Shown here: in pieces, positions 1 to 64,000 of the stretch
Layout of the letters: every line of letters begins with the position of its first letter
How positions within the stretch are numbered: the stretch's first letter is position 1
Assembly (NCBI GenBank): GCA_964035575.1
Contig: CAXIVB010000021.1
Coordinates: 1-64,000, forward strand
DNA from: Rhynchopus sp. YZ270_cl-10
Lineage: Eukaryota > Euglenozoa > Diplonemea > Diplonemida > Diplonemidae
DNA length: 64,000 nucleotides
Direction: 5' to 3'
The notes under the pieces: generated by a model
What the model was told of the DNA's origin: nothing
Seen by the model: only the letters and a program-made list of their open reading frames with translations
Databases searched by the model: none
Position numbers and translations under genes: made by a program

Positions 1-255
1 GGCTTCAGGAGCATCCAAATAACCCGTTTCCCAACGTTTTCGCATTTTTGACCAGTTGGGCTGTTGCGGAATAGCAGGTAAAAACGGTCATTTTGGCCAC
101 CTCAATTAGGGCACTTCTGATGCTCCAATCAAATCGTCCGACCTCATAATGGGTTCGGGAGCACCCAAATAACACATATTCCCAACGTTTTCGCGTTTTT
201 GATCCTGTGTGAGCAATCCAGAACAACTTTCTGCTTCAGTAAAAAAAAGTAAAAA

Positions 256-374
256 GGATTCAAGCACCCGGACTTCCCAGCTGGTCACCCACGCCAGTAC
301 TATCCAGGCCTGCTGGTGCTTAACTTCTCAAATCAGGCGGGATGAGGTGTATTCACCAGAGTATGGCCGAATCC
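256..374 (-). rRNA. 5S rRNA: 5S ribosomal RNA
   Basis: A 119-nt 5S rRNA, the Pol III-transcribed RNA of the large subunit. The ends GGATTC and GAATCC pair as helix I. The conserved GAAGTTAAGC and GGGTGACC segments and the 3' CCGGGTGCTTGAATCC are present, and a T run follows on the minus strand. It differs from the plus-strand gene at 13407 at one visible base (GAATACACC against GAATGCACC). Confidence 0.97.
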
Positions 375-459
375 AATACTGAGTCATGATGGACAACATG
401 TGAACAGGTTGTTTGTGACCTAACAACGAACCAGAAATAGGACAGTGAACAAAAAACAA

Positions 460-531
460 GGCACTAGAGGGGATCGAACCCTCGACCTCTCGCTTACTGG
501 GCGAGCGCTCTAACCACTGAGCTATAGCGCC
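460..531 (-). tRNA. tRNA-Thr-AGT: tRNA-Thr (AGT)
   Basis: Complete cloverleaf. Acceptor GGCGCTA/TAGTGCC, anticodon stem CTCGC/GCGAG, loop CCAGTAA giving AGT. The base before the anticodon is C33 instead of the near-universal T33. T arm GAGGG-TTCGATC-CCCTC. The same sequence occurs in all three units. Confidence 0.94.
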
Positions 532-652
532 ATGCTTTCTCTCCATCTTCTTTTCTTTGAAGGGGGTCTTTTGAAATGTACAGAGCACGCATCAAAAATT
601 TCCTTCATACCTCCGCGATGGTGAAAAAATTTTTAACGAAGGAGCCTAGTAA

Positions 653-733
653 GGCGAGGTGGCCGAGTGGTCTAAGGCGCTACGTTCAGGTCGTAGTCTC
701 TTCGGGGGCGTGAGTTCAAACCTCACCCTCGTC
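653..733 (+). tRNA. tRNA-Leu-CAG: tRNA-Leu (CAG)
   Basis: Class II tRNA with a long variable arm (TCTCTTCGGGGGC). Acceptor GGCGAGG/CCTCGTC, anticodon stem CTACG/CGTAG, loop TTCAGGT giving CAG. Followed by a T run. No intron. Confidence 0.96.
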
Positions 734-812
734 ACTTTTTCTTCGTTGTGTGATCACTTAAAAGCCTATTTCGGCCCAAAGCTTGTTGTTTTAAAGAAGC
801 ATCATAATTGTG

Positions 813-883
813 GGGCTCTTAGCTCAGTGGAAGAGCGCCCGTTCCGCATACGGGAGGCCGAGAGTTCGAACCTCTCAGGGTCC
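813..883 (+). tRNA. tRNA-Ala-CGC: tRNA-Ala (CGC)
   Basis: Acceptor GGGCTCT/AGGGTCC, whose third pair G3·T70 is the Ala identity element. Anticodon stem CCCGT/ACGGG, loop TCCGCAT giving CGC with C at position 33. T arm GAGAG-TTCGAAC-CTCTC, then a T run. Confidence 0.94.
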
Positions 884-961
884 ACAGTTTTTTTTTCCCC
901 TGTTTTGTTTCTCCTGTGTAAATTGGTTCTCAGAGCTTTCACACCTTGCTCCCTAAAATGT

Positions 962-1032
962 GGCTGTTTAGCTCAGTGGTAGAGCACATCATCCGTAATG
1001 ATGGGGTCGTGGGTTCAATCCCCACAGCGGCC
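962..1032 (+). tRNA. tRNA-Thr-CGT: tRNA-Thr (CGT)
   Basis: Acceptor GGCTGTT/AGCGGCC, anticodon stem CATCA/TGATG, loop TCCGTAA giving CGT with C33. T arm GTGGG-TTCAATC-CCCAC, followed by a T run. It ends the four-gene tRNA group at the start of the unit. Confidence 0.94.
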
Positions 1033-1134
1033 TAGGTTTTTTTCAGAGCTCCCCAAGAACCTAACTTGGGGTTTGTGGGTTTGCGGTCACTGGTGCACAC
1101 ATGGCCTGTGGACGGGCAGGGACAAAAAAAAATT

Positions 1135-1464
1135 GGGTGCTTGCGTTGTGTGCTGGATCGGGACCACCAGTAAACTGGCAATCCCACATCCAGTTCTAAT
1201 ATTTGAAGTGTGAAATAGAACGCAATCGGAAGATTAGTTTACACGAATGTAAGAATAATATCGTCATGGTAATATTCTGTACAGATTGTACGGGATTTAC
1301 TATCATATGAGAGTAGTCCGTCGCAGGCCACATCGGGCCCGCAACATGACCGGTCTTCACACAAAATTGTAAAAGAATTTTCCTTGGAAAAAATGTCTTT
1401 TCAAGTTTTTGTTGTTGCCTGAACGAGTTGTTTGGTTTCGAAGTAGCACACTAACTTAGCACCC
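1135..1464 (-). ncRNA. 330-nt structured RNA of unknown identity, paralogue A
   Basis: About 330-nt gene defined by a promoter element at 1489-1522 whose start lies 57-58 nt before the RNA 5' end, a terminal stem in which the 5' GGGTGC and following bases pair with GCACAC...GCACCC at the 3' end, and a run of nine T on the coding strand after the last base. It is a diverged paralogue of the plus-strand gene at 11181-11505. Two internal hairpins are kept by both (here around 1279-1291 and 1323-1342) with paired base changes. No box A/C/D set of U3 and no RNase P or MRP core motif was recognised. Shared promoter and T-run end imply Pol III transcription; function unknown. Confidence 0.62.
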
Positions 1465-1488
1465 AAAACATGCAGCAAACATCGGAAT

Positions 1489-1522
1489 ACAAGACAGGGT
1501 CGTCTTGTTGGAGGTGGGTCAG
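1489..1522 (-). promoter_or_regulatory. Pol III-type upstream element of RNA paralogue A
   Basis: Minus-strand CTGACCCACCTCC followed by a near-palindrome (ACAAGAC...GTCTTGT). Its first base is 57-58 nt before the 5' GGGTGC of the RNA, the spacing seen at 11124 for paralogue B. Confidence 0.7.
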
Positions 1523-1576
1523 GGGTCTGGACATCCTCAAATGTGCACACCTAATACAACAGAAGAAAAGGAAAAA

Positions 1577-1695
1577 GGATTCAAGCACCCGGACTTCCCA
1601 GCTGGTCACCCACGCCAGTACTATCCAGGCCTGCTGGTGCTTAACTTCTCAAATCAGGCGGGATGAGGTGTATTCACCAGAGTATGGCCGAATCC
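1577..1695 (-). rRNA. 5S rRNA: 5S ribosomal RNA
   Basis: Second 119-nt 5S gene of the unit, same sequence as the copy at 256. GGATTC/GAATCC ends pair, and a poly-T stop follows on the minus strand. It lies head to head with the 330-nt RNA promoter at 1489-1522, about 55 bp away. Confidence 0.97.
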
Positions 1696-1748
1696 AATAA
1701 TAGGTCTGGATAGAAAAGCTGGGAAGACTTATTACCAGTCCGTTTTTA

Positions 1749-1805
1749 CCTGAGGAAGTTAGACACCTCCAAGCCTGGATAGTACTGGCGCGGGTGACCA
1801 ACTGG
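1749..1805 (+). pseudogene. 5S rRNA relic
   Basis: Plus-strand fragment matching the middle of 5S rRNA (GAAGTTA..., GCCTGGATAGTACTGGCG, GGGTGACCA) with substitutions, missing both helix I ends. It faces the intact minus-strand 5S at 1577; a second decayed scrap of 5S in the other orientation lies between them at about 1703-1735. Confidence 0.75.
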
Positions 1806-1904
1806 ATAAATACACCGAAAAATAGATCTAAATTGTCAGACCGGTTCTTAGCTGTGCGCATCCATAAAAAACTAAAAAAATACTTGCGTCAGAAAATCCT
1901 AGTG

Positions 1905-1965
1905 TGTTGTACCGTGGTCCGATATTCTTTCGGTCCCGGGTTCAACACCTGAGACAGATAATATA
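1905..1965 (+). other. possible tRNA relic
   Basis: Holds a B-box-like GGTCCCGGGTTCAACACC and a D-arm-like GTGGTCCGATA, but no acceptor stem or credible anticodon arm can be drawn. At best a decayed tRNA or SINE-like fragment. Confidence 0.25.
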
Positions 1966-2039
1966 TTTTGACTTTTTCAGATTTTTCTCATTTTTTTGTC
2001 TCCTCACTCTTTCTGAGAATCTTCAAAATTGTCAAAAGT

Positions 2040-3510
2040 GAGAAATTTTTGGAAAATGGCATATTTAGGGGCTCCTGAATCCATTATGAGGGTCAGATGA
2101 ATCAATCTGAGCATCACACATATCCTAATAGACAAAATGTCCGTTTATCAAAATACCTGAAAATGCCTCTTTATCCTATCTAAGGATGTCAGAAACCCTT
2201 AAAAGTGCAAAAAATCTTGGGAATATAGGGTTTTTGGGCCATTCTGAATCCATTGCGGGGTCGGACGATTTGATTGGAGCATCAGAAGTATCCTAATCGG
2301 TAAAATGTCGCAAAAATATGGGCAAAATGCCTTTATACCCTATCTAAGCAATTAGAATGTGCTCTAAAACGCAAAAATCTTGGGAATATGGGGTTTTGGG
2401 CACATCTGAGTTCATTGCGGGGTCGTACGATCAGATCTGAGCATCACATAATGTCTAGAATTTTACAGGTGCAACAAACACCTGTATTTTGGTGTAACAT
2501 GCATATAACCATATCTGAATACCTTAAATTTGCACGAAAATGCAAAAATCTTGGGAATATGGGGTTTTTTGGGCACATCTGAGTCAATTGCGGGGTCGCA
2601 CGATCAGATCCGAGCATCACACAATACCTAGAATTTCAACTATGCAATAAACATGTCTATTTTGGGTAAAATGGCTAATAACCACATGTAAGTAGCTTAA
2701 AAATGCTCTAAAATGCAATAATCTTGGGAATATGGGGTTTTTGGGCACATTTGAGTTCATTGCGGGGTCGCACGATCAGATCCGAGTATCACACAATGTC
2801 TAGAATTTCAAAAAAGCAACAATCACATGTATTTTGGTGTAAAATGCATATAACCATATCTGAATGTCTCAAATACGCATGAAAATGAAGAAATCTTGGG
2901 TATATAGGGTTTTTGGGCACATCTGAGTCAATTGCGGGGTCGTACGGTCAGATCCGAGCATCAGACAATGTCTAGAATTTTAGCTATGCAACAAACACCT
3001 GTATATTGGGTAAAATGGCTAATAATCATATCTAAATGGCTCATATATGCTCGAAAATGCAAAAATCTTGGGAATGTGGGGTTTTTGGACATTTTTGAGT
3101 CAATTGCGGGGTCGTACGATCAGATTAGAGCATCACACAATGTCTCAAATTTTACAGGTGCAACAAACACCTGTATTTTGGTGTAACATGCAAACAACCA
3201 TATCTAAATACCTCAAATTTGCACGAAAATGAAGAAATCTTGGGTATATAGGGTTTTTGGGCCAATCTGAGTCAATTGCGGGGTCGCACGGTCAATTCCG
3301 AGTATCAGGCCCTCTCTACAACTTAGCCGGTGCTCAAACATAGGGGTTACAGGCAAATATACCTGTACACAGGCATATGACCTCTGTACGAACCTTCTTT
3401 TCACTCGAAAATGCAATTTTCTTGGGTATATGGGGTATTTGAGCACATCTGAGTCAATTGCGGGGTCGTACGCTCAGATCCGAGCATCACACACTGTCTA
3501 ACTGAGAAAT
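2040..3510. repeat. degenerate satellite block
   Basis: About ten diverged monomers of roughly 140-150 bp. Recurring parts are ATCTTGGGAATATGGGG, TTTTTGGGCACATCTGAGT, CAATTGCGGGGTC and GATCAGATCCGAGCATCACA. The monomers are in the opposite orientation to related copies at 8170, 21340 and 24480. No gene seen. Confidence 0.85.
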
Positions 3511-3522
3511 ATTTTGAAAAAA

Positions 3523-5107
3523 GTCGATTTTTTGGTGAAAATATTTTTCACAGAAAATCGAATTTTACTATTAAGATTGGCTTTGGGCATGACCCAGTAA
3601 GGTTACTATGGGCCCCATGGGACATATACACCCGAATACCAGGCCGTATTTTCAAAAAGTTGATAATCCCAGTATATGGTATGGCCCTGTGGTACGAAAT
3701 TTTTGGCCGAAAAAATCGACCAAAAAATCGTCATTTTTGGGGGTCACGGTGACAAAAAGTTGCATTTTTTCACGAAAAATGGTCGGAATGTGACTTGAAT
3801 GGGCTCTAATGGGTATATTATGCACATAACATACCTAAATTATGTCGATATTTCACCGGCGGAGCCGAAAAAATCGATTTTCAGGGTGTGCAAAACTGTA
3901 AAAATGACGAAAATCGGAAAAATGACGATTTTTTGGTCAAAATATTTTTCACAGAAAATCGAATTTTACTATTAAGATTGGCTTTGGGCATGACCCAGTA
4001 AGGTTACTATGGGCCCCATGGGACATATACACCCGAATACCAGGCCGTATTTTCAAAAAGTTGATAATCCCAGTATATGGTATGGCCCTGTGGTACGAAA
4101 TTTTTGGCCGAAAAAATCGACCAAAAAATCGTCATTTTTCGGGGTCACGGTGACAAAAAGTTGCATTTTTTCACGAAAAATGGTCGGAATGTGACTTGAA
4201 TGGGCTCTAATGGGTATATTATGCACATAACATACCTAAATTATGTCGATATTTCACCGGCGGAGCCGAAAAAATCGATTTTCAGGGTGTGCAAAACTGT
4301 AAAAATGACGAAAATCGGAAAAATGACGATTTTTTGGTCAAAATATTTTTCACAGAAAATCGAATTTTACTATTAAGATTGGCTTTCGGCATGACCCAGT
4401 AAGGTTACTATGGGCCCCATGGGACATATACACCCGAATACCAGGCCGTATTTTCAAAAAGTTGATAATCCCAGTATATGGTATGGCCCTGTGGTACGAA
4501 ATTTTTGGCCGAAAAAATCGACCAAAAAATCGTCATTTTTCGGGGTCACGGTGACAAAAAGTTGCATTTTTTCACGAAAAATGGTCGGAATGTGACTTGA
4601 ATGGGCTCTAATGGGTATATTATGCACATAACATACCTAAATTATGTCGATATTTCACCGGCGGAGCCGAAAAAATCGATTTTCAGGGTGTGCAAAACTG
4701 TAAAAATGACGAAAATCGGAAAAATGACGATTTTTTGGTCAAAATATTTTTCACAGAAAATCGAATTTTACTATTAAGATTGGCTTTCGGCATGACCCAG
4801 TAAGGTTACTATGGGCCCCATGGGACATATACACCCGAATACCAGGCCGTATTTTCAAAAAGTTGATAATCCCAGTATATGGTATGGCCCTGTGGTACGA
4901 AATTTTTGGCCGAAAAAATCGACCAAAAAATCGTCATTTTTCGGGGTCACGGTGACAAAAAGTTGCATTTTTTCACGAAAAATGGTCGGAATGTGACTTG
5001 AATGGGCTCTAATGGGTATATTATGCACATAACATACCTAAATTATGTCGATATTTCACCGGCGGAGCCGAAAAAATCGATTTTCAGGGTGTGCAAAACT
5101 GTAAAAA
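3523..5107. repeat. 401-bp tandem repeat, four copies
   Basis: Four near-identical 401-bp monomers; ATGGGCCCCATGGGAC recurs at 3608, 4009, 4410 and 4811. The first monomer has TTTTTGGGGGTC where the others have TTTTTCGGGGTC. The last one breaks into AAAATCACCAAAATCCC. Any reading frame here is a by-product of repetition. Confidence 0.96.
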
Positions 5108-6170
5108 TCACCAAAATCCCAAAAATCACGATTTTTTTTCAAAAATATTTTTTTCAAAAAAATCGATTTTAAAATATTGGTTTGGCTTGTGCGGGGACCT
5201 GAATCTGGGGCAACATACCCTGTGGGACATACTGGGCCCTATGCAAGGCCGAATTTTCAAAAATGTGGTTGCCCCGGTAGACGGTATGGCCCTGCAGGTC
5301 AGTGCATCGGGCCAAAAATCATGAAAAAATCATGATTTTGGGGTCTGGCACCCCATGGGCACATATATCTGGGGGTGTGAAATATGCATGGAATCGACCG
5401 ATTGGGGGTGTTATAGGTCCTGGGGGCCCACATGGGCCATATTTCACGCTATTGGGTCACGGGAAAGTGATTTTGACATTTTTTCATCGATTTTAGCTGT
5501 GAGAACCCTTCAAAAACACTGATTTTGGGGTGTTTCTGAGACGGTACGCTATACCCAGGGTCATATTAGGTATTAGTCCGGTCGACTTTTTGAAAAAACG
5601 ACCCCGCAATGGACTCAGGGGTGCCAGATAGTGTATATGCACCAGAATGGATTCACGGGAAAAGTCAAAATTGGGTGTCAGATACATGCTGCCATAAGTG
5701 ACGAATTTCAAAAGTTGAGATTTTTCGAAAATCAGGGTTCAGTACACGCTGTACCCAATCCTGGGGGCCAAAATTTTCAACTTTTTGAAAAAACGGGCGG
5801 TATATGGCCCTAAAGTGTCAAAATGAGTTAATTGCGACCTCGGACGGCCTCCGGAGATGAGTAGAAGTTTATTTACTGAAAAAAAAAGTCAAAACACAGG
5901 CAAAATCCCACCTTCCACAGGTACAGTCAAAACTTTTATCCAGATCTCATGTTTTTTCAAAAAATTTTAAATTGTTTTTATGACTAACACCTCCGAAATT
6001 TTTCCTGATAAGATGGAATATGGTCCTGTCGTAGTATGCAGTGTGTTTGCAGGCAAAAATTTGCATTTTCTCGCCCCAGACATTTTTTTATACATAAAAG
6101 TGCATAAAGGGACCCCTGACCCCAAAATCCGGGTTCCAGCTTTTTGAAGGGGTCACCCTACAGGCCACCT

Positions 6171-6201
6171 CAAAAAGTTGGCCCGTAGGGCCAACTTTTT
6201 G
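6171..6201. repeat. perfect palindrome, 14-bp arms
   Basis: CAAAAAGTTGGCCC, a 3-nt loop (GTA), then the exact reverse complement. It sits 13 bp before a second perfect palindrome. Unit 2 and 3 copies are at 30659 and 55949. Confidence 0.9.
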
Positions 6202-6214
6202 AAAAAACGGGGTT

Positions 6215-6257
6215 GCGATGTGTCCTGGGGGCCCGAAGGGCCCCCAGGACACATCGC
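6215..6257. repeat. perfect palindrome, 20-bp arms
   Basis: Arms GCGATGTGTCCTGGGGGCCC and its exact reverse complement around GAA. The core GGGGGCCC-NNN-GGGCCCCC recurs at about 6636 and 7408. Not followed by a T run, so a terminator role is not indicated. Copies at 30703 and 55993. Confidence 0.9.
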
Positions 6258-8170
6258 TGGGAAAAAAATATTAGGTTTTTGGGGGTCTATATAGGGTTGC
6301 TGTGGGGGTCACATGGCCGAAAAATGGCCATTTTTGGCCTATTTTTGGCCATTTTTTTAAGGTAAAAAATCCACTTTTTTTTTGTACATCCCCTTGCCCC
6401 CGGTAAAATTTACCAAACATATGGCCCTGTTGGACATACTGGGCCCATGAGTCGGTCGCTGGATCACCAAACTAGTTGCCCTATTTGCTAAAATCATGTT
6501 TTCAGGGTCAAAAATAGGGTGTTTTTTAGGGTCAAAAATAGGGTGTTTTTCAGGGGTATGTTAACCACGTATGTGTCTTAGGGACCAAATTTTCCAGGAA
6601 TGTGAACCAATCGGGTCGCAATGGGTCCAGGGGGCCCGGAGGGCCCCCATGCAGGGAAAATTTGCAACAATCCTGGGCAATGCTGGGGGCCGATAGGGTG
6701 TGCCTATACACGTGTTTTTACGTGTTTTTGGGCACTTTTCAGGATTTTCGAAAATTTTTGCAACACCAAAATCAAAAATTTCGGTCTAGGAGGCCCATAT
6801 CTGGAAAAAATCGATATTCCAATGGCCTCATTGGGACATATTGGGCCCAGGACCCTATTTTCAGGTCCCAGGAAAAGCCAAAACAATAAAAAAAATAGCT
6901 CAGGCGACCCCCAAAAATAGGCGAAAAACAGCCATTTTTAGGGTGTTTTTTAGGGGTATTTTTACACACACAAATTGTTTACCATAGCACACCCCCAGGC
7001 TGCCTCAAAATTTTATCTTTATTTGATTTTTCCAACCCACATAGGGGTATTGGAGGCACAACTTTCACCAAGCCTGGGGAATTCGGCACTGCACACACAC
7101 AACTGAAAAAGGCAAAAATCACCTGTTTTTCAAGGTGTCGCAGGGTAAATGTTGTTCCTTAAAAACCAAATTTTTTCTAAAAAATCGGCCCTGCGGGTGA
7201 AAAAACGACACTATGGGGGGTATTCCAGGGTGTGGGGGCCCCAAAAATCCGGTTTAAGACCACGAGAGGGTCCGAATACACACCTGAGAAGGTCCCGGGG
7301 AGTAAAAAAATGGCCATTTTTGGGGGGTCAAAATCTCACTTTTTGGGGGGATGTTTGTATACCCAGTACCGACCCACTAGCTGGGATGCCCAACTTTTCG
7401 CGAATATGGGGGCCCGTAGGGCCCCCGGGGCCCAGGGGGCCCAAAATATCGTGTTGCAGATGCCAGGAGAACATGTTTCAATATTTTGGATACATTTTTC
7501 CATAGGGTCATTTTCAAAAGCACTGATTTTAGGGGTATTGAGCGAGGTACCCATACCCATGGGTTATCCTATATATTAGTTTTCACTCGAATGTGAAAAA
7601 ACGATGTCGCAATGGATTCAGGGGGCCCAAATAGGGTATATGGCCCAGGAAATTTTCAAAAAGTTGACCCAACCAGGTATACAGGCATACAAGCCGGTAG
7701 GTCAACAGATAGGGTGTTTTCCGCACCCAAAATATGGGGTCATGACCATGTGGGTCAGACCTGAATTGATAAATGTTTCGCACAGGTTTTCGCGAATACC
7801 CCCTCTATTCCGAATGCGCTACAAGAGTTTTAAATTTTTGGCTATTTAGATTCACTTTTAAAAACAAAATGGGTCTCCAGAACACACATGAGGTTCAACA
7901 TGTACCTCTACAGAAACCTTGGTTTTGGTCGGATTTTGAGGCCAATTTTTGGGTTCCCACCAATTTCCTAGGGTATACTGGGATATTGCCCGTGTGTCCA
8001 AAAGTGATTTTTGGGGCCTTAGGACCCCGGAGAATCCATTTAACGGTCGTTTTTGCACCGGAAAGACCTATCTAGTACCCAAAAATCGAATTTTCATATT
8101 TTTGAAAAAGTGACCAAAAATCGACTTTTTTTGGTAACATTGTATGGCATAAATTATTCTACATAATGTG

Positions 8171-8480
8171 TGATGCTTGAATAAAAACTTACGACCCCAT
8201 AATGTACTCGGAACTCACCCATGTAATTGTTGAGAAAAAAAAACTTTCCGAAAAAATGAAATTTCAACCCGAATATGCACATTTGGGTCATTTTACGGCT
8301 ATGTAGGTCATTTTGTATGTGTTTTTCGATTATATAGGTGATTAGGATATGTGTGATGCTCAGATTAAATCGTAAGACCCCGCAATTGACTCAAATGTGC
8401 CCAAAAACCCTATATACCCAAGATTATTAACTTTTCCAGCATATTGGACATCCTTAGGTATGGTTATAAGCCATGATACG
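8171..8480. repeat. satellite fragments
   Basis: Two monomers of the unit-wide satellite in the orientation GTGATGCTCAGATTAAATCG...CCCGCAATTGACTC, the reverse of the block at 2040-3510. The AATTGTTG at 8232-8239 is the target site of the insertion found in unit 3. Confidence 0.8.
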
Positions 8481-8720
8481 GCTATTGCTGGAAAAATAGC
8501 CATAAATTGTGGTTGGTATTGATTTCAGAAATTATGTGATGCTTAGATCATGCCATAGACGCTTTTAATGGATTCATATGAGCTCATACTACCCATATAC
8601 CCCTTCAGAAGCCCCTTTTGACTCTTATGAATATCCTTATATAGGCTTCCACTTGTGCAGAACCTTCTCAGTGTACAAGATGTTAGGTACAAAAAAACCA
8701 TCATATTTTTTACACTACTG
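8481..8720. other. SL upstream region
   Basis: No gene recognised. From about 8600 it is related to 9016-9150 before the second SL gene (CCCCTTCAGAAGCC, GAATATCCTT, AGAACCTTC, CAAGATGT.AGGTAC), so the SL genes were duplicated with their upstream DNA. Confidence 0.7.
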
Positions 8721-8740
8721 GCATGCTTCCCAGGACACGT
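8721..8740 (+). promoter_or_regulatory. PSE-like element of SL gene a
   Basis: GGCATGCTTCCCAGGACACG. The G of GCTTCC lies 47 nt before the point where the five SL copies become invariant. Confidence 0.75.
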
Positions 8741-8771
8741 CTGTACTCAGAACGTTGTAGAGAAAAAAGGC

Positions 8772-8884
8772 AACCAACGATTTCTAAAGCTACAGTTTCT
8801 GTACTTCATTGGTATGGAAGCATGAAGATTATATCTTCTCACACAACTTTGTCAAAACATGGCCAGTCTCGAAAGAGACTGGCC
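8772..8884 (+). ncRNA. candidate spliced-leader RNA, copy a
   Basis: A 113-nt RNA with spliced-leader architecture. A 40-nt leader (8772-8811, beginning AACCAACG and ending TTCATTG) is followed by a splice-donor-like GTATGG. The leader end CTTCAT pairs with ATGAAG in the intron part, placing the donor in a hairpin as in known SL RNAs. An Sm-like AACTTTGT comes next, then a perfect 10-bp hairpin GGCCAGTCTC-GAAA-GAGACTGGCC and a T run. The donor pairs over six bases with the unusual U1 5' end encoded at 12965. Five copies per unit are almost invariant inside 8772-8884 and diverge outside. Role as SL donor for mRNA trans-splicing is inferred. Confidence 0.75.
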
Positions 8885-9155
8885 TTTTTTACGTTAGCAT
8901 GATCGTCTTGTGCACAAGAAGCAAACCCAAAAACACACACGATTCACACATGACATAACACACAAGTGCTTACTGCACCCCATTTTTATATCGCCTGCAA
9001 AACCATATTTGTGACACTTGTTCCCCTTCAGAAGCCACTGTTGACTCTGTCGAATATCCTTCTGTAGGATCACACTTAAGGATATTTTTATGTAGAACCT
9101 TCACAGTGACCAAGATGTCAGGTACGAAAAAGCAACCGTATTATAGACATTGGCA

Positions 9156-9175
9156 GAAGGCTTCCCAGAACAAGT
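9156..9175 (+). promoter_or_regulatory. PSE-like element of SL gene b
   Basis: AAGGCTTCCCAGAACAAGTG; GCTTCC starts at 9160, 47 nt before the RNA start at 9207. Confidence 0.75.
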
Positions 9176-9206
9176 GGGTACCTAGAACATTGTAGAGAAA
9201 AAGGGC

Positions 9207-9318
9207 AACCAACGATTTCTAAAGCTACAGTTTCTGTACTTCATTGGTATGGAAGCATGAAGATTATATTCTTCACACAACTTTGTCAAAACATGGCCAG
9301 TTTCGAAAGAGACTGGCC
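9207..9318 (+). ncRNA. candidate spliced-leader RNA, copy b
   Basis: Same 40-nt leader and GTATGG donor as copy a. The 3' hairpin reads GGCCAGTTTC-GAAA-GAGACTGGCC, one C to T change that leaves a G·U pair. One base is missing in the linker before the Sm-like site. T run follows. Confidence 0.75.
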
Positions 9319-9394
9319 TTTTTTACGTTAACATCACCTTGTGCAAACCCAAAAAACACACATGATTCCCATGTTCTTCGAATATTTTGGTGAT

Positions 9395-9480
9395 TAGGAT
9401 ATGTGTAATGCTCAGATTAAATTGTACGACCACGCAATTGACTCAAATGAGCCCAAATATCCCGTATTCCCAAGATTTTT
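9395..9480. repeat. satellite fragment between SL genes
   Basis: One monomer piece (GTAATGCTCAGATTAAATTG, CGCAATTGACTCAAATG, CCCAAATATCCCGTATTCCC), related to 8330-8430. Confidence 0.75.
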
Positions 9481-9574
9481 GGACTTTCGAGCACATTGGG
9501 CATCCTTAGGTATGTTTATAAGCCACTCTACGGCTATGTTAGAAAAAAAACCCACCATAATAATGATACATATG

Positions 9575-9594
9575 GCATGATTCCCAGAACATGT
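9575..9594 (+). promoter_or_regulatory. PSE-like element of SL gene c
   Basis: GCATGATTCCCAGAACATGT, a variant with GATTCC in place of GCTTCC, 47 nt before the RNA start at 9626. Confidence 0.7.
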
Positions 9595-9625
9595 TGGCAC
9601 TTAGAACATTGTAGAGAAAAAGGGC

Positions 9626-9737
9626 AACCAACGATTTCTAAAGCTACAGTTTCTGTACTTCATTGGTATGGAAGCATGAAGATTATTCTTCTCACACAAC
9701 TTTGTCAAAACATGGCCAGTTTCGAAAGAGACTGGCC
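9626..9737 (+). ncRNA. candidate spliced-leader RNA, copy c
   Basis: Leader, donor, Sm-like site and GAAA-capped hairpin as in copy b; the linker reads GATTATTCTTCTC. Flanked upstream by satellite rather than by the CCCCTTCAGAAGCC sequence of copies a and b. Confidence 0.75.
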
Positions 9738-9833
9738 TTTTTTACGTTAACACGATCGTCTTGTGCACAAGAAGCAAAAAAACCCACACAACAACAGCAG
9801 AAGTTTAGAACCACATTCAGACCCTGACCCAAC

Positions 9834-9866
9834 TCCAACAAGGGGCCCCTGTCTTGTCAACCACCT
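9834..9866 (+). promoter_or_regulatory. Pol III-type upstream element of U6
   Basis: CTGACCCAACTCCAACAAGG...GTCTTGT. Counting 57 nt from its first base gives 9891. An AT-rich CATATATACT lies between (9871-9880). Confidence 0.65.
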
Positions 9867-9880
9867 TGTGCATATATACT

Positions 9881-9981
9881 GGACCCCAGAAATGGGACAT
9901 CCGTTAAAATTGGATCGATACAGAGAAGATTAGCATGGTCCCTGCGCAAGGATGACACGCATTAATCGAGAAAGTATCAAC
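9881..9981 (+). ncRNA. U6: U6 spliceosomal RNA
   Basis: U6 snRNA, the catalytic RNA of the spliceosome. Diagnostic parts: ACAGAGA at 9920-9926 followed by AGATTAGC, then the U4-pairing and stem-loop region CCCTGCGCAAGGATGACACG. A run of nine T after 9981 is a Pol III terminator. CCC-AGAAAT-GGG near the start may be the 5' stem-loop. The exact 5' end is uncertain between 9881 and 9891: promoter spacing favours 9891, the hairpin favours 9881-9884. The U4-pairing segment matches the U4 gene at 12110-12252. Confidence 0.96.
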
Positions 9982-10153
9982 TTTTTTTTTGTCCCCCGGA
10001 TCACACGTATTTTTTACACTGGTGTCTTCTTCATGCTTCCCAGACCAACACATATGTGCAGACATACCCATCACCCACAGGTGGCAAGTGGCAGGCTGCA
10101 GTAACCCATTGAAATATTGGTTTCAAAAAACGACCATATGGTTTATGCTACTG

Positions 10154-10173
10154 GCATGCTTCCCTGAGCATAT
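10154..10173 (+). promoter_or_regulatory. PSE-like element of SL gene d
   Basis: GGCATGCTTCCCTGAGCATA; GCTTCC at 10158, 47 nt before 10205. A similar CATGCTTCCCAG at 10033 has no recognisable RNA at that spacing. Confidence 0.72.
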
Positions 10174-10204
10174 ACATGTCGAAAGCTGTGTAGAGAAAAA
10201 GAGC

Positions 10205-10316
10205 AACCAACGATTTCTAAAGCTACAGTTTCTGTACTTCATTGGTATGGAAGCATGAAGATTACTCTTCTCACACAACTTTGTCAAAACATGGCCGGTT
10301 TCGAAAGAGACTGGCC
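10205..10316 (+). ncRNA. candidate spliced-leader RNA, copy d
   Basis: Leader and donor identical to the others. 3' hairpin arm reads GGCCGGTTTC, so two pairs become G·U wobbles and the stem is kept. Linker GATTACTCTTCTC. Confidence 0.75.
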
Positions 10317-10412
10317 TTTTTTACGTTAGCATGATTGTCTTTGTGTGTCTTTGTGCAAAGCAAAAAAAAAACACACACAAGAAGTGAGGATCTTCAAAAC
10401 CACGTTTTTGAC

Positions 10413-10446
10413 CTGACCCACCTCCAACTAGACAACCCTGTCTTGT
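10413..10446 (+). promoter_or_regulatory. Pol III-type upstream element of SRP RNA
   Basis: CTGACCCACCTCC then a near-palindrome CTAGACAACCCTGTCTTG. Starts 57 nt before the SRP RNA 5' GAGCCGGG at 10470. Confidence 0.7.
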
Positions 10447-10469
10447 ATTCCGACAATATGGTATCTATT

Positions 10470-10786
10470 GAGCCGGGATGTGTTGGCTGCATCCTGAAAC
10501 CCCTAGCTTCTGGGGGGGCAAGCTTCTCCAGAACTGGGCACTCTTTGAGGTGGACCAAAGGCACCTTCAACTTCTGTGTTGATGTGTTGTCCGTGTTAGT
10601 CTACTGTCCTGTTTGCGGCCTTGGTGTAAACCAGGGCAACAATCAGAGTGAAATGGGGTGAACCGGGCCAGGCTGGTCTCACAGAGCAGCTCATAACTCC
10701 TGCAGTGGACAGTTCAAGGATCGCAGCACAGAGCAGAGTGAGGGTGTTTCCAACTCAATGGCTTGAACTGGAGAAGCGTTTCTTTT
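10470..10786 (+). ncRNA. 7SL: SRP RNA (7SL)
   Basis: Signal recognition particle RNA, scaffold for targeting ribosomes to the ER. The S-domain helix 8 signature is clear: GGGGTGAACCGGGCCAGG (GTGAACC at 10658-10664), then AGAGCAGCTCATAACTCC, the SRP54-binding asymmetric loop. The 5' end GAGCCGGG starts the Alu domain. The 3' end CTGGAGAAGC (10768-10777) pairs perfectly with GCTTCTCCAG (10522-10531), closing the long rod. Transcription ends in TTTCTTTTTT. The helix 8 apical loop reads CTG-GTCTCA-CAG, six bases rather than the usual GNAR tetraloop. Confidence 0.88.
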
Positions 10787-10895
10787 TTACATTTTTCCAT
10801 GTGAACATTGTTTCCACATCACCATACACATGTGTTGTTGATACACCCCACCACGTTGCCCAGACCATTCCTACCCACATTATTCACCACAAGTG

Positions 10896-10915
10896 GCATG
10901 TTTACCAGTACATGT
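10896..10915 (+). promoter_or_regulatory. PSE-like element of SL gene e
   Basis: GCATGTTTACCAGTACATGT, the most diverged version, still 47 nt before the SL start at 10947. Confidence 0.65.
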
Positions 10916-10946
10916 TGGTGCTTAGAGCAATGTTAAGAAAAAGGGC

Positions 10947-11059
10947 AACCAACGATTTCTAAAGCTACAGTTTCTGTACTTCATTGGTATGGAAGCATGA
11001 AGATTATATTCTTCTCACACAACTTTGTCAAACATGGCCAGCCTCGAAAGAGACTGGCC
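10947..11059 (+). ncRNA. candidate spliced-leader RNA, copy e
   Basis: Leader and donor conserved. The 3' stem arm GGCCAGCCTC creates one C·A mismatch against GAGACTGGCC, and the A run after the Sm-like site has three rather than four A. Likely functional but the most diverged copy. Confidence 0.7.
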
Positions 11060-11123
11060 TTTTTTACGTCACCATGAGAAAAAACATTCACACATATGAT
11101 GCATGTACAAAGTGTGTGTCACC

Positions 11124-11157
11124 CTGACCCACCTCCAACAAGACAACCCTGTCTTGT
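11124..11157 (+). promoter_or_regulatory. Pol III-type upstream element of RNA paralogue B
   Basis: CTGACCCACCTCC and the palindrome ACAAGACAACCCTGTCTTGT. The first base is exactly 57 nt before GGGTGC at 11181. Confidence 0.72.
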
Positions 11158-11180
11158 TTTCCCATACTCTCCCTATGTTT

Positions 11181-11505
11181 GGGTGCTAAGTTAGTGTGCT
11201 ACTTCGAAACCAAACAACTCGTTCAGCAACAGCTAAAACTTGAAAAGACCTTTCTATTTAAGAAAATTCTTTACAATTTTTATGATGCGGTCCTGCTGTT
11301 GGGCCTGATATGGCCCAAGGCGGAACTACTTTCATATGATGTAAATCCCGTACGTTCGTACAGAATATTACCCATGATGATTATTCTTACATTAGCGTGT
11401 AACACTAATTCTGACTGCGTTCTATTTCACACTTCAAATATTAGAACTGGATGTGGGGCTGCCAGTTTACTGGTGGTCCCGATCCAGCACACAACGCAAG
11501 CACCC
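11181..11505 (+). ncRNA. 325-nt structured RNA of unknown identity, paralogue B
   Basis: Plus-strand paralogue of 1135-1464. The first 19 bases pair with the last 19 (GTGTGC with GCACAC, GGGTGC with GCACCC), and seven T follow. Internal hairpins: TTGGGCC/GGCCCAA at 11299-11318 and GTAC/GTAC at 11350-11361. In paralogue A the first stem begins GC...GC instead of TT...AA, a compensatory change supporting selection on structure. The upstream element is shared with U6 and SRP RNA, so Pol III transcription is likely. ATGATGA and CTGA occur like C and D boxes, but paralogue A lacks both, so a box C/D identity is not supported. Confidence 0.65.
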
Positions 11506-11569
11506 TTTTTTATATTTTCCCACCCAGCACCCCCCCTGTGTCTGTGTTGTTGCCTAAGCATCGCCTTTT

Positions 11570-11589
11570 ACAGGCTTCCTTGCAGGGAG
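11570..11589 (+). promoter_or_regulatory. PSE-like element before small RNA candidate
   Basis: ACAGGCTTCCTTGCAGGGAG resembles the snRNA element; GCTTCC at 11574 predicts a start near 11622. In unit 3 it reads CTTCCTTGTGGGG, weaker. Confidence 0.45.
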
Positions 11590-11621
11590 TGTTCGGTCAA
11601 GTGATAGTGATGAAGAAGGAC

Positions 11622-11722
11622 AGGGGCGAGTTTTCTCGTGAAATGCTTTGAAGCCTCTGACATTGAGAGGCTCGCTCCGACCTCTGTTTTTAATAACCCA
11701 CATCACAGTGGTAACCACTGTG
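11622..11722 (+). ncRNA. possible small snRNA-type gene, unknown
   Basis: Placed by promoter spacing. The sequence folds: GGGGCG pairs with CGCTCC around a perfect hairpin AGCCTCT-GACATTG-AGAGGCT, then CTGTTTTTAATA, then a perfect CACAGTG-GTAAC-CACTGTG hairpin. The T5 could be an Sm-like stretch or a Pol III stop; in the latter case the RNA ends near 11691. In unit 3 the last hairpin is destroyed by substitutions. No family recognised. Confidence 0.35.
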
Positions 11723-11770
11723 TATGTATGGTATGTATGGTATGTTTGTTTTTGTTTTGTTAAAAAAGAG

Positions 11771-11957
11771 GGTATGCCACTCCTGGATGTTGTGCAGCTC
11801 CAGGGCAACATGTGTGAACGGACCAGGTTGCCCTGGCGACCCGTCACCCCAATGAGAAATTGCGTTAATATCATCAGTGCACAAGGCACTGTATCAGATA
11901 TTAAGCTGATAAGAACAGATAATACACTTGATCTTAGCCAAAAGGCCGAGAAGGTAT
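11771..11957 (-). ncRNA. U2: U2 spliceosomal RNA
   Basis: U2 snRNA, which pairs with the intron branch site and with U6. From the 5' end: ATACCTTCTCGGCCTTTTGG, then CTAAGATCAAGTGTATTATC, then TGTTCTTATCAGCTTAATAT and a 3' domain with hairpins GCCAGG-GCAA-CCTGGTC and CCTGGAGCTGCACAACATCC (stem-loop IV type). 187 nt, close to the usual 188. The branch-recognition hexamer, usually GTAGTA, is GTATTA (11925 down to 11920) in all three units. The Sm region CAATTTCTC is atypical. The 5' end is 47-48 nt from its promoter element. Confidence 0.95.
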
Positions 11958-11989
11958 GACTTCTTTTTAGTCCATACCGAATTCGACAC

Positions 11990-12009
11990 CCATGTACAGG
12001 GAAGCATGA
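11990..12009 (-). promoter_or_regulatory. PSE-like element of U2
   Basis: Minus-strand CATGCTTCCCTGTACATG, 47-48 nt before the U2 5' A. A second diverged copy (CTTCCCTGTGACATGGG) lies upstream near 12056-12071 inside a short direct duplication. Confidence 0.75.
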
Positions 12010-12109
12010 TTATGATCAATATTACTAGGAAACAACAAGGCAAGCAGATTACACACCCATGTCACAGGGAAGTAAGTGAAGGTGATGATCAATCTTATTA
12101 GTAAAAACA

Positions 12110-12252
12110 AGGCCGCCGAAGCAGCTACACAAATTGCCAATGTGGCAACGCCGAAGCGGCCCATGGCGGGAATTGGGTAGTTTTCAACCAGCAATCTCTC
12201 CACAGCGTCCCTATTTGGTCATTGCTTATGGAATTATCCCGAGCGCAAGAAT
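12110..12252 (-). ncRNA. U4: U4 spliceosomal RNA
   Basis: U4 snRNA, partner and chaperone of U6. 5' ATTCTTGCGCTCGGGA pairs with U6 TCCC...GCGCAAGGAT (stem II), and GATTGCTGGTTGAAAACT holds stem I and the 5' stem-loop boundary. CCCAATTCCCGCC matches the central domain. Sm site AATTTGTG (12128-12135) is followed by a terminal hairpin AGCTGC-TTCG-GCGGCC. About 143 nt, near the family size of 145. Same strand as U2, about 150 bp apart. Confidence 0.93.
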
Positions 12253-12284
12253 ACCTCCTTTTCTCCCAGTCGTGTCACAAAGCT

Positions 12285-12304
12285 ATGTCCACAGGGAAGT
12301 GTGT
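12285..12304 (-). promoter_or_regulatory. PSE-like element of U4
   Basis: Minus-strand CACACTTCCCTGTGGACATA, about 47 nt before the U4 start. Confidence 0.72.
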
Positions 12305-12720
12305 TGGGGTGGTAACATATAGACACCACGTAAAGTTAACACACCAAAACTACCACCGCCAATGTGCCTCCCTATAGACATCTGTGCAGCCGATAGGTGG
12401 AACAAACAAGGGCAAGACTGTACTCTACACAGGATCTGTTTTTGAGTGCATTCGTGTTGAAGATTGTTTTCTTCGGCACAAGACCAAAGCTGGATGATGA
12501 CATAGGTTGGGCATGTGCAGCATGAGCACTTGCGATGATTGTCACATACTTCTTGTATTGTTTTGTCTCTCCCCTGTATGGCGCAGGGAAGAGTACCAGG
12601 CACAGCCCTTCCACTTACAGCTTGTTTTTAAGAAAAACCTCAAAAAAGGCTTCACATTACTTTTTTCACCTTCAAGGACATCTTGATCAATCAAGAAGTT
12701 ACCACACTATCCTCGCTCTC

Positions 12721-12740
12721 AACATGCTTCCATGTGTAGC
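12721..12740 (+). promoter_or_regulatory. PSE-like element of U5
   Basis: AACATGCTTCCATGTGTAGC; GCTTCC at 12725, 47-49 nt before the U5 start. Confidence 0.72.
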
Positions 12741-12773
12741 AAAGTGCACACAGCAATAGAACAAAACAGAGCC

Positions 12774-12890
12774 ATATCACGGTTCTTGCCCATATCGAAC
12801 TCATCTTTCGCCTTTTACTAAAGATGACCGTGGGTAAGAGCCACTATGTGAAAGCATAATTTTTGAAGGGGCCTTTGTGTCTCATCTGTT
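12774..12890 (+). ncRNA. U5: U5 spliceosomal RNA
   Basis: U5 snRNA, which aligns exons in the spliceosome. The invariant loop I is intact: CATCTTTCGCCTTTTACTAA with GCCTTTTAC at 12810-12818, closed by AAAGATG. CGGTTCTTGCCC pairs with GGGTAAGAGCC as the lower stem. Sm site AATTTTTGA at 12858-12866, then a 3' region GGGGCCTTTGTGTCTC that folds only weakly. The 3' end is approximate. Confidence 0.93.
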
Positions 12891-12908
12891 TTTAAGTCTT
12901 GACAACCA

Positions 12909-12928
12909 CTACGCTTCCCTGAAGGTGT
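12909..12928 (+). promoter_or_regulatory. PSE-like element of U1
   Basis: CTACGCTTCCCTGAAGGTGT; GCTTCC at 12913, 47-50 nt before the U1 start. Confidence 0.68.
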
Positions 12929-12962
12929 TGGAGTTTCGCATGTTGTTAAACTCAGCTAGAGG

Positions 12963-13121
12963 TTACATACCTTACTGGTGTCTGACCTGATCAACAAGGG
13001 CGTCGACACACCAGTGGCCCTTGCATTGCACTGCGCAGGGGATACTGGTGGCACTAGCTTCGGCTGGCTTGCACAGTGAAATTTTTGACAGCGGCGGTGC
13101 TGTGCTTTGCACAAACCCGCC
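12963..13121 (+). ncRNA. U1: U1 spliceosomal RNA with altered 5' end
   Basis: U1 snRNA, which recognises 5' splice sites. Stem-loop I is closed by GGTGTC/GACACC and carries GATCAACAAG (12989-12998), close to the U1-70K loop GATCANGAAG. Stem-loop II has ATTGCAC (13025-13031), the U1A loop core. Sm site AATTTTTGA at 13080-13088, then a 3' hairpin GGCGG...CCGCC with inner TGTGC/GCACA. 159 nt, near the usual 164. The recognition sequence reads ACATACC (12965-12971) where nearly all U1 have ACTTACC, predicting a GGTATGT donor. The start could be 12960-12965. Identity rests on overall architecture; stem-loop III is not clear. Confidence 0.87.
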
Positions 13122-13406
13122 TTTTTAAACAAACAAACCAAAACAAACATGATCACACAAACCATCATGTTACCCAGTAAACCCAGTAAACCCAGCACAC
13201 TGGTCTAGAGGGATCGACCACTGAGTGGTGACCTGTGAGCACACAGGCACCTGCTCCGATGCAGTAGTGCAGCGCACTAAGTGCTGTGCTAAGGACTGGC
13301 CAAACTTGTTAAACCTGCTGACCCACAAACCGGTTTTCACAACCGAAGCAAAAACAAGCTCAGAAATAAAAAGCTCTTCAAAGGTTTTCGAACCTGACTC
13401 AGTATT

Positions 13407-13525
13407 GGATTCGGCCATACTCTGGTGAATGCACCTCATCCCGCCTGATTTGAGAAGTTAAGCACCAGCAGGCCTGGATAGTACTGGCGTGGGTGACCAG
13501 CTGGGAAGTCCGGGTGCTTGAATCC
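13407..13525 (+). rRNA. 5S rRNA: 5S ribosomal RNA
   Basis: Third 5S gene of the unit, on the plus strand, with GGATTC/GAATCC ends and a T6 terminator. It marks the junction of the small-RNA block and the tRNA cluster. Same 119-nt length as the two minus-strand copies, differing by a G for A in CTGGTGAATGCACC. Confidence 0.97.
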
Positions 13526-13608
13526 TTTTTTCCTTATTTGTGGTGTAACACACAGAAGTTGGTTGAAAAGTGAACTGATAGTATTCAGCGCAAAGCATGA
13601 TTATTGAA

Positions 13609-13679
13609 GGGTATATAGCTCAGTGGTAGAGCATTCGGCTGCAGTCCGAACGGTCCCTGGTTCGAACCCGGGTGTGCCC
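13609..13679 (+). tRNA. tRNA-Cys-GCA: tRNA-Cys (GCA)
   Basis: Acceptor GGGTATA/TGTGCCC, anticodon stem TTCGG/CCGAA, loop CTGCAGT giving GCA with T33. First gene of the 44-gene tRNA cluster; T run after it. Confidence 0.96.
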
Positions 13680-13781
13680 TCTCTTTTTGTTTCAAGACCA
13701 GATTTTCTCTTGAGTGTTACTTCTCCCTTTTTGGTTTTGAATTCCATCCCCACCTTGTAAAGATTCGTTTAAGAAATGTAA

Positions 13782-13853
13782 GGGGGTTTAGCTCAAATGG
13801 TAGAGCGCTCGCTCAGCATGCGAGAGGTAGAGGGATCGATACCCTCAATCTCC
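13782..13853 (+). tRNA. tRNA-Ala-AGC: tRNA-Ala (AGC)
   Basis: Acceptor GGGGGTT/AATCTCC with G3·T70, anticodon stem CTCGC/GCGAG, loop TCAGCAT giving AGC with C33. The T loop is ATCGATA, with A at position 54. Confidence 0.93.
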
Positions 13854-13945
13854 AAACATTTTTTGGCTTGGAAACACTGTTGTGATATTTCCAGATCTCG
13901 ATTCTTTTTGGTACCAAAGAAAAAGAAGGAAGCGACAGAATTGTA

Positions 13946-14016
13946 TCTCCTATGGTGTAGTGGTTAGCACTCGAGACTCTGAATCTCGCGACCGCGGTTC
14001 GAATCCGCGTAGGAGA
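13946..14016 (+). tRNA. tRNA-Gln-CTG: tRNA-Gln (CTG)
   Basis: Acceptor TCTCCTA/TAGGAGA, anticodon stem CGAGA/TCTCG, loop CTCTGAA giving CTG. T arm CGCGG-TTCGAAT-CCGCG. Confidence 0.96.
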
Positions 14017-14110
14017 ACTTTCCTTTTTCTCCGTTTCGTCCCTTGTTATTCTCCTCTATGACTGGTTGAAACACATTCCCACTTCCATATTCTTGTTGGC
14101 TTTTATTGAA

Positions 14111-14191
14111 GGCGAGATGGCCGAGTGGTCTAAGGCGCCAGGTTAAGGCCCTGGTCCCTTCGGGGGCGTGGGTTCAAACCCCACTCTCGTC
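14111..14191 (+). tRNA. tRNA-Leu-AAG: tRNA-Leu (AAG)
   Basis: Class II. Acceptor GGCGAGA/TCTCGTC, anticodon stem CCAGG/CCTGG, loop TTAAGGC giving AAG, long variable arm TCCCTTCGGGGGC. Confidence 0.96.
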
Positions 14192-14281
14192 ACTTGTTAT
14201 TCTTTTTCATTTTCATTTTCAATCTATCCCTTTTGTTTTGTTTTCAAGATTGTGCAAAACACAAAAAGCACACTTGTCAGG

Positions 14282-14353
14282 TCCTCCTTGGCGCAGTCGG
14301 TAGCGCGTCAGGCTGTTAACCTGCAGGTCGTTGGTTCGAACCCAACAGGAGGA
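14282..14353 (+). tRNA. tRNA-Asn-GTT: tRNA-Asn (GTT), copy 1
   Basis: Acceptor TCCTCCT/AGGAGGA, loop CTGTTAA giving GTT. The outer anticodon-stem pair is a T·C mismatch. A second gene with the same body lies at 19835. Confidence 0.95.
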
Positions 14354-14412
14354 GACTTTTTTCCCTTCTCAAACCATTTTCTGTTCTTTGCAAAAGTCAT
14401 AAAAAACTGGGA

Positions 14413-14494
14413 AGGCGAGATGGCCGAGCGGTCTAAGGCGCCAGGTTTAGGCCCTGGTCTCTTCGGAGGCGTGGGTTCAAACCCCACTCTCGTC
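14413..14494 (+). tRNA. tRNA-Leu-TAG: tRNA-Leu (TAG)
   Basis: Close relative of the Leu-AAG gene at 14111; loop TTTAGGC giving TAG, variable arm TCTCTTCGGAGGC. Confidence 0.96.
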
Positions 14495-14559
14495 ACGTTA
14501 TTACCATTTTTCCGCAGAAAACCCACCTCTTGTGGAAAACAGTTCCGGTCATTATTGTA

Positions 14560-14631
14560 GCAGCTATCGTCTAGTGGTTAGGACGCTCGCCTCACACGCG
14601 AGAGATCGTCGGTTCAATCCCGACTAGCTGT
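14560..14631 (+). tRNA. tRNA-Val-CAC: tRNA-Val (CAC)
   Basis: Acceptor GCAGCTA/TAGCTGT, anticodon stem CTCGC/GCGAG, loop CTCACAC giving CAC. Shares its body with Val-TAC at 23784. Confidence 0.95.
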
Positions 14632-14722
14632 AATTTCTTTTTGAACTTTCCTTCACATTTTCGTTCAATGCAACGATCGAAAAGATGTCCCCATGCAGAT
14701 AATAGTTTTGCCTACTATCAGA

Positions 14723-14793
14723 TCCGCTGTAGTATAGTGGTTAGAACAGCCGGCTCTCACCCGGCAGACCGGGGTTCAATTCCCCGCAGCGGA
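14723..14793 (+). tRNA. tRNA-Glu-CTC: tRNA-Glu (CTC)
   Basis: Acceptor TCCGCTG/CAGCGGA, anticodon stem GCCGG/CCGGC, loop CTCTCAC giving CTC. Confidence 0.95.
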
Positions 14794-14888
14794 AAATACC
14801 TTTTTTTAGACCAAGTTTTGGAGAGAAGAATTTCTGACTTTTGAATATTAACGCCATCATGTAAATCTGGATGAAGAAAATAATCAGT

Positions 14889-14959
14889 GGCTTAGTGGTC
14901 TAGTGGCATGATTCTCGCTTCGGGTGCGAGAGGTCCAGGGTTCGATTCCCTGCTGAGCC
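14889..14959 (+). tRNA. tRNA-Pro-CGG: tRNA-Pro (CGG)
   Basis: Acceptor GGCTTAG/CTGAGCC, anticodon stem CTCGC/GCGAG, loop TTCGGGT giving CGG. One base from Pro-TGG at 23096. Confidence 0.96.
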
Positions 14960-15175
14960 CCTCTTTTTATTTAGGTAGTTTCTTGCTTGGGAATTGTTTA
15001 GAAAAATTATTTCCACATCTTTTCGACCACCAAAATCCCAAGATGAAGAAGTTTGGAAAAGTGCATTTTTGTGAAAGTATTTTGCCATATCTTTGTTGTC
15101 ACCAAAATCCCAAGATGGTGAGAGAATCTTGAAAAATCATTTTCCATATTTTCACTTCCCAGTGAAAAAGAGAAT

Positions 15176-15247
15176 ACCCATGGTGGGGATCGAACCCACA
15201 ATCTTTCGCTTAGGAAGCGAACGCCTTATCCATTGGGCTACACGGGC
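15176..15247 (-). tRNA. tRNA-Arg-CCT: tRNA-Arg (CCT)
   Basis: Acceptor GCCCGTG/CATGGGT, anticodon stem TTCGC/GCGAA, loop TTCCTAA giving CCT. First minus-strand gene of the cluster. Confidence 0.95.
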
Positions 15248-15353
15248 CTAATAGTTTTACCTTCTTTCCTTTTCTCTGGGGTGGTCAAATTTAGGACAAG
15301 AGACTTTTCTGCATGACCACCCCACAATGATTCTTTGGTTTAAATGAATGTGA

Positions 15354-15425
15354 GCCTCCCTAGCTCAGTCGGTAGAGCGCAAGGCCCTTAACCTTGTGGT
15401 CGCGGGTTCGAGCCCCGCGGGAGGT
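15354..15425 (+). tRNA. tRNA-Lys-CTT: tRNA-Lys (CTT), copy 1
   Basis: Acceptor GCCTCCC/GGGAGGT, anticodon stem CAAGG/CCTTG, loop CCCTTAA giving CTT with C33. The minus-strand copy at 20466 has the same loop. Confidence 0.94.
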
Positions 15426-15426
15426 G

Positions 15427-16245
15427 CTTTTCTTTTTGAATGTTCACGATTTTGCAGGTTTCTGAGATTTTGAGGCAAATGAAAACCAAAAAATATTTCC
15501 TCCACTTGATCTCAGTTCTGTTTCGTTGGCAAGTTGAGAGTGGAATTTGGGTGAAAATATGTGTTTTCCGAACCAACACAGGACTCCCACCGACCGGTGT
15601 AGGTTTTGCGTTCAACCAGGTGTGAACTGCTTCCACTCGCGAAAAGTGCCAGACCCTTTTGCTGGGGATAGCACGTTTCAGCCCCACAACTTATCTCCTT
15701 TCTGGGCATGTCCAGTGTGCTCAGCTGCCGCTTCTTGGCGACTCACCAGTACAGAGTGGTGGAATCCAGCACAGAATGGAATGGCTGGGAAATCCTTAGC
15801 AATCCATAATTCAGATGGAAAAACTCCTGACCCGGCTATTGAATTTTCGGATCATTTTCTCAGTCACAATGCAAGCACAGAATGGAAACCAAAACCAAGC
15901 ACAGAATGGAACACGGCTATAAGACTCCAGCCATTCCATTCTGTGCTGGTTTTTCGTTTCCATTCTGTGCTTGCATTGTGACTGAGAAAATGATCTGAAA
16001 ATTCAATACCCGGGTCAGGAGTTTTTTTTTCCACTCCTAACAAATCCTTACAGTAAGCCTATAAGTCTCCAGCCATTCCATTCTGTGCTGGTTTTTGGAG
16101 CCCATTCTGTGAGCACTCGCTCGGGCCTGTACTGGAGTATAGCGGCCAGGCCATCTCCCTTCTGCGTTCCTGCCTGTCACATCCAGTGCTCAGTTGCTGC
16201 TTCTTCAGCACAACCGCATCACATCACATCACCAAAAAATAGAAA
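15427..16245. other. gene-free gap with foldback repeat
   Basis: Apart from the inverted repeat at about 15763-16096, nothing recognisable. 15440-15700 is ordinary A+T-rich DNA and 16100-16240 holds short CATCACATCACATCAC runs. Confidence 0.7.
15763..16096. repeat. imperfect inverted repeat (foldback)
   Basis: The left arm has CCAGCACAGAATGGAATGGC, CCTGACCCGGCTATTGAATT, CATTTTCTCAGTCACAATGC and AAGCACAGAATGGAA. The right arm carries their reverse complements in opposite order. Arms total about 150 bp, like a decayed foldback element or MITE. Unit 2 copy at 40251. Confidence 0.75.
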
Positions 16246-16316
16246 GGCAACTGGGGGGATCGAACCCCCGACCCTTGGTTTACAAGACCAATGCTCTGCC
16301 ACTGAGCTAAATCGCC
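16246..16316 (-). tRNA. tRNA-Thr-TGT: tRNA-Thr (TGT)
   Basis: Acceptor GGCGATT/AGTTGCC, anticodon stem TTGGT/ACCAA, loop CTTGTAA giving TGT. It keeps T33, unlike the other two Thr species. Confidence 0.95.
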
Positions 16317-16399
16317 GCTGATTAAGATGCTTTTGCTGTTTCTCCTGCGAAGAAGTTTTTCAAGACAACACAGAAAGGAAAGTGTGTAAAAAAAGAAAT

Positions 16400-16469
16400 G
16401 ACCCTAGACGGAATCGAACCGCCGTTGATGGATTTGGAATCCATAGTGCTACCGCTACACCATAGGGCC
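16400..16469 (-). tRNA. tRNA-Trp-CCA: tRNA-Trp (CCA)
   Basis: Acceptor GGCCCTA/TAGGGTC, anticodon stem ATGGA/TCCAT, loop TTCCAAA giving CCA. Only Trp gene in the unit. Confidence 0.95.
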
Positions 16470-16555
16470 CATGATTTAGGGCTTCAATGCGTTTAGCATG
16501 AAGGTGGAAATTTTGCTGAAAATCCCACACAAAGGAAAAAGACACACAAAAAAGT

Positions 16556-16627
16556 GCGAGGTGCCAGGATCGAACTGACGACCTTAGGATTATGGGACCT
16601 ACGCGCTCCCGACTGCGCCAACCTCGC
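16556..16627 (-). tRNA. tRNA-Met-CAT: elongator tRNA-Met (CAT)
   Basis: Acceptor GCGAGGT/ACCTCGC, loop CCCATAA giving CAT with C33 and a T·T mismatch closing the anticodon stem. T arm GTCAG-TTCGATC-CTGGC. It lacks the initiator A1-T72 pair and A54, so it is the elongator. Confidence 0.92.
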
Positions 16628-16751
16628 CTTGATATTATCGTATCATTAAGAAATACATGGGGTGCAAATTTCTACAGGTTTGTGTGGCAAAAAAATTTTT
16701 TTGAGCCAAATAATTTTATGGGCTTCTGTGAAAACAATGACAGTTGTAGAA

Positions 16752-16834
16752 CCTCTCGTAGCTCAATTGGTAGAGCGCTCGACTGTAGAATACTCGGTTA
16801 TCGAGCGGTCGCTGGTTCGATTCCGGCCGAGAGG
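16752..16834 (+). tRNA. tRNA-Tyr-GTA: tRNA-Tyr (GTA) with 11-nt intron
   Basis: Acceptor CCTCTCG/CGAGAGG, anticodon stem CTCGA/TCGAG. The loop is enlarged to 18 nt: CTGTAG, about 11 intron bases (AATACTCGGTT), then A. The intron sits at the usual 37/38 position. It is the only tRNA intron seen in the unit. Confidence 0.94.
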
Positions 16835-16912
16835 ATTTTTTTCATTTTCGTGTTCCAGGTTATATTCTTCAAACAGATGACTGCCTAAAAACAAAGAACG
16901 GTGAGAATTACA

Positions 16913-16993
16913 GCAGTCGTATCCAAGTGGTTACGGAGGTGGACTAGAAATCCATTGGGCTCTGCCCGCGCAGGTTCAAGTCCTGCCGACTGC
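16913..16993 (+). tRNA. tRNA-Ser-AGA: tRNA-Ser (AGA)
   Basis: Class II. Acceptor GCAGTCG/CGACTGC, loop CTAGAAA giving AGA, long variable arm TTGGGCTCTGCCCGC. Confidence 0.95.
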
Positions 16994-17092
16994 GATTCAT
17001 TTTTTGTTCACAAATTTTCGTGCATTTTCGTCGTTTCTGTGCTCATTTTAGACCATTTTGATGCGCGAAAATAAATCAGAGTGAAGATTGTA

Positions 17093-17163
17093 TCCTCGGT
17101 AGTATAGAGGTCAGTATTTCCGCCTGTCACGCGGAAGACCCGGGTTCAATTCCCGGCCGGGGA
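17093..17163 (+). tRNA. tRNA-Asp-GTC: tRNA-Asp (GTC), copy 1
   Basis: Acceptor TCCTCGG/CCGGGGA, anticodon stem TCCGC/GCGGA, loop CTGTCAC giving GTC. An identical gene lies on the minus strand at 23460. Confidence 0.96.
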
Positions 17164-17226
17164 ATTCTTTTTTGTACAGGGCTCCCACTCATTGTTTCGT
17201 TTCTTTTCTGATGAAAATCAAATCAG

Positions 17227-17298
17227 GCCCCGTTGGCGCAATGGATAGCGCGTTGGACTTCGAATCCAAAGGTTGCGGGTTCGAGTCCCGCACGGGGT
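17227..17298 (+). tRNA. tRNA-Arg-TCG: tRNA-Arg (TCG)
   Basis: Acceptor GCCCCGT/ACGGGGT, anticodon stem TTGGA/TCCAA, loop CTTCGAA giving TCG. Confidence 0.96.
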
Positions 17299-17570
17299 TA
17301 ACTTTTTGAACATTGTTTTTTTGAACTTTTTTGAAAACACAAAAAAGTGAGGTTGGTGTCAAGTGAAATCACAGTGGAACAACAGATACAAATTTGGGTC
17401 CAGTGGGAAGGGGTCTCCCAGGAATTTTGGATTTTTTGGCAGTCAACCCATCCAGAAGAACCTTAAAAAATCTTGGGAAAAACTTGAAAACTGGAAATTC
17501 TTTGAAAAGCTGACATTTCAGAATTTTTTTCTGAACATGAAAATTTTACTTCCTCCTAAAAAAAAGAACT

Positions 17571-17641
17571 GCACTTACCGGGAGTCGAACCCGGGCCGCT
17601 CGCTTGGAAGGCGAGAATACTAACCGTTATACCATAAGTGC
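17571..17641 (-). tRNA. tRNA-Gly-TCC: tRNA-Gly (TCC)
   Basis: Acceptor GCACTTA/TAAGTGC, anticodon stem CTCGC/GCGAG, loop CTTCCAA giving TCC. Confidence 0.95.
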
Positions 17642-17731
17642 TGTTACTTTCATGCAAAGTGTTTTCTTTGTGGGGGGCAATTTCAAAATAAAAAAAATTT
17701 GAAATTGTTCAAATTGCCCAAAAAAAGAAGC

Positions 17732-17802
17732 AACCGTGGCAGGACTCGAACCTGCAACCGCCTGATCCGTGGTCAGGCGCTCTTCCATTGAGCCACACGG
17801 TC
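17732..17802 (-). tRNA. tRNA-Arg-ACG: tRNA-Arg (ACG)
   Basis: Acceptor GACCGTG/CACGGTT, anticodon stem CCTGA/TCAGG, loop CCACGGA giving ACG with C33. Confidence 0.93.
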
Positions 17803-17890
17803 CATGTCTTTAGGCAATAGTATTTTTTATGTGGCCTGCATATTTTTGGAGTTGGAAAAAATGAAAATGGTTGATTGCACAGCTAAAAAA

Positions 17891-17961
17891 GCGGTTACCG
17901 AGAATTGAACTCGGGTCTCCCGTGCCACAAACGGGTGTTCTAACCACTAAACCATAACCGC
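17891..17961 (-). tRNA. tRNA-His-GTG: tRNA-His (GTG)
   Basis: Acceptor GCGGTTA/TAACCGC, anticodon stem CCCGT/ACGGG, loop TTGTGGC giving GTG. The base before G1 is A, so the extra G-1 must be added after transcription, as usual in eukaryotes. Confidence 0.95.
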
Positions 17962-18077
17962 TTGAATATTCCCACTTATTGGGATCTCAGAAAGGGTTTT
18001 ATTTCCTGGGATATTGTGAAATATTTTTCAAACATGCAACGAGCGGCAACTCGAGCACAATTTCGACTAATATCGTA

Positions 18078-18147
18078 GCGTAATTGGTCTAGTGGTAGAA
18101 TGGCCCCCCGCCACGGGGTCGGCCCGGGTTCGATTCCCGGATTACGC
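18078..18147 (+). tRNA. tRNA-Gly-GCC: tRNA-Gly (GCC)
   Basis: Acceptor GCGTAAT/ATTACGC, anticodon stem GCCCC/GGGGT, loop CCGCCAC giving GCC with C33. Confidence 0.93.
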
Positions 18148-18148
18148 A

Positions 18149-19269
18149 CTCTCTTTTTGCGTTTGGCAAAAGCAAAACAATATGTTTCGGACAGTTTCAG
18201 GTCGGTCACAAACTCGTTCAAAACGAAAAAGTGGAAATGATATGTACTCTTTCTTGCGTAAGGATTATTAGTAGAGAAAAAAATTTCTTGTCTGATGATA
18301 CGGGTTTTTGCTCGACATAGTTTGCGAGTAAGTCAGTTCGGTCACAACTTCCATCACAATTGCAAAAAAAATTGGGACTACAACATGTTCATAAACCCAA
18401 CCTGACTTACATGTTTATTTCTTCACAAAATTCCCAGTAAATAAACATGCACATCAGTATGGCCGGTGCGCTGGTCAGAGACATCACGTTTGCGGGCCAA
18501 CCCCTCTGTGCGCCCGATTAGGAACCCCCCTGTGCGCCCGATTAGGGACCCCCCTGTGCGCCCGGTTAGCTTTACCCCCCTGTGCGCCCGATTAGGAATA
18601 TCCCCCTGTGCGCCCGATAAGCTTACCCCCCTGTGCGCCCGATTAGGAACCCCCCTGTGCGCCCGATTAGCTTACCCCCCTGTGCGCCCGATTAGGAACC
18701 CCCCTGTGCGCCCGATTAGCTTACCCCCCTGTGCGCCCGATTAGGAATATCCCCCTGTGCGCCCGATTAGGAACCACTCTGTGCACCTACCTAGTCACTG
18801 TGACCAGGTGCCCCTACTAATATGCCTTACCAATATGGCCTGGGCTGTGGTATGTCGGGTGTACTACATGCTGGGACCTAAAGAGGAACCACATGCTGGA
18901 ACACGGCTTTAAGCCCCCACCCATTTCAGCTGTGGTTCCTACTGTGCCCAGTCACTGTGACCAGGTGCCTGGTCAGATCTGACCAGGTACCCTTACTAAT
19001 ATGCCTGACCAATATGGCCAGGGGTGGTATGTCGGGTGCACAAGGGAGTTTCACGATGGGTTATCTTATGCACAGGTACAGTGGATGTAGAAAACCCACA
19101 AACCCATTGTGTGTGGGTTTTCTGGCATAGGACTGTATGGAAAGTGCACGGGTCCACCACAGTACAACCAGTCATGCACCAAGGGACACTGGCTGTTTTA
19201 TCACTTTTTGAACTTTTTTAGACACTGCCAAACCTTCTCCATAATCTGAGATCTTGGGAAACAAGATAA
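18149..19269. other. gene-free gap
   Basis: Holds the GTGCGCCCGATTAG minisatellite (18501-18777). After it comes a duplicated segment: CACTGTGACCAGGTGCC...TATGTCGGGTG occurs at about 18795-18862 and again at about 18953-19040. 19080-19130 has a hairpin AGAAAACCCACA...TGTGGGTTTTCT. No gene recognised. Confidence 0.75.
18501..18777. repeat. GTGCGCCCGATTAG minisatellite, 11 copies
   Basis: Eleven copies of CTGTGCGCCCGATTAG with three alternating 5-10 bp linkers (GAACCCCC, CTTACCCC, GAATATCCCC). The period is about 23-26 bp. Its proline/arginine-rich open frame is a repeat artefact. Unit 2 copy at 42989. Confidence 0.93.
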
Positions 19270-19340
19270 GCTCGCGTGGCGCAATGGAAGCGCGTCGGTT
19301 CCCGACGCCGGAGGTTGCGGGTTCGATCCCCGCCGCGAGT
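19270..19340 (+). tRNA. tRNA-Arg-CCG: tRNA-Arg (CCG)
   Basis: Acceptor GCTCGCG/CGCGAGT, anticodon stem TCGGT/GCCGG with two wobble pairs, loop TCCCGAC giving CCG with C33. Confidence 0.9.
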
Positions 19341-19479
19341 ACTTTTTATTCATTCCAAAATATTTTTAGATTTCCTTCTTCTCAGAGATTTCTTGTCACA
19401 AAACTTTGCCAAATTGAAAATTCAGAAATGCGAAAATATCAAAAAACAGCTCCGAAATTTGAAAGCAATCAAAAAGGAT

Positions 19480-19550
19480 TCCCCCTCCGGGGTTTGAACC
19501 CGGGTCGCCTGGGTGAAAGCCAGGTATACTAACCACTGTACTAAAGGGGA
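19480..19550 (-). tRNA. tRNA-Glu-TTC: tRNA-Glu (TTC)
   Basis: Acceptor TCCCCTT/AGGGGGA, anticodon stem CCTGG/CCAGG, loop CTTTCAC giving TTC. Confidence 0.95.
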
Positions 19551-19649
19551 GGTGATACTTAGGCACAATCCAAAAAGGGTACTTTTGTGCAAGCTACACG
19601 GAGTTTCAAACGAAAAAAAAAATTAAAAATGAAAATCCAAAAAGACAAG

Positions 19650-19720
19650 GGCTCGGCGGGGAATTGAACCCCGGACCTCTCGCACCCTAAGCGAGAATCA
19701 TGCCACTAGACCACCGAGCC
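19650..19720 (-). tRNA. tRNA-Pro-AGG: tRNA-Pro (AGG)
   Basis: Acceptor GGCTCGG/CCGAGCC, anticodon stem CTCGC/GCGAG, loop TTAGGGT giving AGG. Confidence 0.95.
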
Positions 19721-19834
19721 ACGAATTCTCTCGCATTCTCTTCGTAACGCGGCCATATGTTTCCATCATTCCTTGTGTGTGTTTTCGTTTTGAATAAGGT
19801 CCCCATGTAAATGCTGTCTTCGCTAACAATCAGA

Positions 19835-19906
19835 TCCTCCTTGGCGCAGTCGGTAGCGCGTCAGGCTGTTAACCTGCAGGTCGTTGGTTCGAACCCAACA
19901 GGAGGA
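19835..19906 (+). tRNA. tRNA-Asn-GTT: tRNA-Asn (GTT), copy 2
   Basis: Same body as the gene at 14282. Flanks differ, so this is a dispersed duplicate rather than part of a local repeat. Confidence 0.95.
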
Positions 19907-20164
19907 GATTTTTCATTTTTTTGAGTTTTTGACTCTATTTTTTAATTTTGAGCTAAAAATCCACATTGTGTGTCATCTTGATGTTGGAACTATTTTTCAG
20001 GATTTCCAAGGTTGTCCCACCAAAAAAACCAAACATCTTTGGATGCTGACATAACTTGAAGATTCTTGACCTGAAGATAAAACAGATTTTGTCAGGTTTT
20101 TTTTTTGAGTTTGAAAAAGTTCAGAACAGAATGAAAAAAGGGATCGATGCAGTGTATAAAAAAC

Positions 20165-20245
20165 GCGAACGGCAAGGTTCGAACTTGCGCATGCAGAGCA
20201 CACTCGCTTAGCAGGCGAGCCCCGTAACCACTTGGGTACGTCCGC
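20165..20245 (-). tRNA. tRNA-Ser-GCT: tRNA-Ser (GCT)
   Basis: Class II. Acceptor GCGGACG/CGTTCGC, anticodon stem CTCGC/GCGAG, loop CTGCTAA giving GCT, variable arm TGTGCTCTGCATGC. Confidence 0.95.
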
Positions 20246-20465
20246 TTAATTACCTGTCAGTACTTAGGACGAAGCTTGTACTTTGTTTAACGACACGTTA
20301 GTGATCACTTGCGTGGTCACCAAAAATCATCGCAATTGTGACCACCAAAAAAAATTTTTGGGCACGATTTCGCACGATGGCGGGCTCATTGCACGACGGC
20401 CGACACACCATGTTTTCTCACAAATAAAAAAAATCCAGAAAAATTCAGGTATCAATACAAAAAGC

Positions 20466-20537
20466 ACCTCCCGCGGGGCTCGAACCCGCGACCACAAGGT
20501 TAAGGGCCTTGCGCTCTACCGACTGAGCTAGGGAGGC
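20466..20537 (-). tRNA. tRNA-Lys-CTT: tRNA-Lys (CTT), copy 2
   Basis: Minus-strand duplicate of the gene at 15354 with the same CCCTTAA loop (C33). About 5 bp of flank is shared (GAGCCTCCC). Confidence 0.94.
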
Positions 20538-20639
20538 TCATATTAACTTAAATCAAAGAATCAACATGGGGTACTTGTGTGTACCTGCAGCCACCAAATT
20601 TTCCATCGTTGTTGCGTGAACAAAAGGATCCGGATTATC

Positions 20640-20710
20640 TCTCCTATGGTGTAGTGGTTAGCACCCTGGACTTTGAATCCAGTAGCCGCGGTTCAAACCC
20701 GCGTGGGAGA
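20640..20710 (+). tRNA. tRNA-Gln-TTG: tRNA-Gln (TTG)
   Basis: Acceptor TCTCCTA/TGGGAGA, anticodon stem CTGGA/TCCAG, loop CTTTGAA giving TTG. Confidence 0.95.
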
Positions 20711-20827
20711 ACTTTTCTTTTTCCAAGTGTTTTCAATATTTTTTGGAGCTTTGTCACACACATCTTCAATCTTTGCATTTGATGGCAAAAACATAAATCA
20801 CAGAAATCAAACGAAAAGGTAAAGAAC

Positions 20828-20908
20828 GCTGACGGCAGGGTTCGAACCTGCGCGGGCAGAGCCCAGTGGATTTCAAGTCCACCTCCGTAACCACTTGGAT
20901 ACGTCAGC
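20828..20908 (-). tRNA. tRNA-Ser-TGA: tRNA-Ser (TGA)
   Basis: Class II. Acceptor GCTGACG/CGTCAGC, loop CTTGAAA giving TGA, variable arm like Ser-AGA. Confidence 0.95.
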
Positions 20909-20986
20909 ATAGTTGAGGAAGTACAACGCCCCAGATCCTGAAAATGGGCACAAAAAAGAGAATCCAATCGATCCAAAAAAGTAGGC

Positions 20987-21057
20987 ACCCGCCGTGGGGA
21001 TCGAACCCACGACCATTGGATTAAAAGTCCAACGCTCTACCGCTGAGCTAGGCGGGC
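20987..21057 (-). tRNA. tRNA-Lys-TTT: tRNA-Lys (TTT)
   Basis: Acceptor GCCCGCC/GGCGGGT, anticodon stem TTGGA/TCCAA, loop CTTTTAA giving TTT with normal T33. Confidence 0.95.
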
Positions 21058-21172
21058 ATTCGTTTTAAAGGAAAGAGTCAATTTCAAGGCTTGTTCAGTT
21101 CTTGAAAAAAAACTGACAAAAAAGACGAACAGAACGTGCCCCAAGTACCTCTCCTTGAGGGACATTTATCAG

Positions 21173-21243
21173 GGGCGTTTAGCTCAGTGGTAGAGCGCCC
21201 GTTCTGCATACGGGAGGCCGAGGGTTCGAACCCCTCAATGTCC
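21173..21243 (+). tRNA. tRNA-Ala-TGC: tRNA-Ala (TGC)
   Basis: Acceptor GGGCGTT/AATGTCC with G3·T70, anticodon stem CCCGT/ACGGG, loop TCTGCAT giving TGC with C33. Confidence 0.94.
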
Positions 21244-21339
21244 ATTTTTTTTGCCATATTTTGTTGATTATTTTTTGGTTGGGCCAGTCAAACACACAAA
21301 AATATGAACTGACATCATTGTGCAGTGCCTGCGATGAGG

Positions 21340-21960
21340 ATGTGTGTGATGGTCCAATTGGCGAGTCTGACCTCATAATGCGTTCAGGAACATCCAAATG
21401 ACCCATTTTCCCAACGTTTTCACATTTTTGAGCATTTTGCTATTACGCAATAGTGGTACAATAGGCATTTTACTGGGTCATTTTAACCAACTCTATCAGG
21501 ACACTTCTGATGCTCCAATTGGCGATTCTGACCTCATAATGGCTTCATGAGCAGCCGAATAACCCGTTTTCCCAATATTTTCACATTTTTGAACGTTTTG
21601 CCATTCGTGGAATGGTGGCACAAAAGTCATTTTAGTGGGTCATTTTCGCCAACTCGATCAGGGCACTTCTGGTGCTCCAATTTGCGGTTCTGACCTCATA
21701 ATGGATTCAAGAGCACCCAAATAACCCATTTTCCCAACGTTTTCACATTTTAGACTATTTTTGCTATTGCGGAATGGCAGTACAATAGGCAGTTTACTGG
21801 GTCATTTTCGCCAACTCGATCAGGATACTTCTGATGCTCTAATCACATCGTTTAACCTCATAATGCATTCAGGAGCACCCAAATAACCCATTTTCCCAAT
21901 GTTTTCGCATTTTTGACCACTTTGCTGTTGCAGAGTATCAGTAAGATGAGGTCATGCAAA
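21340..21960. repeat. degenerate satellite block
   Basis: Four monomers of about 155 bp: TGATGCTCCAATTGGCG, TCTGACCTCATAATGG, CCATTTTCCCAACG, TGGGTCATTTTCGCCAACTC. Same family as 24480-25060 and, reversed, 2040-3510. Occupies the gap between Ala-TGC and Ile-AAT. Confidence 0.87.
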
Positions 21961-22030
21961 TACAGTTTTGTGCACAATAGAAAAAAATAGTGTGTACCCC
22001 AGCTTGGCGATTCCTTTCGTCATTATTGTC

Positions 22031-22102
22031 GGTCGTGTAGCTCAGTCGGTAGAGCATTGGTCTAATAAGCCAACGGTCCCAGGTTCGAGCCCTGTCACGA
22101 CC
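22031..22102 (+). tRNA. tRNA-Ile-AAT: tRNA-Ile (AAT)
   Basis: Acceptor GGTCGTG/CACGACC, anticodon stem TTGGT/GCCAA, loop CTAATAA giving AAT. Confidence 0.96.
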
Positions 22103-22184
22103 AATACTTTTTCTACTACTTTGACTTTGACCTGTTGTCAAAAAATGTTGGCCGTGTAAAAAATATGCATACCCTAAAACAAGG

Positions 22185-22190
22185 CCTCTT

Positions 22191-22239
<49 letters not shown>

Positions 22240-22255
22240 AATCCCAGGTGGAGGC
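22185..22255 (+). tRNA. tRNA-Phe-GAA: tRNA-Phe (GAA)
   Basis: Acceptor GCCTCTT/TGGAGGC with a T·T mismatch at pair 7, anticodon stem TCAGA/TCTGA, loop CTGAAGA giving GAA. D arm GCTCAGTTGGGAGAGC is typical of Phe. Confidence 0.95.
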
Positions 22256-22256
22256 A

Positions 22257-22901
22257 CTTCTCTTTTTTCCCCTCAACTCTAATAACAATTTTCAAGGTGC
22301 GCTGTGCTACTACATTGGAAAAGTGCGCTGTGCTACTACATCCCAATTTTTTGGACGAAAATTTTTTGGTATGTCGGGCGCACAGCTCAGACCCCGATAT
22401 GGGCGCACAGAACACCCCCCCATTGTGGGCGCACAGAACAGGCCCTCCGTTGTGGGCGCACAGCTCACTGTGTGCTGTGCAAGTTTCAGCATATGGCTTC
22501 TGGCAACAAAAACTTAAAAAAAAATTTTGGCCGAAAATTATTTTTTGGCCTGCAATCAAGTTGAGCTGAGATGCTATGTAACATGTAAGTCAGTCTGTTT
22601 CATGTTTCCGCTGATCAAAGTTCGTTCGAGATGGAAAGGACTGAAAAGGAAGCACATGTGGAAAAGGAAGCACATGTGGAAATGTTAAGGAATCCCCACC
22701 CATTTCCGCATGTGCTTCCGGCAACAAAAACTGATTGCTCCGGGATTTGATTTTGGTACCATTTTTCACCAAATCCAAAAAAATTGGCAGAGTAGCACAG
22801 CCGCAAACGTTAGCATTATGACACGTGTTTGCGGATGTGCTCTCACCCCCAAAAAAAATGGGCAATACAAGGCCAAAAAACAAACGCACAAAAAGAAGTG
22901 T
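22257..22901. other. gene-free gap with short repeats
   Basis: Contains two GTGCGCTGTGCTACTACAT repeats (22298, 22322), five or so GGGCGCACAG units at 22375-22465, and two AAAAGGAAGCACATGTGG repeats at about 22650-22680 opposite an inverted CCGCATGTGCTTCC at 22708. No RNA gene recognised. Confidence 0.75.
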
Positions 22902-22974
22902 ACACCTATCCGGGTTTGAACCGGAGACCTCCTCGGTGTTAACGAGGCGTCATAACCAACTAGACCATAGGTGC
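22902..22974 (-). tRNA. tRNA-Val-AAC: tRNA-Val (AAC)
   Basis: Acceptor GCACCTA/TAGGTGT, anticodon stem CCTCG/CGAGG, loop TTAACAC giving AAC. Confidence 0.95.
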
Positions 22975-23095
22975 TGACATTTATATGGTTCGTAGAAACG
23001 AGATGGTGTGTGCATTCACCACCCAAAACCCAAAACTGTGTCAAAATAAAAAAAATTTTGGACAGAAGAAAATGGGAATATGGGTACAAAACGAA

Positions 23096-23166
23096 GGCTT
23101 AGTGGTCTAGTGGCATGATTCTCGCTTTGGGTGCGAGAGGTCCAGGGTTCGATTCCCTGCTGAGCC
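23096..23166 (+). tRNA. tRNA-Pro-TGG: tRNA-Pro (TGG)
   Basis: Differs from Pro-CGG at 14889 in the wobble base: loop TTTGGGT giving TGG. Confidence 0.96.
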
Positions 23167-23275
23167 CCTCTTTTTTTCAAGTTTTTGTGTCACAGATTTT
23201 TTGTCAGAAAAACAAATTGTGAAAAAAACTGATCCCTTGAAAAATTGATTCTGGACAATAGAAGGAAAAAAGTGT

Positions 23276-23356
23276 GACAGGAGTGGGGTTTGAACCCACG
23301 CCTCCGAAGAGAAAGGAACTTGAGTCCTCCGCCTTAGACCTCTCGGCCATCCTGCC
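23276..23356 (-). tRNA. tRNA-Leu-CAA: tRNA-Leu (CAA)
   Basis: Class II. Acceptor GGCAGGA/TCCTGTC, anticodon stem GAGGA/TCCTT, loop CTCAAGT giving CAA, variable arm TCTCTTCGGAGGC. It has no intron, although this gene is often intron-bearing in animals and fungi. Confidence 0.95.
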
Positions 23357-23459
23357 TTGCCAACAGATTTATATTAGAAATGAAATGAGAATGATGAGAA
23401 AGGACAACCAAAACAGAGCAAAAGGAAAAACAGAAAAAAACACAACACATAAAAAGAAT

Positions 23460-23530
23460 TCCCCGGCCGGGAATTGAACCCGGGTCTTCCGCGTGACAGG
23501 CGGAAATACTGACCTCTATACTACCGAGGA
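23460..23530 (-). tRNA. tRNA-Asp-GTC: tRNA-Asp (GTC), copy 2
   Basis: Identical to the plus-strand gene at 17093 through the whole cloverleaf. Confidence 0.96.
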
Positions 23531-23619
23531 TACAATGAAGCCTGTTTTTAAAAAGAATGCGTCCAGAGAAAGTCTTCAATCACACCGAATCTGAAAAATA
23601 AAAAACAAAGAAAAGAATT

Positions 23620-23691
23620 ACCCCATGTGGGACTCGAACCCACAACCTTTGGATTAGAAGTCCAACGCGCTATCCATTGCGCCAATGGGGC
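23620..23691 (-). tRNA. tRNA-Arg-TCT: tRNA-Arg (TCT)
   Basis: Acceptor GCCCCAT/ATGGGGT, anticodon stem TTGGA/TCCAA, loop CTTCTAA giving TCT. Confidence 0.95.
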
Positions 23692-23783
23692 TTGTTTCAT
23701 ATTCTTTTCTTGTTTTAAGGAAGTGTCCCTTCACAGTCAACACCACCTGTAAAAATTGTGAAGGAAATTCAAAAATGAAAAGT

Positions 23784-23855
23784 ACAACTAGCTGGGATTG
23801 AACCAGCGATCTTCCGCGTGTAAGGCGGACGTCCTAACCACTAGACGATAGCTGC
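23784..23855 (-). tRNA. tRNA-Val-TAC: tRNA-Val (TAC)
   Basis: Acceptor GCAGCTA/TAGTTGT, anticodon stem TCCGC/GCGGA, loop CTTACAC giving TAC. Confidence 0.95.
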
Positions 23856-23957
23856 CCAAACTTAGTGAGATGTTGGCAAGGGTCTGACCAACTTTTTTTT
23901 GGTGTGCAAAAAATTTTTTTCAAGTCAAAAAAATGGGTTCACTGAAAAAGGTTTTCT

Positions 23958-24029
23958 AGCAGAGATAGGTTTCGATCCTATGACCTGTGGGTTATGAGCC
24001 CACCGCGCTGACCACTGCGCCACTCTGCT
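23958..24029 (-). tRNA. tRNA-iMet-CAT: initiator tRNA-Met (CAT)
   Basis: Eukaryotic initiator signature: A1-T72 in acceptor AGCAGAG/CTCTGCT, three G-C pairs closing the anticodon stem (GTGGG/CCCAC), and A54 with A60 in the T loop ATCGAAA. Loop CTCATAA, so position 33 is T, whereas the elongator at 16556 has C33. Confidence 0.96.
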
Positions 24030-24080
24030 TCTAATTACTTCCAACGATGTTTTCTACATGCCCAGCTTAAAAAAGGCTAT

Positions 24081-24150
24081 GCGACCGCCGGGAATCGAAC
24101 CCGGGTCGAACCCTTGGGAGGGGTCCATCATGCCACTAGACCACGGTCGC
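24081..24150 (-). tRNA. tRNA-Gly-CCC: tRNA-Gly (CCC)
   Basis: Acceptor GCGACCG/CGGTCGC, anticodon stem GACCC/GGGTT, loop CTCCCAA giving CCC. Confidence 0.94.
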
Positions 24151-24176
24151 CTTATCAAGGGATAAAAGGGCTCGAC

Positions 24177-24248
24177 GCTCTCGTGGCCTAGTGGTTAAGG
24201 CACAGGTCTTATGAGCCTGGGATCGCGGGTTCAAACCCCGCCGGGAGC
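24177..24248 (+). tRNA. tRNA-Ile-TAT: tRNA-Ile (TAT)
   Basis: Acceptor GCTCTCG/CGGGAGC, anticodon stem CAGGT/GCCTG, loop CTTATGA giving TAT. Position 37 is G, unusual for an ANN-decoding tRNA that normally has A37. No intron. Decoding of ATA is inferred from the anticodon. Confidence 0.9.
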
Positions 24249-24329
24249 AAAGCCTTTTTTTGTTCAGTGAATCATGTTCATTCCTCCTGCTCGTTTCATG
24301 ACTCCTCCAGAAGTTGCAAAGGAACAGTA

Positions 24330-24410
24330 GCGGACGTATCCAAGTGGTTACGGAGGTGCACTCGAAATGCATTGGGCTCTGCCCGCGCAGGTTCAAATCC
24401 TGCCGTCCGC
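24330..24410 (+). tRNA. tRNA-Ser-CGA: tRNA-Ser (CGA)
   Basis: Class II. Acceptor GCGGACG/CGTCCGC, loop CTCGAAA giving CGA, variable arm as in Ser-AGA. Last gene of the tRNA cluster. Confidence 0.95.
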
Positions 24411-24479
24411 GTTATTGTCTTTTTGCTGTGTAGGGGGAACCCTGTACATTCCATACATCTCAAATAGCCCAAATAAATT

Positions 24480-25062
24480 TTCACTGGGAGTAAGTGATTA
24501 GGGCTGATTAGGGATGTGTGATGCTCCAATTTGCGGTTACGACTTCATAATGGATTCAGGAGCATCCAAACATCCCATTTTCCCGTTAGTTTCCCATTTT
24601 TGACGATCTGGCTATTGCAGAATAGAGGTGAAAATGACATTTTGCTGGGTCATTTTCGCGAACTCGATTAGGGCACTTCTGATGCTCTAATTTGCGGTTA
24701 CAACCTCATAATGAATTCAGGAGCATCCGAATGACCCATTATCCCAACGTTTTCACATTTTGGACGATCTTGCTATTGCGGAGTATCCGGTGGAAAATCG
24801 GAAAATTCCATGTGTACCGTGTTTCACTGGGAGTAAGTGATTAGGACATGTGTGATGCTCCAATTTGCGGTTCCGACCTCATGATGGCTTCAGGAGCATC
24901 CAAATAACCCGTTTTCCCAACGTTTTCGCATTTTTGACCAGTTGGGCTGTTGCGGAATAGCAGGTAAAAACGGTCATTTTGGCCACCTCAATTAGGGCAC
25001 TTCTGATGCTCCAATCAAATCGTCCGACCTCATAATGGGTTCGGGAGCACCCAAATAACACA
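24480..25062. repeat. degenerate satellite across the unit 1/2 boundary
   Basis: Monomers of the TGATGCTCCAATTTGCGG...CCTCATAATGG family running from the end of the tRNA cluster into the next unit's 5S gene. The equivalent sequence opens the window at 1-240. Confidence 0.87.
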
Positions 25063-25141
25063 TATTCCCAACGTTTTCGCGTTTTTGATCCTGTGTGAGC
25101 AATCCAGAACAACTTTCTGCTTCAGTAAAAAAAAGTAAAAA

Positions 25142-25260
25142 GGATTCAAGCACCCGGACTTCCCAGCTGGTCACCCACGCCAGTACTATCCAGGCCTGCT
25201 GGTGCTTAACTTCTCAAATCAGGCGGGATGAGGTGTATTCACCAGAGTATGGCCGAATCC
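25142..25260 (-). rRNA. 5S rRNA: 5S ribosomal RNA, unit 2
   Basis: Unit 2 copy of the gene at 256; full 119 nt. Confidence 0.97.
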
Positions 25261-25345
25261 AATACTGAGTCATGATGGACAACATGTGAACAGGTTGTTT
25301 GTGACCTAACAACGAACCAGAAATAGGACAGTGAACAAAAAACAA

Positions 25346-25417
25346 GGCACTAGAGGGGATCGAACCCTCGACCTCTCGCTTACTGGGCGAGCGCTCTAAC
25401 CACTGAGCTATAGCGCC
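25346..25417 (-). tRNA. tRNA-Thr-AGT: tRNA-Thr (AGT), unit 2
   Basis: Copy of 460; loop CCAGTAA with C33 unchanged. Confidence 0.94.
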
Positions 25418-25538
25418 ATGCTTTCTCTCCATCTTCTTTTCTTTGAAGGGGGTCTTTTGAAATGTACAGAGCACGCATCAAAAATTTCCTTCATACCTCC
25501 GCGATGGTGAAAAAATTTTTAACGAAGGAGCCTAGTAA

Positions 25539-25619
25539 GGCGAGGTGGCCGAGTGGTCTAAGGCGCTACGTTCAGGTCGTAGTCTCTTCGGGGGCGTGAG
25601 TTCAAACCTCACCCTCGTC
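25539..25619 (+). tRNA. tRNA-Leu-CAG: tRNA-Leu (CAG), unit 2
   Basis: Copy of 653. Confidence 0.96.
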
Positions 25620-25698
25620 ACTTTTTCTTCGTTGTGTGATCACTTAAAAGCCTATTTCGGCCCAAAGCTTGTTGTTTTAAAGAAGCATCATAATTGTG

Positions 25699-25769
25699 GG
25701 GCTCTTAGCTCAGTGGAAGAGCGCCCGTTCCGCATACGGGAGGCCGAGAGTTCGAACCTCTCAGGGTCC
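25699..25769 (+). tRNA. tRNA-Ala-CGC: tRNA-Ala (CGC), unit 2
   Basis: Copy of 813; C33 unchanged. Confidence 0.94.
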
Positions 25770-25847
25770 ACAGTTTTTTTTTCCCCTGTTTTGTTTCTCC
25801 TGTGTAAATTGGTTCTCAGAGCTTTCACACCTTGCTCCCTAAAATGT

Positions 25848-25918
25848 GGCTGTTTAGCTCAGTGGTAGAGCACATCATCCGTAATGATGGGGTCGTGGGT
25901 TCAATCCCCACAGCGGCC
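25848..25918 (+). tRNA. tRNA-Thr-CGT: tRNA-Thr (CGT), unit 2
   Basis: Copy of 962; C33 unchanged. Confidence 0.94.
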
Positions 25919-26027
25919 TAGGTTTTTTTCAGAGCTCCCCAAGAATTTCCAACCTAACTTGGGGTTTGTGGGTTTGCGGTCACTGGTGCACACATGGCCT
26001 GTGGACGGGCAGGGACAAAAAAAAATT

Positions 26028-26357
26028 GGGTGCTTGCGTTGTGTGCTGGATCGGGACCACCAGTAAACTGGCAATCCCACATCCAGTTCTAATATTTGAA
26101 GTGTGAAATAGAACGCAATCGGAAGATTAGTTTACACGAATGTAAGAATAATATCGTCATGGTAATATTCTGTACAGATTGTACGGGATTTACTATCATA
26201 TGAGAGTAGTCCGTCGCAGGCCACATCGGGCCCGCAACATGACCGGTCTTCACACAAAATTGTAAAAGAATTTTCCTTGGAAAAAATGTCTTTTTCAAGT
26301 TTTTGTTGTTGCTGAACGAGTTGTTTGGTTTCGAAGTAGCACACTAACTTAGCACCC
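26028..26357 (-). ncRNA. 330-nt structured RNA, paralogue A, unit 2
   Basis: Copy of 1135-1464 with a few one-base indels relative to it (for example GTCTTTTTCAAG against GTCTTTTCAAG). Terminal stem, both internal hairpins and the poly-T end are intact. Confidence 0.62.
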
Positions 26358-26467
26358 AAACATGCAGCAAACATCGGAATACAAGACAGGGTCGTCTTGT
26401 TGGAGGTGGGTCAGGGTCTGGACATCCTCAAATGTGCACACCTAATACAACAGAAGAAAAGGAAAAA

Positions 26468-26586
26468 GGATTCAAGCACCCGGACTTCCCAGCTGGTCAC
26501 CCACGCCAGTACTATCCAGGCCTGCTGGTGCTTAACTTCTCAAATCAGGCGGGATGAGGTGTATTCACCAGAGTATGGCCGAATCC
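26468..26586 (-). rRNA. 5S rRNA: 5S ribosomal RNA, unit 2
   Basis: Copy of the gene at 1577; full length. Confidence 0.97.
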
Positions 26587-26639
26587 AATAATAGGTCTGG
26601 ATAGAAAAGCTGGGAAGACTTATTACCAGTCCGTTTTTA

Positions 26640-26695
26640 CCTGAGAAGTTAGACACCTCCAAGCCTGGATAGTACTGGCGCGGGTGACCAACTGG
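26640..26695 (+). pseudogene. 5S rRNA relic, unit 2
   Basis: Copy of 1749-1805, one G shorter (CTGAGAAG). Confidence 0.75.
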
Positions 26696-26929
26696 ATAAA
26701 TACACCGAAAAATAGATCTAAATTGTCAGACCGGTTCTTAGCTGTGCGCATCCATAAAAAACTAAAAAAATACTTGCGTCAGAAAATCCTAGTGTGTTGT
26801 ACCGTGGTCCGATATTCTTTCGGTCCCGGGTTCAACACCTGAGACAGATAATATATTTTGACTTTTTCAGATTTTTCTCATTTTTTTGTCTCCTCACTCT
26901 TTCTGAGAATCTTCAAAATTGTCAAAAGT

Positions 26930-28398
26930 GAGAAATTTTTGGGAAAATGGCATATTTAGGGGCTCCTGAATCCATTATGAGGTCAGATGAATCAATCTGA
27001 GCATCACACATATCCTAATAGACAAAATGTCCGTTTATCAAAATACCTGAAAATGCCTCTTTATCCTATCTAAGGATGTCAGAAACCCTTAAAAGTGCAA
27101 AAATCTTGGGAATATAGGGTTTTTGGGCCATTCTGAATCCATTGCGGGGTCGGACGATTTGATTGGAGCATCAGAAGTATCCTAATCGGTAAAATGTCGC
27201 AAAAATATGGGCAAAATGCCTTTATACCCTATCTAAGCAATTAGAATGTGCTCTAAAACGCAAAAATCTTGGGAATATGGGGTTTTTGGGCACATCTGAG
27301 TTCATTGCGGGGTCGTACGATCAGATCTGAGCATCACATAATGTCTAGAATTTTACAGGTGCAACAAACACCTGTATTTTGGTGTAACATGCATATAACC
27401 ATATCTGAATACCTTAAATTTGCACGAAAATGCAAAAATCTTGGGAATATGGGTTTTTTGGGCACATCTGAGTCAATTGCGGGGTCGCACGATCAGATCC
27501 GAGCATCACACAATACCTAGAATTTCAACTATGCAATAAACATGTCTATTTTGGGTAAAATGGCTAATAACCACATGTAAGTAGCTTAAAAATGCTCTAA
27601 AATGCAATAATCTTGGGAATATGGGGTTTTTGGGCACATTTGAGTTCATTGCGGGGTCGCACGATCAGATCCGAGTATCACACAATGTCTAGAATTTCAA
27701 AAAAGCAACAATCACATGTATTTTGGTGTAAAATGCATATAACCATATCTGAATGTCTCAAATACGCATGAAAATGAAGAAATCTTGGGTATATAGGGTT
27801 TTTGGGCACATCTGAGTCAATTGCGGGGTCGTACGGTCAGATCCGAGCATCAGACAATGTCTAGAATTTTAGCTATGCAACAAACACCTGTATATTGGGT
27901 AAAATGGCTAATAATCATATCTAAATGGCTCATATATGCTCGAAAATGCAAAAATCTTGGGAATGTGGGGTTTTTGGACATTTTTGAGTCAATTGCGGGG
28001 TCGTACGATCAGATTAGAGCATCACACAATGTCTCAAATTTTACAGGTGCAACAAACACCTGTATTTTGGTGTAACATGCAAACAACCATATCTAAATAC
28101 CTCAAATTTGCACGAAAATGAAGAAATCTTGGGTATATAGGGTTTTTGGGCCAATCTGAGTCAATTGCGGGGTCGCACGGTCAATTCCGAGTATCAGGCC
28201 CTCTCTACAACTTAGCCGGTGCTCAAACATAGGGGTTACAGGCAAATATACCTGTACACAGGCATATGACCTCTGTACGAACCTTCTTTTCACTCGAAAA
28301 TGCAATTTTCTTGGGTATATGGGGTATTTGAGCACATCTGAGTCAATTGCGGGGTCGTACGCTCAGATCCGAGCATCACACACTGTCTAACTGAGAAA
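26930..28398. repeat. degenerate satellite block, unit 2
   Basis: Copy of 2040-3510, differing only by a few single-base indels near its start. Confidence 0.85.
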
Positions 28399-28411
28399 TA
28401 TTTTGAAAAAA

Positions 28412-29595
28412 GTCGATTTTTTGGTGAAAATATTTTTCACAGAAAATCGAATTTTACTATTAAGATTGGCTTTGGGCATGACCCAGTAAGGTTACTATGG
28501 GCCCCATGGGACATATACACCCGAATACCAGGCCGTATTTTCAAAAAGTTGATAATCCCAGTATATGGTATGGCCCTGTGGTACGAAATTTTTGGCCGAA
28601 AAAATCGACCAAAAAATCGTCATTTTTCGGGGTCACGGTGACAAAAAGTTGCATTTTTTCACGAAAAATGGTCGGAATGTGACTTTAATGGGCTCTAATG
28701 GGTATATTATGCACATAACATACCTAAATTATGTCGATATTTCACCGGCGGAGCCGAAAAAATCGATTTTCAGGGTGTGCAAAACTGTAAAAATGACGAA
28801 AATCGGAAAAATGACGATTTTTTGGTCAAAATATTTTTCACAGAAAATCGAATTTTACTATTAAGATTGGCTTTCGGCATGACCCAGTAAGGTTACTATG
28901 GGCCCCATGGGACATATACACCCGAATACCAGGCCGTATTTTCAAAAAGTTGATAATCCCAGTATATGGTATGGCCCTGTGGTACGAAATTTTTGGCCGA
29001 AAAAATCGACCAAAAAATCGTCATTTTTCGGGGTCACGGTGACAAAAAGTTGCATTTTTTCACGAAAAATGGTCGGAATGTGACTTGAATGGGCTCTAAT
29101 GGGTATATTATGCACATAACATACCTAAATTATGTCGATATTTCACCGGCGGAGCCGAAAAAATCGATTTTCAGGGTGTGCAAAACTGTAAAAATGACGA
29201 AAATCGGAAAAATGACGATTTTTTGGTCAAAATATTTTTCACAGAAAATCGAATTTTACTATTAAGATTGGCTTTCGGCATGACCCAGTAAGGTTACTAT
29301 GGGCCCCATGGGACATATACACCCGAATACCAGGCCGTATTTTCAAAAAGTTGATAATCCCAGTATATGGTATGGCCCTGTGGTACGAAATTTTTGGCCG
29401 AAAAAATCGACCAAAAAATCGTCATTTTTCGGGGTCACGGTGACAAAAAGTTGCATTTTTTCACGAAAAATGGTCGGAATGTGACTTGAATGGGCTCTAA
29501 TGGGTATATTATGCACATAACATACCTAAATTATGTCGATATTTCACCGGCGGAGCCGAAAAAATCGATTTTCAGGGTGTGCAAAACTGTAAAAA
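28412..29595. repeat. 401-bp tandem repeat, three copies
   Basis: Monomers marked by ATGGGCCCCATGGGAC at 28497, 28898 and 29299. The first has GACTTTAATGGG where the others have GACTTGAATGGG. Confidence 0.96.
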
Positions 29596-32500
29596 TCACC
29601 AAAATCCCAAAAATCACGATTTTTTTTCAAAAATATTTTTTTCAAAAAAATCGATTTTAAAATATTGGTTTGGCTTGTGCGGGGACCTGAATCTGGGGCA
29701 ACATACCCTGTGGGACATACTGGGCCCTATGCAAGGCCGAATTTTCAAAAATGTGGTTGCCCCGGTAGACGGTATGGCCCTGCAGGTCAGTGCATCGGGC
29801 CAAAAATCATGAAAAAATCATGATTTTGGGGTCTGGCACCCCATGGGCACATATATCTGGGGGTGTGAAATATGCATGGAATCGACCGATTGGGGGTGTT
29901 ATAGGTCCTGGGGGCCCACATGGGCCATATTTCACGCTATTGGGTCACGGGAAAGTGATTTTGACATTTTTTCATCGATTTTAGCTGTGAGAACCCTTCA
30001 AAAACACTGATTTTGGGGTGTTTCTGAGACGGTACGCTATACCCAGGGTCATATTAGGTATTAGTCCGGTCGACTTTTTGAAAAAACGACCCCGCAATGG
30101 ACTCAGGGGTGCCAGATAGTGTATATGCACCAGAATGGATTCACGGGAAAAGTCAAAATTGGGTGTCAGATACATGCTGCCATAAGTGACGAATTTCAAA
30201 AGTTGAGATTTTTCGAAAATCAGGGTTCAGTACACGCTGTACCCAATCCTGGGGGCCAAAATTTTCAACTTTTTGAAAAAACGGGCGGTATATGGCCCTA
30301 AAGTGTCAAAATGAGTTAATTGCGACCTCGGACGGCCTCCGGAGATGAGTAGAAGTTTATTTACTGAAAAAAAAAGTCAAAACACAGGCAAAATCCCACC
30401 TTCCACAGGTACAGTCAAAACTTTTATCCAGATCTCATGTTTTTTCAAAAAATTTTAAATTGTTTTTATGACTAACACCTCCGAAATTTTTCCTGATAAG
30501 ATGGAATATGGTCCTGTCGTAGTATGCAGTGTGTTTGCAGGCAAAAATTTGCATTTTCTCGCCCCAGACATTTTTTTATACATAAAAGTGCATAAAGGGA
30601 CCCCTGACCCCAAAATCCGGGTTCCAGCTTTTTGAAGGGGTCACCCTACAGGCCACCTCAAAAAGTTGGCCCGTAGGGCCAACTTTTTGAAAAAACGGGG
30701 TTGCGATGTGTCCTGGGGGCCCGAAGGGCCCCCAGGACACATCGCTGGGAAAAAAATATTAGGTTTTTGGGGGTCTATATAGGGTTGCTGTGGGGGTCAC
30801 ATGGCCGAAAAATGGCCATTTTTGGCCTATTTTTGGCCATTTTTTTAAGGTAAAAAATCCACTTTTTTTTTGTACATCCCCTTGCCCCCGGTAAAATTTA
30901 CCAAACATATGGCCCTGTTGGACATACTGGGCCCATGAGTCGGTCGCTGGATCACCAAACTAGTTGCCCTATTTGCTAAAATCATGTTTTCAGGGTCAAA
31001 AATAGGGTGTTTTTTAGGGTCAAAAATAGGGTGTTTTTCAGGGGTATGTTAACCACGTATGTGTCTTAGGGACCAAATTTTCCAGGAATGTGAACCAATC
31101 GGGTCGCAATGGGTCCAGGGGGCCCGGAGGGCCCCCATGCAGGGAAAATTTGCAACAATCCTGGGCAATGCTGGGGGCCGATAGGGTGTGCCTATACACG
31201 TGTTTTTACGTGTTTTTGGGCACTTTTCAGGATTTTCGAAAATTTTTGCAACACCAAAATCAAAAATTTCGGTCTAGGAGGCCCATATCTGGAAAAAATC
31301 GATATTCCAATGGCCTCATTGGGACATATTGGGCCCAGGACCCTATTTTCAGGTCCCAGGAAAAGCCAAAACAATAAAAAAAATAGCTCAGGCGACCCCC
31401 AAAAATAGGCGAAAAACAGCCATTTTTAGGGTGTTTTTTAGGGGTATTTTTACACACACAAATTGTTTACCATAGCACACCCCCAGGCTGCCTCAAAATT
31501 TTATCTTTATTTGATTTTTCCAACCCACATAGGGGTATTGGAGGCACAACTTTCACCAAGCCTGGGGAATTCGGCACTGCACACACACAACTGAAAAAGG
31601 CAAAAATCACCTGTTTTTCAAGGTGTCGCAGGGTAAATGTTGTTCCTTAAAAACCAAATTTTTTCTAAAAAATCGGCCCTGCGGGTGAAAAAACGACACT
31701 ATGGGGGGTATTCCAGGGTGTGGGGGCCCCAAAAATCCGGTTTAAGACCACGAGAGGGTCCGAATACACACCTGAGAAGGTCCCGGGGAGTAAAAAAATG
31801 GCCATTTTTGGGGGGTCAAAATCTCACTTTTTGGGGGGATGTTTGTATACCCAGTACCGACCCACTAGCTGGGATGCCCAACTTTTCGCGAATATGGGGG
31901 CCCGTAGGGCCCCCGGGGCCCAGGGGGCCCAAAATATCGTGTTGCAGATGCCAGGAGAACATGTTTCAATATTTTGGATACATTTTTCCATAGGGTCATT
32001 TTCAAAAGCACTGATTTTAGGGGTATTGAGCGAGGTACCCATACCCATGGGTTATCCTATATATTAGTTTTCACTCGAATGTGAAAAAACGATGTCGCAA
32101 TGGATTCAGGGGGCCCAAATAGGGTATATGGCCCAGGAAATTTTCAAAAAGTTGACCCAACCAGGTATACAGGCATACAAGCCGGTAGGTCAACAGATAG
32201 GGTGTTTTCCGCACCCAAAATATGGGGTCATGACCATGTGGGTCAGACCTGAATTGATAAATGTTTCGCACAGGTTTTCGCGAATACCCCCTCTATTCCG
32301 AATGCGCTACAAGAGTTTTAAATTTTTGGCTATTTAGATTCACTTTTAAAAACAAAATGGGTCTCCAGAACACACATGAGGTTCAACATGTACCTCTACA
32401 GAAACCTTGGTTTTGGTCGGATTTTGAGGCCAATTTTTGGGTTCCCACCAATTTCCTAGGGTATACTGGGATATTGCCCGTGTGTCCAAAAGTGATTTTT

Positions 32501-32658
32501 GGGGCCTTAGGACCCCGGAGAATCCATTTAACGGTCGTTTTTGCACCGGAAAGACCTATCTAGTACCCAAAAATCGAATTTTCATATTTTTGAAAAAGTG
32601 ACCAAAAATCGACTTTTTTTGGTAACATTGTATGGCATAAATTATTCTACATAATGTG
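29596..32658. other. non-coding spacer, unit 2
   Basis: Copy of 5108-8170 including both palindromes (30659-30689 and 30703-30745). No gene. Confidence 0.8.
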
Positions 32659-33259
32659 TGATGCTTGAATAAAAACTTACGACCCCATAATGTACTCGGA
32701 ACTCACCCATGTAATTGTTGAGAAAAAAAAACTTTCCGAAAAAATGAAATTTCAACCCGAATATGCACATTTGGGTCATTTTACGGCTATGTAGGTCATT
32801 TTGTATGTGTTTTTCGATTATATAGGTGATTAGGATATGTGTGATGCTCAGATTAAATCGTAAGACCCCGCAATTGACTCAAATGTGCCCAAAAACCCTA
32901 TATACCCAAGATTATTAACTTTTCCAGCATATTGGACATCCTTAGGTATGGTTATAAGCCATGATACGGCTATTGCTGGAAAAATAGCCATAAATTGTGG
33001 TTGGTATTGATTTCAGAAATTATGTGATGCTTAGATCATGCCATAGACGCTTTTAATGGATTCATATGAGCTCATACTACCCATATACCCCTTCAGAAGC
33101 CCCTTTTGACTCTTATGAATATCCTTATATAGGCTTCCACTTGTGCAGAACCTTCTCAGTGTACAAGATGTTAGGTACAAAAAAACCATCATATTTTTTA
33201 CACTACTGGCATGCTTCCCAGGACACGTCTGTACTCAGAACGTTGTAGAGAAAAAAGGC

Positions 33260-33372
33260 AACCAACGATTTCTAAAGCTACAGTTTCTGTACTTCATTGG
33301 TATGGAAGCATGAAGATTATATCTTCTCACACAACTTTGTCAAAACATGGCCAGTCTCGAAAGAGACTGGCC
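33260..33372 (+). ncRNA. candidate SL RNA a, unit 2
   Basis: Copy of 8772-8884 with its PSE-like element at 33209. Confidence 0.75.
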
Positions 33373-33694
33373 TTTTTTACGTTAGCATGATCGTCTTGTG
33401 CACAAGAAGCAAACCCAAAAACACACACGATTCACACATGACATAACACACAAGTGCTTACTGCACCCCATTTTTATATCGCCTGCAAAACCATATTTGT
33501 GACACTTGTTCCCCTTCAGAAGCCACTGTTGACTCTGTCGAATATCCTTCTGTAGGATCACACTTAAGGATATTTTTATGTAGAACCTTCACAGTGACCA
33601 AGATGTCAGGTACGAAAAAGCAACCGTATTATAGACATTGGCAGAAGGCTTCCCAGAACAAGTGGGTACCTAGAACATTGTAGAGAAAAAGGGC

Positions 33695-33806
33695 AACCAA
33701 CGATTTCTAAAGCTACAGTTTCTGTACTTCATTGGTATGGAAGCATGAAGATTATATTCTTCACACAACTTTGTCAAAACATGGCCAGTTTCGAAAGAGA
33801 CTGGCC
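33695..33806 (+). ncRNA. candidate SL RNA b, unit 2
   Basis: Copy of 9207-9318. Confidence 0.75.
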
Positions 33807-34113
33807 TTTTTTACGTTAACATCACCTTGTGCAAACCCAAAAAACACACATGATTCCCATGTTCTTCGAATATTTTGGTGATTAGGATATGTGTAATGCT
33901 CAGATTAAATTGTACGACCACGCAATTGACTCAAATGAGCCCAAATATCCCGTATTCCCAAGATTTTTGGACTTTCGAGCACATTGGGCATCCTTAGGTA
34001 TGTTTATAAGCCACTCTACGGCTATGTTAGAAAAAAAACCCACCATAATAATGATACATATGGCATGATTCCCAGAACATGTTGGCACTTAGAACATTGT
34101 AGAGAAAAAGGGC

Positions 34114-34225
34114 AACCAACGATTTCTAAAGCTACAGTTTCTGTACTTCATTGGTATGGAAGCATGAAGATTATTCTTCTCACACAACTTTGTCAAAACA
34201 TGGCCAGTTTCGAAAGAGACTGGCC
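34114..34225 (+). ncRNA. candidate SL RNA c, unit 2
   Basis: Copy of 9626-9737. Confidence 0.75.
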
Positions 34226-34368
34226 TTTTTTACGTTAACACGATCGTCTTGTGCACAAGAAGCAAAAAAACCCACACAACAACAGCAGAAGTTTAGAACC
34301 ACATTCAGACCCTGACCCAACTCCAACAAGGGGCCCCTGTCTTGTCAACCACCTTGTGCATATATACT

Positions 34369-34469
34369 GGACCCCAGAAATGGGACATCCGTTAAAATTG
34401 GATCGATACAGAGAAGATTAGCATGGTCCCTGCGCAAGGATGACACGCATTAATCGAGAAAGTATCAAC
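34369..34469 (+). ncRNA. U6: U6 spliceosomal RNA, unit 2
   Basis: Copy of 9881-9981; the CATATATACT box and the upstream element at 34322 are unchanged. Confidence 0.96.
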
Positions 34470-34692
34470 TTTTTTTTTGTCCCCCGGATCACACGTATTT
34501 TTTACACTGGTGTCTTCTTCATGCTTCCCAGACCAACACATATGTGCAGACATACCCATCACCCACAGGTGGCAAGTGGCAGGCTGCAGTAACCCATTGA
34601 AATATTGGTTTCAAAAAACGACCATATGGTTTATGCTACTGGCATGCTTCCCTGAGCATATACATGTCGAAAGCTGTGTAGAGAAAAAGAGC

Positions 34693-34804
34693 AACCAACG
34701 ATTTCTAAAGCTACAGTTTCTGTACTTCATTGGTATGGAAGCATGAAGATTACTCTTCTCACACAACTTTGTCAAAACATGGCCGGTTTCGAAAGAGACT
34801 GGCC
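34693..34804 (+). ncRNA. candidate SL RNA d, unit 2
   Basis: Copy of 10205-10316. Confidence 0.75.
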
Positions 34805-34957
34805 TTTTTTACGTTAGCATGATTGTCTTTGTGTGTCTTTGTGCAAAGCAAAAAAAAAACACACACAAGAAGTGAGGATCTTCAAAACCACGTTTTTGAC
34901 CTGACCCACCTCCAACTAGACAACCCTGTCTTGTATTCCGACAATATGGTATCTATT

Positions 34958-35274
34958 GAGCCGGGATGTGTTGGCTGCATCCTGAAACCCCTAGCTTCTG
35001 GGGGGGCAAGCTTCTCCAGAACTGGGCACTCTTTGAGGTGGACCAAAGGCACCTTCAACTTCTGTGTTGATGTGTTGTCCGTGTTAGTCTACTGTCCTGT
35101 TTGCGGCCTTGGTGTAAACCAGGGCAACAATCAGAGTGAAATGGGGTGAACCGGGCCAGGCTGGTCTCACAGAGCAGCTCATAACTCCTGCAGTGGACAG
35201 TTCAAGGATCGCAGCACAGAGCAGAGTGAGGGTGTTTCCAACTCAATGGCTTGAACTGGAGAAGCGTTTCTTTT
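34958..35274 (+). ncRNA. 7SL: SRP RNA (7SL), unit 2
   Basis: Copy of 10470-10786, with helix 8 loop GTCTCA. Confidence 0.88.
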
Positions 35275-35434
35275 TTACATTTTTCCATGTGAACATTGTT
35301 TCCACATCACCATACACATGTGTTGTTGATACACCCCACCACGTTGCCCAGACCATTCCTACCCACATTATTCACCACAAGTGGCATGTTTACCAGTACA
35401 TGTTGGTGCTTAGAGCAATGTTAAGAAAAAGGGC

Positions 35435-35547
35435 AACCAACGATTTCTAAAGCTACAGTTTCTGTACTTCATTGGTATGGAAGCATGAAGATTATATTCT
35501 TCTCACACAACTTTGTCAAACATGGCCAGCCTCGAAAGAGACTGGCC
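35435..35547 (+). ncRNA. candidate SL RNA e, unit 2
   Basis: Copy of 10947-11059. Confidence 0.7.
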
Positions 35548-35668
35548 TTTTTTACGTCACCATGAGAAAAAACATTCACACATATGATGCATGTACAAAG
35601 TGTGTGTCACCCTGACCCACCTCCAACAAGACAACCCTGTCTTGTTTTCCCATACTCTCCCTATGTTT

Positions 35669-35993
35669 GGGTGCTAAGTTAGTGTGCTACTTCGAAACCA
35701 AACAACTCGTTCAGCAACAGCTAAAACTTGAAAAGACCTTTCTATTTAAGAAAATTCTTTACAATTTTTATGATGCGGTCCTGCTGTTGGGCCTGATATG
35801 GCCCAAGGCGGAACTACTTTCATATGATGTAAATCCCGTACGTTCGTACAGAATATTACCCATGATGATTATTCTTACATTAGCGTGTAACACTAATTCT
35901 GACTGCGTTCTATTTCACACTTCAAATATTAGAACTGGATGTGGGGCTGCCAGTTTACTGGTGGTCCCGATCCAGCACACAACGCAAGCACCC
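35669..35993 (+). ncRNA. 325-nt structured RNA, paralogue B, unit 2
   Basis: Copy of 11181-11505; upstream element at 35612. Confidence 0.65.
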
Positions 35994-36109
35994 TTTTTTA
36001 TATTTTCCCACCCAGCACCCCCCCTGTGTCTGTGTTGTTGCCTAAGCATCGCCTTTTACAGGCTTCCTTGCAGGGAGTGTTCGGTCAAGTGATAGTGATG
36101 AAGAAGGAC

Positions 36110-36210
36110 AGGGGCGAGTTTTCTCGTGAAATGCTTTGAAGCCTCTGACATTGAGAGGCTCGCTCCGACCTCTGTTTTTAATAACCCACATCACAGTGGT
36201 AACCACTGTG
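36110..36210 (+). ncRNA. possible small snRNA-type gene, unit 2
   Basis: Copy of 11622-11722 with both hairpins intact. Confidence 0.35.
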
Positions 36211-36258
36211 TATGTATGGTATGTATGGTATGTTTGTTTTTGTTTTGTTAAAAAAGAG

Positions 36259-36445
36259 GGTATGCCACTCCTGGATGTTGTGCAGCTCCAGGGCAACATG
36301 TGTGAACGGACCAGGTTGCCCTGGCGACCCGTCACCCCAATGAGAAATTGCGTTAATATCATCAGTGCACAAGGCACTGTATCAGATATTAAGCTGATAA
36401 GAACAGATAATACACTTGATCTTAGCCAAAAGGCCGAGAAGGTAT
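36259..36445 (-). ncRNA. U2: U2 spliceosomal RNA, unit 2
   Basis: Copy of 11771-11957; branch-recognition sequence again GTATTA. Confidence 0.95.
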
Positions 36446-36597
36446 GACTTCTTTTTAGTCCATACCGAATTCGACACCCATGTACAGGGAAGCATGATTA
36501 TGATCAATATTACTAGGAAACAACAAGGCAAGCAGATTACACACCCATGTCACAGGGAAGTAAGTGAAGGTGATGATCAATCTTATTAGTAAAAACA

Positions 36598-36740
36598 AGG
36601 CCGCCGAAGCAGCTACACAAATTGCCAATGTGGCAACGCCGAAGCGGCCCATGGCGGGAATTGGGTAGTTTTCAACCAGCAATCTCTCCACAGCGTCCCT
36701 ATTTGGTCATTGCTTATGGAATTATCCCGAGCGCAAGAAT
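36598..36740 (-). ncRNA. U4: U4 spliceosomal RNA, unit 2
   Basis: Copy of 12110-12252. Confidence 0.93.
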
Positions 36741-37261
36741 ACCTCCTTTTCTCCCAGTCGTGTCACAAAGCTATGTCCACAGGGAAGTGTGTTGGGGTGG
36801 TAACATATAGACACCACGTAAAGTTAACACACCAAAACTACCACCGCCAATGTGCCTCCCTATAGACATCTGTGCAGCCGATAGGTGGAACAAACAAGGG
36901 CAAGACTGTACTCTACACAGGATCTGTTTTTGAGTGCATTCGTGTTGAAGATTGTTTTCTTCGGCACAAGACCAAAGCTGGATGATGACATAGGTTGGGC
37001 ATGTGCAGCATGAGCACTTGCGATGATTGTCACATACTTCTTGTATTGTTTTGTCTCTCCCCTGTATGGCGCAGGGAAGAGTACCAGGCACAGCCCTTCC
37101 ACTTACAGCTTGTTTTTAAGAAAAACCTCAAAAAAGGCTTCACATTACTTTTTTCACCTTCAAGGACATCTTGATCAATCAAGAAGTTACCACACTATCC
37201 TCGCTCTCAACATGCTTCCATGTGTAGCAAAGTGCACACAGCAATAGAACAAAACAGAGCC

Positions 37262-37378
37262 ATATCACGGTTCTTGCCCATATCGAACTCATCTTTCGCC
37301 TTTTACTAAAGATGACCGTGGGTAAGAGCCACTATGTGAAAGCATAATTTTTGAAGGGGCCTTTGTGTCTCATCTGTT
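37262..37378 (+). ncRNA. U5: U5 spliceosomal RNA, unit 2
   Basis: Copy of 12774-12890. Confidence 0.93.
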
Positions 37379-37450
37379 TTTAAGTCTTGACAACCACTAC
37401 GCTTCCCTGAAGGTGTTGGAGTTTCGCATGTTGTTAAACTCAGCTAGAGG

Positions 37451-37609
37451 TTACATACCTTACTGGTGTCTGACCTGATCAACAAGGGCGTCGACACACC
37501 AGTGGCCCTTGCATTGCACTGCGCAGGGGATACTGGTGGCACTAGCTTCGGCTGGCTTGCACAGTGAAATTTTTGACAGCGGCGGTGCTGTGCTTTGCAC
37601 AAACCCGCC
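37451..37609 (+). ncRNA. U1: U1 spliceosomal RNA, unit 2
   Basis: Copy of 12963-13121; 5' ACATACC unchanged. Confidence 0.87.
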
Positions 37610-37894
37610 TTTTTAAACAAACAAACCAAAACAAACATGATCACACAAACCATCATGTTACCCAGTAAACCCAGTAAACCCAGCACACTGGTCTAGAGGG
37701 ATCGACCACTGAGTGGTGACCTGTGAGCACACAGGCACCTGCTCCGATGCAGTAGTGCAGCGCACTAAGTGCTGTGCTAAGGACTGGCCAAACTTGTTAA
37801 ACCTGCTGACCCACAAACCGGTTTTCACAACCGAAGCAAAAACAAGCTCAGAAATAAAAAGCTCTTCAAAGGTTTTCGAACCTGACTCAGTATT

Positions 37895-38013
37895 GGATTC
37901 GGCCATACTCTGGTGAATGCACCTCATCCCGCCTGATTTGAGAAGTTAAGCACCAGCAGGCCTGGATAGTACTGGCGTGGGTGACCAGCTGGGAAGTCCG
38001 GGTGCTTGAATCC
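37895..38013 (+). rRNA. 5S rRNA: 5S ribosomal RNA, unit 2
   Basis: Copy of 13407-13525, also with CTGGTGAATGCACC. Confidence 0.97.
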
Positions 38014-38096
38014 TTTTTTCCTTATTTGTGGTGTAACACACAGAAGTTGGTTGAAAAGTGAACTGATAGTATTCAGCGCAAAGCATGATTATTGAA

Positions 38097-38167
38097 GGGT
38101 ATATAGCTCAGTGGTAGAGCATTCGGCTGCAGTCCGAACGGTCCCTGGTTCGAACCCGGGTGTGCCC
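38097..38167 (+). tRNA. tRNA-Cys-GCA: tRNA-Cys (GCA), unit 2
   Basis: Copy of 13609. Confidence 0.96.
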
Positions 38168-38269
38168 TCTCTTTTTGTTTCAAGACCAGATTTTCTCTTG
38201 AGTGTTACTTCTCCCTTTTTGGTTTTGAATTCCATCCCCACCTTGTAAAGATTCGTTTAAGAAATGTAA

Positions 38270-38341
38270 GGGGGTTTAGCTCAAATGGTAGAGCGCTCGC
38301 TCAGCATGCGAGAGGTAGAGGGATCGATACCCTCAATCTCC
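38270..38341 (+). tRNA. tRNA-Ala-AGC: tRNA-Ala (AGC), unit 2
   Basis: Copy of 13782; C33 kept. Confidence 0.93.
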
Positions 38342-38433
38342 AAACATTTTTTGGCTTGGAAACACTGTTGTGATATTTCCAGATCTCGATTCTTTTTGGT
38401 ACCAAAGAAAAAGAAGGAAGCGACAGAATTGTA

Positions 38434-38504
38434 TCTCCTATGGTGTAGTGGTTAGCACTCGAGACTCTGAATCTCGCGACCGCGGTTCGAATCCGCGTAG
38501 GAGA
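38434..38504 (+). tRNA. tRNA-Gln-CTG: tRNA-Gln (CTG), unit 2
   Basis: Copy of 13946. Confidence 0.96.
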
Positions 38505-38598
38505 ACTTTCCTTTTTCTCCGTTTCGTCCCTTGTTATTCTCCTCTATGACTGGTTGAAACACATTCCCACTTCCATATTCTTGTTGGCTTTTATTGAA

Positions 38599-38679
38599 GG
38601 CGAGATGGCCGAGTGGTCTAAGGCGCCAGGTTAAGGCCCTGGTCCCTTCGGGGGCGTGGGTTCAAACCCCACTCTCGTC
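38599..38679 (+). tRNA. tRNA-Leu-AAG: tRNA-Leu (AAG), unit 2
   Basis: Copy of 14111. Confidence 0.96.
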
Positions 38680-38769
38680 ACTTGTTATTCTTTTTCATTT
38701 TCATTTTCAATCTATCCCTTTTGTTTTGTTTTCAAGATTGTGCAAAACACAAAAAGCACACTTGTCAGG

Positions 38770-38841
38770 TCCTCCTTGGCGCAGTCGGTAGCGCGTCAGG
38801 CTGTTAACCTGCAGGTCGTTGGTTCGAACCCAACAGGAGGA
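38770..38841 (+). tRNA. tRNA-Asn-GTT: tRNA-Asn (GTT) copy 1, unit 2
   Basis: Copy of 14282. Confidence 0.95.
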
Positions 38842-38900
38842 GACTTTTTTCCCTTCTCAAACCATTTTCTGTTCTTTGCAAAAGTCATAAAAAACTGGGA

Positions 38901-38982
38901 AGGCGAGATGGCCGAGCGGTCTAAGGCGCCAGGTTTAGGCCCTGGTCTCTTCGGAGGCGTGGGTTCAAACCCCACTCTCGTC
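38901..38982 (+). tRNA. tRNA-Leu-TAG: tRNA-Leu (TAG), unit 2
   Basis: Copy of 14413. Confidence 0.96.
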
Positions 38983-39047
38983 ACGTTATTACCATTTTTC
39001 CGCAGAAAACCCACCTCTTGTGGAAAACAGTTCCGGTCATTATTGTA

Positions 39048-39119
39048 GCAGCTATCGTCTAGTGGTTAGGACGCTCGCCTCACACGCGAGAGATCGTCGG
39101 TTCAATCCCGACTAGCTGT
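39048..39119 (+). tRNA. tRNA-Val-CAC: tRNA-Val (CAC), unit 2
   Basis: Copy of 14560. Confidence 0.95.
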
Positions 39120-39210
39120 AATTTCTTTTTGAACTTTCCTTCACATTTTCGTTCAATGCAACGATCGAAAAGATGTCCCCATGCAGATAATAGTTTTGCC
39201 TACTATCAGA

Positions 39211-39281
39211 TCCGCTGTAGTATAGTGGTTAGAACAGCCGGCTCTCACCCGGCAGACCGGGGTTCAATTCCCCGCAGCGGA
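39211..39281 (+). tRNA. tRNA-Glu-CTC: tRNA-Glu (CTC), unit 2
   Basis: Copy of 14723. Confidence 0.95.
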
Positions 39282-39376
39282 AAATACCTTTTTTTAGACC
39301 AAGTTTTGGAGAGAAGAATTTCTGACTTTTGAATATTAACGCCATCATGTAAATCTGGATGAAGAAAATAATCAGT

Positions 39377-39447
39377 GGCTTAGTGGTCTAGTGGCATGAT
39401 TCTCGCTTCGGGTGCGAGAGGTCCAGGGTTCGATTCCCTGCTGAGCC
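39377..39447 (+). tRNA. tRNA-Pro-CGG: tRNA-Pro (CGG), unit 2
   Basis: Copy of 14889. Confidence 0.96.
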
Positions 39448-39663
39448 CCTCTTTTTATTTAGGTAGTTTCTTGCTTGGGAATTGTTTAGAAAAATTATTT
39501 CCACATCTTTTCGACCACCAAAATCCCAAGATGAAGAAGTTTGGAAAAGTGCATTTTTGTGAAAGTATTTTGCCATATCTTTGTTGTCACCAAAATCCCA
39601 AGATGGTGAGAGAATCTTGAAAAATCATTTTCCATATTTTCACTTCCCAGTGAAAAAGAGAAT

Positions 39664-39735
39664 ACCCATGGTGGGGATCGAACCCACAATCTTTCGCTTA
39701 GGAAGCGAACGCCTTATCCATTGGGCTACACGGGC
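39664..39735 (-). tRNA. tRNA-Arg-CCT: tRNA-Arg (CCT), unit 2
   Basis: Copy of 15176. Confidence 0.95.
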
Positions 39736-39841
39736 CTAATAGTTTTACCTTCTTTCCTTTTCTCTGGGGTGGTCAAATTTAGGACAAGAGACTTTTCTGC
39801 ATGACCACCCCACAATGATTCTTTGGTTTAAATGAATGTGA

Positions 39842-39913
39842 GCCTCCCTAGCTCAGTCGGTAGAGCGCAAGGCCCTTAACCTTGTGGTCGCGGGTTCGAG
39901 CCCCGCGGGAGGT
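39842..39913 (+). tRNA. tRNA-Lys-CTT: tRNA-Lys (CTT) copy 1, unit 2
   Basis: Copy of 15354; C33 kept. Confidence 0.94.
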
Positions 39914-40250
39914 GCTTTTCTTTTTGAATGTTCACGATTTTGCAGGTTTCTGAGATTTTGAGGCAAATGAAAACCAAAAAATATTTCCTCCACTTGATCT
40001 CAGTTCTGTTTCGTTGGCAAGTTGAGAGTGGAATTTGGGTGAAAATATGTGTTTTCCGAACCAACACAGGACTCCCACCGACCGGTGTAGGTTTTGCGTT
40101 CAACCAGGTGTGAACTGCTTCCACTCGCGAAAAGTGCCAGACCCTTTTGCTGGGGATAGCACGTTTCAGCCCCACAACTTATCTCCTTTCTGGGCATGTC
40201 CAGTGTGCTCAGCTGCCGCTTCTTGGCGACTCACCAGTACAGAGTGGTGG

Positions 40251-40584
40251 AATCCAGCACAGAATGGAATGGCTGGGAAATCCTTAGCAATCCATAATTC
40301 AGATGGAAAAACTCCTGACCCGGCTATTGAATTTTCGGATCATTTTCTCAGTCACAATGCAAGCACAGAATGGAAACCAAAACCAAGCACAGAATGGAAC
40401 ACGGCTATAAGACTCCAGCCATTCCATTCTGTGCTGGTTTTTCGTTTCCATTCTGTGCTTGCATTGTGACTGAGAAAATGATCTGAAAATTCAATACCCG
40501 GGTCAGGAGTTTTTTTTTCCACTCCTAACAAATCCTTACAGTAAGCCTATAAGTCTCCAGCCATTCCATTCTGTGCTGGTTTTT
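40251..40584. repeat. imperfect inverted repeat, unit 2
   Basis: Copy of the foldback at 15763-16096, in the gene-free gap 39915-40733. Confidence 0.75.
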
Positions 40585-40733
40585 GGAGCCCATTCTGTGA
40601 GCACTCGCTCGGGCCTGTACTGGAGTATAGCGGCCAGGCCATCTCCCTTCTGCGTTCCTGCCTGTCACATCCAGTGCTCAGTTGCTGCTTCTTCAGCACA
40701 ACCGCATCACATCACATCACCAAAAAATAGAAA

Positions 40734-40804
40734 GGCAACTGGGGGGATCGAACCCCCGACCCTTGGTTTACAAGACCAATGCTCTGCCACTGAGCTAAAT
40801 CGCC
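40734..40804 (-). tRNA. tRNA-Thr-TGT: tRNA-Thr (TGT), unit 2
   Basis: Copy of 16246. Confidence 0.95.
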
Positions 40805-40887
40805 GCTGATTAAGATGCTTTTGCTGTTTCTCCTGCGAAGAAGTTTTTCAAGACAACACAGAAAGGAAAGTGTGTAAAAAAAGAAAT

Positions 40888-40957
40888 GACCCTAGACGGA
40901 ATCGAACCGCCGTTGATGGATTTGGAATCCATAGTGCTACCGCTACACCATAGGGCC
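40888..40957 (-). tRNA. tRNA-Trp-CCA: tRNA-Trp (CCA), unit 2
   Basis: Copy of 16400. Confidence 0.95.
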
Positions 40958-41043
40958 CATGATTTAGGGCTTCAATGCGTTTAGCATGAAGGTGGAAATT
41001 TTGCTGAAAATCCCACACAAAGGAAAAAGACACACAAAAAAGT

Positions 41044-41115
41044 GCGAGGTGCCAGGATCGAACTGACGACCTTAGGATTATGGGACCTACGCGCTCCCGA
41101 CTGCGCCAACCTCGC
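41044..41115 (-). tRNA. tRNA-Met-CAT: elongator tRNA-Met (CAT), unit 2
   Basis: Copy of 16556; C33 kept. Confidence 0.92.
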
Positions 41116-41239
41116 CTTGATATTATCGTATCATTAAGAAATACATGGGGTGCAAATTTCTACAGGTTTGTGTGGCAAAAAAATTTTTTTGAGCCAAATA
41201 ATTTTATGGGCTTCTGTGAAAACAATGACAGTTGTAGAA

Positions 41240-41322
41240 CCTCTCGTAGCTCAATTGGTAGAGCGCTCGACTGTAGAATACTCGGTTATCGAGCGGTCGC
41301 TGGTTCGATTCCGGCCGAGAGG
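41240..41322 (+). tRNA. tRNA-Tyr-GTA: tRNA-Tyr (GTA) with intron, unit 2
   Basis: Copy of 16752 with the same 11-nt intron. Confidence 0.94.
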
Positions 41323-41400
41323 ATTTTTTTCATTTTCGTGTTCCAGGTTATATTCTTCAAACAGATGACTGCCTAAAAACAAAGAACGGTGAGAATTACA

Positions 41401-41481
41401 GCAGTCGTATCCAAGTGGTTACGGAGGTGGACTAGAAATCCATTGGGCTCTGCCCGCGCAGGTTCAAGTCCTGCCGACTGC
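41401..41481 (+). tRNA. tRNA-Ser-AGA: tRNA-Ser (AGA), unit 2
   Basis: Copy of 16913. Confidence 0.95.
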
Positions 41482-41580
41482 GATTCATTTTTTGTTCACA
41501 AATTTTCGTGCATTTTCGTCGTTTCTGTGCTCATTTTAGACCATTTTGATGCGCGAAAATAAATCAGAGTGAAGATTGTA

Positions 41581-41651
41581 TCCTCGGTAGTATAGAGGTC
41601 AGTATTTCCGCCTGTCACGCGGAAGACCCGGGTTCAATTCCCGGCCGGGGA
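41581..41651 (+). tRNA. tRNA-Asp-GTC: tRNA-Asp (GTC) copy 1, unit 2
   Basis: Copy of 17093. Confidence 0.96.
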
Positions 41652-41714
41652 ATTCTTTTTTGTACAGGGCTCCCACTCATTGTTTCGTTTCTTTTCTGAT
41701 GAAAATCAAATCAG

Positions 41715-41786
41715 GCCCCGTTGGCGCAATGGATAGCGCGTTGGACTTCGAATCCAAAGGTTGCGGGTTCGAGTCCCGCACGGGGT
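41715..41786 (+). tRNA. tRNA-Arg-TCG: tRNA-Arg (TCG), unit 2
   Basis: Copy of 17227. Confidence 0.96.
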
Positions 41787-42058
41787 TAACTTTTTGAACA
41801 TTGTTTTTTTGAACTTTTTTGAAAACACAAAAAAGTGAGGTTGGTGTCAAGTGAAATCACAGTGGAACAACAGATACAAATTTGGGTCCAGTGGGAAGGG
41901 GTCTCCCAGGAATTTTGGATTTTTTGGCAGTCAACCCATCCAGAAGAACCTTAAAAAATCTTGGGAAAAACTTGAAAACTGGAAATTCTTTGAAAAGCTG
42001 ACATTTCAGAATTTTTTTCTGAACATGAAAATTTTACTTCCTCCTAAAAAAAAGAACT

Positions 42059-42129
42059 GCACTTACCGGGAGTCGAACCCGGGCCGCTCGCTTGGAAGGC
42101 GAGAATACTAACCGTTATACCATAAGTGC
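42059..42129 (-). tRNA. tRNA-Gly-TCC: tRNA-Gly (TCC), unit 2
   Basis: Copy of 17571. Confidence 0.95.
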
Positions 42130-42219
42130 TGTTACTTTCATGCAAAGTGTTTTCTTTGTGGGGGGCAATTTCAAAATAAAAAAAATTTGAAATTGTTCAA
42201 ATTGCCCAAAAAAAGAAGC

Positions 42220-42290
42220 AACCGTGGCAGGACTCGAACCTGCAACCGCCTGATCCGTGGTCAGGCGCTCTTCCATTGAGCCACACGGTC
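42220..42290 (-). tRNA. tRNA-Arg-ACG: tRNA-Arg (ACG), unit 2
   Basis: Copy of 17732; C33 kept. Confidence 0.93.
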
Positions 42291-42378
42291 CATGTCTTTA
42301 GGCAATAGTATTTTTTATGTGGCCTGCATATTTTTGGAGTTGGAAAAAATGAAAATGGTTGATTGCACAGCTAAAAAA

Positions 42379-42449
42379 GCGGTTACCGAGAATTGAACTC
42401 GGGTCTCCCGTGCCACAAACGGGTGTTCTAACCACTAAACCATAACCGC
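42379..42449 (-). tRNA. tRNA-His-GTG: tRNA-His (GTG), unit 2
   Basis: Copy of 17891. Confidence 0.95.
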
Positions 42450-42565
42450 TTGAATATTCCCACTTATTGGGATCTCAGAAAGGGTTTTATTTCCTGGGAT
42501 ATTGTGAAATATTTTTCAAACATGCAACGAGCGGCAACTCGAGCACAATTTCGACTAATATCGTA

Positions 42566-42635
42566 GCGTAATTGGTCTAGTGGTAGAATGGCCCCCCGCC
42601 ACGGGGTCGGCCCGGGTTCGATTCCCGGATTACGC
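42566..42635 (+). tRNA. tRNA-Gly-GCC: tRNA-Gly (GCC), unit 2
   Basis: Copy of 18078; C33 kept. Confidence 0.93.
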
Positions 42636-42636
42636 A

Positions 42637-43757
42637 CTCTCTTTTTGCGTTTGGCAAAAGCAAAACAATATGTTTCGGACAGTTTCAGGTCGGTCACAAA
42701 CTCGTTCAAAACGAAAAAGTGGAAATGATATGTACTCTTTCTTGCGTAAGGATTATTAGTAGAGAAAAAAATTTCTTGTCTGATGATACGGGTTTTTGCT
42801 CGACATAGTTTGCGAGTAAGTCAGTTCGGTCACAACTTCCATCACAATTGCAAAAAAAATTGGGACTACAACATGTTCATAAACCCAACCTGACTTACAT
42901 GTTTATTTCTTCACAAAATTCCCAGTAAATAAACATGCACATCAGTATGGCCGGTGCGCTGGTCAGAGACATCACGTTTGCGGGCCAACCCCTCTGTGCG
43001 CCCGATTAGGAACCCCCCTGTGCGCCCGATTAGGGACCCCCCTGTGCGCCCGGTTAGCTTTACCCCCCTGTGCGCCCGATTAGGAATATCCCCCTGTGCG
43101 CCCGATAAGCTTACCCCCCTGTGCGCCCGATTAGGAACCCCCCTGTGCGCCCGATTAGCTTACCCCCCTGTGCGCCCGATTAGGAACCCCCCTGTGCGCC
43201 CGATTAGCTTACCCCCCTGTGCGCCCGATTAGGAATATCCCCCTGTGCGCCCGATTAGGAACCACTCTGTGCACCTACCTAGTCACTGTGACCAGGTGCC
43301 CCTACTAATATGCCTTACCAATATGGCCTGGGCTGTGGTATGTCGGGTGTACTACATGCTGGGACCTAAAGAGGAACCACATGCTGGAACACGGCTTTAA
43401 GCCCCCACCCATTTCAGCTGTGGTTCCTACTGTGCCCAGTCACTGTGACCAGGTGCCTGGTCAGATCTGACCAGGTACCCTTACTAATATGCCTGACCAA
43501 TATGGCCAGGGGTGGTATGTCGGGTGCACAAGGGAGTTTCACGATGGGTTATCTTATGCACAGGTACAGTGGATGTAGAAAACCCACAAACCCATTGTGT
43601 GTGGGTTTTCTGGCATAGGACTGTATGGAAAGTGCACGGGTCCACCACAGTACAACCAGTCATGCACCAAGGGACACTGGCTGTTTTATCACTTTTTGAA
43701 CTTTTTTAGACACTGCCAAACCTTCTCCATAATCTGAGATCTTGGGAAACAAGATAA
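42637..43757. other. gene-free gap, unit 2
   Basis: Copy of 18149-19269, holding the minisatellite at 42989-43265 and the duplicated CACTGTGACCAGGTGCC segment. Confidence 0.75.
42989..43265. repeat. GTGCGCCCGATTAG minisatellite, unit 2
   Basis: Eleven copies in the same order as 18501-18777, so the tract did not change length between units. Confidence 0.93.
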
Positions 43758-43828
43758 GCTCGCGTGGCGCAATGGAAGCGCGTCGGTTCCCGACGCCGGA
43801 GGTTGCGGGTTCGATCCCCGCCGCGAGT
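43758..43828 (+). tRNA. tRNA-Arg-CCG: tRNA-Arg (CCG), unit 2
   Basis: Copy of 19270; C33 kept. Confidence 0.9.
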
Positions 43829-43967
43829 ACTTTTTATTCATTCCAAAATATTTTTAGATTTCCTTCTTCTCAGAGATTTCTTGTCACAAAACTTTGCCAA
43901 ATTGAAAATTCAGAAATGCGAAAATATCAAAAAACAGCTCCGAAATTTGAAAGCAATCAAAAAGGAT

Positions 43968-44038
43968 TCCCCCTCCGGGGTTTGAACCCGGGTCGCCTGG
44001 GTGAAAGCCAGGTATACTAACCACTGTACTAAAGGGGA
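43968..44038 (-). tRNA. tRNA-Glu-TTC: tRNA-Glu (TTC), unit 2
   Basis: Copy of 19480. Confidence 0.95.
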
Positions 44039-44137
44039 GGTGATACTTAGGCACAATCCAAAAAGGGTACTTTTGTGCAAGCTACACGGAGTTTCAAACG
44101 AAAAAAAAAATTAAAAATGAAAATCCAAAAAGACAAG

Positions 44138-44208
44138 GGCTCGGCGGGGAATTGAACCCCGGACCTCTCGCACCCTAAGCGAGAATCATGCCACTAGACC
44201 ACCGAGCC
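44138..44208 (-). tRNA. tRNA-Pro-AGG: tRNA-Pro (AGG), unit 2
   Basis: Copy of 19650. Confidence 0.95.
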
Positions 44209-44322
44209 ACGAATTCTCTCGCATTCTCTTCGTAACGCGGCCATATGTTTCCATCATTCCTTGTGTGTGTTTTCGTTTTGAATAAGGTCCCCATGTAAAT
44301 GCTGTCTTCGCTAACAATCAGA

Positions 44323-44394
44323 TCCTCCTTGGCGCAGTCGGTAGCGCGTCAGGCTGTTAACCTGCAGGTCGTTGGTTCGAACCCAACAGGAGGA
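44323..44394 (+). tRNA. tRNA-Asn-GTT: tRNA-Asn (GTT) copy 2, unit 2
   Basis: Copy of 19835. Confidence 0.95.
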
Positions 44395-44652
44395 GATTTT
44401 TCATTTTTTTGAGTTTTTGACTCTATTTTTTAATTTTGAGCTAAAAATCCACATTGTGTGTCATCTTGATGTTGGAACTATTTTTCAGGATTTCCAAGGT
44501 TGTCCCACCAAAAAAACCAAACATCTTTGGATGCTGACATAACTTGAAGATTCTTGACCTGAAGATAAAACAGATTTTGTCAGGTTTTTTTTTTGAGTTT
44601 GAAAAAGTTCAGAACAGAATGAAAAAAGGGATCGATGCAGTGTATAAAAAAC

Positions 44653-44733
44653 GCGAACGGCAAGGTTCGAACTTGCGCATGCAGAGCACACTCGCTTAGC
44701 AGGCGAGCCCCGTAACCACTTGGGTACGTCCGC
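44653..44733 (-). tRNA. tRNA-Ser-GCT: tRNA-Ser (GCT), unit 2
   Basis: Copy of 20165. Confidence 0.95.
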
Positions 44734-44953
44734 TTAATTACCTGTCAGTACTTAGGACGAAGCTTGTACTTTGTTTAACGACACGTTAGTGATCACTTGC
44801 GTGGTCACCAAAAATCATCGCAATTGTGACCACCAAAAAAAATTTTTGGGCACGATTTCGCACGATGGCGGGCTCATTGCACGACGGCCGACACACCATG
44901 TTTTCTCACAAATAAAAAAAATCCAGAAAAATTCAGGTATCAATACAAAAAGC

Positions 44954-45025
44954 ACCTCCCGCGGGGCTCGAACCCGCGACCACAAGGTTAAGGGCCTTGC
45001 GCTCTACCGACTGAGCTAGGGAGGC
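44954..45025 (-). tRNA. tRNA-Lys-CTT: tRNA-Lys (CTT) copy 2, unit 2
   Basis: Copy of 20466; C33 kept. Confidence 0.94.
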
Positions 45026-45127
45026 TCATATTAACTTAAATCAAAGAATCAACATGGGGTACTTGTGTGTACCTGCAGCCACCAAATTTTCCATCGTTGT
45101 TGCGTGAACAAAAGGATCCGGATTATC

Positions 45128-45198
45128 TCTCCTATGGTGTAGTGGTTAGCACCCTGGACTTTGAATCCAGTAGCCGCGGTTCAAACCCGCGTGGGAGA
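45128..45198 (+). tRNA. tRNA-Gln-TTG: tRNA-Gln (TTG), unit 2
   Basis: Copy of 20640. Confidence 0.95.
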
Positions 45199-45315
45199 AC
45201 TTTTCTTTTTCCAAGTGTTTTCAATATTTTTTGGAGCTTTGTCACACACATCTTCAATCTTTGCATTTGATGGCAAAAACATAAATCACAGAAATCAAAC
45301 GAAAAGGTAAAGAAC

Positions 45316-45396
45316 GCTGACGGCAGGGTTCGAACCTGCGCGGGCAGAGCCCAGTGGATTTCAAGTCCACCTCCGTAACCACTTGGATACGTCAGC
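45316..45396 (-). tRNA. tRNA-Ser-TGA: tRNA-Ser (TGA), unit 2
   Basis: Copy of 20828. Confidence 0.95.
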
Positions 45397-45474
45397 ATAG
45401 TTGAGGAAGTACAACGCCCCAGATCCTGAAAATGGGCACAAAAAAGAGAATCCAATCGATCCAAAAAAGTAGGC

Positions 45475-45545
45475 ACCCGCCGTGGGGATCGAACCCACGA
45501 CCATTGGATTAAAAGTCCAACGCTCTACCGCTGAGCTAGGCGGGC
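45475..45545 (-). tRNA. tRNA-Lys-TTT: tRNA-Lys (TTT), unit 2
   Basis: Copy of 20987. Confidence 0.95.
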
Positions 45546-45660
45546 ATTCGTTTTAAAGGAAAGAGTCAATTTCAAGGCTTGTTCAGTTCTTGAAAAAAAA
45601 CTGACAAAAAAGACGAACAGAACGTGCCCCAAGTACCTCTCCTTGAGGGACATTTATCAG

Positions 45661-45731
45661 GGGCGTTTAGCTCAGTGGTAGAGCGCCCGTTCTGCATACG
45701 GGAGGCCGAGGGTTCGAACCCCTCAATGTCC
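45661..45731 (+). tRNA. tRNA-Ala-TGC: tRNA-Ala (TGC), unit 2
   Basis: Copy of 21173; C33 kept. Confidence 0.94.
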
Positions 45732-45827
45732 ATTTTTTTTGCCATATTTTGTTGATTATTTTTTGGTTGGGCCAGTCAAACACACAAAAATATGAACTGA
45801 CATCATTGTGCAGTGCCTGCGATGAGG

Positions 45828-46448
45828 ATGTGTGTGATGGTCCAATTGGCGAGTCTGACCTCATAATGCGTTCAGGAACATCCAAATGACCCATTTTCCC
45901 AACGTTTTCACATTTTTGAGCATTTTGCTATTACGCAATAGTGGTACAATAGGCATTTTACTGGGTCATTTTAACCAACTCTATCAGGACACTTCTGATG
46001 CTCCAATTGGCGATTCTGACCTCATAATGGCTTCATGAGCAGCCGAATAACCCGTTTTCCCAATATTTTCACATTTTTGAACGTTTTGCCATTCGTGGAA
46101 TGGTGGCACAAAAGTCATTTTAGTGGGTCATTTTCGCCAACTCGATCAGGGCACTTCTGGTGCTCCAATTTGCGGTTCTGACCTCATAATGGATTCAAGA
46201 GCACCCAAATAACCCATTTTCCCAACGTTTTCACATTTTAGACTATTTTTGCTATTGCGGAATGGCAGTACAATAGGCAGTTTACTGGGTCATTTTCGCC
46301 AACTCGATCAGGATACTTCTGATGCTCTAATCACATCGTTTAACCTCATAATGCATTCAGGAGCACCCAAATAACCCATTTTCCCAATGTTTTCGCATTT
46401 TTGACCACTTTGCTGTTGCAGAGTATCAGTAAGATGAGGTCATGCAAA
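45828..46448. repeat. degenerate satellite block, unit 2
   Basis: Copy of 21340-21960. Confidence 0.87.
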
Positions 46449-46518
46449 TACAGTTTTGTGCACAATAGAAAAAAATAGTGTGTACCCCAGCTTGGCGATT
46501 CCTTTCGTCATTATTGTC

Positions 46519-46590
46519 GGTCGTGTAGCTCAGTCGGTAGAGCATTGGTCTAATAAGCCAACGGTCCCAGGTTCGAGCCCTGTCACGACC
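46519..46590 (+). tRNA. tRNA-Ile-AAT: tRNA-Ile (AAT), unit 2
   Basis: Copy of 22031. Confidence 0.96.
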
Positions 46591-46672
46591 AATACTTTTT
46601 CTACTACTTTGACTTTGACCTGTTGTCAAAAAATGTTGGCCGTGTAAAAAATATGCATACCCTAAAACAAGG

Positions 46673-46678
46673 CCTCTT

Positions 46679-46727
<49 letters not shown>

Positions 46728-46743
46728 AATCCCAGGTGGAGGC
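46673..46743 (+). tRNA. tRNA-Phe-GAA: tRNA-Phe (GAA), unit 2
   Basis: Copy of 22185, same T·T acceptor mismatch. Confidence 0.95.
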
Positions 46744-46744
46744 A

Positions 46745-47389
46745 CTTCTCTTTTTTCCCCTCAACTCTAATAACAATTTTCAAGGTGCGCTGTGCTACTA
46801 CATTGGAAAAGTGCGCTGTGCTACTACATCCCAATTTTTTGGACGAAAATTTTTTGGTATGTCGGGCGCACAGCTCAGACCCCGATATGGGCGCACAGAA
46901 CACCCCCCCATTGTGGGCGCACAGAACAGGCCCTCCGTTGTGGGCGCACAGCTCACTGTGTGCTGTGCAAGTTTCAGCATATGGCTTCTGGCAACAAAAA
47001 CTTAAAAAAAAATTTTGGCCGAAAATTATTTTTTGGCCTGCAATCAAGTTGAGCTGAGATGCTATGTAACATGTAAGTCAGTCTGTTTCATGTTTCCGCT
47101 GATCAAAGTTCGTTCGAGATGGAAAGGACTGAAAAGGAAGCACATGTGGAAAAGGAAGCACATGTGGAAATGTTAAGGAATCCCCACCCATTTCCGCATG
47201 TGCTTCCGGCAACAAAAACTGATTGCTCCGGGATTTGATTTTGGTACCATTTTTCACCAAATCCAAAAAAATTGGCAGAGTAGCACAGCCGCAAACGTTA
47301 GCATTATGACACGTGTTTGCGGATGTGCTCTCACCCCCAAAAAAAATGGGCAATACAAGGCCAAAAAACAAACGCACAAAAAGAAGTGT
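46745..47389. other. gene-free gap with short repeats, unit 2
   Basis: Copy of 22257-22901. Confidence 0.75.
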
Positions 47390-47462
47390 ACACCTATCCG
47401 GGTTTGAACCGGAGACCTCCTCGGTGTTAACGAGGCGTCATAACCAACTAGACCATAGGTGC
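47390..47462 (-). tRNA. tRNA-Val-AAC: tRNA-Val (AAC), unit 2
   Basis: Copy of 22902. Confidence 0.95.
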
Positions 47463-47583
47463 TGACATTTATATGGTTCGTAGAAACGAGATGGTGTGTG
47501 CATTCACCACCCAAAACCCAAAACTGTGTCAAAATAAAAAAAATTTTGGACAGAAGAAAATGGGAATATGGGTACAAAACGAA

Positions 47584-47654
47584 GGCTTAGTGGTCTAGTG
47601 GCATGATTCTCGCTTTGGGTGCGAGAGGTCCAGGGTTCGATTCCCTGCTGAGCC
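47584..47654 (+). tRNA. tRNA-Pro-TGG: tRNA-Pro (TGG), unit 2
   Basis: Copy of 23096. Confidence 0.96.
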
Positions 47655-47763
47655 CCTCTTTTTTTCAAGTTTTTGTGTCACAGATTTTTTGTCAGAAAAA
47701 CAAATTGTGAAAAAAACTGATCCCTTGAAAAATTGATTCTGGACAATAGAAGGAAAAAAGTGT

Positions 47764-47844
47764 GACAGGAGTGGGGTTTGAACCCACGCCTCCGAAGAGA
47801 AAGGAACTTGAGTCCTCCGCCTTAGACCTCTCGGCCATCCTGCC
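47764..47844 (-). tRNA. tRNA-Leu-CAA: tRNA-Leu (CAA), unit 2
   Basis: Copy of 23276. Confidence 0.95.
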
Positions 47845-47947
47845 TTGCCAACAGATTTATATTAGAAATGAAATGAGAATGATGAGAAAGGACAACCAAA
47901 ACAGAGCAAAAGGAAAAACAGAAAAAAACACAACACATAAAAAGAAT

Positions 47948-48018
47948 TCCCCGGCCGGGAATTGAACCCGGGTCTTCCGCGTGACAGGCGGAAATACTGA
48001 CCTCTATACTACCGAGGA
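47948..48018 (-). tRNA. tRNA-Asp-GTC: tRNA-Asp (GTC) copy 2, unit 2
   Basis: Copy of 23460. Confidence 0.96.
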
Positions 48019-48107
48019 TACAATGAAGCCTGTTTTTAAAAAGAATGCGTCCAGAGAAAGTCTTCAATCACACCGAATCTGAAAAATAAAAAACAAAGAA
48101 AAGAATT

Positions 48108-48179
48108 ACCCCATGTGGGACTCGAACCCACAACCTTTGGATTAGAAGTCCAACGCGCTATCCATTGCGCCAATGGGGC
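48108..48179 (-). tRNA. tRNA-Arg-TCT: tRNA-Arg (TCT), unit 2
   Basis: Copy of 23620. Confidence 0.95.
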
Positions 48180-48271
48180 TTGTTTCATATTCTTTTCTTG
48201 TTTTAAGGAAGTGTCCCTTCACAGTCAACACCACCTGTAAAAATTGTGAAGGAAATTCAAAAATGAAAAGT

Positions 48272-48343
48272 ACAACTAGCTGGGATTGAACCAGCGATCT
48301 TCCGCGTGTAAGGCGGACGTCCTAACCACTAGACGATAGCTGC
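48272..48343 (-). tRNA. tRNA-Val-TAC: tRNA-Val (TAC), unit 2
   Basis: Copy of 23784. Confidence 0.95.
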
Positions 48344-48445
48344 CCAAACTTAGTGAGATGTTGGCAAGGGTCTGACCAACTTTTTTTTGGTGTGCAAAAA
48401 ATTTTTTTCAAGTCAAAAAAATGGGTTCACTGAAAAAGGTTTTCT

Positions 48446-48517
48446 AGCAGAGATAGGTTTCGATCCTATGACCTGTGGGTTATGAGCCCACCGCGCTGAC
48501 CACTGCGCCACTCTGCT
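48446..48517 (-). tRNA. tRNA-iMet-CAT: initiator tRNA-Met (CAT), unit 2
   Basis: Copy of 23958; T33 kept. Confidence 0.96.
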
Positions 48518-48568
48518 TCTAATTACTTCCAACGATGTTTTCTACATGCCCAGCTTAAAAAAGGCTAT

Positions 48569-48638
48569 GCGACCGCCGGGAATCGAACCCGGGTCGAACC
48601 CTTGGGAGGGGTCCATCATGCCACTAGACCACGGTCGC
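48569..48638 (-). tRNA. tRNA-Gly-CCC: tRNA-Gly (CCC), unit 2
   Basis: Copy of 24081. Confidence 0.94.
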
Positions 48639-48664
48639 CTTATCAAGGGATAAAAGGGCTCGAC

Positions 48665-48736
48665 GCTCTCGTGGCCTAGTGGTTAAGGCACAGGTCTTAT
48701 GAGCCTGGGATCGCGGGTTCAAACCCCGCCGGGAGC
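48665..48736 (+). tRNA. tRNA-Ile-TAT: tRNA-Ile (TAT), unit 2
   Basis: Copy of 24177, G37 kept. Confidence 0.9.
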
Positions 48737-48817
48737 AAAGCCTTTTTTTGTTCAGTGAATCATGTTCATTCCTCCTGCTCGTTTCATGACTCCTCCAGAA
48801 GTTGCAAAGGAACAGTA

Positions 48818-48898
48818 GCGGACGTATCCAAGTGGTTACGGAGGTGCACTCGAAATGCATTGGGCTCTGCCCGCGCAGGTTCAAATCCTGCCGTCCGC
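48818..48898 (+). tRNA. tRNA-Ser-CGA: tRNA-Ser (CGA), unit 2
   Basis: Copy of 24330. Confidence 0.95.
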
Positions 48899-48967
48899 GT
48901 TATTGTCTTTTTGCTGTGTAGGGGGAACCCTGTACATTCCATACATCTCAAATAGCCCAAATAAATT

Positions 48968-49550
48968 TTCACTGGGAGTAAGTGATTAGGGCTGATTAGG
49001 GATGTGTGATGCTCCAATTTGCGGTTACGACTTCATAATGGATTCAGGAGCATCCAAACATCCCATTTTCCCGTTAGTTTCCCATTTTTGACGATCTGGC
49101 TATTGCAGAATAGAGGTGAAAATGACATTTTGCTGGGTCATTTTCGCGAACTCGATTAGGGCACTTCTGATGCTCTAATTTGCGGTTACAACCTCATAAT
49201 GAATTCAGGAGCATCCGAATGACCCATTATCCCAACGTTTTCACATTTTGGACGATCTTGCTATTGCGGAGTATCCGGTGGAAAATCGGAAAATTCCATG
49301 TGTACCGTGTTTCACTGGGAGTAAGTGATTAGGACATGTGTGATGCTCCAATTTGCGGTTCCGACCTCATGATGGCTTCAGGAGCATCCAAATAACCCGT
49401 TTTCCCAACGTTTTCGCATTTTTGACCAGTTGGGCTGTTGCGGAATAGCAGGTAAAAACGGTCATTTTGGCCACCTCAATTAGGGCACTTCTGATGCTCC
49501 AATCAAATCGTCCGACCTCATAATGGGTTCGGGAGCACCCAAATAACACA
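48968..49550. repeat. degenerate satellite across the unit 2/3 boundary
   Basis: Copy of 24480-25062. Confidence 0.87.
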
Positions 49551-49629
49551 TATTCCCAACGTTTTCGCGTTTTTGATCCTGTGTGAGCAATCCAGAACAA
49601 CTTTCTGCTTCAGTAAAAAAAAGTAAAAA

Positions 49630-49748
49630 GGATTCAAGCACCCGGACTTCCCAGCTGGTCACCCACGCCAGTACTATCCAGGCCTGCTGGTGCTTAACTT
49701 CTCAAATCAGGCGGGATGAGGTGTATTCACCAGAGTATGGCCGAATCC
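49630..49748 (-). rRNA. 5S rRNA: 5S ribosomal RNA, unit 3
   Basis: Copy of 25142-25260; full length. Confidence 0.97.
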
Positions 49749-49833
49749 AATACTGAGTCATGATGGACAACATGTGAACAGGTTGTTTGTGACCTAACAA
49801 CGAACCAGAAATAGGACAGTGAACAAAAAACAA

Positions 49834-49905
49834 GGCACTAGAGGGGATCGAACCCTCGACCTCTCGCTTACTGGGCGAGCGCTCTAACCACTGAGCTATA
49901 GCGCC
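49834..49905 (-). tRNA. tRNA-Thr-AGT: tRNA-Thr (AGT), unit 3
   Basis: Copy of 460; C33 kept. Confidence 0.94.
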
Positions 49906-50026
49906 ATGCTTTCTCTCCATCTTCTTTTCTTTGAAGGGGGTCTTTTGAAATGTACAGAGCACGCATCAAAAATTTCCTTCATACCTCCGCGATGGTGAAA
50001 AAATTTTTAACGAAGGAGCCTAGTAA

Positions 50027-50107
50027 GGCGAGGTGGCCGAGTGGTCTAAGGCGCTACGTTCAGGTCGTAGTCTCTTCGGGGGCGTGAGTTCAAACCTCAC
50101 CCTCGTC
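50027..50107 (+). tRNA. tRNA-Leu-CAG: tRNA-Leu (CAG), unit 3
   Basis: Copy of 653. Confidence 0.96.
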
Positions 50108-50186
50108 ACTTTTTCTTCGTTGTGTGATCACTTAAAAGCCTATTTCGGCCCAAAGCTTGTTGTTTTAAAGAAGCATCATAATTGTG

Positions 50187-50257
50187 GGGCTCTTAGCTCA
50201 GTGGAAGAGCGCCCGTTCCGCATACGGGAGGCCGAGAGTTCGAACCTCTCAGGGTCC
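50187..50257 (+). tRNA. tRNA-Ala-CGC: tRNA-Ala (CGC), unit 3
   Basis: Copy of 813; C33 kept. Confidence 0.94.
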
Positions 50258-50335
50258 ACAGTTTTTTTTTCCCCTGTTTTGTTTCTCCTGTGTAAATTGG
50301 TTCTCAGAGCTTTCACACCTTGCTCCCTAAAATGT

Positions 50336-50406
50336 GGCTGTTTAGCTCAGTGGTAGAGCACATCATCCGTAATGATGGGGTCGTGGGTTCAATCCCCACA
50401 GCGGCC
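50336..50406 (+). tRNA. tRNA-Thr-CGT: tRNA-Thr (CGT), unit 3
   Basis: Copy of 962; C33 kept. Confidence 0.94.
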
Positions 50407-50515
50407 TAGGTTTTTTTCAGAGCTCCCCAAGAATTTCCAACCTAACTTGGGGTTTGTGGGTTTGCGGTCACTGGTGCACACATGGCCTGTGGACGGGCAG
50501 GGACAAAAAAAAATT

Positions 50516-50845
50516 GGGTGCTTGCGTTGTGTGCTGGATCGGGACCACCAGTAAACTGGCAATCCCACATCCAGTTCTAATATTTGAAGTGTGAAATAGA
50601 ACGCAATCGGAAGATTAGTTTACACGAATGTAAGAATAATATCGTCATGGTAATATTCTGTACAGATTGTACGGGATTTACTATCATATGAGAGTAGTCC
50701 GTCGCAGGCCACATCGGGCCCGCAACATGACCGGTCTTCACACAAAATTGTAAAAGAATTTTCCTTGGAAAAAATGTCTTTTTCAAGTTTTTGTTGTTGC
50801 TGAACGAGTTGTTTGGTTTCGAAGTAGCACACTAACTTAGCACCC
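50516..50845 (-). ncRNA. 330-nt structured RNA, paralogue A, unit 3
   Basis: Copy of 26028-26357, apparently identical to it. Confidence 0.62.
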
Positions 50846-50955
50846 AAACATGCAGCAAACATCGGAATACAAGACAGGGTCGTCTTGTTGGAGGTGGGTC
50901 AGGGTCTGGACATCCTCAAATGTGCACACCTAATACAACAGAAGAAAAGGAAAAA

Positions 50956-51074
50956 GGATTCAAGCACCCGGACTTCCCAGCTGGTCACCCACGCCAGTAC
51001 TATCCAGGCCTGCTGGTGCTTAACTTCTCAAATCAGGCGGGATGAGGTGTATTCACCAGAGTATGGCCGAATCC
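50956..51074 (-). rRNA. 5S rRNA: 5S ribosomal RNA, unit 3
   Basis: Copy of 26468-26586. Confidence 0.97.
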
Positions 51075-51127
51075 AATAATAGGTCTGGATAGAAAAGCTG
51101 GGAAGACTTATTACCAGTCCGTTTTTA

Positions 51128-51183
51128 CCTGAGAAGTTAGACACCTCCAAGCCTGGATAGTACTGGCGCGGGTGACCAACTGG
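51128..51183 (+). pseudogene. 5S rRNA relic, unit 3
   Basis: Copy of 26640-26695. Confidence 0.75.
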
Positions 51184-51417
51184 ATAAATACACCGAAAAA
51201 TAGATCTAAATTGTCAGACCGGTTCTTAGCTGTGCGCATCCATAAAAAACTAAAAAAATACTTGCGTCAGAAAATCCTAGTGTGTTGTACCGTGGTCCGA
51301 TATTCTTTCGGTCCCGGGTTCAACACCTGAGACAGATAATATATTTTGACTTTTTCAGATTTTTCTCATTTTTTTGTCTCCTCACTCTTTCTGAGAATCT
51401 TCAAAATTGTCAAAAGT

Positions 51418-52886
51418 GAGAAATTTTTGGGAAAATGGCATATTTAGGGGCTCCTGAATCCATTATGAGGTCAGATGAATCAATCTGAGCATCACACATA
51501 TCCTAATAGACAAAATGTCCGTTTATCAAAATACCTGAAAATGCCTCTTTATCCTATCTAAGGATGTCAGAAACCCTTAAAAGTGCAAAAATCTTGGGAA
51601 TATAGGGTTTTTGGGCCATTCTGAATCCATTGCGGGGTCGGACGATTTGATTGGAGCATCAGAAGTATCCTAATCGGTAAAATGTCGCAAAAATATGGGC
51701 AAAATGCCTTTATACCCTATCTAAGCAATTAGAATGTGCTCTAAAACGCAAAAATCTTGGGAATATGGGGTTTTTGGGCACATCTGAGTTCATTGCGGGG
51801 TCGTACGATCAGATCTGAGCATCACATAATGTCTAGAATTTTACAGGTGCAACAAACACCTGTATTTTGGTGTAACATGCATATAACCATATCTGAATAC
51901 CTTAAATTTGCACGAAAATGCAAAAATCTTGGGAATATGGGTTTTTTGGGCACATCTGAGTCAATTGCGGGGTCGCACGATCAGATCCGAGCATCACACA
52001 ATACCTAGAATTTCAACTATGCAATAAACATGTCTATTTTGGGTAAAATGGCTAATAACCACATGTAAGTAGCTTAAAAATGCTCTAAAATGCAATAATC
52101 TTGGGAATATGGGGTTTTTGGGCACATTTGAGTTCATTGCGGGGTCGCACGATCAGATCCGAGTATCACACAATGTCTAGAATTTCAAAAAAGCAACAAT
52201 CACATGTATTTTGGTGTAAAATGCATATAACCATATCTGAATGTCTCAAATACGCATGAAAATGAAGAAATCTTGGGTATATAGGGTTTTTGGGCACATC
52301 TGAGTCAATTGCGGGGTCGTACGGTCAGATCCGAGCATCAGACAATGTCTAGAATTTTAGCTATGCAACAAACACCTGTATATTGGGTAAAATGGCTAAT
52401 AATCATATCTAAATGGCTCATATATGCTCGAAAATGCAAAAATCTTGGGAATGTGGGGTTTTTGGACATTTTTGAGTCAATTGCGGGGTCGTACGATCAG
52501 ATTAGAGCATCACACAATGTCTCAAATTTTACAGGTGCAACAAACACCTGTATTTTGGTGTAACATGCAAACAACCATATCTAAATACCTCAAATTTGCA
52601 CGAAAATGAAGAAATCTTGGGTATATAGGGTTTTTGGGCCAATCTGAGTCAATTGCGGGGTCGCACGGTCAATTCCGAGTATCAGGCCCTCTCTACAACT
52701 TAGCCGGTGCTCAAACATAGGGGTTACAGGCAAATATACCTGTACACAGGCATATGACCTCTGTACGAACCTTCTTTTCACTCGAAAATGCAATTTTCTT
52801 GGGTATATGGGGTATTTGAGCACATCTGAGTCAATTGCGGGGTCGTACGCTCAGATCCGAGCATCACACACTGTCTAACTGAGAAA
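51418..52886. repeat. degenerate satellite block, unit 3
   Basis: Copy of 26930-28398. Confidence 0.85.
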
Positions 52887-52899
52887 TATTTTGAAAAAA

Positions 52900-54885
52900 G
52901 TCGATTTTTTGGTGAAAATATTTTTCACAGAAAATCGAATTTTACTATTAAGATTGGCTTTGGGCATGACCCAGTAAGGTTACTATGGGCCCCATGGGAC
53001 ATATACACCCGAATACCAGGCCGTATTTTCAAAAAGTTGATAATCCCAGTATATGGTATGGCCCTGTGGTACGAAATTTTTGGCCGAAAAAATCGACCAA
53101 AAAATCGTCATTTTTCGGGGTCACGGTGACAAAAAGTTGCATTTTTTCACGAAAAATGGTCGGAATGTGACTTTAATGGGCTCTAATGGGTATATTATGC
53201 ACATAACATACCTAAATTATGTCGATATTTCACCGGCGGAGCCGAAAAAATCGATTTTCAGGGTGTGCAAAACTGTAAAAATGACGAAAATCGGAAAAAT
53301 GACGATTTTTTGGTCAAAATATTTTTCACAGAAAATCGAATTTTACTATTAAGATTGGCTTTCGGCATGACCCAGTAAGGTTACTATGGGCCCCATGGGA
53401 CATATACACCCGAATACCAGGCCGTATTTTCAAAAAGTTGATAATCCCAGTATATGGTATGGCCCTGTGGTACGAAATTTTTGGCCGAAAAAATCGACCA
53501 AAAAATCGTCATTTTTCGGGGTCACGGTGACAAAAAGTTGCATTTTTTCACGAAAAATGGTCGGAATGTGACTTGAATGGGCTCTAATGGGTATATTATG
53601 CACATAACATACCTAAATTATGTCGATATTTCACCGGCGGAGCCGAAAAAATCGATTTTCAGGGTGTGCAAAACTGTAAAAATGACGAAAATCGGAAAAA
53701 TGACGATTTTTTGGTCAAAATATTTTTCACAGAAAATCGAATTTTACTATTAAGATTGGCTTTCGGCATGACCCAGTAAGGTTACTATGGGCCCCATGGG
53801 ACATATACACCCGAATACCAGGCCGTATTTTCAAAAAGTTGATAATCCCAGTATATGGTATGGCCCTGTGGTACGAAATTTTTGGCCGAAAAAATCGACC
53901 AAAAAATCGTCATTTTTCGGGGTCACGGTGACAAAAAGTTGCATTTTTTCACGAAAAATGGTCGGAATGTGACTTGAATGGGCTCTAATGGGTATATTAT
54001 GCACATAACATACCTAAATTATGTCGATATTTCACCGGCGGAGCCGAAAAAATCGATTTTCAGGGTGTGCAAAACTGTAAAAATGACGAAAATCGGAAAA
54101 ATGACGATTTTTTGGTCAAAATATTTTTCACAGAAAATCGAATTTTACTATTAAGATTGGCTTTCGGCATGACCCAGTAAGGTTACTATGGGCCCCATGG
54201 GACATATACACCCGAATACCAGGCCGTATTTTCAAAAAGTTGATAATCCCAGTATATGGTATGGCCCTGTGGTACGAAATTTTTGGCCGAAAAAATCGAC
54301 CAAAAAATCGTCATTTTTCGGGGTCACGGTGACAAAAAGTTGCATTTTTTCACGAAAAATGGTCGGAATGTGACTTGAATGGGCTCTAATGGGTATATTA
54401 TGCACATAACATACCTAAATTATGTCGATATTTCACCGGCGGAGCCGAAAAAATCGATTTTCAGGGTGTGCAAAACTGTAAAAATGACGAAAATCGGAAA
54501 AATGACGATTTTTTGGTCAAAATATTTTTCACAGAAAATCGAATTTTACTATTAAGATTGGCTTTCGGCATGACCCAGTAAGGTTACTATGGGCCCCATG
54601 GGACATATACACCCGAATACCAGGCCGTATTTTCAAAAAGTTGATAATCCCAGTATATGGTATGGCCCTGTGGTACGAAATTTTTGGCCGAAAAAATCGA
54701 CCAAAAAATCGTCATTTTTCGGGGTCACGGTGACAAAAAGTTGCATTTTTTCACGAAAAATGGTCGGAATGTGACTTGAATGGGCTCTAATGGGTATATT
54801 ATGCACATAACATACCTAAATTATGTCGATATTTCACCGGCGGAGCCGAAAAAATCGATTTTCAGGGTGTGCAAAACTGTAAAAA
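52900..54885. repeat. 401-bp tandem repeat, five copies
   Basis: Monomers marked by ATGGGCCCCATGGGAC at 52985, 53386, 53787, 54188 and 54589; the first shares GACTTTAATGGG with unit 2's first monomer. Confidence 0.96.
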
Positions 54886-57800
54886 TCACCAAAATCCCAA
54901 AAATCACGATTTTTTTTGAAAAATATTTTTTTCAAAAAAATCGATTTTAAAATATTGGTTTGGCTTGTGCGGGGACCTGAATCTGGGGCAACATACCCTG
55001 TGGGACATACTGGGCCCTATGCAAGGCCGAATTTTCAAAAATGTGGTTGCCCCGGTAGACGGTATGGCCCTGCAGGTCAGTGCATCGGGCCAAAAATCAT
55101 GAAAAAATCATGATTTTGGGGTCTGGCACCCCATGGGCACATATATCTGGGGGTGTGAAATATGCATGGAATCGACCGATTGGGGGTGTTATAGGTCCTG
55201 GGGGCCCACATGGGCCATATTTCACGCTATTGGGTCACGGGAAAGTGATTTTGACATTTTTTCATCGATTTTAGCTGTGAGAACCCTTCAAAAACACTGA
55301 TTTTGGGGTGTTTCTGAGACGGTACGCTATACCCAGGGTCATATTAGGTATTAGTCCGGTCGACTTTTTGAAAAAACGACCCCGCAATGGACTCAGGGGT
55401 GCCAGATAGTGTATATGCACCAGAATGGATTCACGGGAAAAGTCAAAATTGGGTGTCAGATACATGCTGCCATAAGTGACGAATTTCAAAAGTTGAGATT
55501 TTTCGAAAATCAGGGTTCAGTACACGCTGTACCCAATCCTGGGGGCCAAAATTTTCAACTTTTTGAAAAAACGGGCGGTATATGGCCCTAAAGTGTCAAA
55601 ATGAGTTAATTGCGACCTCGGACGGCCTCCGGAGATGAGTAGAAGTTTATTTACTGAAAAAAAAAGTCAAAACACAGGCAAAATCCCACCTTCCACAGGT
55701 ACAGTCAAAACTTTTATCCAGATCTCATGTTTTTTCAAAAAATTTTAAATTGTTTTTATGACTAACACCTCCGAAATTTTTCCTGATAAGATGGAATATG
55801 GTCCTGTCGTAGTATGCAGTGTGTTTGCAGGCAAAAATTTGCATTTTCTCGCCCCAGACATTTTTTTATACATAAAAGTGCATAAAGGGACCCCTGACCC
55901 CAAAATCCGGGTTCCAGCTTTTTGAAGGGGTCACCCTACAGGCCACCTCAAAAAGTTGGCCCGTAGGGCCAACTTTTTGAAAAAACGGGGTTGCGATGTG
56001 TCCTGGGGGCCCGAAGGGCCCCCAGGACACATCGCTGGGAAAAAAATATTAGGTTTTTGGGGGTCTATATAGGGTTGCTGTGGGGGTCACATGGCCGAAA
56101 AATGGCCATTTTTGGCCTATTTTTGGCCATTTTTTTAAGGTAAAAAATCCACTTTTTTTTTGTACATCCCCTTGCCCCCGGTAAAATTTACCAAACATAT
56201 GGCCCTGTTGGACATACTGGGCCCATGAGTCGGTCGCTGGATCACCAAACTAGTTGCCCTATTTGCTAAAATCATGTTTTCAGGGTCAAAAATAGGGTGT
56301 TTTTTAGGGTCAAAAATAGGGTGTTTTTCAGGGGTATGTTAACCACGTATGTGTCTTAGGGACCAAATTTTCCAGGAATGTGAACCAATCGGGTCGCAAT
56401 GGGTCCAGGGGGCCCGGAGGGCCCCCATGCAGGGAAAATTTGCAACAATCCTGGGCAATGCTGGGGGCCGATAGGGTGTGCCTATACACGTGTTTTTACG
56501 TGTTTTTGGGCACTTTTCAGGATTTTCGAAAATTTTTGCAACACCAAAATCAAAAATTTCGGTCTAGGAGGCCCATATCTGGAAAAAATCGATATTCCAA
56601 TGGCCTCATTGGGACATATTGGGCCCAGGACCCTATTTTCAGGTCCCAGGAAAAGCCAAAACAATAAAAAAAATAGCTCAGGCGACCCCCAAAAATAGGC
56701 GAAAAACAGCCATTTTTAGGGTGTTTTTTAGGGGTATTTTTACACACACAAATTGTTTACCATAGCACACCCCCAGGCTGCCTCAAAATTTTATCTTTAT
56801 TTGATTTTTCCAACCCACATAGGGGTATTGGAGGCACAACTTTCACCAAGCCTGGGGAATTCGGCACTGCACACACACAACTGAAAAAGGCAAAAATCAC
56901 CTGTTTTTCAAGGTGTCGCAGGGTAAATGTTGTTCCTTAAAAACCAAATTTTTTCTAAAAAATCGGCCCTGCGGGTGAAAAAACGACACTATGGGGGGTA
57001 TTCCAGGGTGTGGGGGCCCCAAAAATCCGGTTTAAGACCACGAGAGGGTCCGAATACACACCTGAGAAGGTCCCGGGGAGTAAAAAAATGGCCATTTTTG
57101 GGGGGTCAAAATCTCACTTTTTGGGGGGATGTTTGTATACCCAGTACCGACCCACTAGCTGGGATGCCCAACTTTTCGCGAATATGGGGGCCCGTAGGGC
57201 CCCCGGGGCCCAGGGGGCCCAAAATATCGTGTTGCAGATGCCAGGAGAACATGTTTCAATATTTTGGATACATTTTTCCATAGGGTCATTTTCAAAAGCA
57301 CTGATTTTAGGGGTATTGAGCGAGGTACCCATACCCATGGGTTATCCTATATATTAGTTTTCACTCGAATGTGAAAAAACGATGTCGCAATGGATTCAGG
57401 GGGCCCAAATAGGGTATATGGCCCAGGAAATTTTCAAAAAGTTGACCCAACCAGGTATACAGGCATACAAGCCGGTAGGTCAACAGATAGGGTGTTTTCC
57501 GCACCCAAAATATGGGGTCATGACCATGTGGGTCAGACCTGAATTGATAAATGTTTCGCACAGGTTTTCGCGAATACCCCCTCTATTCCGAATGCGCTAC
57601 AAGAGTTTTAAATTTTTGGCTATTTAGATTCACTTTTAAAAACAAAATGGGTCTCCAGAACACACATGAGGTTCAACATGTACCTCTACAGAAACCTTGG
57701 TTTTGGTCGGATTTTGAGGCCAATTTTTGGGTTCCCACCAATTTCCTAGGGTATACTGGGATATTGCCCGTGTGTCCAAAAGTGATTTTTGGGGCCTTAG

Positions 57801-57950
57801 GACCCCGGAGAATCCATTTAACGGTCGTTTTTGCACCGGAAAGACCTATCTAGTACCCAAAAATCGAATTTTCATATTTTTGAAAAAGTGACCAAAAATC
57901 GACTTTTTTTGGTAACATTGTATGGCATAAATTATTCTACATAATGTGTG
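54886..57950. other. non-coding spacer, unit 3
   Basis: Copy of 5108-8170 including the palindromes at 55949-55979 and 55993-56035. A C to G change near 54918 is the only difference noticed. Confidence 0.8.
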
Positions 57951-58002
57951 ATGCTTGAATAAAAACTTACGACCCCATAATGTACTCGGAACTCACCCAT
58001 GT

Positions 58003-58010
58003 AATTGTTG
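58003..58010. repeat. 8-bp target-site duplication, left
   Basis: AATTGTTG. The uninterrupted site has a single copy at 8232-8239 in unit 1. Confidence 0.93.
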
Positions 58011-58754
58011 CAGGGCGTTCGCTATCGCCATCGTTTTTTCCTGATCGTGGCGAAATGCCAAAAAACCCGAAATTTTTGCTTTTTTACTAGTGCTTAAAAT
58101 AGGTCAAAAAAAAATTTTTCCGCCGGAGAGAAGCTAGTTCGTGGGGGGTGAATCCCTGGTGCTGAGTGATCAAAAAAAATTGCGATTTGCGCGTGATCCC
58201 TTCCCCAGGACTAAAACCAGCAAAACGATGGAGAATTTCATCAATCCCCCCTCACTGAGGGTTCTCTTTGTGCTGTTTAATCGAACAGATGTACAAGAGA
58301 GAAGCATCCGTCATATGAGACTTCATCCTTATTTTGATTATTTTCAATAAACTAACCCGTCTCTCTGCCTCCACCAAGGTTGAAGATAGAGTTGACACGA
58401 GTAGTGACACCTTCTATAACAGGGGGTACGGGACACCTTCAGCTGACTGCAGGATTGAGGAGCGAGCGGGAGTGCTGGGGAAACTTCCTCTCACGGCAGG
58501 CGGGTTTGCGGATGATTTTGAGTACAGTGGACACCCCCTCTGTGACCCCCCCTCCGGGGGGGTCGACAGGGTGGTGGGGAGAAATCTCTCTCTCTTTTTT
58601 TTTTTTTTCCTCCCTTTTTTTTTTTTTATTTATTTATTTATACAGGGTTTCGCCCCGGTGGGGCGAAGCCCTGGGGCGAAATAAAATGTCATTTTTTCAG
58701 GAAAAGATTTTTTTAACGAAAAAAAATATTTTTCGCCCCGGGGCGAACGCCCTG
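58011..58754. mobile_element. non-autonomous hAT-like DNA transposon
   Basis: A 744-bp insertion present only in unit 3. It begins CAGGGCGTTCGC and ends GCGAACGCCCTG, perfect 12-bp terminal inverted repeats, and is flanked by an 8-bp duplication. An 8-bp duplication and termini starting CAGGG are typical of the hAT superfamily. It carries no recognisable transposase, so it would need one in trans. The internal near-palindrome CAGGGTTTCGCCCC-GGT-GGGGCGAAGCCCTG at 58643-58673 mimics its own ends and may be a nested or alternative terminus. Clean flanks suggest a recent insertion. Confidence 0.88.
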
Positions 58755-58762
58755 AATTGTTG
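58755..58762. repeat. 8-bp target-site duplication, right
   Basis: Second AATTGTTG, directly continued by GAGAAAAAAAAACTTTCC as at 8240. Confidence 0.93.
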
Positions 58763-59301
58763 AGAAAAAAAAACTTTCCGAAAAAATGAAATTTCAACCC
58801 GAATATGCACATTTGGGTCATTTTACGGCTATGTAGGTCATTTTGTATGTGTTTTTCGATTATATAGGTGATTAGGATATGTGTGATGCTCAGATTAAAT
58901 CGTAAGACCCCGCAATTGACTCAAATGTGCCCAAAAACCCTATATACCCAAGATTATTAACTTTTCCAGCATATTGGACATCCTTAGGTATGGTTATAAG
59001 CCATGATACGGCTATTGCTGGAAAAATAGCCATAAATTGTGGTTGGTATTGATTTCAGAAATTATGTGATGCTTAGATCATGCCATAGACGCTTTTAATG
59101 GATTCATATGAGCTCATACTACCCATATACCCCTTCAGAAGCCCCTTTTGACTCTTATGAATATCCTTATATAGGCTTCCACTTGTGCAGAACCTTCTCA
59201 GTGTACAAGATGTTAGGTACAAAAAAACCATCATATTTTTTACACTACTGGCATGCTTCCCAGGACACGTCTGTACTCAGAACGTTGTAGAGAAAAAAGG
59301 C

Positions 59302-59413
59302 AACCAACGATTTCTAAAGCTACAGTTTCTGTACTTCATTGGTATGGAAGCATGAAGATTATATTCTTCACACAACTTTGTCAAAACATGGCCAGTTTCG
59401 AAAGAGACTGGCC
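59302..59413 (+). ncRNA. candidate SL RNA, hybrid a/b, unit 3
   Basis: The upstream flank is that of gene a, while the 3' part (GATTATATTCTTCACAC, GGCCAGTTTC stem, then CATCACCTTGTGC) is that of gene b. The 435 bp between the two genes is missing, as expected from recombination between neighbouring SL genes. The RNA itself is intact. Confidence 0.75.
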
Positions 59414-59720
59414 TTTTTTACGTTAACATCACCTTGTGCAAACCCAAAAAACACACATGATTCCCATGTTCTTCGAATATTTTGGTGATTAGGATATGTG
59501 TAATGCTCAGATTAAATTGTACGACCACGCAATTGACTCAAATGAGCCCAAATATCCCGTATTCCCAAGATTTTTGGACTTTCGAGCACATTGGGCATCC
59601 TTAGGTATGTTTATAAGCCACTCTACGGCTATGTTAGAAAAAAAACCCACCATAATAATGATACATATGGCATGATTCCCAGAACATGTTGGCACTTAGA
59701 ACATTGTAGAGAAAAAGGGC

Positions 59721-59832
59721 AACCAACGATTTCTAAAGCTACAGTTTCTGTACTTCATTGGTATGGAAGCATGAAGATTATTCTTCTCACACAACTTTGT
59801 CAAAACATGGCCAGTTTCGAAAGAGACTGGCC
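59721..59832 (+). ncRNA. candidate SL RNA c, unit 3
   Basis: Copy of 9626-9737, unchanged in the RNA. Point differences from units 1 and 2 begin shortly after it. Confidence 0.75.
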
Positions 59833-59972
59833 TTTTTTACGTTAACACGATCGTCTTGTGCACAAGCAAAAAAACCCACACAACAACAGCAGAAGTTTAG
59901 AACCACATTCAGACCCTGACCCAACTCCAACAAGGGGCCCCTGTCTTGTCAACCACCTTGTGCATTTTTACT

Positions 59973-60072
59973 GGACCCCAGAAATGGGACATCCGTTAAA
60001 ATTGGATCGATACAGAGAAGATTAGCATGGTCCCTGCGCAAGGATGACACGCATTAATCGAGAAAGTATCAA
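59973..60072 (+). ncRNA. U6: U6 spliceosomal RNA, unit 3
   Basis: RNA body unchanged, but the AT-rich box before it reads CATTTTTACT instead of CATATATACT. If that box is a TATA element, this copy may be weak. Confidence 0.93.
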
Positions 60073-60296
60073 CTTTTTTTTTGTCCCCCGGATCACACGT
60101 ATTTTTTACACTGGTGTCTTCTTCATGCTTCCCAGACCAACACATATGTGCAGACATACCCATCACCCACAGGTGGCAAGTGGCAGGCTGCAGTGACCCA
60201 TTGAAATATTGGTTTCAAAAAACGACCATATGCTTTATGCTACTGGCATGCTTCCCTGAGCATATACATGTCGAAAGCTGTGTAGAGAAAAAGAGC

Positions 60297-60408
60297 AACC
60301 AACGATTTCTAAAGCTACAGTTTCTGTACTTCATTGGTATGGAAGCATGAAGATTACTCTTCTCACACAACTTTGTCAAAACATGGCCGGTTTCGAAAGA
60401 GACTGGCC
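60297..60408 (+). ncRNA. candidate SL RNA d, unit 3
   Basis: Copy of 10205-10316; RNA unchanged while the upstream DNA has substitutions (GCAGTGACCC, CATATGCTTTATGC). Confidence 0.75.
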
Positions 60409-60561
60409 TTTTTTACGTTAGCATGATTGTCTTTGTGTGTCTTTGTGCAAAGCAAAAAAAAAACACACACAAGAAGTGAGGATCTTCAAAACCACGTTTT
60501 TGACCTGACCCACCTCCAACTAGACAACCCTGTCTTGTATTCCGACAATATGGTATCTATT

Positions 60562-60878
60562 GAGCCGGGATGTGTTGGCTGCATCCTGAAACCCCTAGCT
60601 TCTGGGGGGGCAAGCTTCTCCAGAACTGGGCACTCTTTGAGGTGGACCAAAGGCACCTTCAACTTCTGTGTTGATGTGTTGTCCGTGTTAGTCTACTGTC
60701 CTGTTTGCGGCCTTGGTGTAAACCAGGGCAACAATCAGAGTGAAATGGGGTGAACCGGGCCAGGCTGGTCTCACAGAGCAGCTCATAACTCCTGCAGTGG
60801 ACAGTTCAAGGATCGCAGCACAGAGCAGAGTGAGGGTGTTTCCAACTCAATGGCTTGAACTGGAGAAGCGTTTCTTTT
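60562..60878 (+). ncRNA. 7SL: SRP RNA (7SL), unit 3
   Basis: Copy of 10470-10786, no difference noticed. Confidence 0.88.
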
Positions 60879-61038
60879 TTACATTTTTCCATGTGAACAT
60901 TGTTTCCACATCACCATACACATGTGTTGTTGATACACCCCACCACGTTGCCCAGACCATTCCTACCCACATTATTCACCACAAGTGGCATGTTTACCAG
61001 CACATGTTGGTGCTTAGAGCAATGGTAAGAAAAAGGGC

Positions 61039-61151
61039 AACCAACGATTTCTAAAGCTACAGTTTCTGTACTTCATTGGTATGGAAGCATGAAGATTATA
61101 TTCTTCTCACACAACTTTGTCAAACATGGCCAGCCTCGAAAGAGACTGGCC
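61039..61151 (+). ncRNA. candidate SL RNA e, unit 3
   Basis: Copy of 10947-11059; flanking changes (CAGCACATG, AATGGTAAG) stop at the RNA boundary. Confidence 0.7.
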
Positions 61152-61282
61152 TTTTTTACGTCACCATGAGAAAAAACATTCACACATATGATGCATGTAC
61201 AAAGTGCACAGGTGTGTGTGTCACCCTGACCCACCTCCAACAAGACAACCCTGTCTTGTTTTCCCATACTCTCCCTATGTTT

Positions 61283-61604
61283 GGGTGCTAAGTTAGTGTG
61301 CTACTTCGAAACCAAACAACTCGTTCAGCAACAGCTAAAACTTGAAAAGACCTTTCTTATCAGAAAATTCTTTACAATTTTTATGATGTGTCCTGCTGTG
61401 GGCCTGATATGGCCCAAGGCGGAACCACTTTCATATGATGTAAATCCCGTACGTTCGTACAGAATATTACCCATGATGATTATTCTTACATTAGCGTGTA
61501 ACACTAATTCTGACTGCGTTCTATTTCACACTTCAAATATTAGAACTGGATGTGGGGCTGCCAGTTTACTGGTGGTCCCGATCCAGCACACAACGCAAGC
61601 ACCC
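61283..61604 (+). ncRNA. structured RNA, paralogue B, unit 3
   Basis: 322 nt. Compared with 11181-11505 it has small changes (CTTTCTTATCAG, GATGTGTCCTGCTGTGGGCC). The hairpin becomes GTGGGCC/GGCCCAA, replacing one T-A pair by a mispair, so it may be decaying. The terminal stem is intact. Confidence 0.6.
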
Positions 61605-61724
61605 TTTTTTATATTACCCCACCCAGTACCCCCCCTGTGTCTGTGTTGTTGCCTAAAAAAGCATCACCTTTTACAGGCTTCCTTGTGGGGAGTGTTCGGT
61701 CAAGTGATAGTGATGAAGAAGGAC

Positions 61725-61825
61725 AGGGGCGAGTTTTCTCGTGAAATGCTTTGAAGCCTCTGACATTGAGAGGCTCGCTCCGACCTCTGTTTTTAATAAC
61801 CCTTACCGGTAACCACTGTGTATGT
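61725..61825 (+). ncRNA. possible small snRNA-type gene, unit 3
   Basis: The first hairpin is intact, but the 3' hairpin is lost: CCCTTACCGGTAACCACTG replaces CACATCACAGTGGTAACC. Likely non-functional here, or the RNA ends at the T run. Confidence 0.3.
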
Positions 61826-61890
61826 ATGGTATGTATGGTATGTATGATATGTTGCCTTTGTGTGTTTGTTTTTGTTTTGTTAAAAAAGAG

Positions 61891-62077
61891 GGTATGCCAC
61901 TCCTGGATGTTGTGCAGCTCCAGGGCAACATGTGTGAACGGACCAGGTTGCCCTGGCGACCCGTCACCCCAATGAGAAATTGCGTTAATATCATCAGTGC
62001 ACAAGGCACTGTATCAGATATTAAGCTGATAAGAACAGATAATACACTTGATCTTAGCCAAAAGGCCGAGAAGGTAT
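61891..62077 (-). ncRNA. U2: U2 spliceosomal RNA, unit 3
   Basis: Copy of 11771-11957 with GTATTA kept. Substitutions lie only in the flanks (for example CATACCAAATTC upstream). Confidence 0.95.
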
Positions 62078-62226
62078 GACTTCTTTTTAGTCCATACCAA
62101 ATTCGACACCCATGTACAGGGAAGCATGATGATGATCAATATTACTAGGAAACAACAAGGCAAACAGATTACACACCCATGTCACAGGGAAGTGAGCGAA
62201 GGTGATGATCAATCGTAGTAAAAACA

Positions 62227-62369
62227 AGGCCGCCGAAGCAGCTACACAAATTGCCAATGTGGCAACGCCGAAGCGGCCCATGGCGGGAATTGGGTAGTTT
62301 TCAACCAGCAATCTCTCCACAGCGTCCCTATTTGGTCATTGCTTATGGAATTATCCCGAGCGCAAGAAT
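62227..62369 (-). ncRNA. U4: U4 spliceosomal RNA, unit 3
   Basis: Copy of 12110-12252, unchanged, while upstream and downstream DNA differs at several bases. Confidence 0.93.
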
Positions 62370-62890
62370 ACCTCCTTTTCTCCCAGTCGTGTCACAAAGC
62401 TATGTCAACAGGGAAGCGTGTTGGGGTGGTAACATAAAGACACCACGTAAAGCTAACACACCAGAACTACCACCACCAATGTGCCTCCCTGTAGACATCT
62501 GTGCAGCCGATAGGTGGAACAAACAAGGGCAAGACTGTACTCTACACAGGATCTGTTTTTGAGTGCATTCGTGTTGAAGATTGTTTTCTTCGGCACAAGA
62601 CCAAAGCTGGATGATGACATAGGTTGGGCATGTGCAGCATGAGCACTTGCGATGATTGTCACATACTTCTTGTATTGTTTTGTCTCTCCCCTGTATGGCG
62701 CAGGGAAGAGTACCAGGCACAGCCCTTCCACTTACAGCTTGTTTTTAAGAAAAACCTCAAAAAAGGCTTCACATTACTTTTTTCACCTTCAAGGACATCT
62801 TGATCAATCAAGAAGTTACCACACTATCCTCGCTCTCAACATGCTTCCATGTGTAGCAAAGTGCATACAGCAATAGAACAAAACAGAGCC

Positions 62891-63007
62891 ATATCACGGT
62901 TCTTGCCCATATCGAACTCATCTTTCGCCTTTTACTAAAGATGACCGTGGGTAAGAGCCACTAAGTGAAAGCATAATTTTTGAAGGGGCCTTTGTGTCTC
63001 ATCTGTT
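62891..63007 (+). ncRNA. U5: U5 spliceosomal RNA, unit 3
   Basis: Copy of 12774-12890 with one change, CCACTAAGTG for CCACTATGTG, between the stem and the Sm site. Confidence 0.92.
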
Positions 63008-63079
63008 TTTAAGTCTTGACAACCACTACGCTTCCCTGAAGGTGTTGGAGTTTCGCATGTTGTTAAACTCAGCTAGAGG

Positions 63080-63238
63080 TTACATACCTTACTGGTGTCT
63101 GACCTGATCAACAAGGGCGTCGACACACCAGTGGCCCTTGCATTGCACTGCGCAGGGGATACTGGTGGCACTAGCTTCGGCTGGCTTGCACAGTGAAATT
63201 TTTGACAGCGGCGGTGCTGTGCTTTGCACAAACCCGCC
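63080..63238 (+). ncRNA. U1: U1 spliceosomal RNA, unit 3
   Basis: Copy of 12963-13121; ACATACC unchanged. Confidence 0.87.
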
Positions 63239-63523
63239 TTTTTAAACAAACAAACCAAAACAAACGTGATCACACAAACCATCATGTTACCCAGTAAACC
63301 CAGTAAACCCAGCACACTGGTCTAGAGGGATCGACCACTGAGTGGTGACCTGTGAGCACACAGGCACCTGCTCCGATGCAGTAGTGCAGCGCACTAAGTG
63401 TTGTGCTAAGGACTGGCCAAACTTGTTAAACCTGCTGACCCACAAACCGGTTTTCACAACCGAAGCAAAAACAAGGTCAGAAATAAAAAGCTCTTCAAAG
63501 GTTTTCGAACCTGACTCAGTATT

Positions 63524-63642
63524 GGATTCGGCCATACTCTGGTGAATACACCTCATCCCGCCTGATTTGAGAAGTTAAGCACCAGCAGGCCTGGATAGTA
63601 CTGGCGTGGGTGACCAGCTGGGAAGTCCGGGTGCTTGAATCC
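63524..63642 (+). rRNA. 5S rRNA: 5S ribosomal RNA, unit 3 edge
   Basis: Plus-strand 5S at the last point of homology with units 1 and 2. It has CTGGTGAATACACC, the variant of the minus-strand 5S genes, not that of 13407. T5 follows, then the sequence departs from the repeat. Confidence 0.97.
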
Positions 63643-63690
63643 TTTTTGCTTTTCTTCCGTGTTGGTGTGTGGTTTTCGGACATCCAGACC

Positions 63691-63724
63691 CTGACCCACC
63701 TCCAACAAGACAACCCTGTCTTGT
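63691..63724 (+). promoter_or_regulatory. Pol III-type upstream element beyond the array
   Basis: CTGACCCACCTCC and ACAAGACAACCCTGTCTTGT, identical to the element at 11124, preceded by GACATCCAGACC as on the minus strand near 1535. The gene that follows differs. Confidence 0.75.
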
Positions 63725-63747
63725 ATCCCTGTGTTTGTTGCACTATC

Positions 63748-64000
63748 CAGAGAGCAGAAATGAGGGGAGACTACACCACCGACGGTGCTTCAGCCTACAG
63801 GAGCATGCTGGAATGTGAATGCTGCATGACAGCATTCATAATTTCACCTTTGGTGAGATGGAGATGAGCGCAAAGGTGCAAAAATGCACAACAAAAACTG
63901 AGGAAGAGGCATCCATACTCCCCAGAAGGGACGTGCGCACCTGCAGCCAAAAATTCTCCTGTGCTTAATATCATGCGCGCTGGGGATGCCGAAATAGCTA
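63748..64000 (+). ncRNA. candidate structured RNA at array edge, partial
   Basis: Start predicted 57 nt after the upstream element, near CAGAGAGCAG. The sequence contains a perfect 9-bp hairpin TGAATGCTG-CATGA-CAGCATTCA around 63817-63839. No T run is seen before the window end, so the 3' end is unknown and the RNA may be shorter than drawn. No family recognised. Confidence 0.35.

Follow-up and report, generated by a model that had tools for sequence, protein, structure and literature searches.

Small-RNA genes are usually scattered, or are amplified only a few at a time. The locus described here raises the question of whether a near-complete set of such genes is carried and repeated as a single block, and what such an arrangement does for the cell.

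Architecture and gene content of the unit

The window (the whole stretch of 64,000 nucleotides analysed) is filled by two near-identical units, 24,886 and 24,488 bases long, and by a portion of a third. The small-RNA super-array is thus confirmed as real, i.e. one near-complete block of RNA genes, tandemly repeated. Each unit holds 48 tRNA genes, three 5S rRNA genes, the genes for SRP RNA and for U1, U2, U4, U5 and U6, five SL RNA genes, two related RNAs of about 330 nt and one U3 snoRNA (65 RNA genes by our own count). The first unit, measured from 5S to 5S, extends from 255 to 25140 (self-BLAST and gene spacing), the second complete unit from 25141 to 49628 (ARAGORN, Rfam, self-BLAST and gene spacing), and the partial third from 49629 to 64000, with a variant block from 59183 that is 97.4% identical to the first unit. 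The third unit runs on beyond the window, and an extra (fourth) 5S gene lies just outside, at 64279.

Self-BLAST detected a direct repeat (3917-29659 versus 28405-54147) with 99.93% identity over 25,745 bases, and the two units are only 13 mismatches and 4 gaps apart in 25.7 kb. Homologous genes are spaced by 24,886 and 24,488 bases, and by 25,632 into the variant unit, in agreement with the tandem unit of about 24.5 kb that an earlier note had claimed. At 3516-5171 lies a tandem repeat with a period of 401 bases (TRF and self-BLAST), of which the units seem to have different numbers of copies; the size difference of 398 bases agrees with a single copy. Another tandem repeat, of 172 bp, occupies non-gene spacer at 2366-3307 (TRF), and much of the spacer consists of tandem repeats (TRF). 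The earlier note had the array run from 1 to 63645, but the latter position is not its end, because the contig measures 174,296 bases and array genes reach at least 168,674; orientation switches in this contig between 94 and 115 kb.

A first ARAGORN run detected 100 tRNAs in the window, and with introns allowed 48 were found in one unit, as had been claimed. They lie in five blocks (minus-strand genes marked). Block 1 (459-1033, four genes) contains Thr-AGT(-), Leu-CAG(+), Ala-CGC(+) and Thr-CGT(+). Block 2 (13609-15427, 11 genes) contains Cys-GCA, Ala-AGC, Gln-CTG, Leu-AAG, Asn-GTT, Leu-TAG, Val-CAC, Glu-CTC, Pro-CGG, Arg-CCT(-) and Lys-CTT. Block 3 (16245-18149, 11 genes) contains Thr-TGT(-), Trp-CCA(-), Met-CAT(-), Tyr-GTA, Ser-AGA, Asp-GTC, Arg-TCG, Gly-TCC(-), Arg-ACG(-), His-GTG(-) and Gly-GCC; the Tyr gene has an 11-nt intron and was called Ser by the first run. 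Block 4 (19270-21244, ten genes) comprises Arg-CCG, Glu-TTC(-), Pro-AGG(-), Asn-GTT, Ser-GCT(-), Lys-CTT(-), Gln-TTG, Ser-TGA(-), Lys-TTT(-) and Ala-TGC, and block 5 (22031-24411, 12 genes) Ile-AAT, Phe-GAA, Val-AAC(-), Pro-TGG, Leu-CAA(-), Asp-GTC(-), Arg-TCT(-), Val-TAC(-), Met-CAT(-), Gly-CCC(-), Ile-TAT and Ser-CGA. The unit has 44 anticodons but 45 tRNA species, since the sequences of its two CAT genes (16554-16627 and 23957-24029) differ from each other and, on inspection by eye, resemble those of an elongator and an initiator. Compared with the usual eukaryotic set, only Leu-UAA and Sec are absent. A run of at least four Ts lies within 30 nt of all 48 tRNAs, versus 37% of intergenic control positions.

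The other claimed genes were also present, and most scored above the Rfam gathering cut-off: 5S at 255-374 (-, 89.3 bits; also at 25141-25260 and 49629-49748), 1576-1695 (-, 89.3 bits) and 13407-13526 (+, 88.7 bits), U6 at 9882-9987 (+, 93.7 bits), SRP (7SL) RNA at 10472-10779 (+, 129.3 bits), U2 at 11767-11957 (-, 141.6 bits; also at 36255-36445 and 61887-62077), U4 at 12113-12252 (-, 63.3 bits) and U5 at 12775-12885 (+, 84.9 bits). U1 (12963-13121, +) scored 68.0 bits, marginally under the cut-off of 69.5, with E 1.7e-16 (4e-15 in another Rfam run). The claimed set had overlooked the U3 snoRNA at 12413-12625 (+), which matched Plant_U3 at 35.1 bits (E 1.7e-7), far under the gathering cut-off of 80, and whose box A was read by eye.

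All five claimed SL RNA genes carry the same exact 40-nt exon, followed by an intron of about 75 nt with estimated 3' end (8772-8886, 9207-9321, 9626-9740, 10205-10319 and 10947-11061, all +). The window total is 14, i.e. five per full unit and four within the window in the third (variant) unit. The exon has the conserved ACAGTTTCTGTACTT.ATTG end and is followed by a GT splice site. Euglenozoan SL RNAs are described as having an exon of about 39 nt with the conserved ACAGTTTCTGTACTT.ATTG end and then GT, and the exon found here is nearly identical to the 'Euglenozoa 14' SL given there (PMC3795323). The predicted fold of one copy has three hairpins (z -5.5), with a predicted single-stranded, Sm-like stretch, AACUUUGUCAAAAC, between the second and third. 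The 'Euglenozoa 14' entry is presumably that of Diplonema. The organism, a marine protist, is very probably a diplonemid, given this SL match, the lack of Leu-UAA in the unit (as in Diplonema papillatum) and a Wee1-like kinase encoded near one array, for which D. papillatum is the best named match; the entries ranking higher are the protein itself and unnamed ones from ENA or EukProt.

Upstream elements and the 330-nt RNAs

Two shared upstream elements define two putative promoter classes. A PSE-like element precedes 10/10 genes (SL 1-5, U1, U2, U3, U4 and U5) as scored with a matrix trained on the same ten genes. Its ten 18-mers lie in the stretch 8722-12927, with starts at 8722, 9157, 9576, 10155 and 10897 for SL 1-5, 11991(-) for U2, 12286(-) for U4, 12363 for U3, 12723 for U5 and 12910 for U1, and end 32-35 nt ahead of the annotated gene start. 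The other element was found before 4/4 genes: U6 (9823-9867, +), SRP RNA (10412-10456, +) and the two 330-nt RNAs, R330a (1479-1523, -) and R330b (11123-11167, +).

Each gene would be transcribed from its own promoter, since the genes lie on both strands. The tRNA and 5S genes would be transcribed by Pol III and terminate at T-runs. One common external element would serve U6, SRP RNA and the two 330-nt RNAs, and the other the SL, U1, U2, U3, U4 and U5 genes. Because SL, U1-U5 and U3 likewise end in T-runs (by eye), Pol III could transcribe these genes too.

R330a (1133-1464, -) is a structured RNA (fold z -6.3) with 85% identity to R330b (11182-11508, +; fold z -6.2), whose 3' end lies at a T-run. 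Between the two, one helix shows two compensated pairs and one broken pair. The R330b stretch 11110-11760 gave four chance-level Rfam matches up to E 10 (best E 0.086), and the R330a stretch no family match at cut-off in a search up to E 3. In these searches no model of RNase MRP, RNase P, 7SK or another Rfam family reached its cut-off for either RNA. Judged from sequence, the 330-nt RNA, which is kept together with U6 and SRP RNA and shares their upstream element, may be a core RNA of the diplonemid group that has so far escaped notice.

Copy number, placement and variation in the genome

Genome-wide searches detected 82 copies of tRNA-Trp (all exact, with up to 3 mismatches allowed), 91 of tRNA-Leu(CAG) (88 exact, 3 with an identical single change), 128 of U6, 213 of the 330-nt RNA (44-nt pattern), 388 of 5S and 643 exact copies of the SL. 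For U6, the 330-nt RNA and 5S, all of the first 100 copies listed were exact; reversed-pattern controls gave 0 each time. Divided by the copies per unit, these counts become 82 for Trp, 91 for Leu-CAG, 106 for the 330-nt RNA (213/2), 128 for U6, 129 for 5S (388/3) and 129 for SL (643/5). Linkage had been expected to keep the genes in fixed proportions, but does not fix dosage, since the ratios deviate from one per unit, spanning 82 (Trp) to 129 (5S, SL). Doubled U6-SL-SRP pieces occur on contig C1.

Of the 82 Trp copies, at least 75 have a tRNA-Leu(CAG) or one of the 46 listed U2 matches no more than 35 kb away, and the one deep inside a chromosome (C3:615974) belongs to a unit fragment in which five tRNA genes are complete and a sixth is truncated. 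The expectation of few outside copies was therefore right in part: for Trp and Leu-CAG there is almost nothing else, whereas tRNA-Sec, rDNA and at least one 5S lie elsewhere. For tRNA-Sec, 44 matches were above cut-off among 53 scored, with none at array places among the matches listed; 5.8S/rDNA forms its own 6.6-kb array on C111, and a stray 5S is at C7:1011718. Nor is there a single master array, as the arrays are spread over many contigs with no single locus.

Trp or Leu-CAG is found on 44 contigs, with most copies on megabase contigs (Trp 63/82, Leu-CAG 70/91). On these, the outermost 300 kb at either end contain 54/63 Trp and 64/70 Leu-CAG copies; zones of this kind make up 37.5% of the sequence of contigs of known size. 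One orientation relative to the end is shared by 28/37 end-arrays (p 0.0026, one tie arbitrarily broken) and the opposite is seen in 9/37; the C1 and C2 arrays are internal. Beyond the window, the sequence read comprised C1:1340001-1510000, the last 10 kb of C1 and of C2, C3:1-20000 and 611001-621000, C123:60001-70000, short loci and contig ends; elsewhere, the arrays are deduced from how many copies of single genes there are and where they lie. Units on C1, C3 and C123 have the same gene order, and their whole tRNAs are 100% identical.

Between the two unit types, 12 identified genes (four SL, U6, SRP, U2, U4, U3, U5, U1 and 5S, without R330b; 1,808 bases) showed 2 changed alignment columns, whereas 2,002 intergenic bases showed 100, gaps included. 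U3 had zero changes, and R330b, with 7/356, more than the other genes. Units also differ among themselves by inversions and insertions, and partial or broken units exist. Four inserts on C1 lie inside tRNA genes; they were found by looking at broken tRNA genes, a search that spacer inserts would escape. They resemble Dada transposons in sitting inside small-RNA genes, but their duplications of 8, 9, 10 and 8 bases (by exact overlap, in which 1-2 bases may be chance extension) differ from the 6-7 bp target-site duplications described for Dada (PMC8869645). No open frame of at least 180 codons was found in C1:1370001-1490000.

Explanations and comparison with known systems

The locus is very probably the nuclear small-RNA super-array of a diplonemid-like euglenozoan, with a near-complete set in each unit and a location mostly near chromosome ends, and presumably with a promoter for each gene, homogenisation and a role in dosage. 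About 80-130 units, whole or partial, would lie in arrays mostly near chromosome ends, their near-identity kept by unequal crossing-over and by exchange or conversion between ends, with selection on the genes adding to it. The high dose would serve demand, as the cell's mRNAs would need an SL RNA. Multiplication of a few true units by the assembler is hardly credible. The near-identity of the two window units and the start of small contigs C105, C123, C124 and C126 in array sequence would fit it, but the distinct insertions and inversions and the 97.4% variant block in effect exclude mere duplicates, as do the spread over 44 contigs, the fragment embedded in C3, and the Wee1-like kinase gene (best named match D. 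papillatum, 56% identity over 36% of the query) that shares C1 with an array, about 41 kb before its first tRNA.

Neutral spread is a real possibility, although on balance doubted: a cluster captured by subtelomeric recombination would have grown as a passenger, with surplus or silent copies and a functionless copy number. Placement near contig ends, orientation bias, broken units, tolerated insertions in tRNA genes and a spacer of largely tandem repeats all agree with this, but the changes between unit types fall in the spacers and largely spare the identified genes, and Trp copies outside arrays are rare. Arrays might double as chromosome-end structures, as once proposed for Entamoeba tRNA arrays (PMC2652664); the position of the arrays and the lack of (TTAGGG)4 in the assembly are compatible with this, which is nevertheless unlikely, as a separate 8-base repeat, TTTGCGGG, occurs at many contig ends tested, on C3 outside the array, and among the matches listed at ends without an array gene (e.g. 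the starts of C47, C63 and C93). It is more unlikely still that units are partly on extrachromosomal or mini-chromosomal DNA, in the way that Euglena is described as keeping its rDNA on a plasmid-like element (PMC2784804). Repeated units do occur on contigs C103, C105, C119, C123, C124 and C126, which measure only 58-174 kb, but the terminal repeat is absent from all six starts, so that these contigs fit broken pieces of larger arrays, and most Trp and Leu-CAG copies are on megabase contigs.

No comparably complete small-RNA block was found in the literature searched, and the super-array is rated as a new, far more extreme form of known linked small-RNA repeats. The diplonemid D. papillatum has an SL RNA-5S rRNA-U2 tandem repeat (163 U2 and 110 SL copies), which its authors, in the first paper on a diplonemid genome, call exceptional and seemingly absent in other diplonemids, and 211 tRNA genes with at most 10 identical copies (PMC10161547). 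Both species thus have SL, 5S and U2 in one tandem unit in many near-identical copies, similar SL RNAs (39-nt exon and 75-nt intron there, 40 and an estimated 75 here) and no tRNA-Leu-UAA (here, in the unit), but there are three genes per unit there and 65 here, and no tRNAs are described in its repeat, whereas the unit here has 48.

In Entamoeba, nearly all E. histolytica tRNA genes are described as lying in tandem arrays, some with 5S (25 arrays; 26 in E. terrapinae, 20 in E. invadens), the largest unit being 2,364 bp with six tRNAs and 5S, and the surveyed arrays having no other genes except RNA X (PMC2652664). Tandem arrays as the main place of tRNA genes are likewise indicated here by counts and places for Trp and Leu-CAG, the other tRNAs being known from the units read; unlike Entamoeba's many small units, there is one unit type with 48 tRNAs in the stretches read, joined by splicing, SL, SRP and U3 RNAs. 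The related trypanosomatids also mix small-RNA genes in Pol III clusters, but in few copies. Their genomes are reported to have 66-120 tRNA genes (at 31 loci in L. major), in clusters of 2-10, and the L. major chromosome 23 cluster has 10 tRNAs, 5S, U1 and U3 (PMC2695483). Euglena gracilis, for which a 0.6-kb SL-5S repeat and U3-U5 linkages are described (PMC2784804), shares both linkages, but has two genes per unit and, as described there, no tRNA set.

It is possible, though rather unlikely, that, Sec tRNA and the large rRNAs aside, practically every nuclear small RNA of the cell comes from this one kind of amplified unit, mostly near chromosome ends, perhaps with a common transcription body or a part in stabilising those ends. 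This would, as far as known, be the first eukaryote in which the RNAs for translation, splicing, trans-splicing and secretion form one type of locus, sharing both their evolution and their changes in dose. With a near-complete set in one unit, concerted evolution of the whole decoding and splicing set becomes directly measurable, as a change can pass from one gene to its other copies with the neighbouring genes still linked to it. The two common upstream elements offer a ready, if predicted, promoter map, and the arrays are a natural test bed for whether the supply of tRNAs and SL RNA in a trans-splicing lineage is set by gene copy number.

Gene content and upstream elements of the repeated unit

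Contig C123, of which the window forms the first 64,000 bases, is 174,296 bases long and belongs to an assembly of 152.4 Mb in 126 contigs (numbered C1, C2, etc.). In the window the small-RNA genes form a head-to-tail array with a unit of 24,488 bases (some neighbour spacings are 24,886 and 25,632), and positions 3917-29659 and 28405-54147 are 99.93% identical. Gene annotation confirmed the content claimed for this unit in the earlier note, namely 48 tRNAs, three 5S, SRP RNA, U1, U2, U4, U5, U6, spliced leader (SL) RNAs and two RNAs of ~330 nt, although a U3 snoRNA had been overlooked. The tRNAs cover 44 anticodons and correspond to the usual set without Leu-UAA and Sec, Met-CAT being represented by two different genes. 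Five SL RNAs are present per unit, and four in the variant third unit. The two ~330-nt RNAs, R330a (1133-1464, minus strand) and R330b (11182-11508, plus strand), are 85% alike.

According to our own count there are 65 genes per unit. Genes occupy about 30% of it (5-nt margins and two undecided stretches included), the remainder being spacer and tandem repeats, and seven of the longer open frames gave no Pfam match at E 0.1. The stretch 11540-11690 was considered as a snoRNA on account of C/D-like boxes seen by eye, yet 7 of its 151 columns changed between unit types and its fold z was -0.27, and it is probably no gene. The stretch 13205-13330 (1 of 126 columns changed), which was left out of the gene count, has a weak upstream element scoring 11.8 (trained genes, 14.0-26.0).

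Of the tRNA genes in a unit, 27 are on one strand and 21 on the other, which indicates that the unit is not transcribed as a single RNA. Each of the 48 is followed within 30 nt by a run of at least four T, compared with 37% of control positions. A CATGCTTCCCTG-like element was found in ten of ten SL, U1, U2, U3, U4 and U5 genes, and its end lies 32-35 nt upstream of the annotated start. A scan with the matrix, which was trained on these same ten genes, gave 29 matches scoring 8 or more (the ten training genes included), where mononucleotide shuffles averaged 13.3. Because most of the extra matches have no explanation, the near-constant distance between element and gene is the stronger point. 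A strong SL-type element (17.6) with no gene downstream was also observed at 10032-10049 and may be what is left of a lost SL copy.

A second element, CCTGACCCA.CTCCAAC...CCTGTCTTGT, lies ~60 nt upstream of U6, SRP RNA and both 330-nt RNAs, and nowhere else in 1-25200; its core, CCTGACCC, occurs without the remainder at 6115, 15826 and 16019. Between unit types, 2 columns changed in 1,808 bases of 12 identified genes (R330b excluded) versus 100 in 2,002 intergenic bases. For R330b the figure was 7 of 356, above the rate of the other genes, but both 330-nt RNAs gave much better folds than their shuffled versions (z -6.2 and -6.3). In one helix compared over five sequences of the two paralogues, two pairs were compensated and one was broken, a result that counts as modest support. 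Among the papers listed for RNase MRP and 7SK, nothing usable for the 330-nt RNA was found. Transcription of the genes of the unit, the polymerases responsible and the mechanism of exchange are inferred.

Copies in the rest of the genome

Six genes were searched for across the assembly, allowing up to three mismatches for tRNA-Trp, tRNA-Leu-CAG, U6, the 330-nt RNA (conserved 5' 44 nt) and 5S, and exact matches only for an SL 50-mer; reversed-pattern controls for all six gave no matches. There were 82 copies of tRNA-Trp (all exact), 91 of tRNA-Leu-CAG (88 exact, and three, one on C41 and two on C103, with an identical single change), 128 of U6, 213 of the 330-nt RNA, 388 of 5S and 643 of SL. 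For U6, the 330-nt RNA and 5S, the first 100 places listed for each were all exact. The earlier note's idea that linked amplification fixes gene dosage is weakened by these unequal counts.

For 75 of the 82 Trp genes, a Leu-CAG gene or a member of the list of 46 U2 genes is found no more than 35 kb away; the same test gave a partner to 80 of the 91 Leu-CAG genes and to 40 of the 46 U2 genes. Of the seven remaining Trp genes, four are less than 8 kb from a contig start, one is on C6, one on C126, and one (C3:615974) belongs to a fragment inside a chromosome that keeps the order of the unit and comprises five complete tRNA genes and a partial sixth. That almost nothing lies outside the arrays is established for Trp and, to a large extent, for Leu-CAG; the listed places of U6, 5S, SL and the 330-nt RNA support it less completely. 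The tRNA and U2 family searches scored 63 of 7,713 and 46 of 2,987 first-look candidates, so that divergent copies outside arrays may exist. Beyond this six-gene census, about a quarter of a megabase outside the window was examined directly. A stray 5S gene was observed within a chromosome (C7:1011718), and a partial SL copy at C1:1351965, ~35 kb before the C1 array.

The rDNA forms a separate 6.6-kb array on C111, and numerous 5.8S rRNA copies with lower scores are dispersed inside chromosomes (27 of 38 matches above the cut-off; 39 of 3,857 candidates scored). The tRNA-Sec gene had at least 44 copies above the cut-off, and all of these fell outside the listed array places. Forty-three equally scoring copies lie inside chromosomes (C5, C7, C17, C36, C42 and others), some ~390-470 bases apart, and tRNA-Sec is therefore amplified separately from the unit. 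The 5.8S and Sec results indicate that the searches detect small-RNA genes outside arrays when these are present.

Chromosomal placement and insertions

In C1:1340001-1490000, the array tRNAs begin at 1387197. The genes follow the order of the unit, some units being inverted or partial and U6-SL-SRP pieces duplicated, and the complete tRNAs match those of the window at 100% identity. Agreement also came from C1:1490001-1510000, C3:1-20000, C123:60001-70000 and the end of C1. Of the genes on megabase contigs, 54 of the 63 for Trp and 64 of the 70 for Leu-CAG lie no more than 300 kb from a contig end, versus 37.5% of the sequence (known-length contigs); where the length of a contig was unknown, an upper bound was used on the assumption that the numbering of C1-C101 follows length. 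The 15 exceptions all fall on C1 (seven), C2 (seven) and C3 (one). No contig of known length is longer than C1 and C2, which may therefore be joined chromosomes. Twenty-eight of 37 end-arrays point the same way with respect to the end (p 0.0026, with one tie settled arbitrarily); two of the arrays in this count are of mixed orientation, and for many the orientation was read from one or two genes.

An 8-base repeat was observed as (TTTGCGGG)n at 23 of 42 tested contig starts and as (CCCGCAAA)n at 10 of 22 tested ends, plus one degenerate, never in reversed orientation; the tested ends are mostly from array-bearing contigs and not a random sample. Both ends carry it on C6, C11, C28, C31 and C44. 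If telomeric, its polarity would be opposite to the usual one, with the C-rich strand running 3' to the end; alternatively, it may represent a subtelomeric satellite. The 330-nt RNA was rejected as telomerase RNA for this repeat, no repeat 11-mer being found in window 1-24800. (TTAGGG)4 was absent on either strand in the whole assembly. The reversed control string was present 43 times, and another simple repeat of like make-up therefore exists.

On C1, four inserts 1.5-3.7 kb long, which have related ends and 8-10-base duplications, were observed inside tRNA genes (Asp twice, Pro-CGG and Glu-CTC; near 1450704-1454414, 1463081, 1467114 and 1488868). They probably represent a DNA transposon that resembles Dada in its habit; no long open frame is present. 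Among six broken tRNA genes checked for inserts, no second half was found for Pro (C1:1493412) and Asp (C3:615325). An imperfect inverted repeat in the spacer before tRNA-Thr-TGT (15819-16026, also 40307-40514) is related to sequence near the C1 insert ends, and is perhaps a relic of the same element.

Relation to known arrays

A 5S-SL array of dinoflagellate, nematode or tunicate type was ruled out by the SL exon, which is kinetoplastid/diplonemid-like and differs slightly from the 39-nt Euglenozoa SL in the available part of PMC3795323. A Wee1-like kinase ~41 kb before the C1 array had its best named match in Diplonema papillatum (56% identity over 36% of the query). The accessible text on that species likewise reports tRNA-Leu-UAA as absent, and its authors call a three-gene repeat "exceptional" (PMC10161547). 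From the SL exon, the missing tRNA-Leu-UAA and the kinase, the organism is very probably a diplonemid other than D. papillatum.

As far as the accessible portions of the sources go, Euglenozoa have arrays of 5S with SL (PMC2784804) and of 5S-SL-U2 (PMC10161547), and the largest Entamoeba array unit holds six tRNAs and 5S in 2,364 bp (PMC2652664). The present unit works like such a tandem small-RNA repeat, but lacks the small unit that is a feature of each of these arrays. No comparable full unit was found among the titles and abstract openings surveyed, which came mainly from outside the subscription journals. Trypanosomatids have low-copy mixed clusters, e.g. 10 tRNAs, 5S, U1 and U3 on L. major chr23 (PMC2695483, in part). 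By analogy, the unit in Rhynchopus looks like mixed clusters of such a kind that would have been gathered into one and then amplified.
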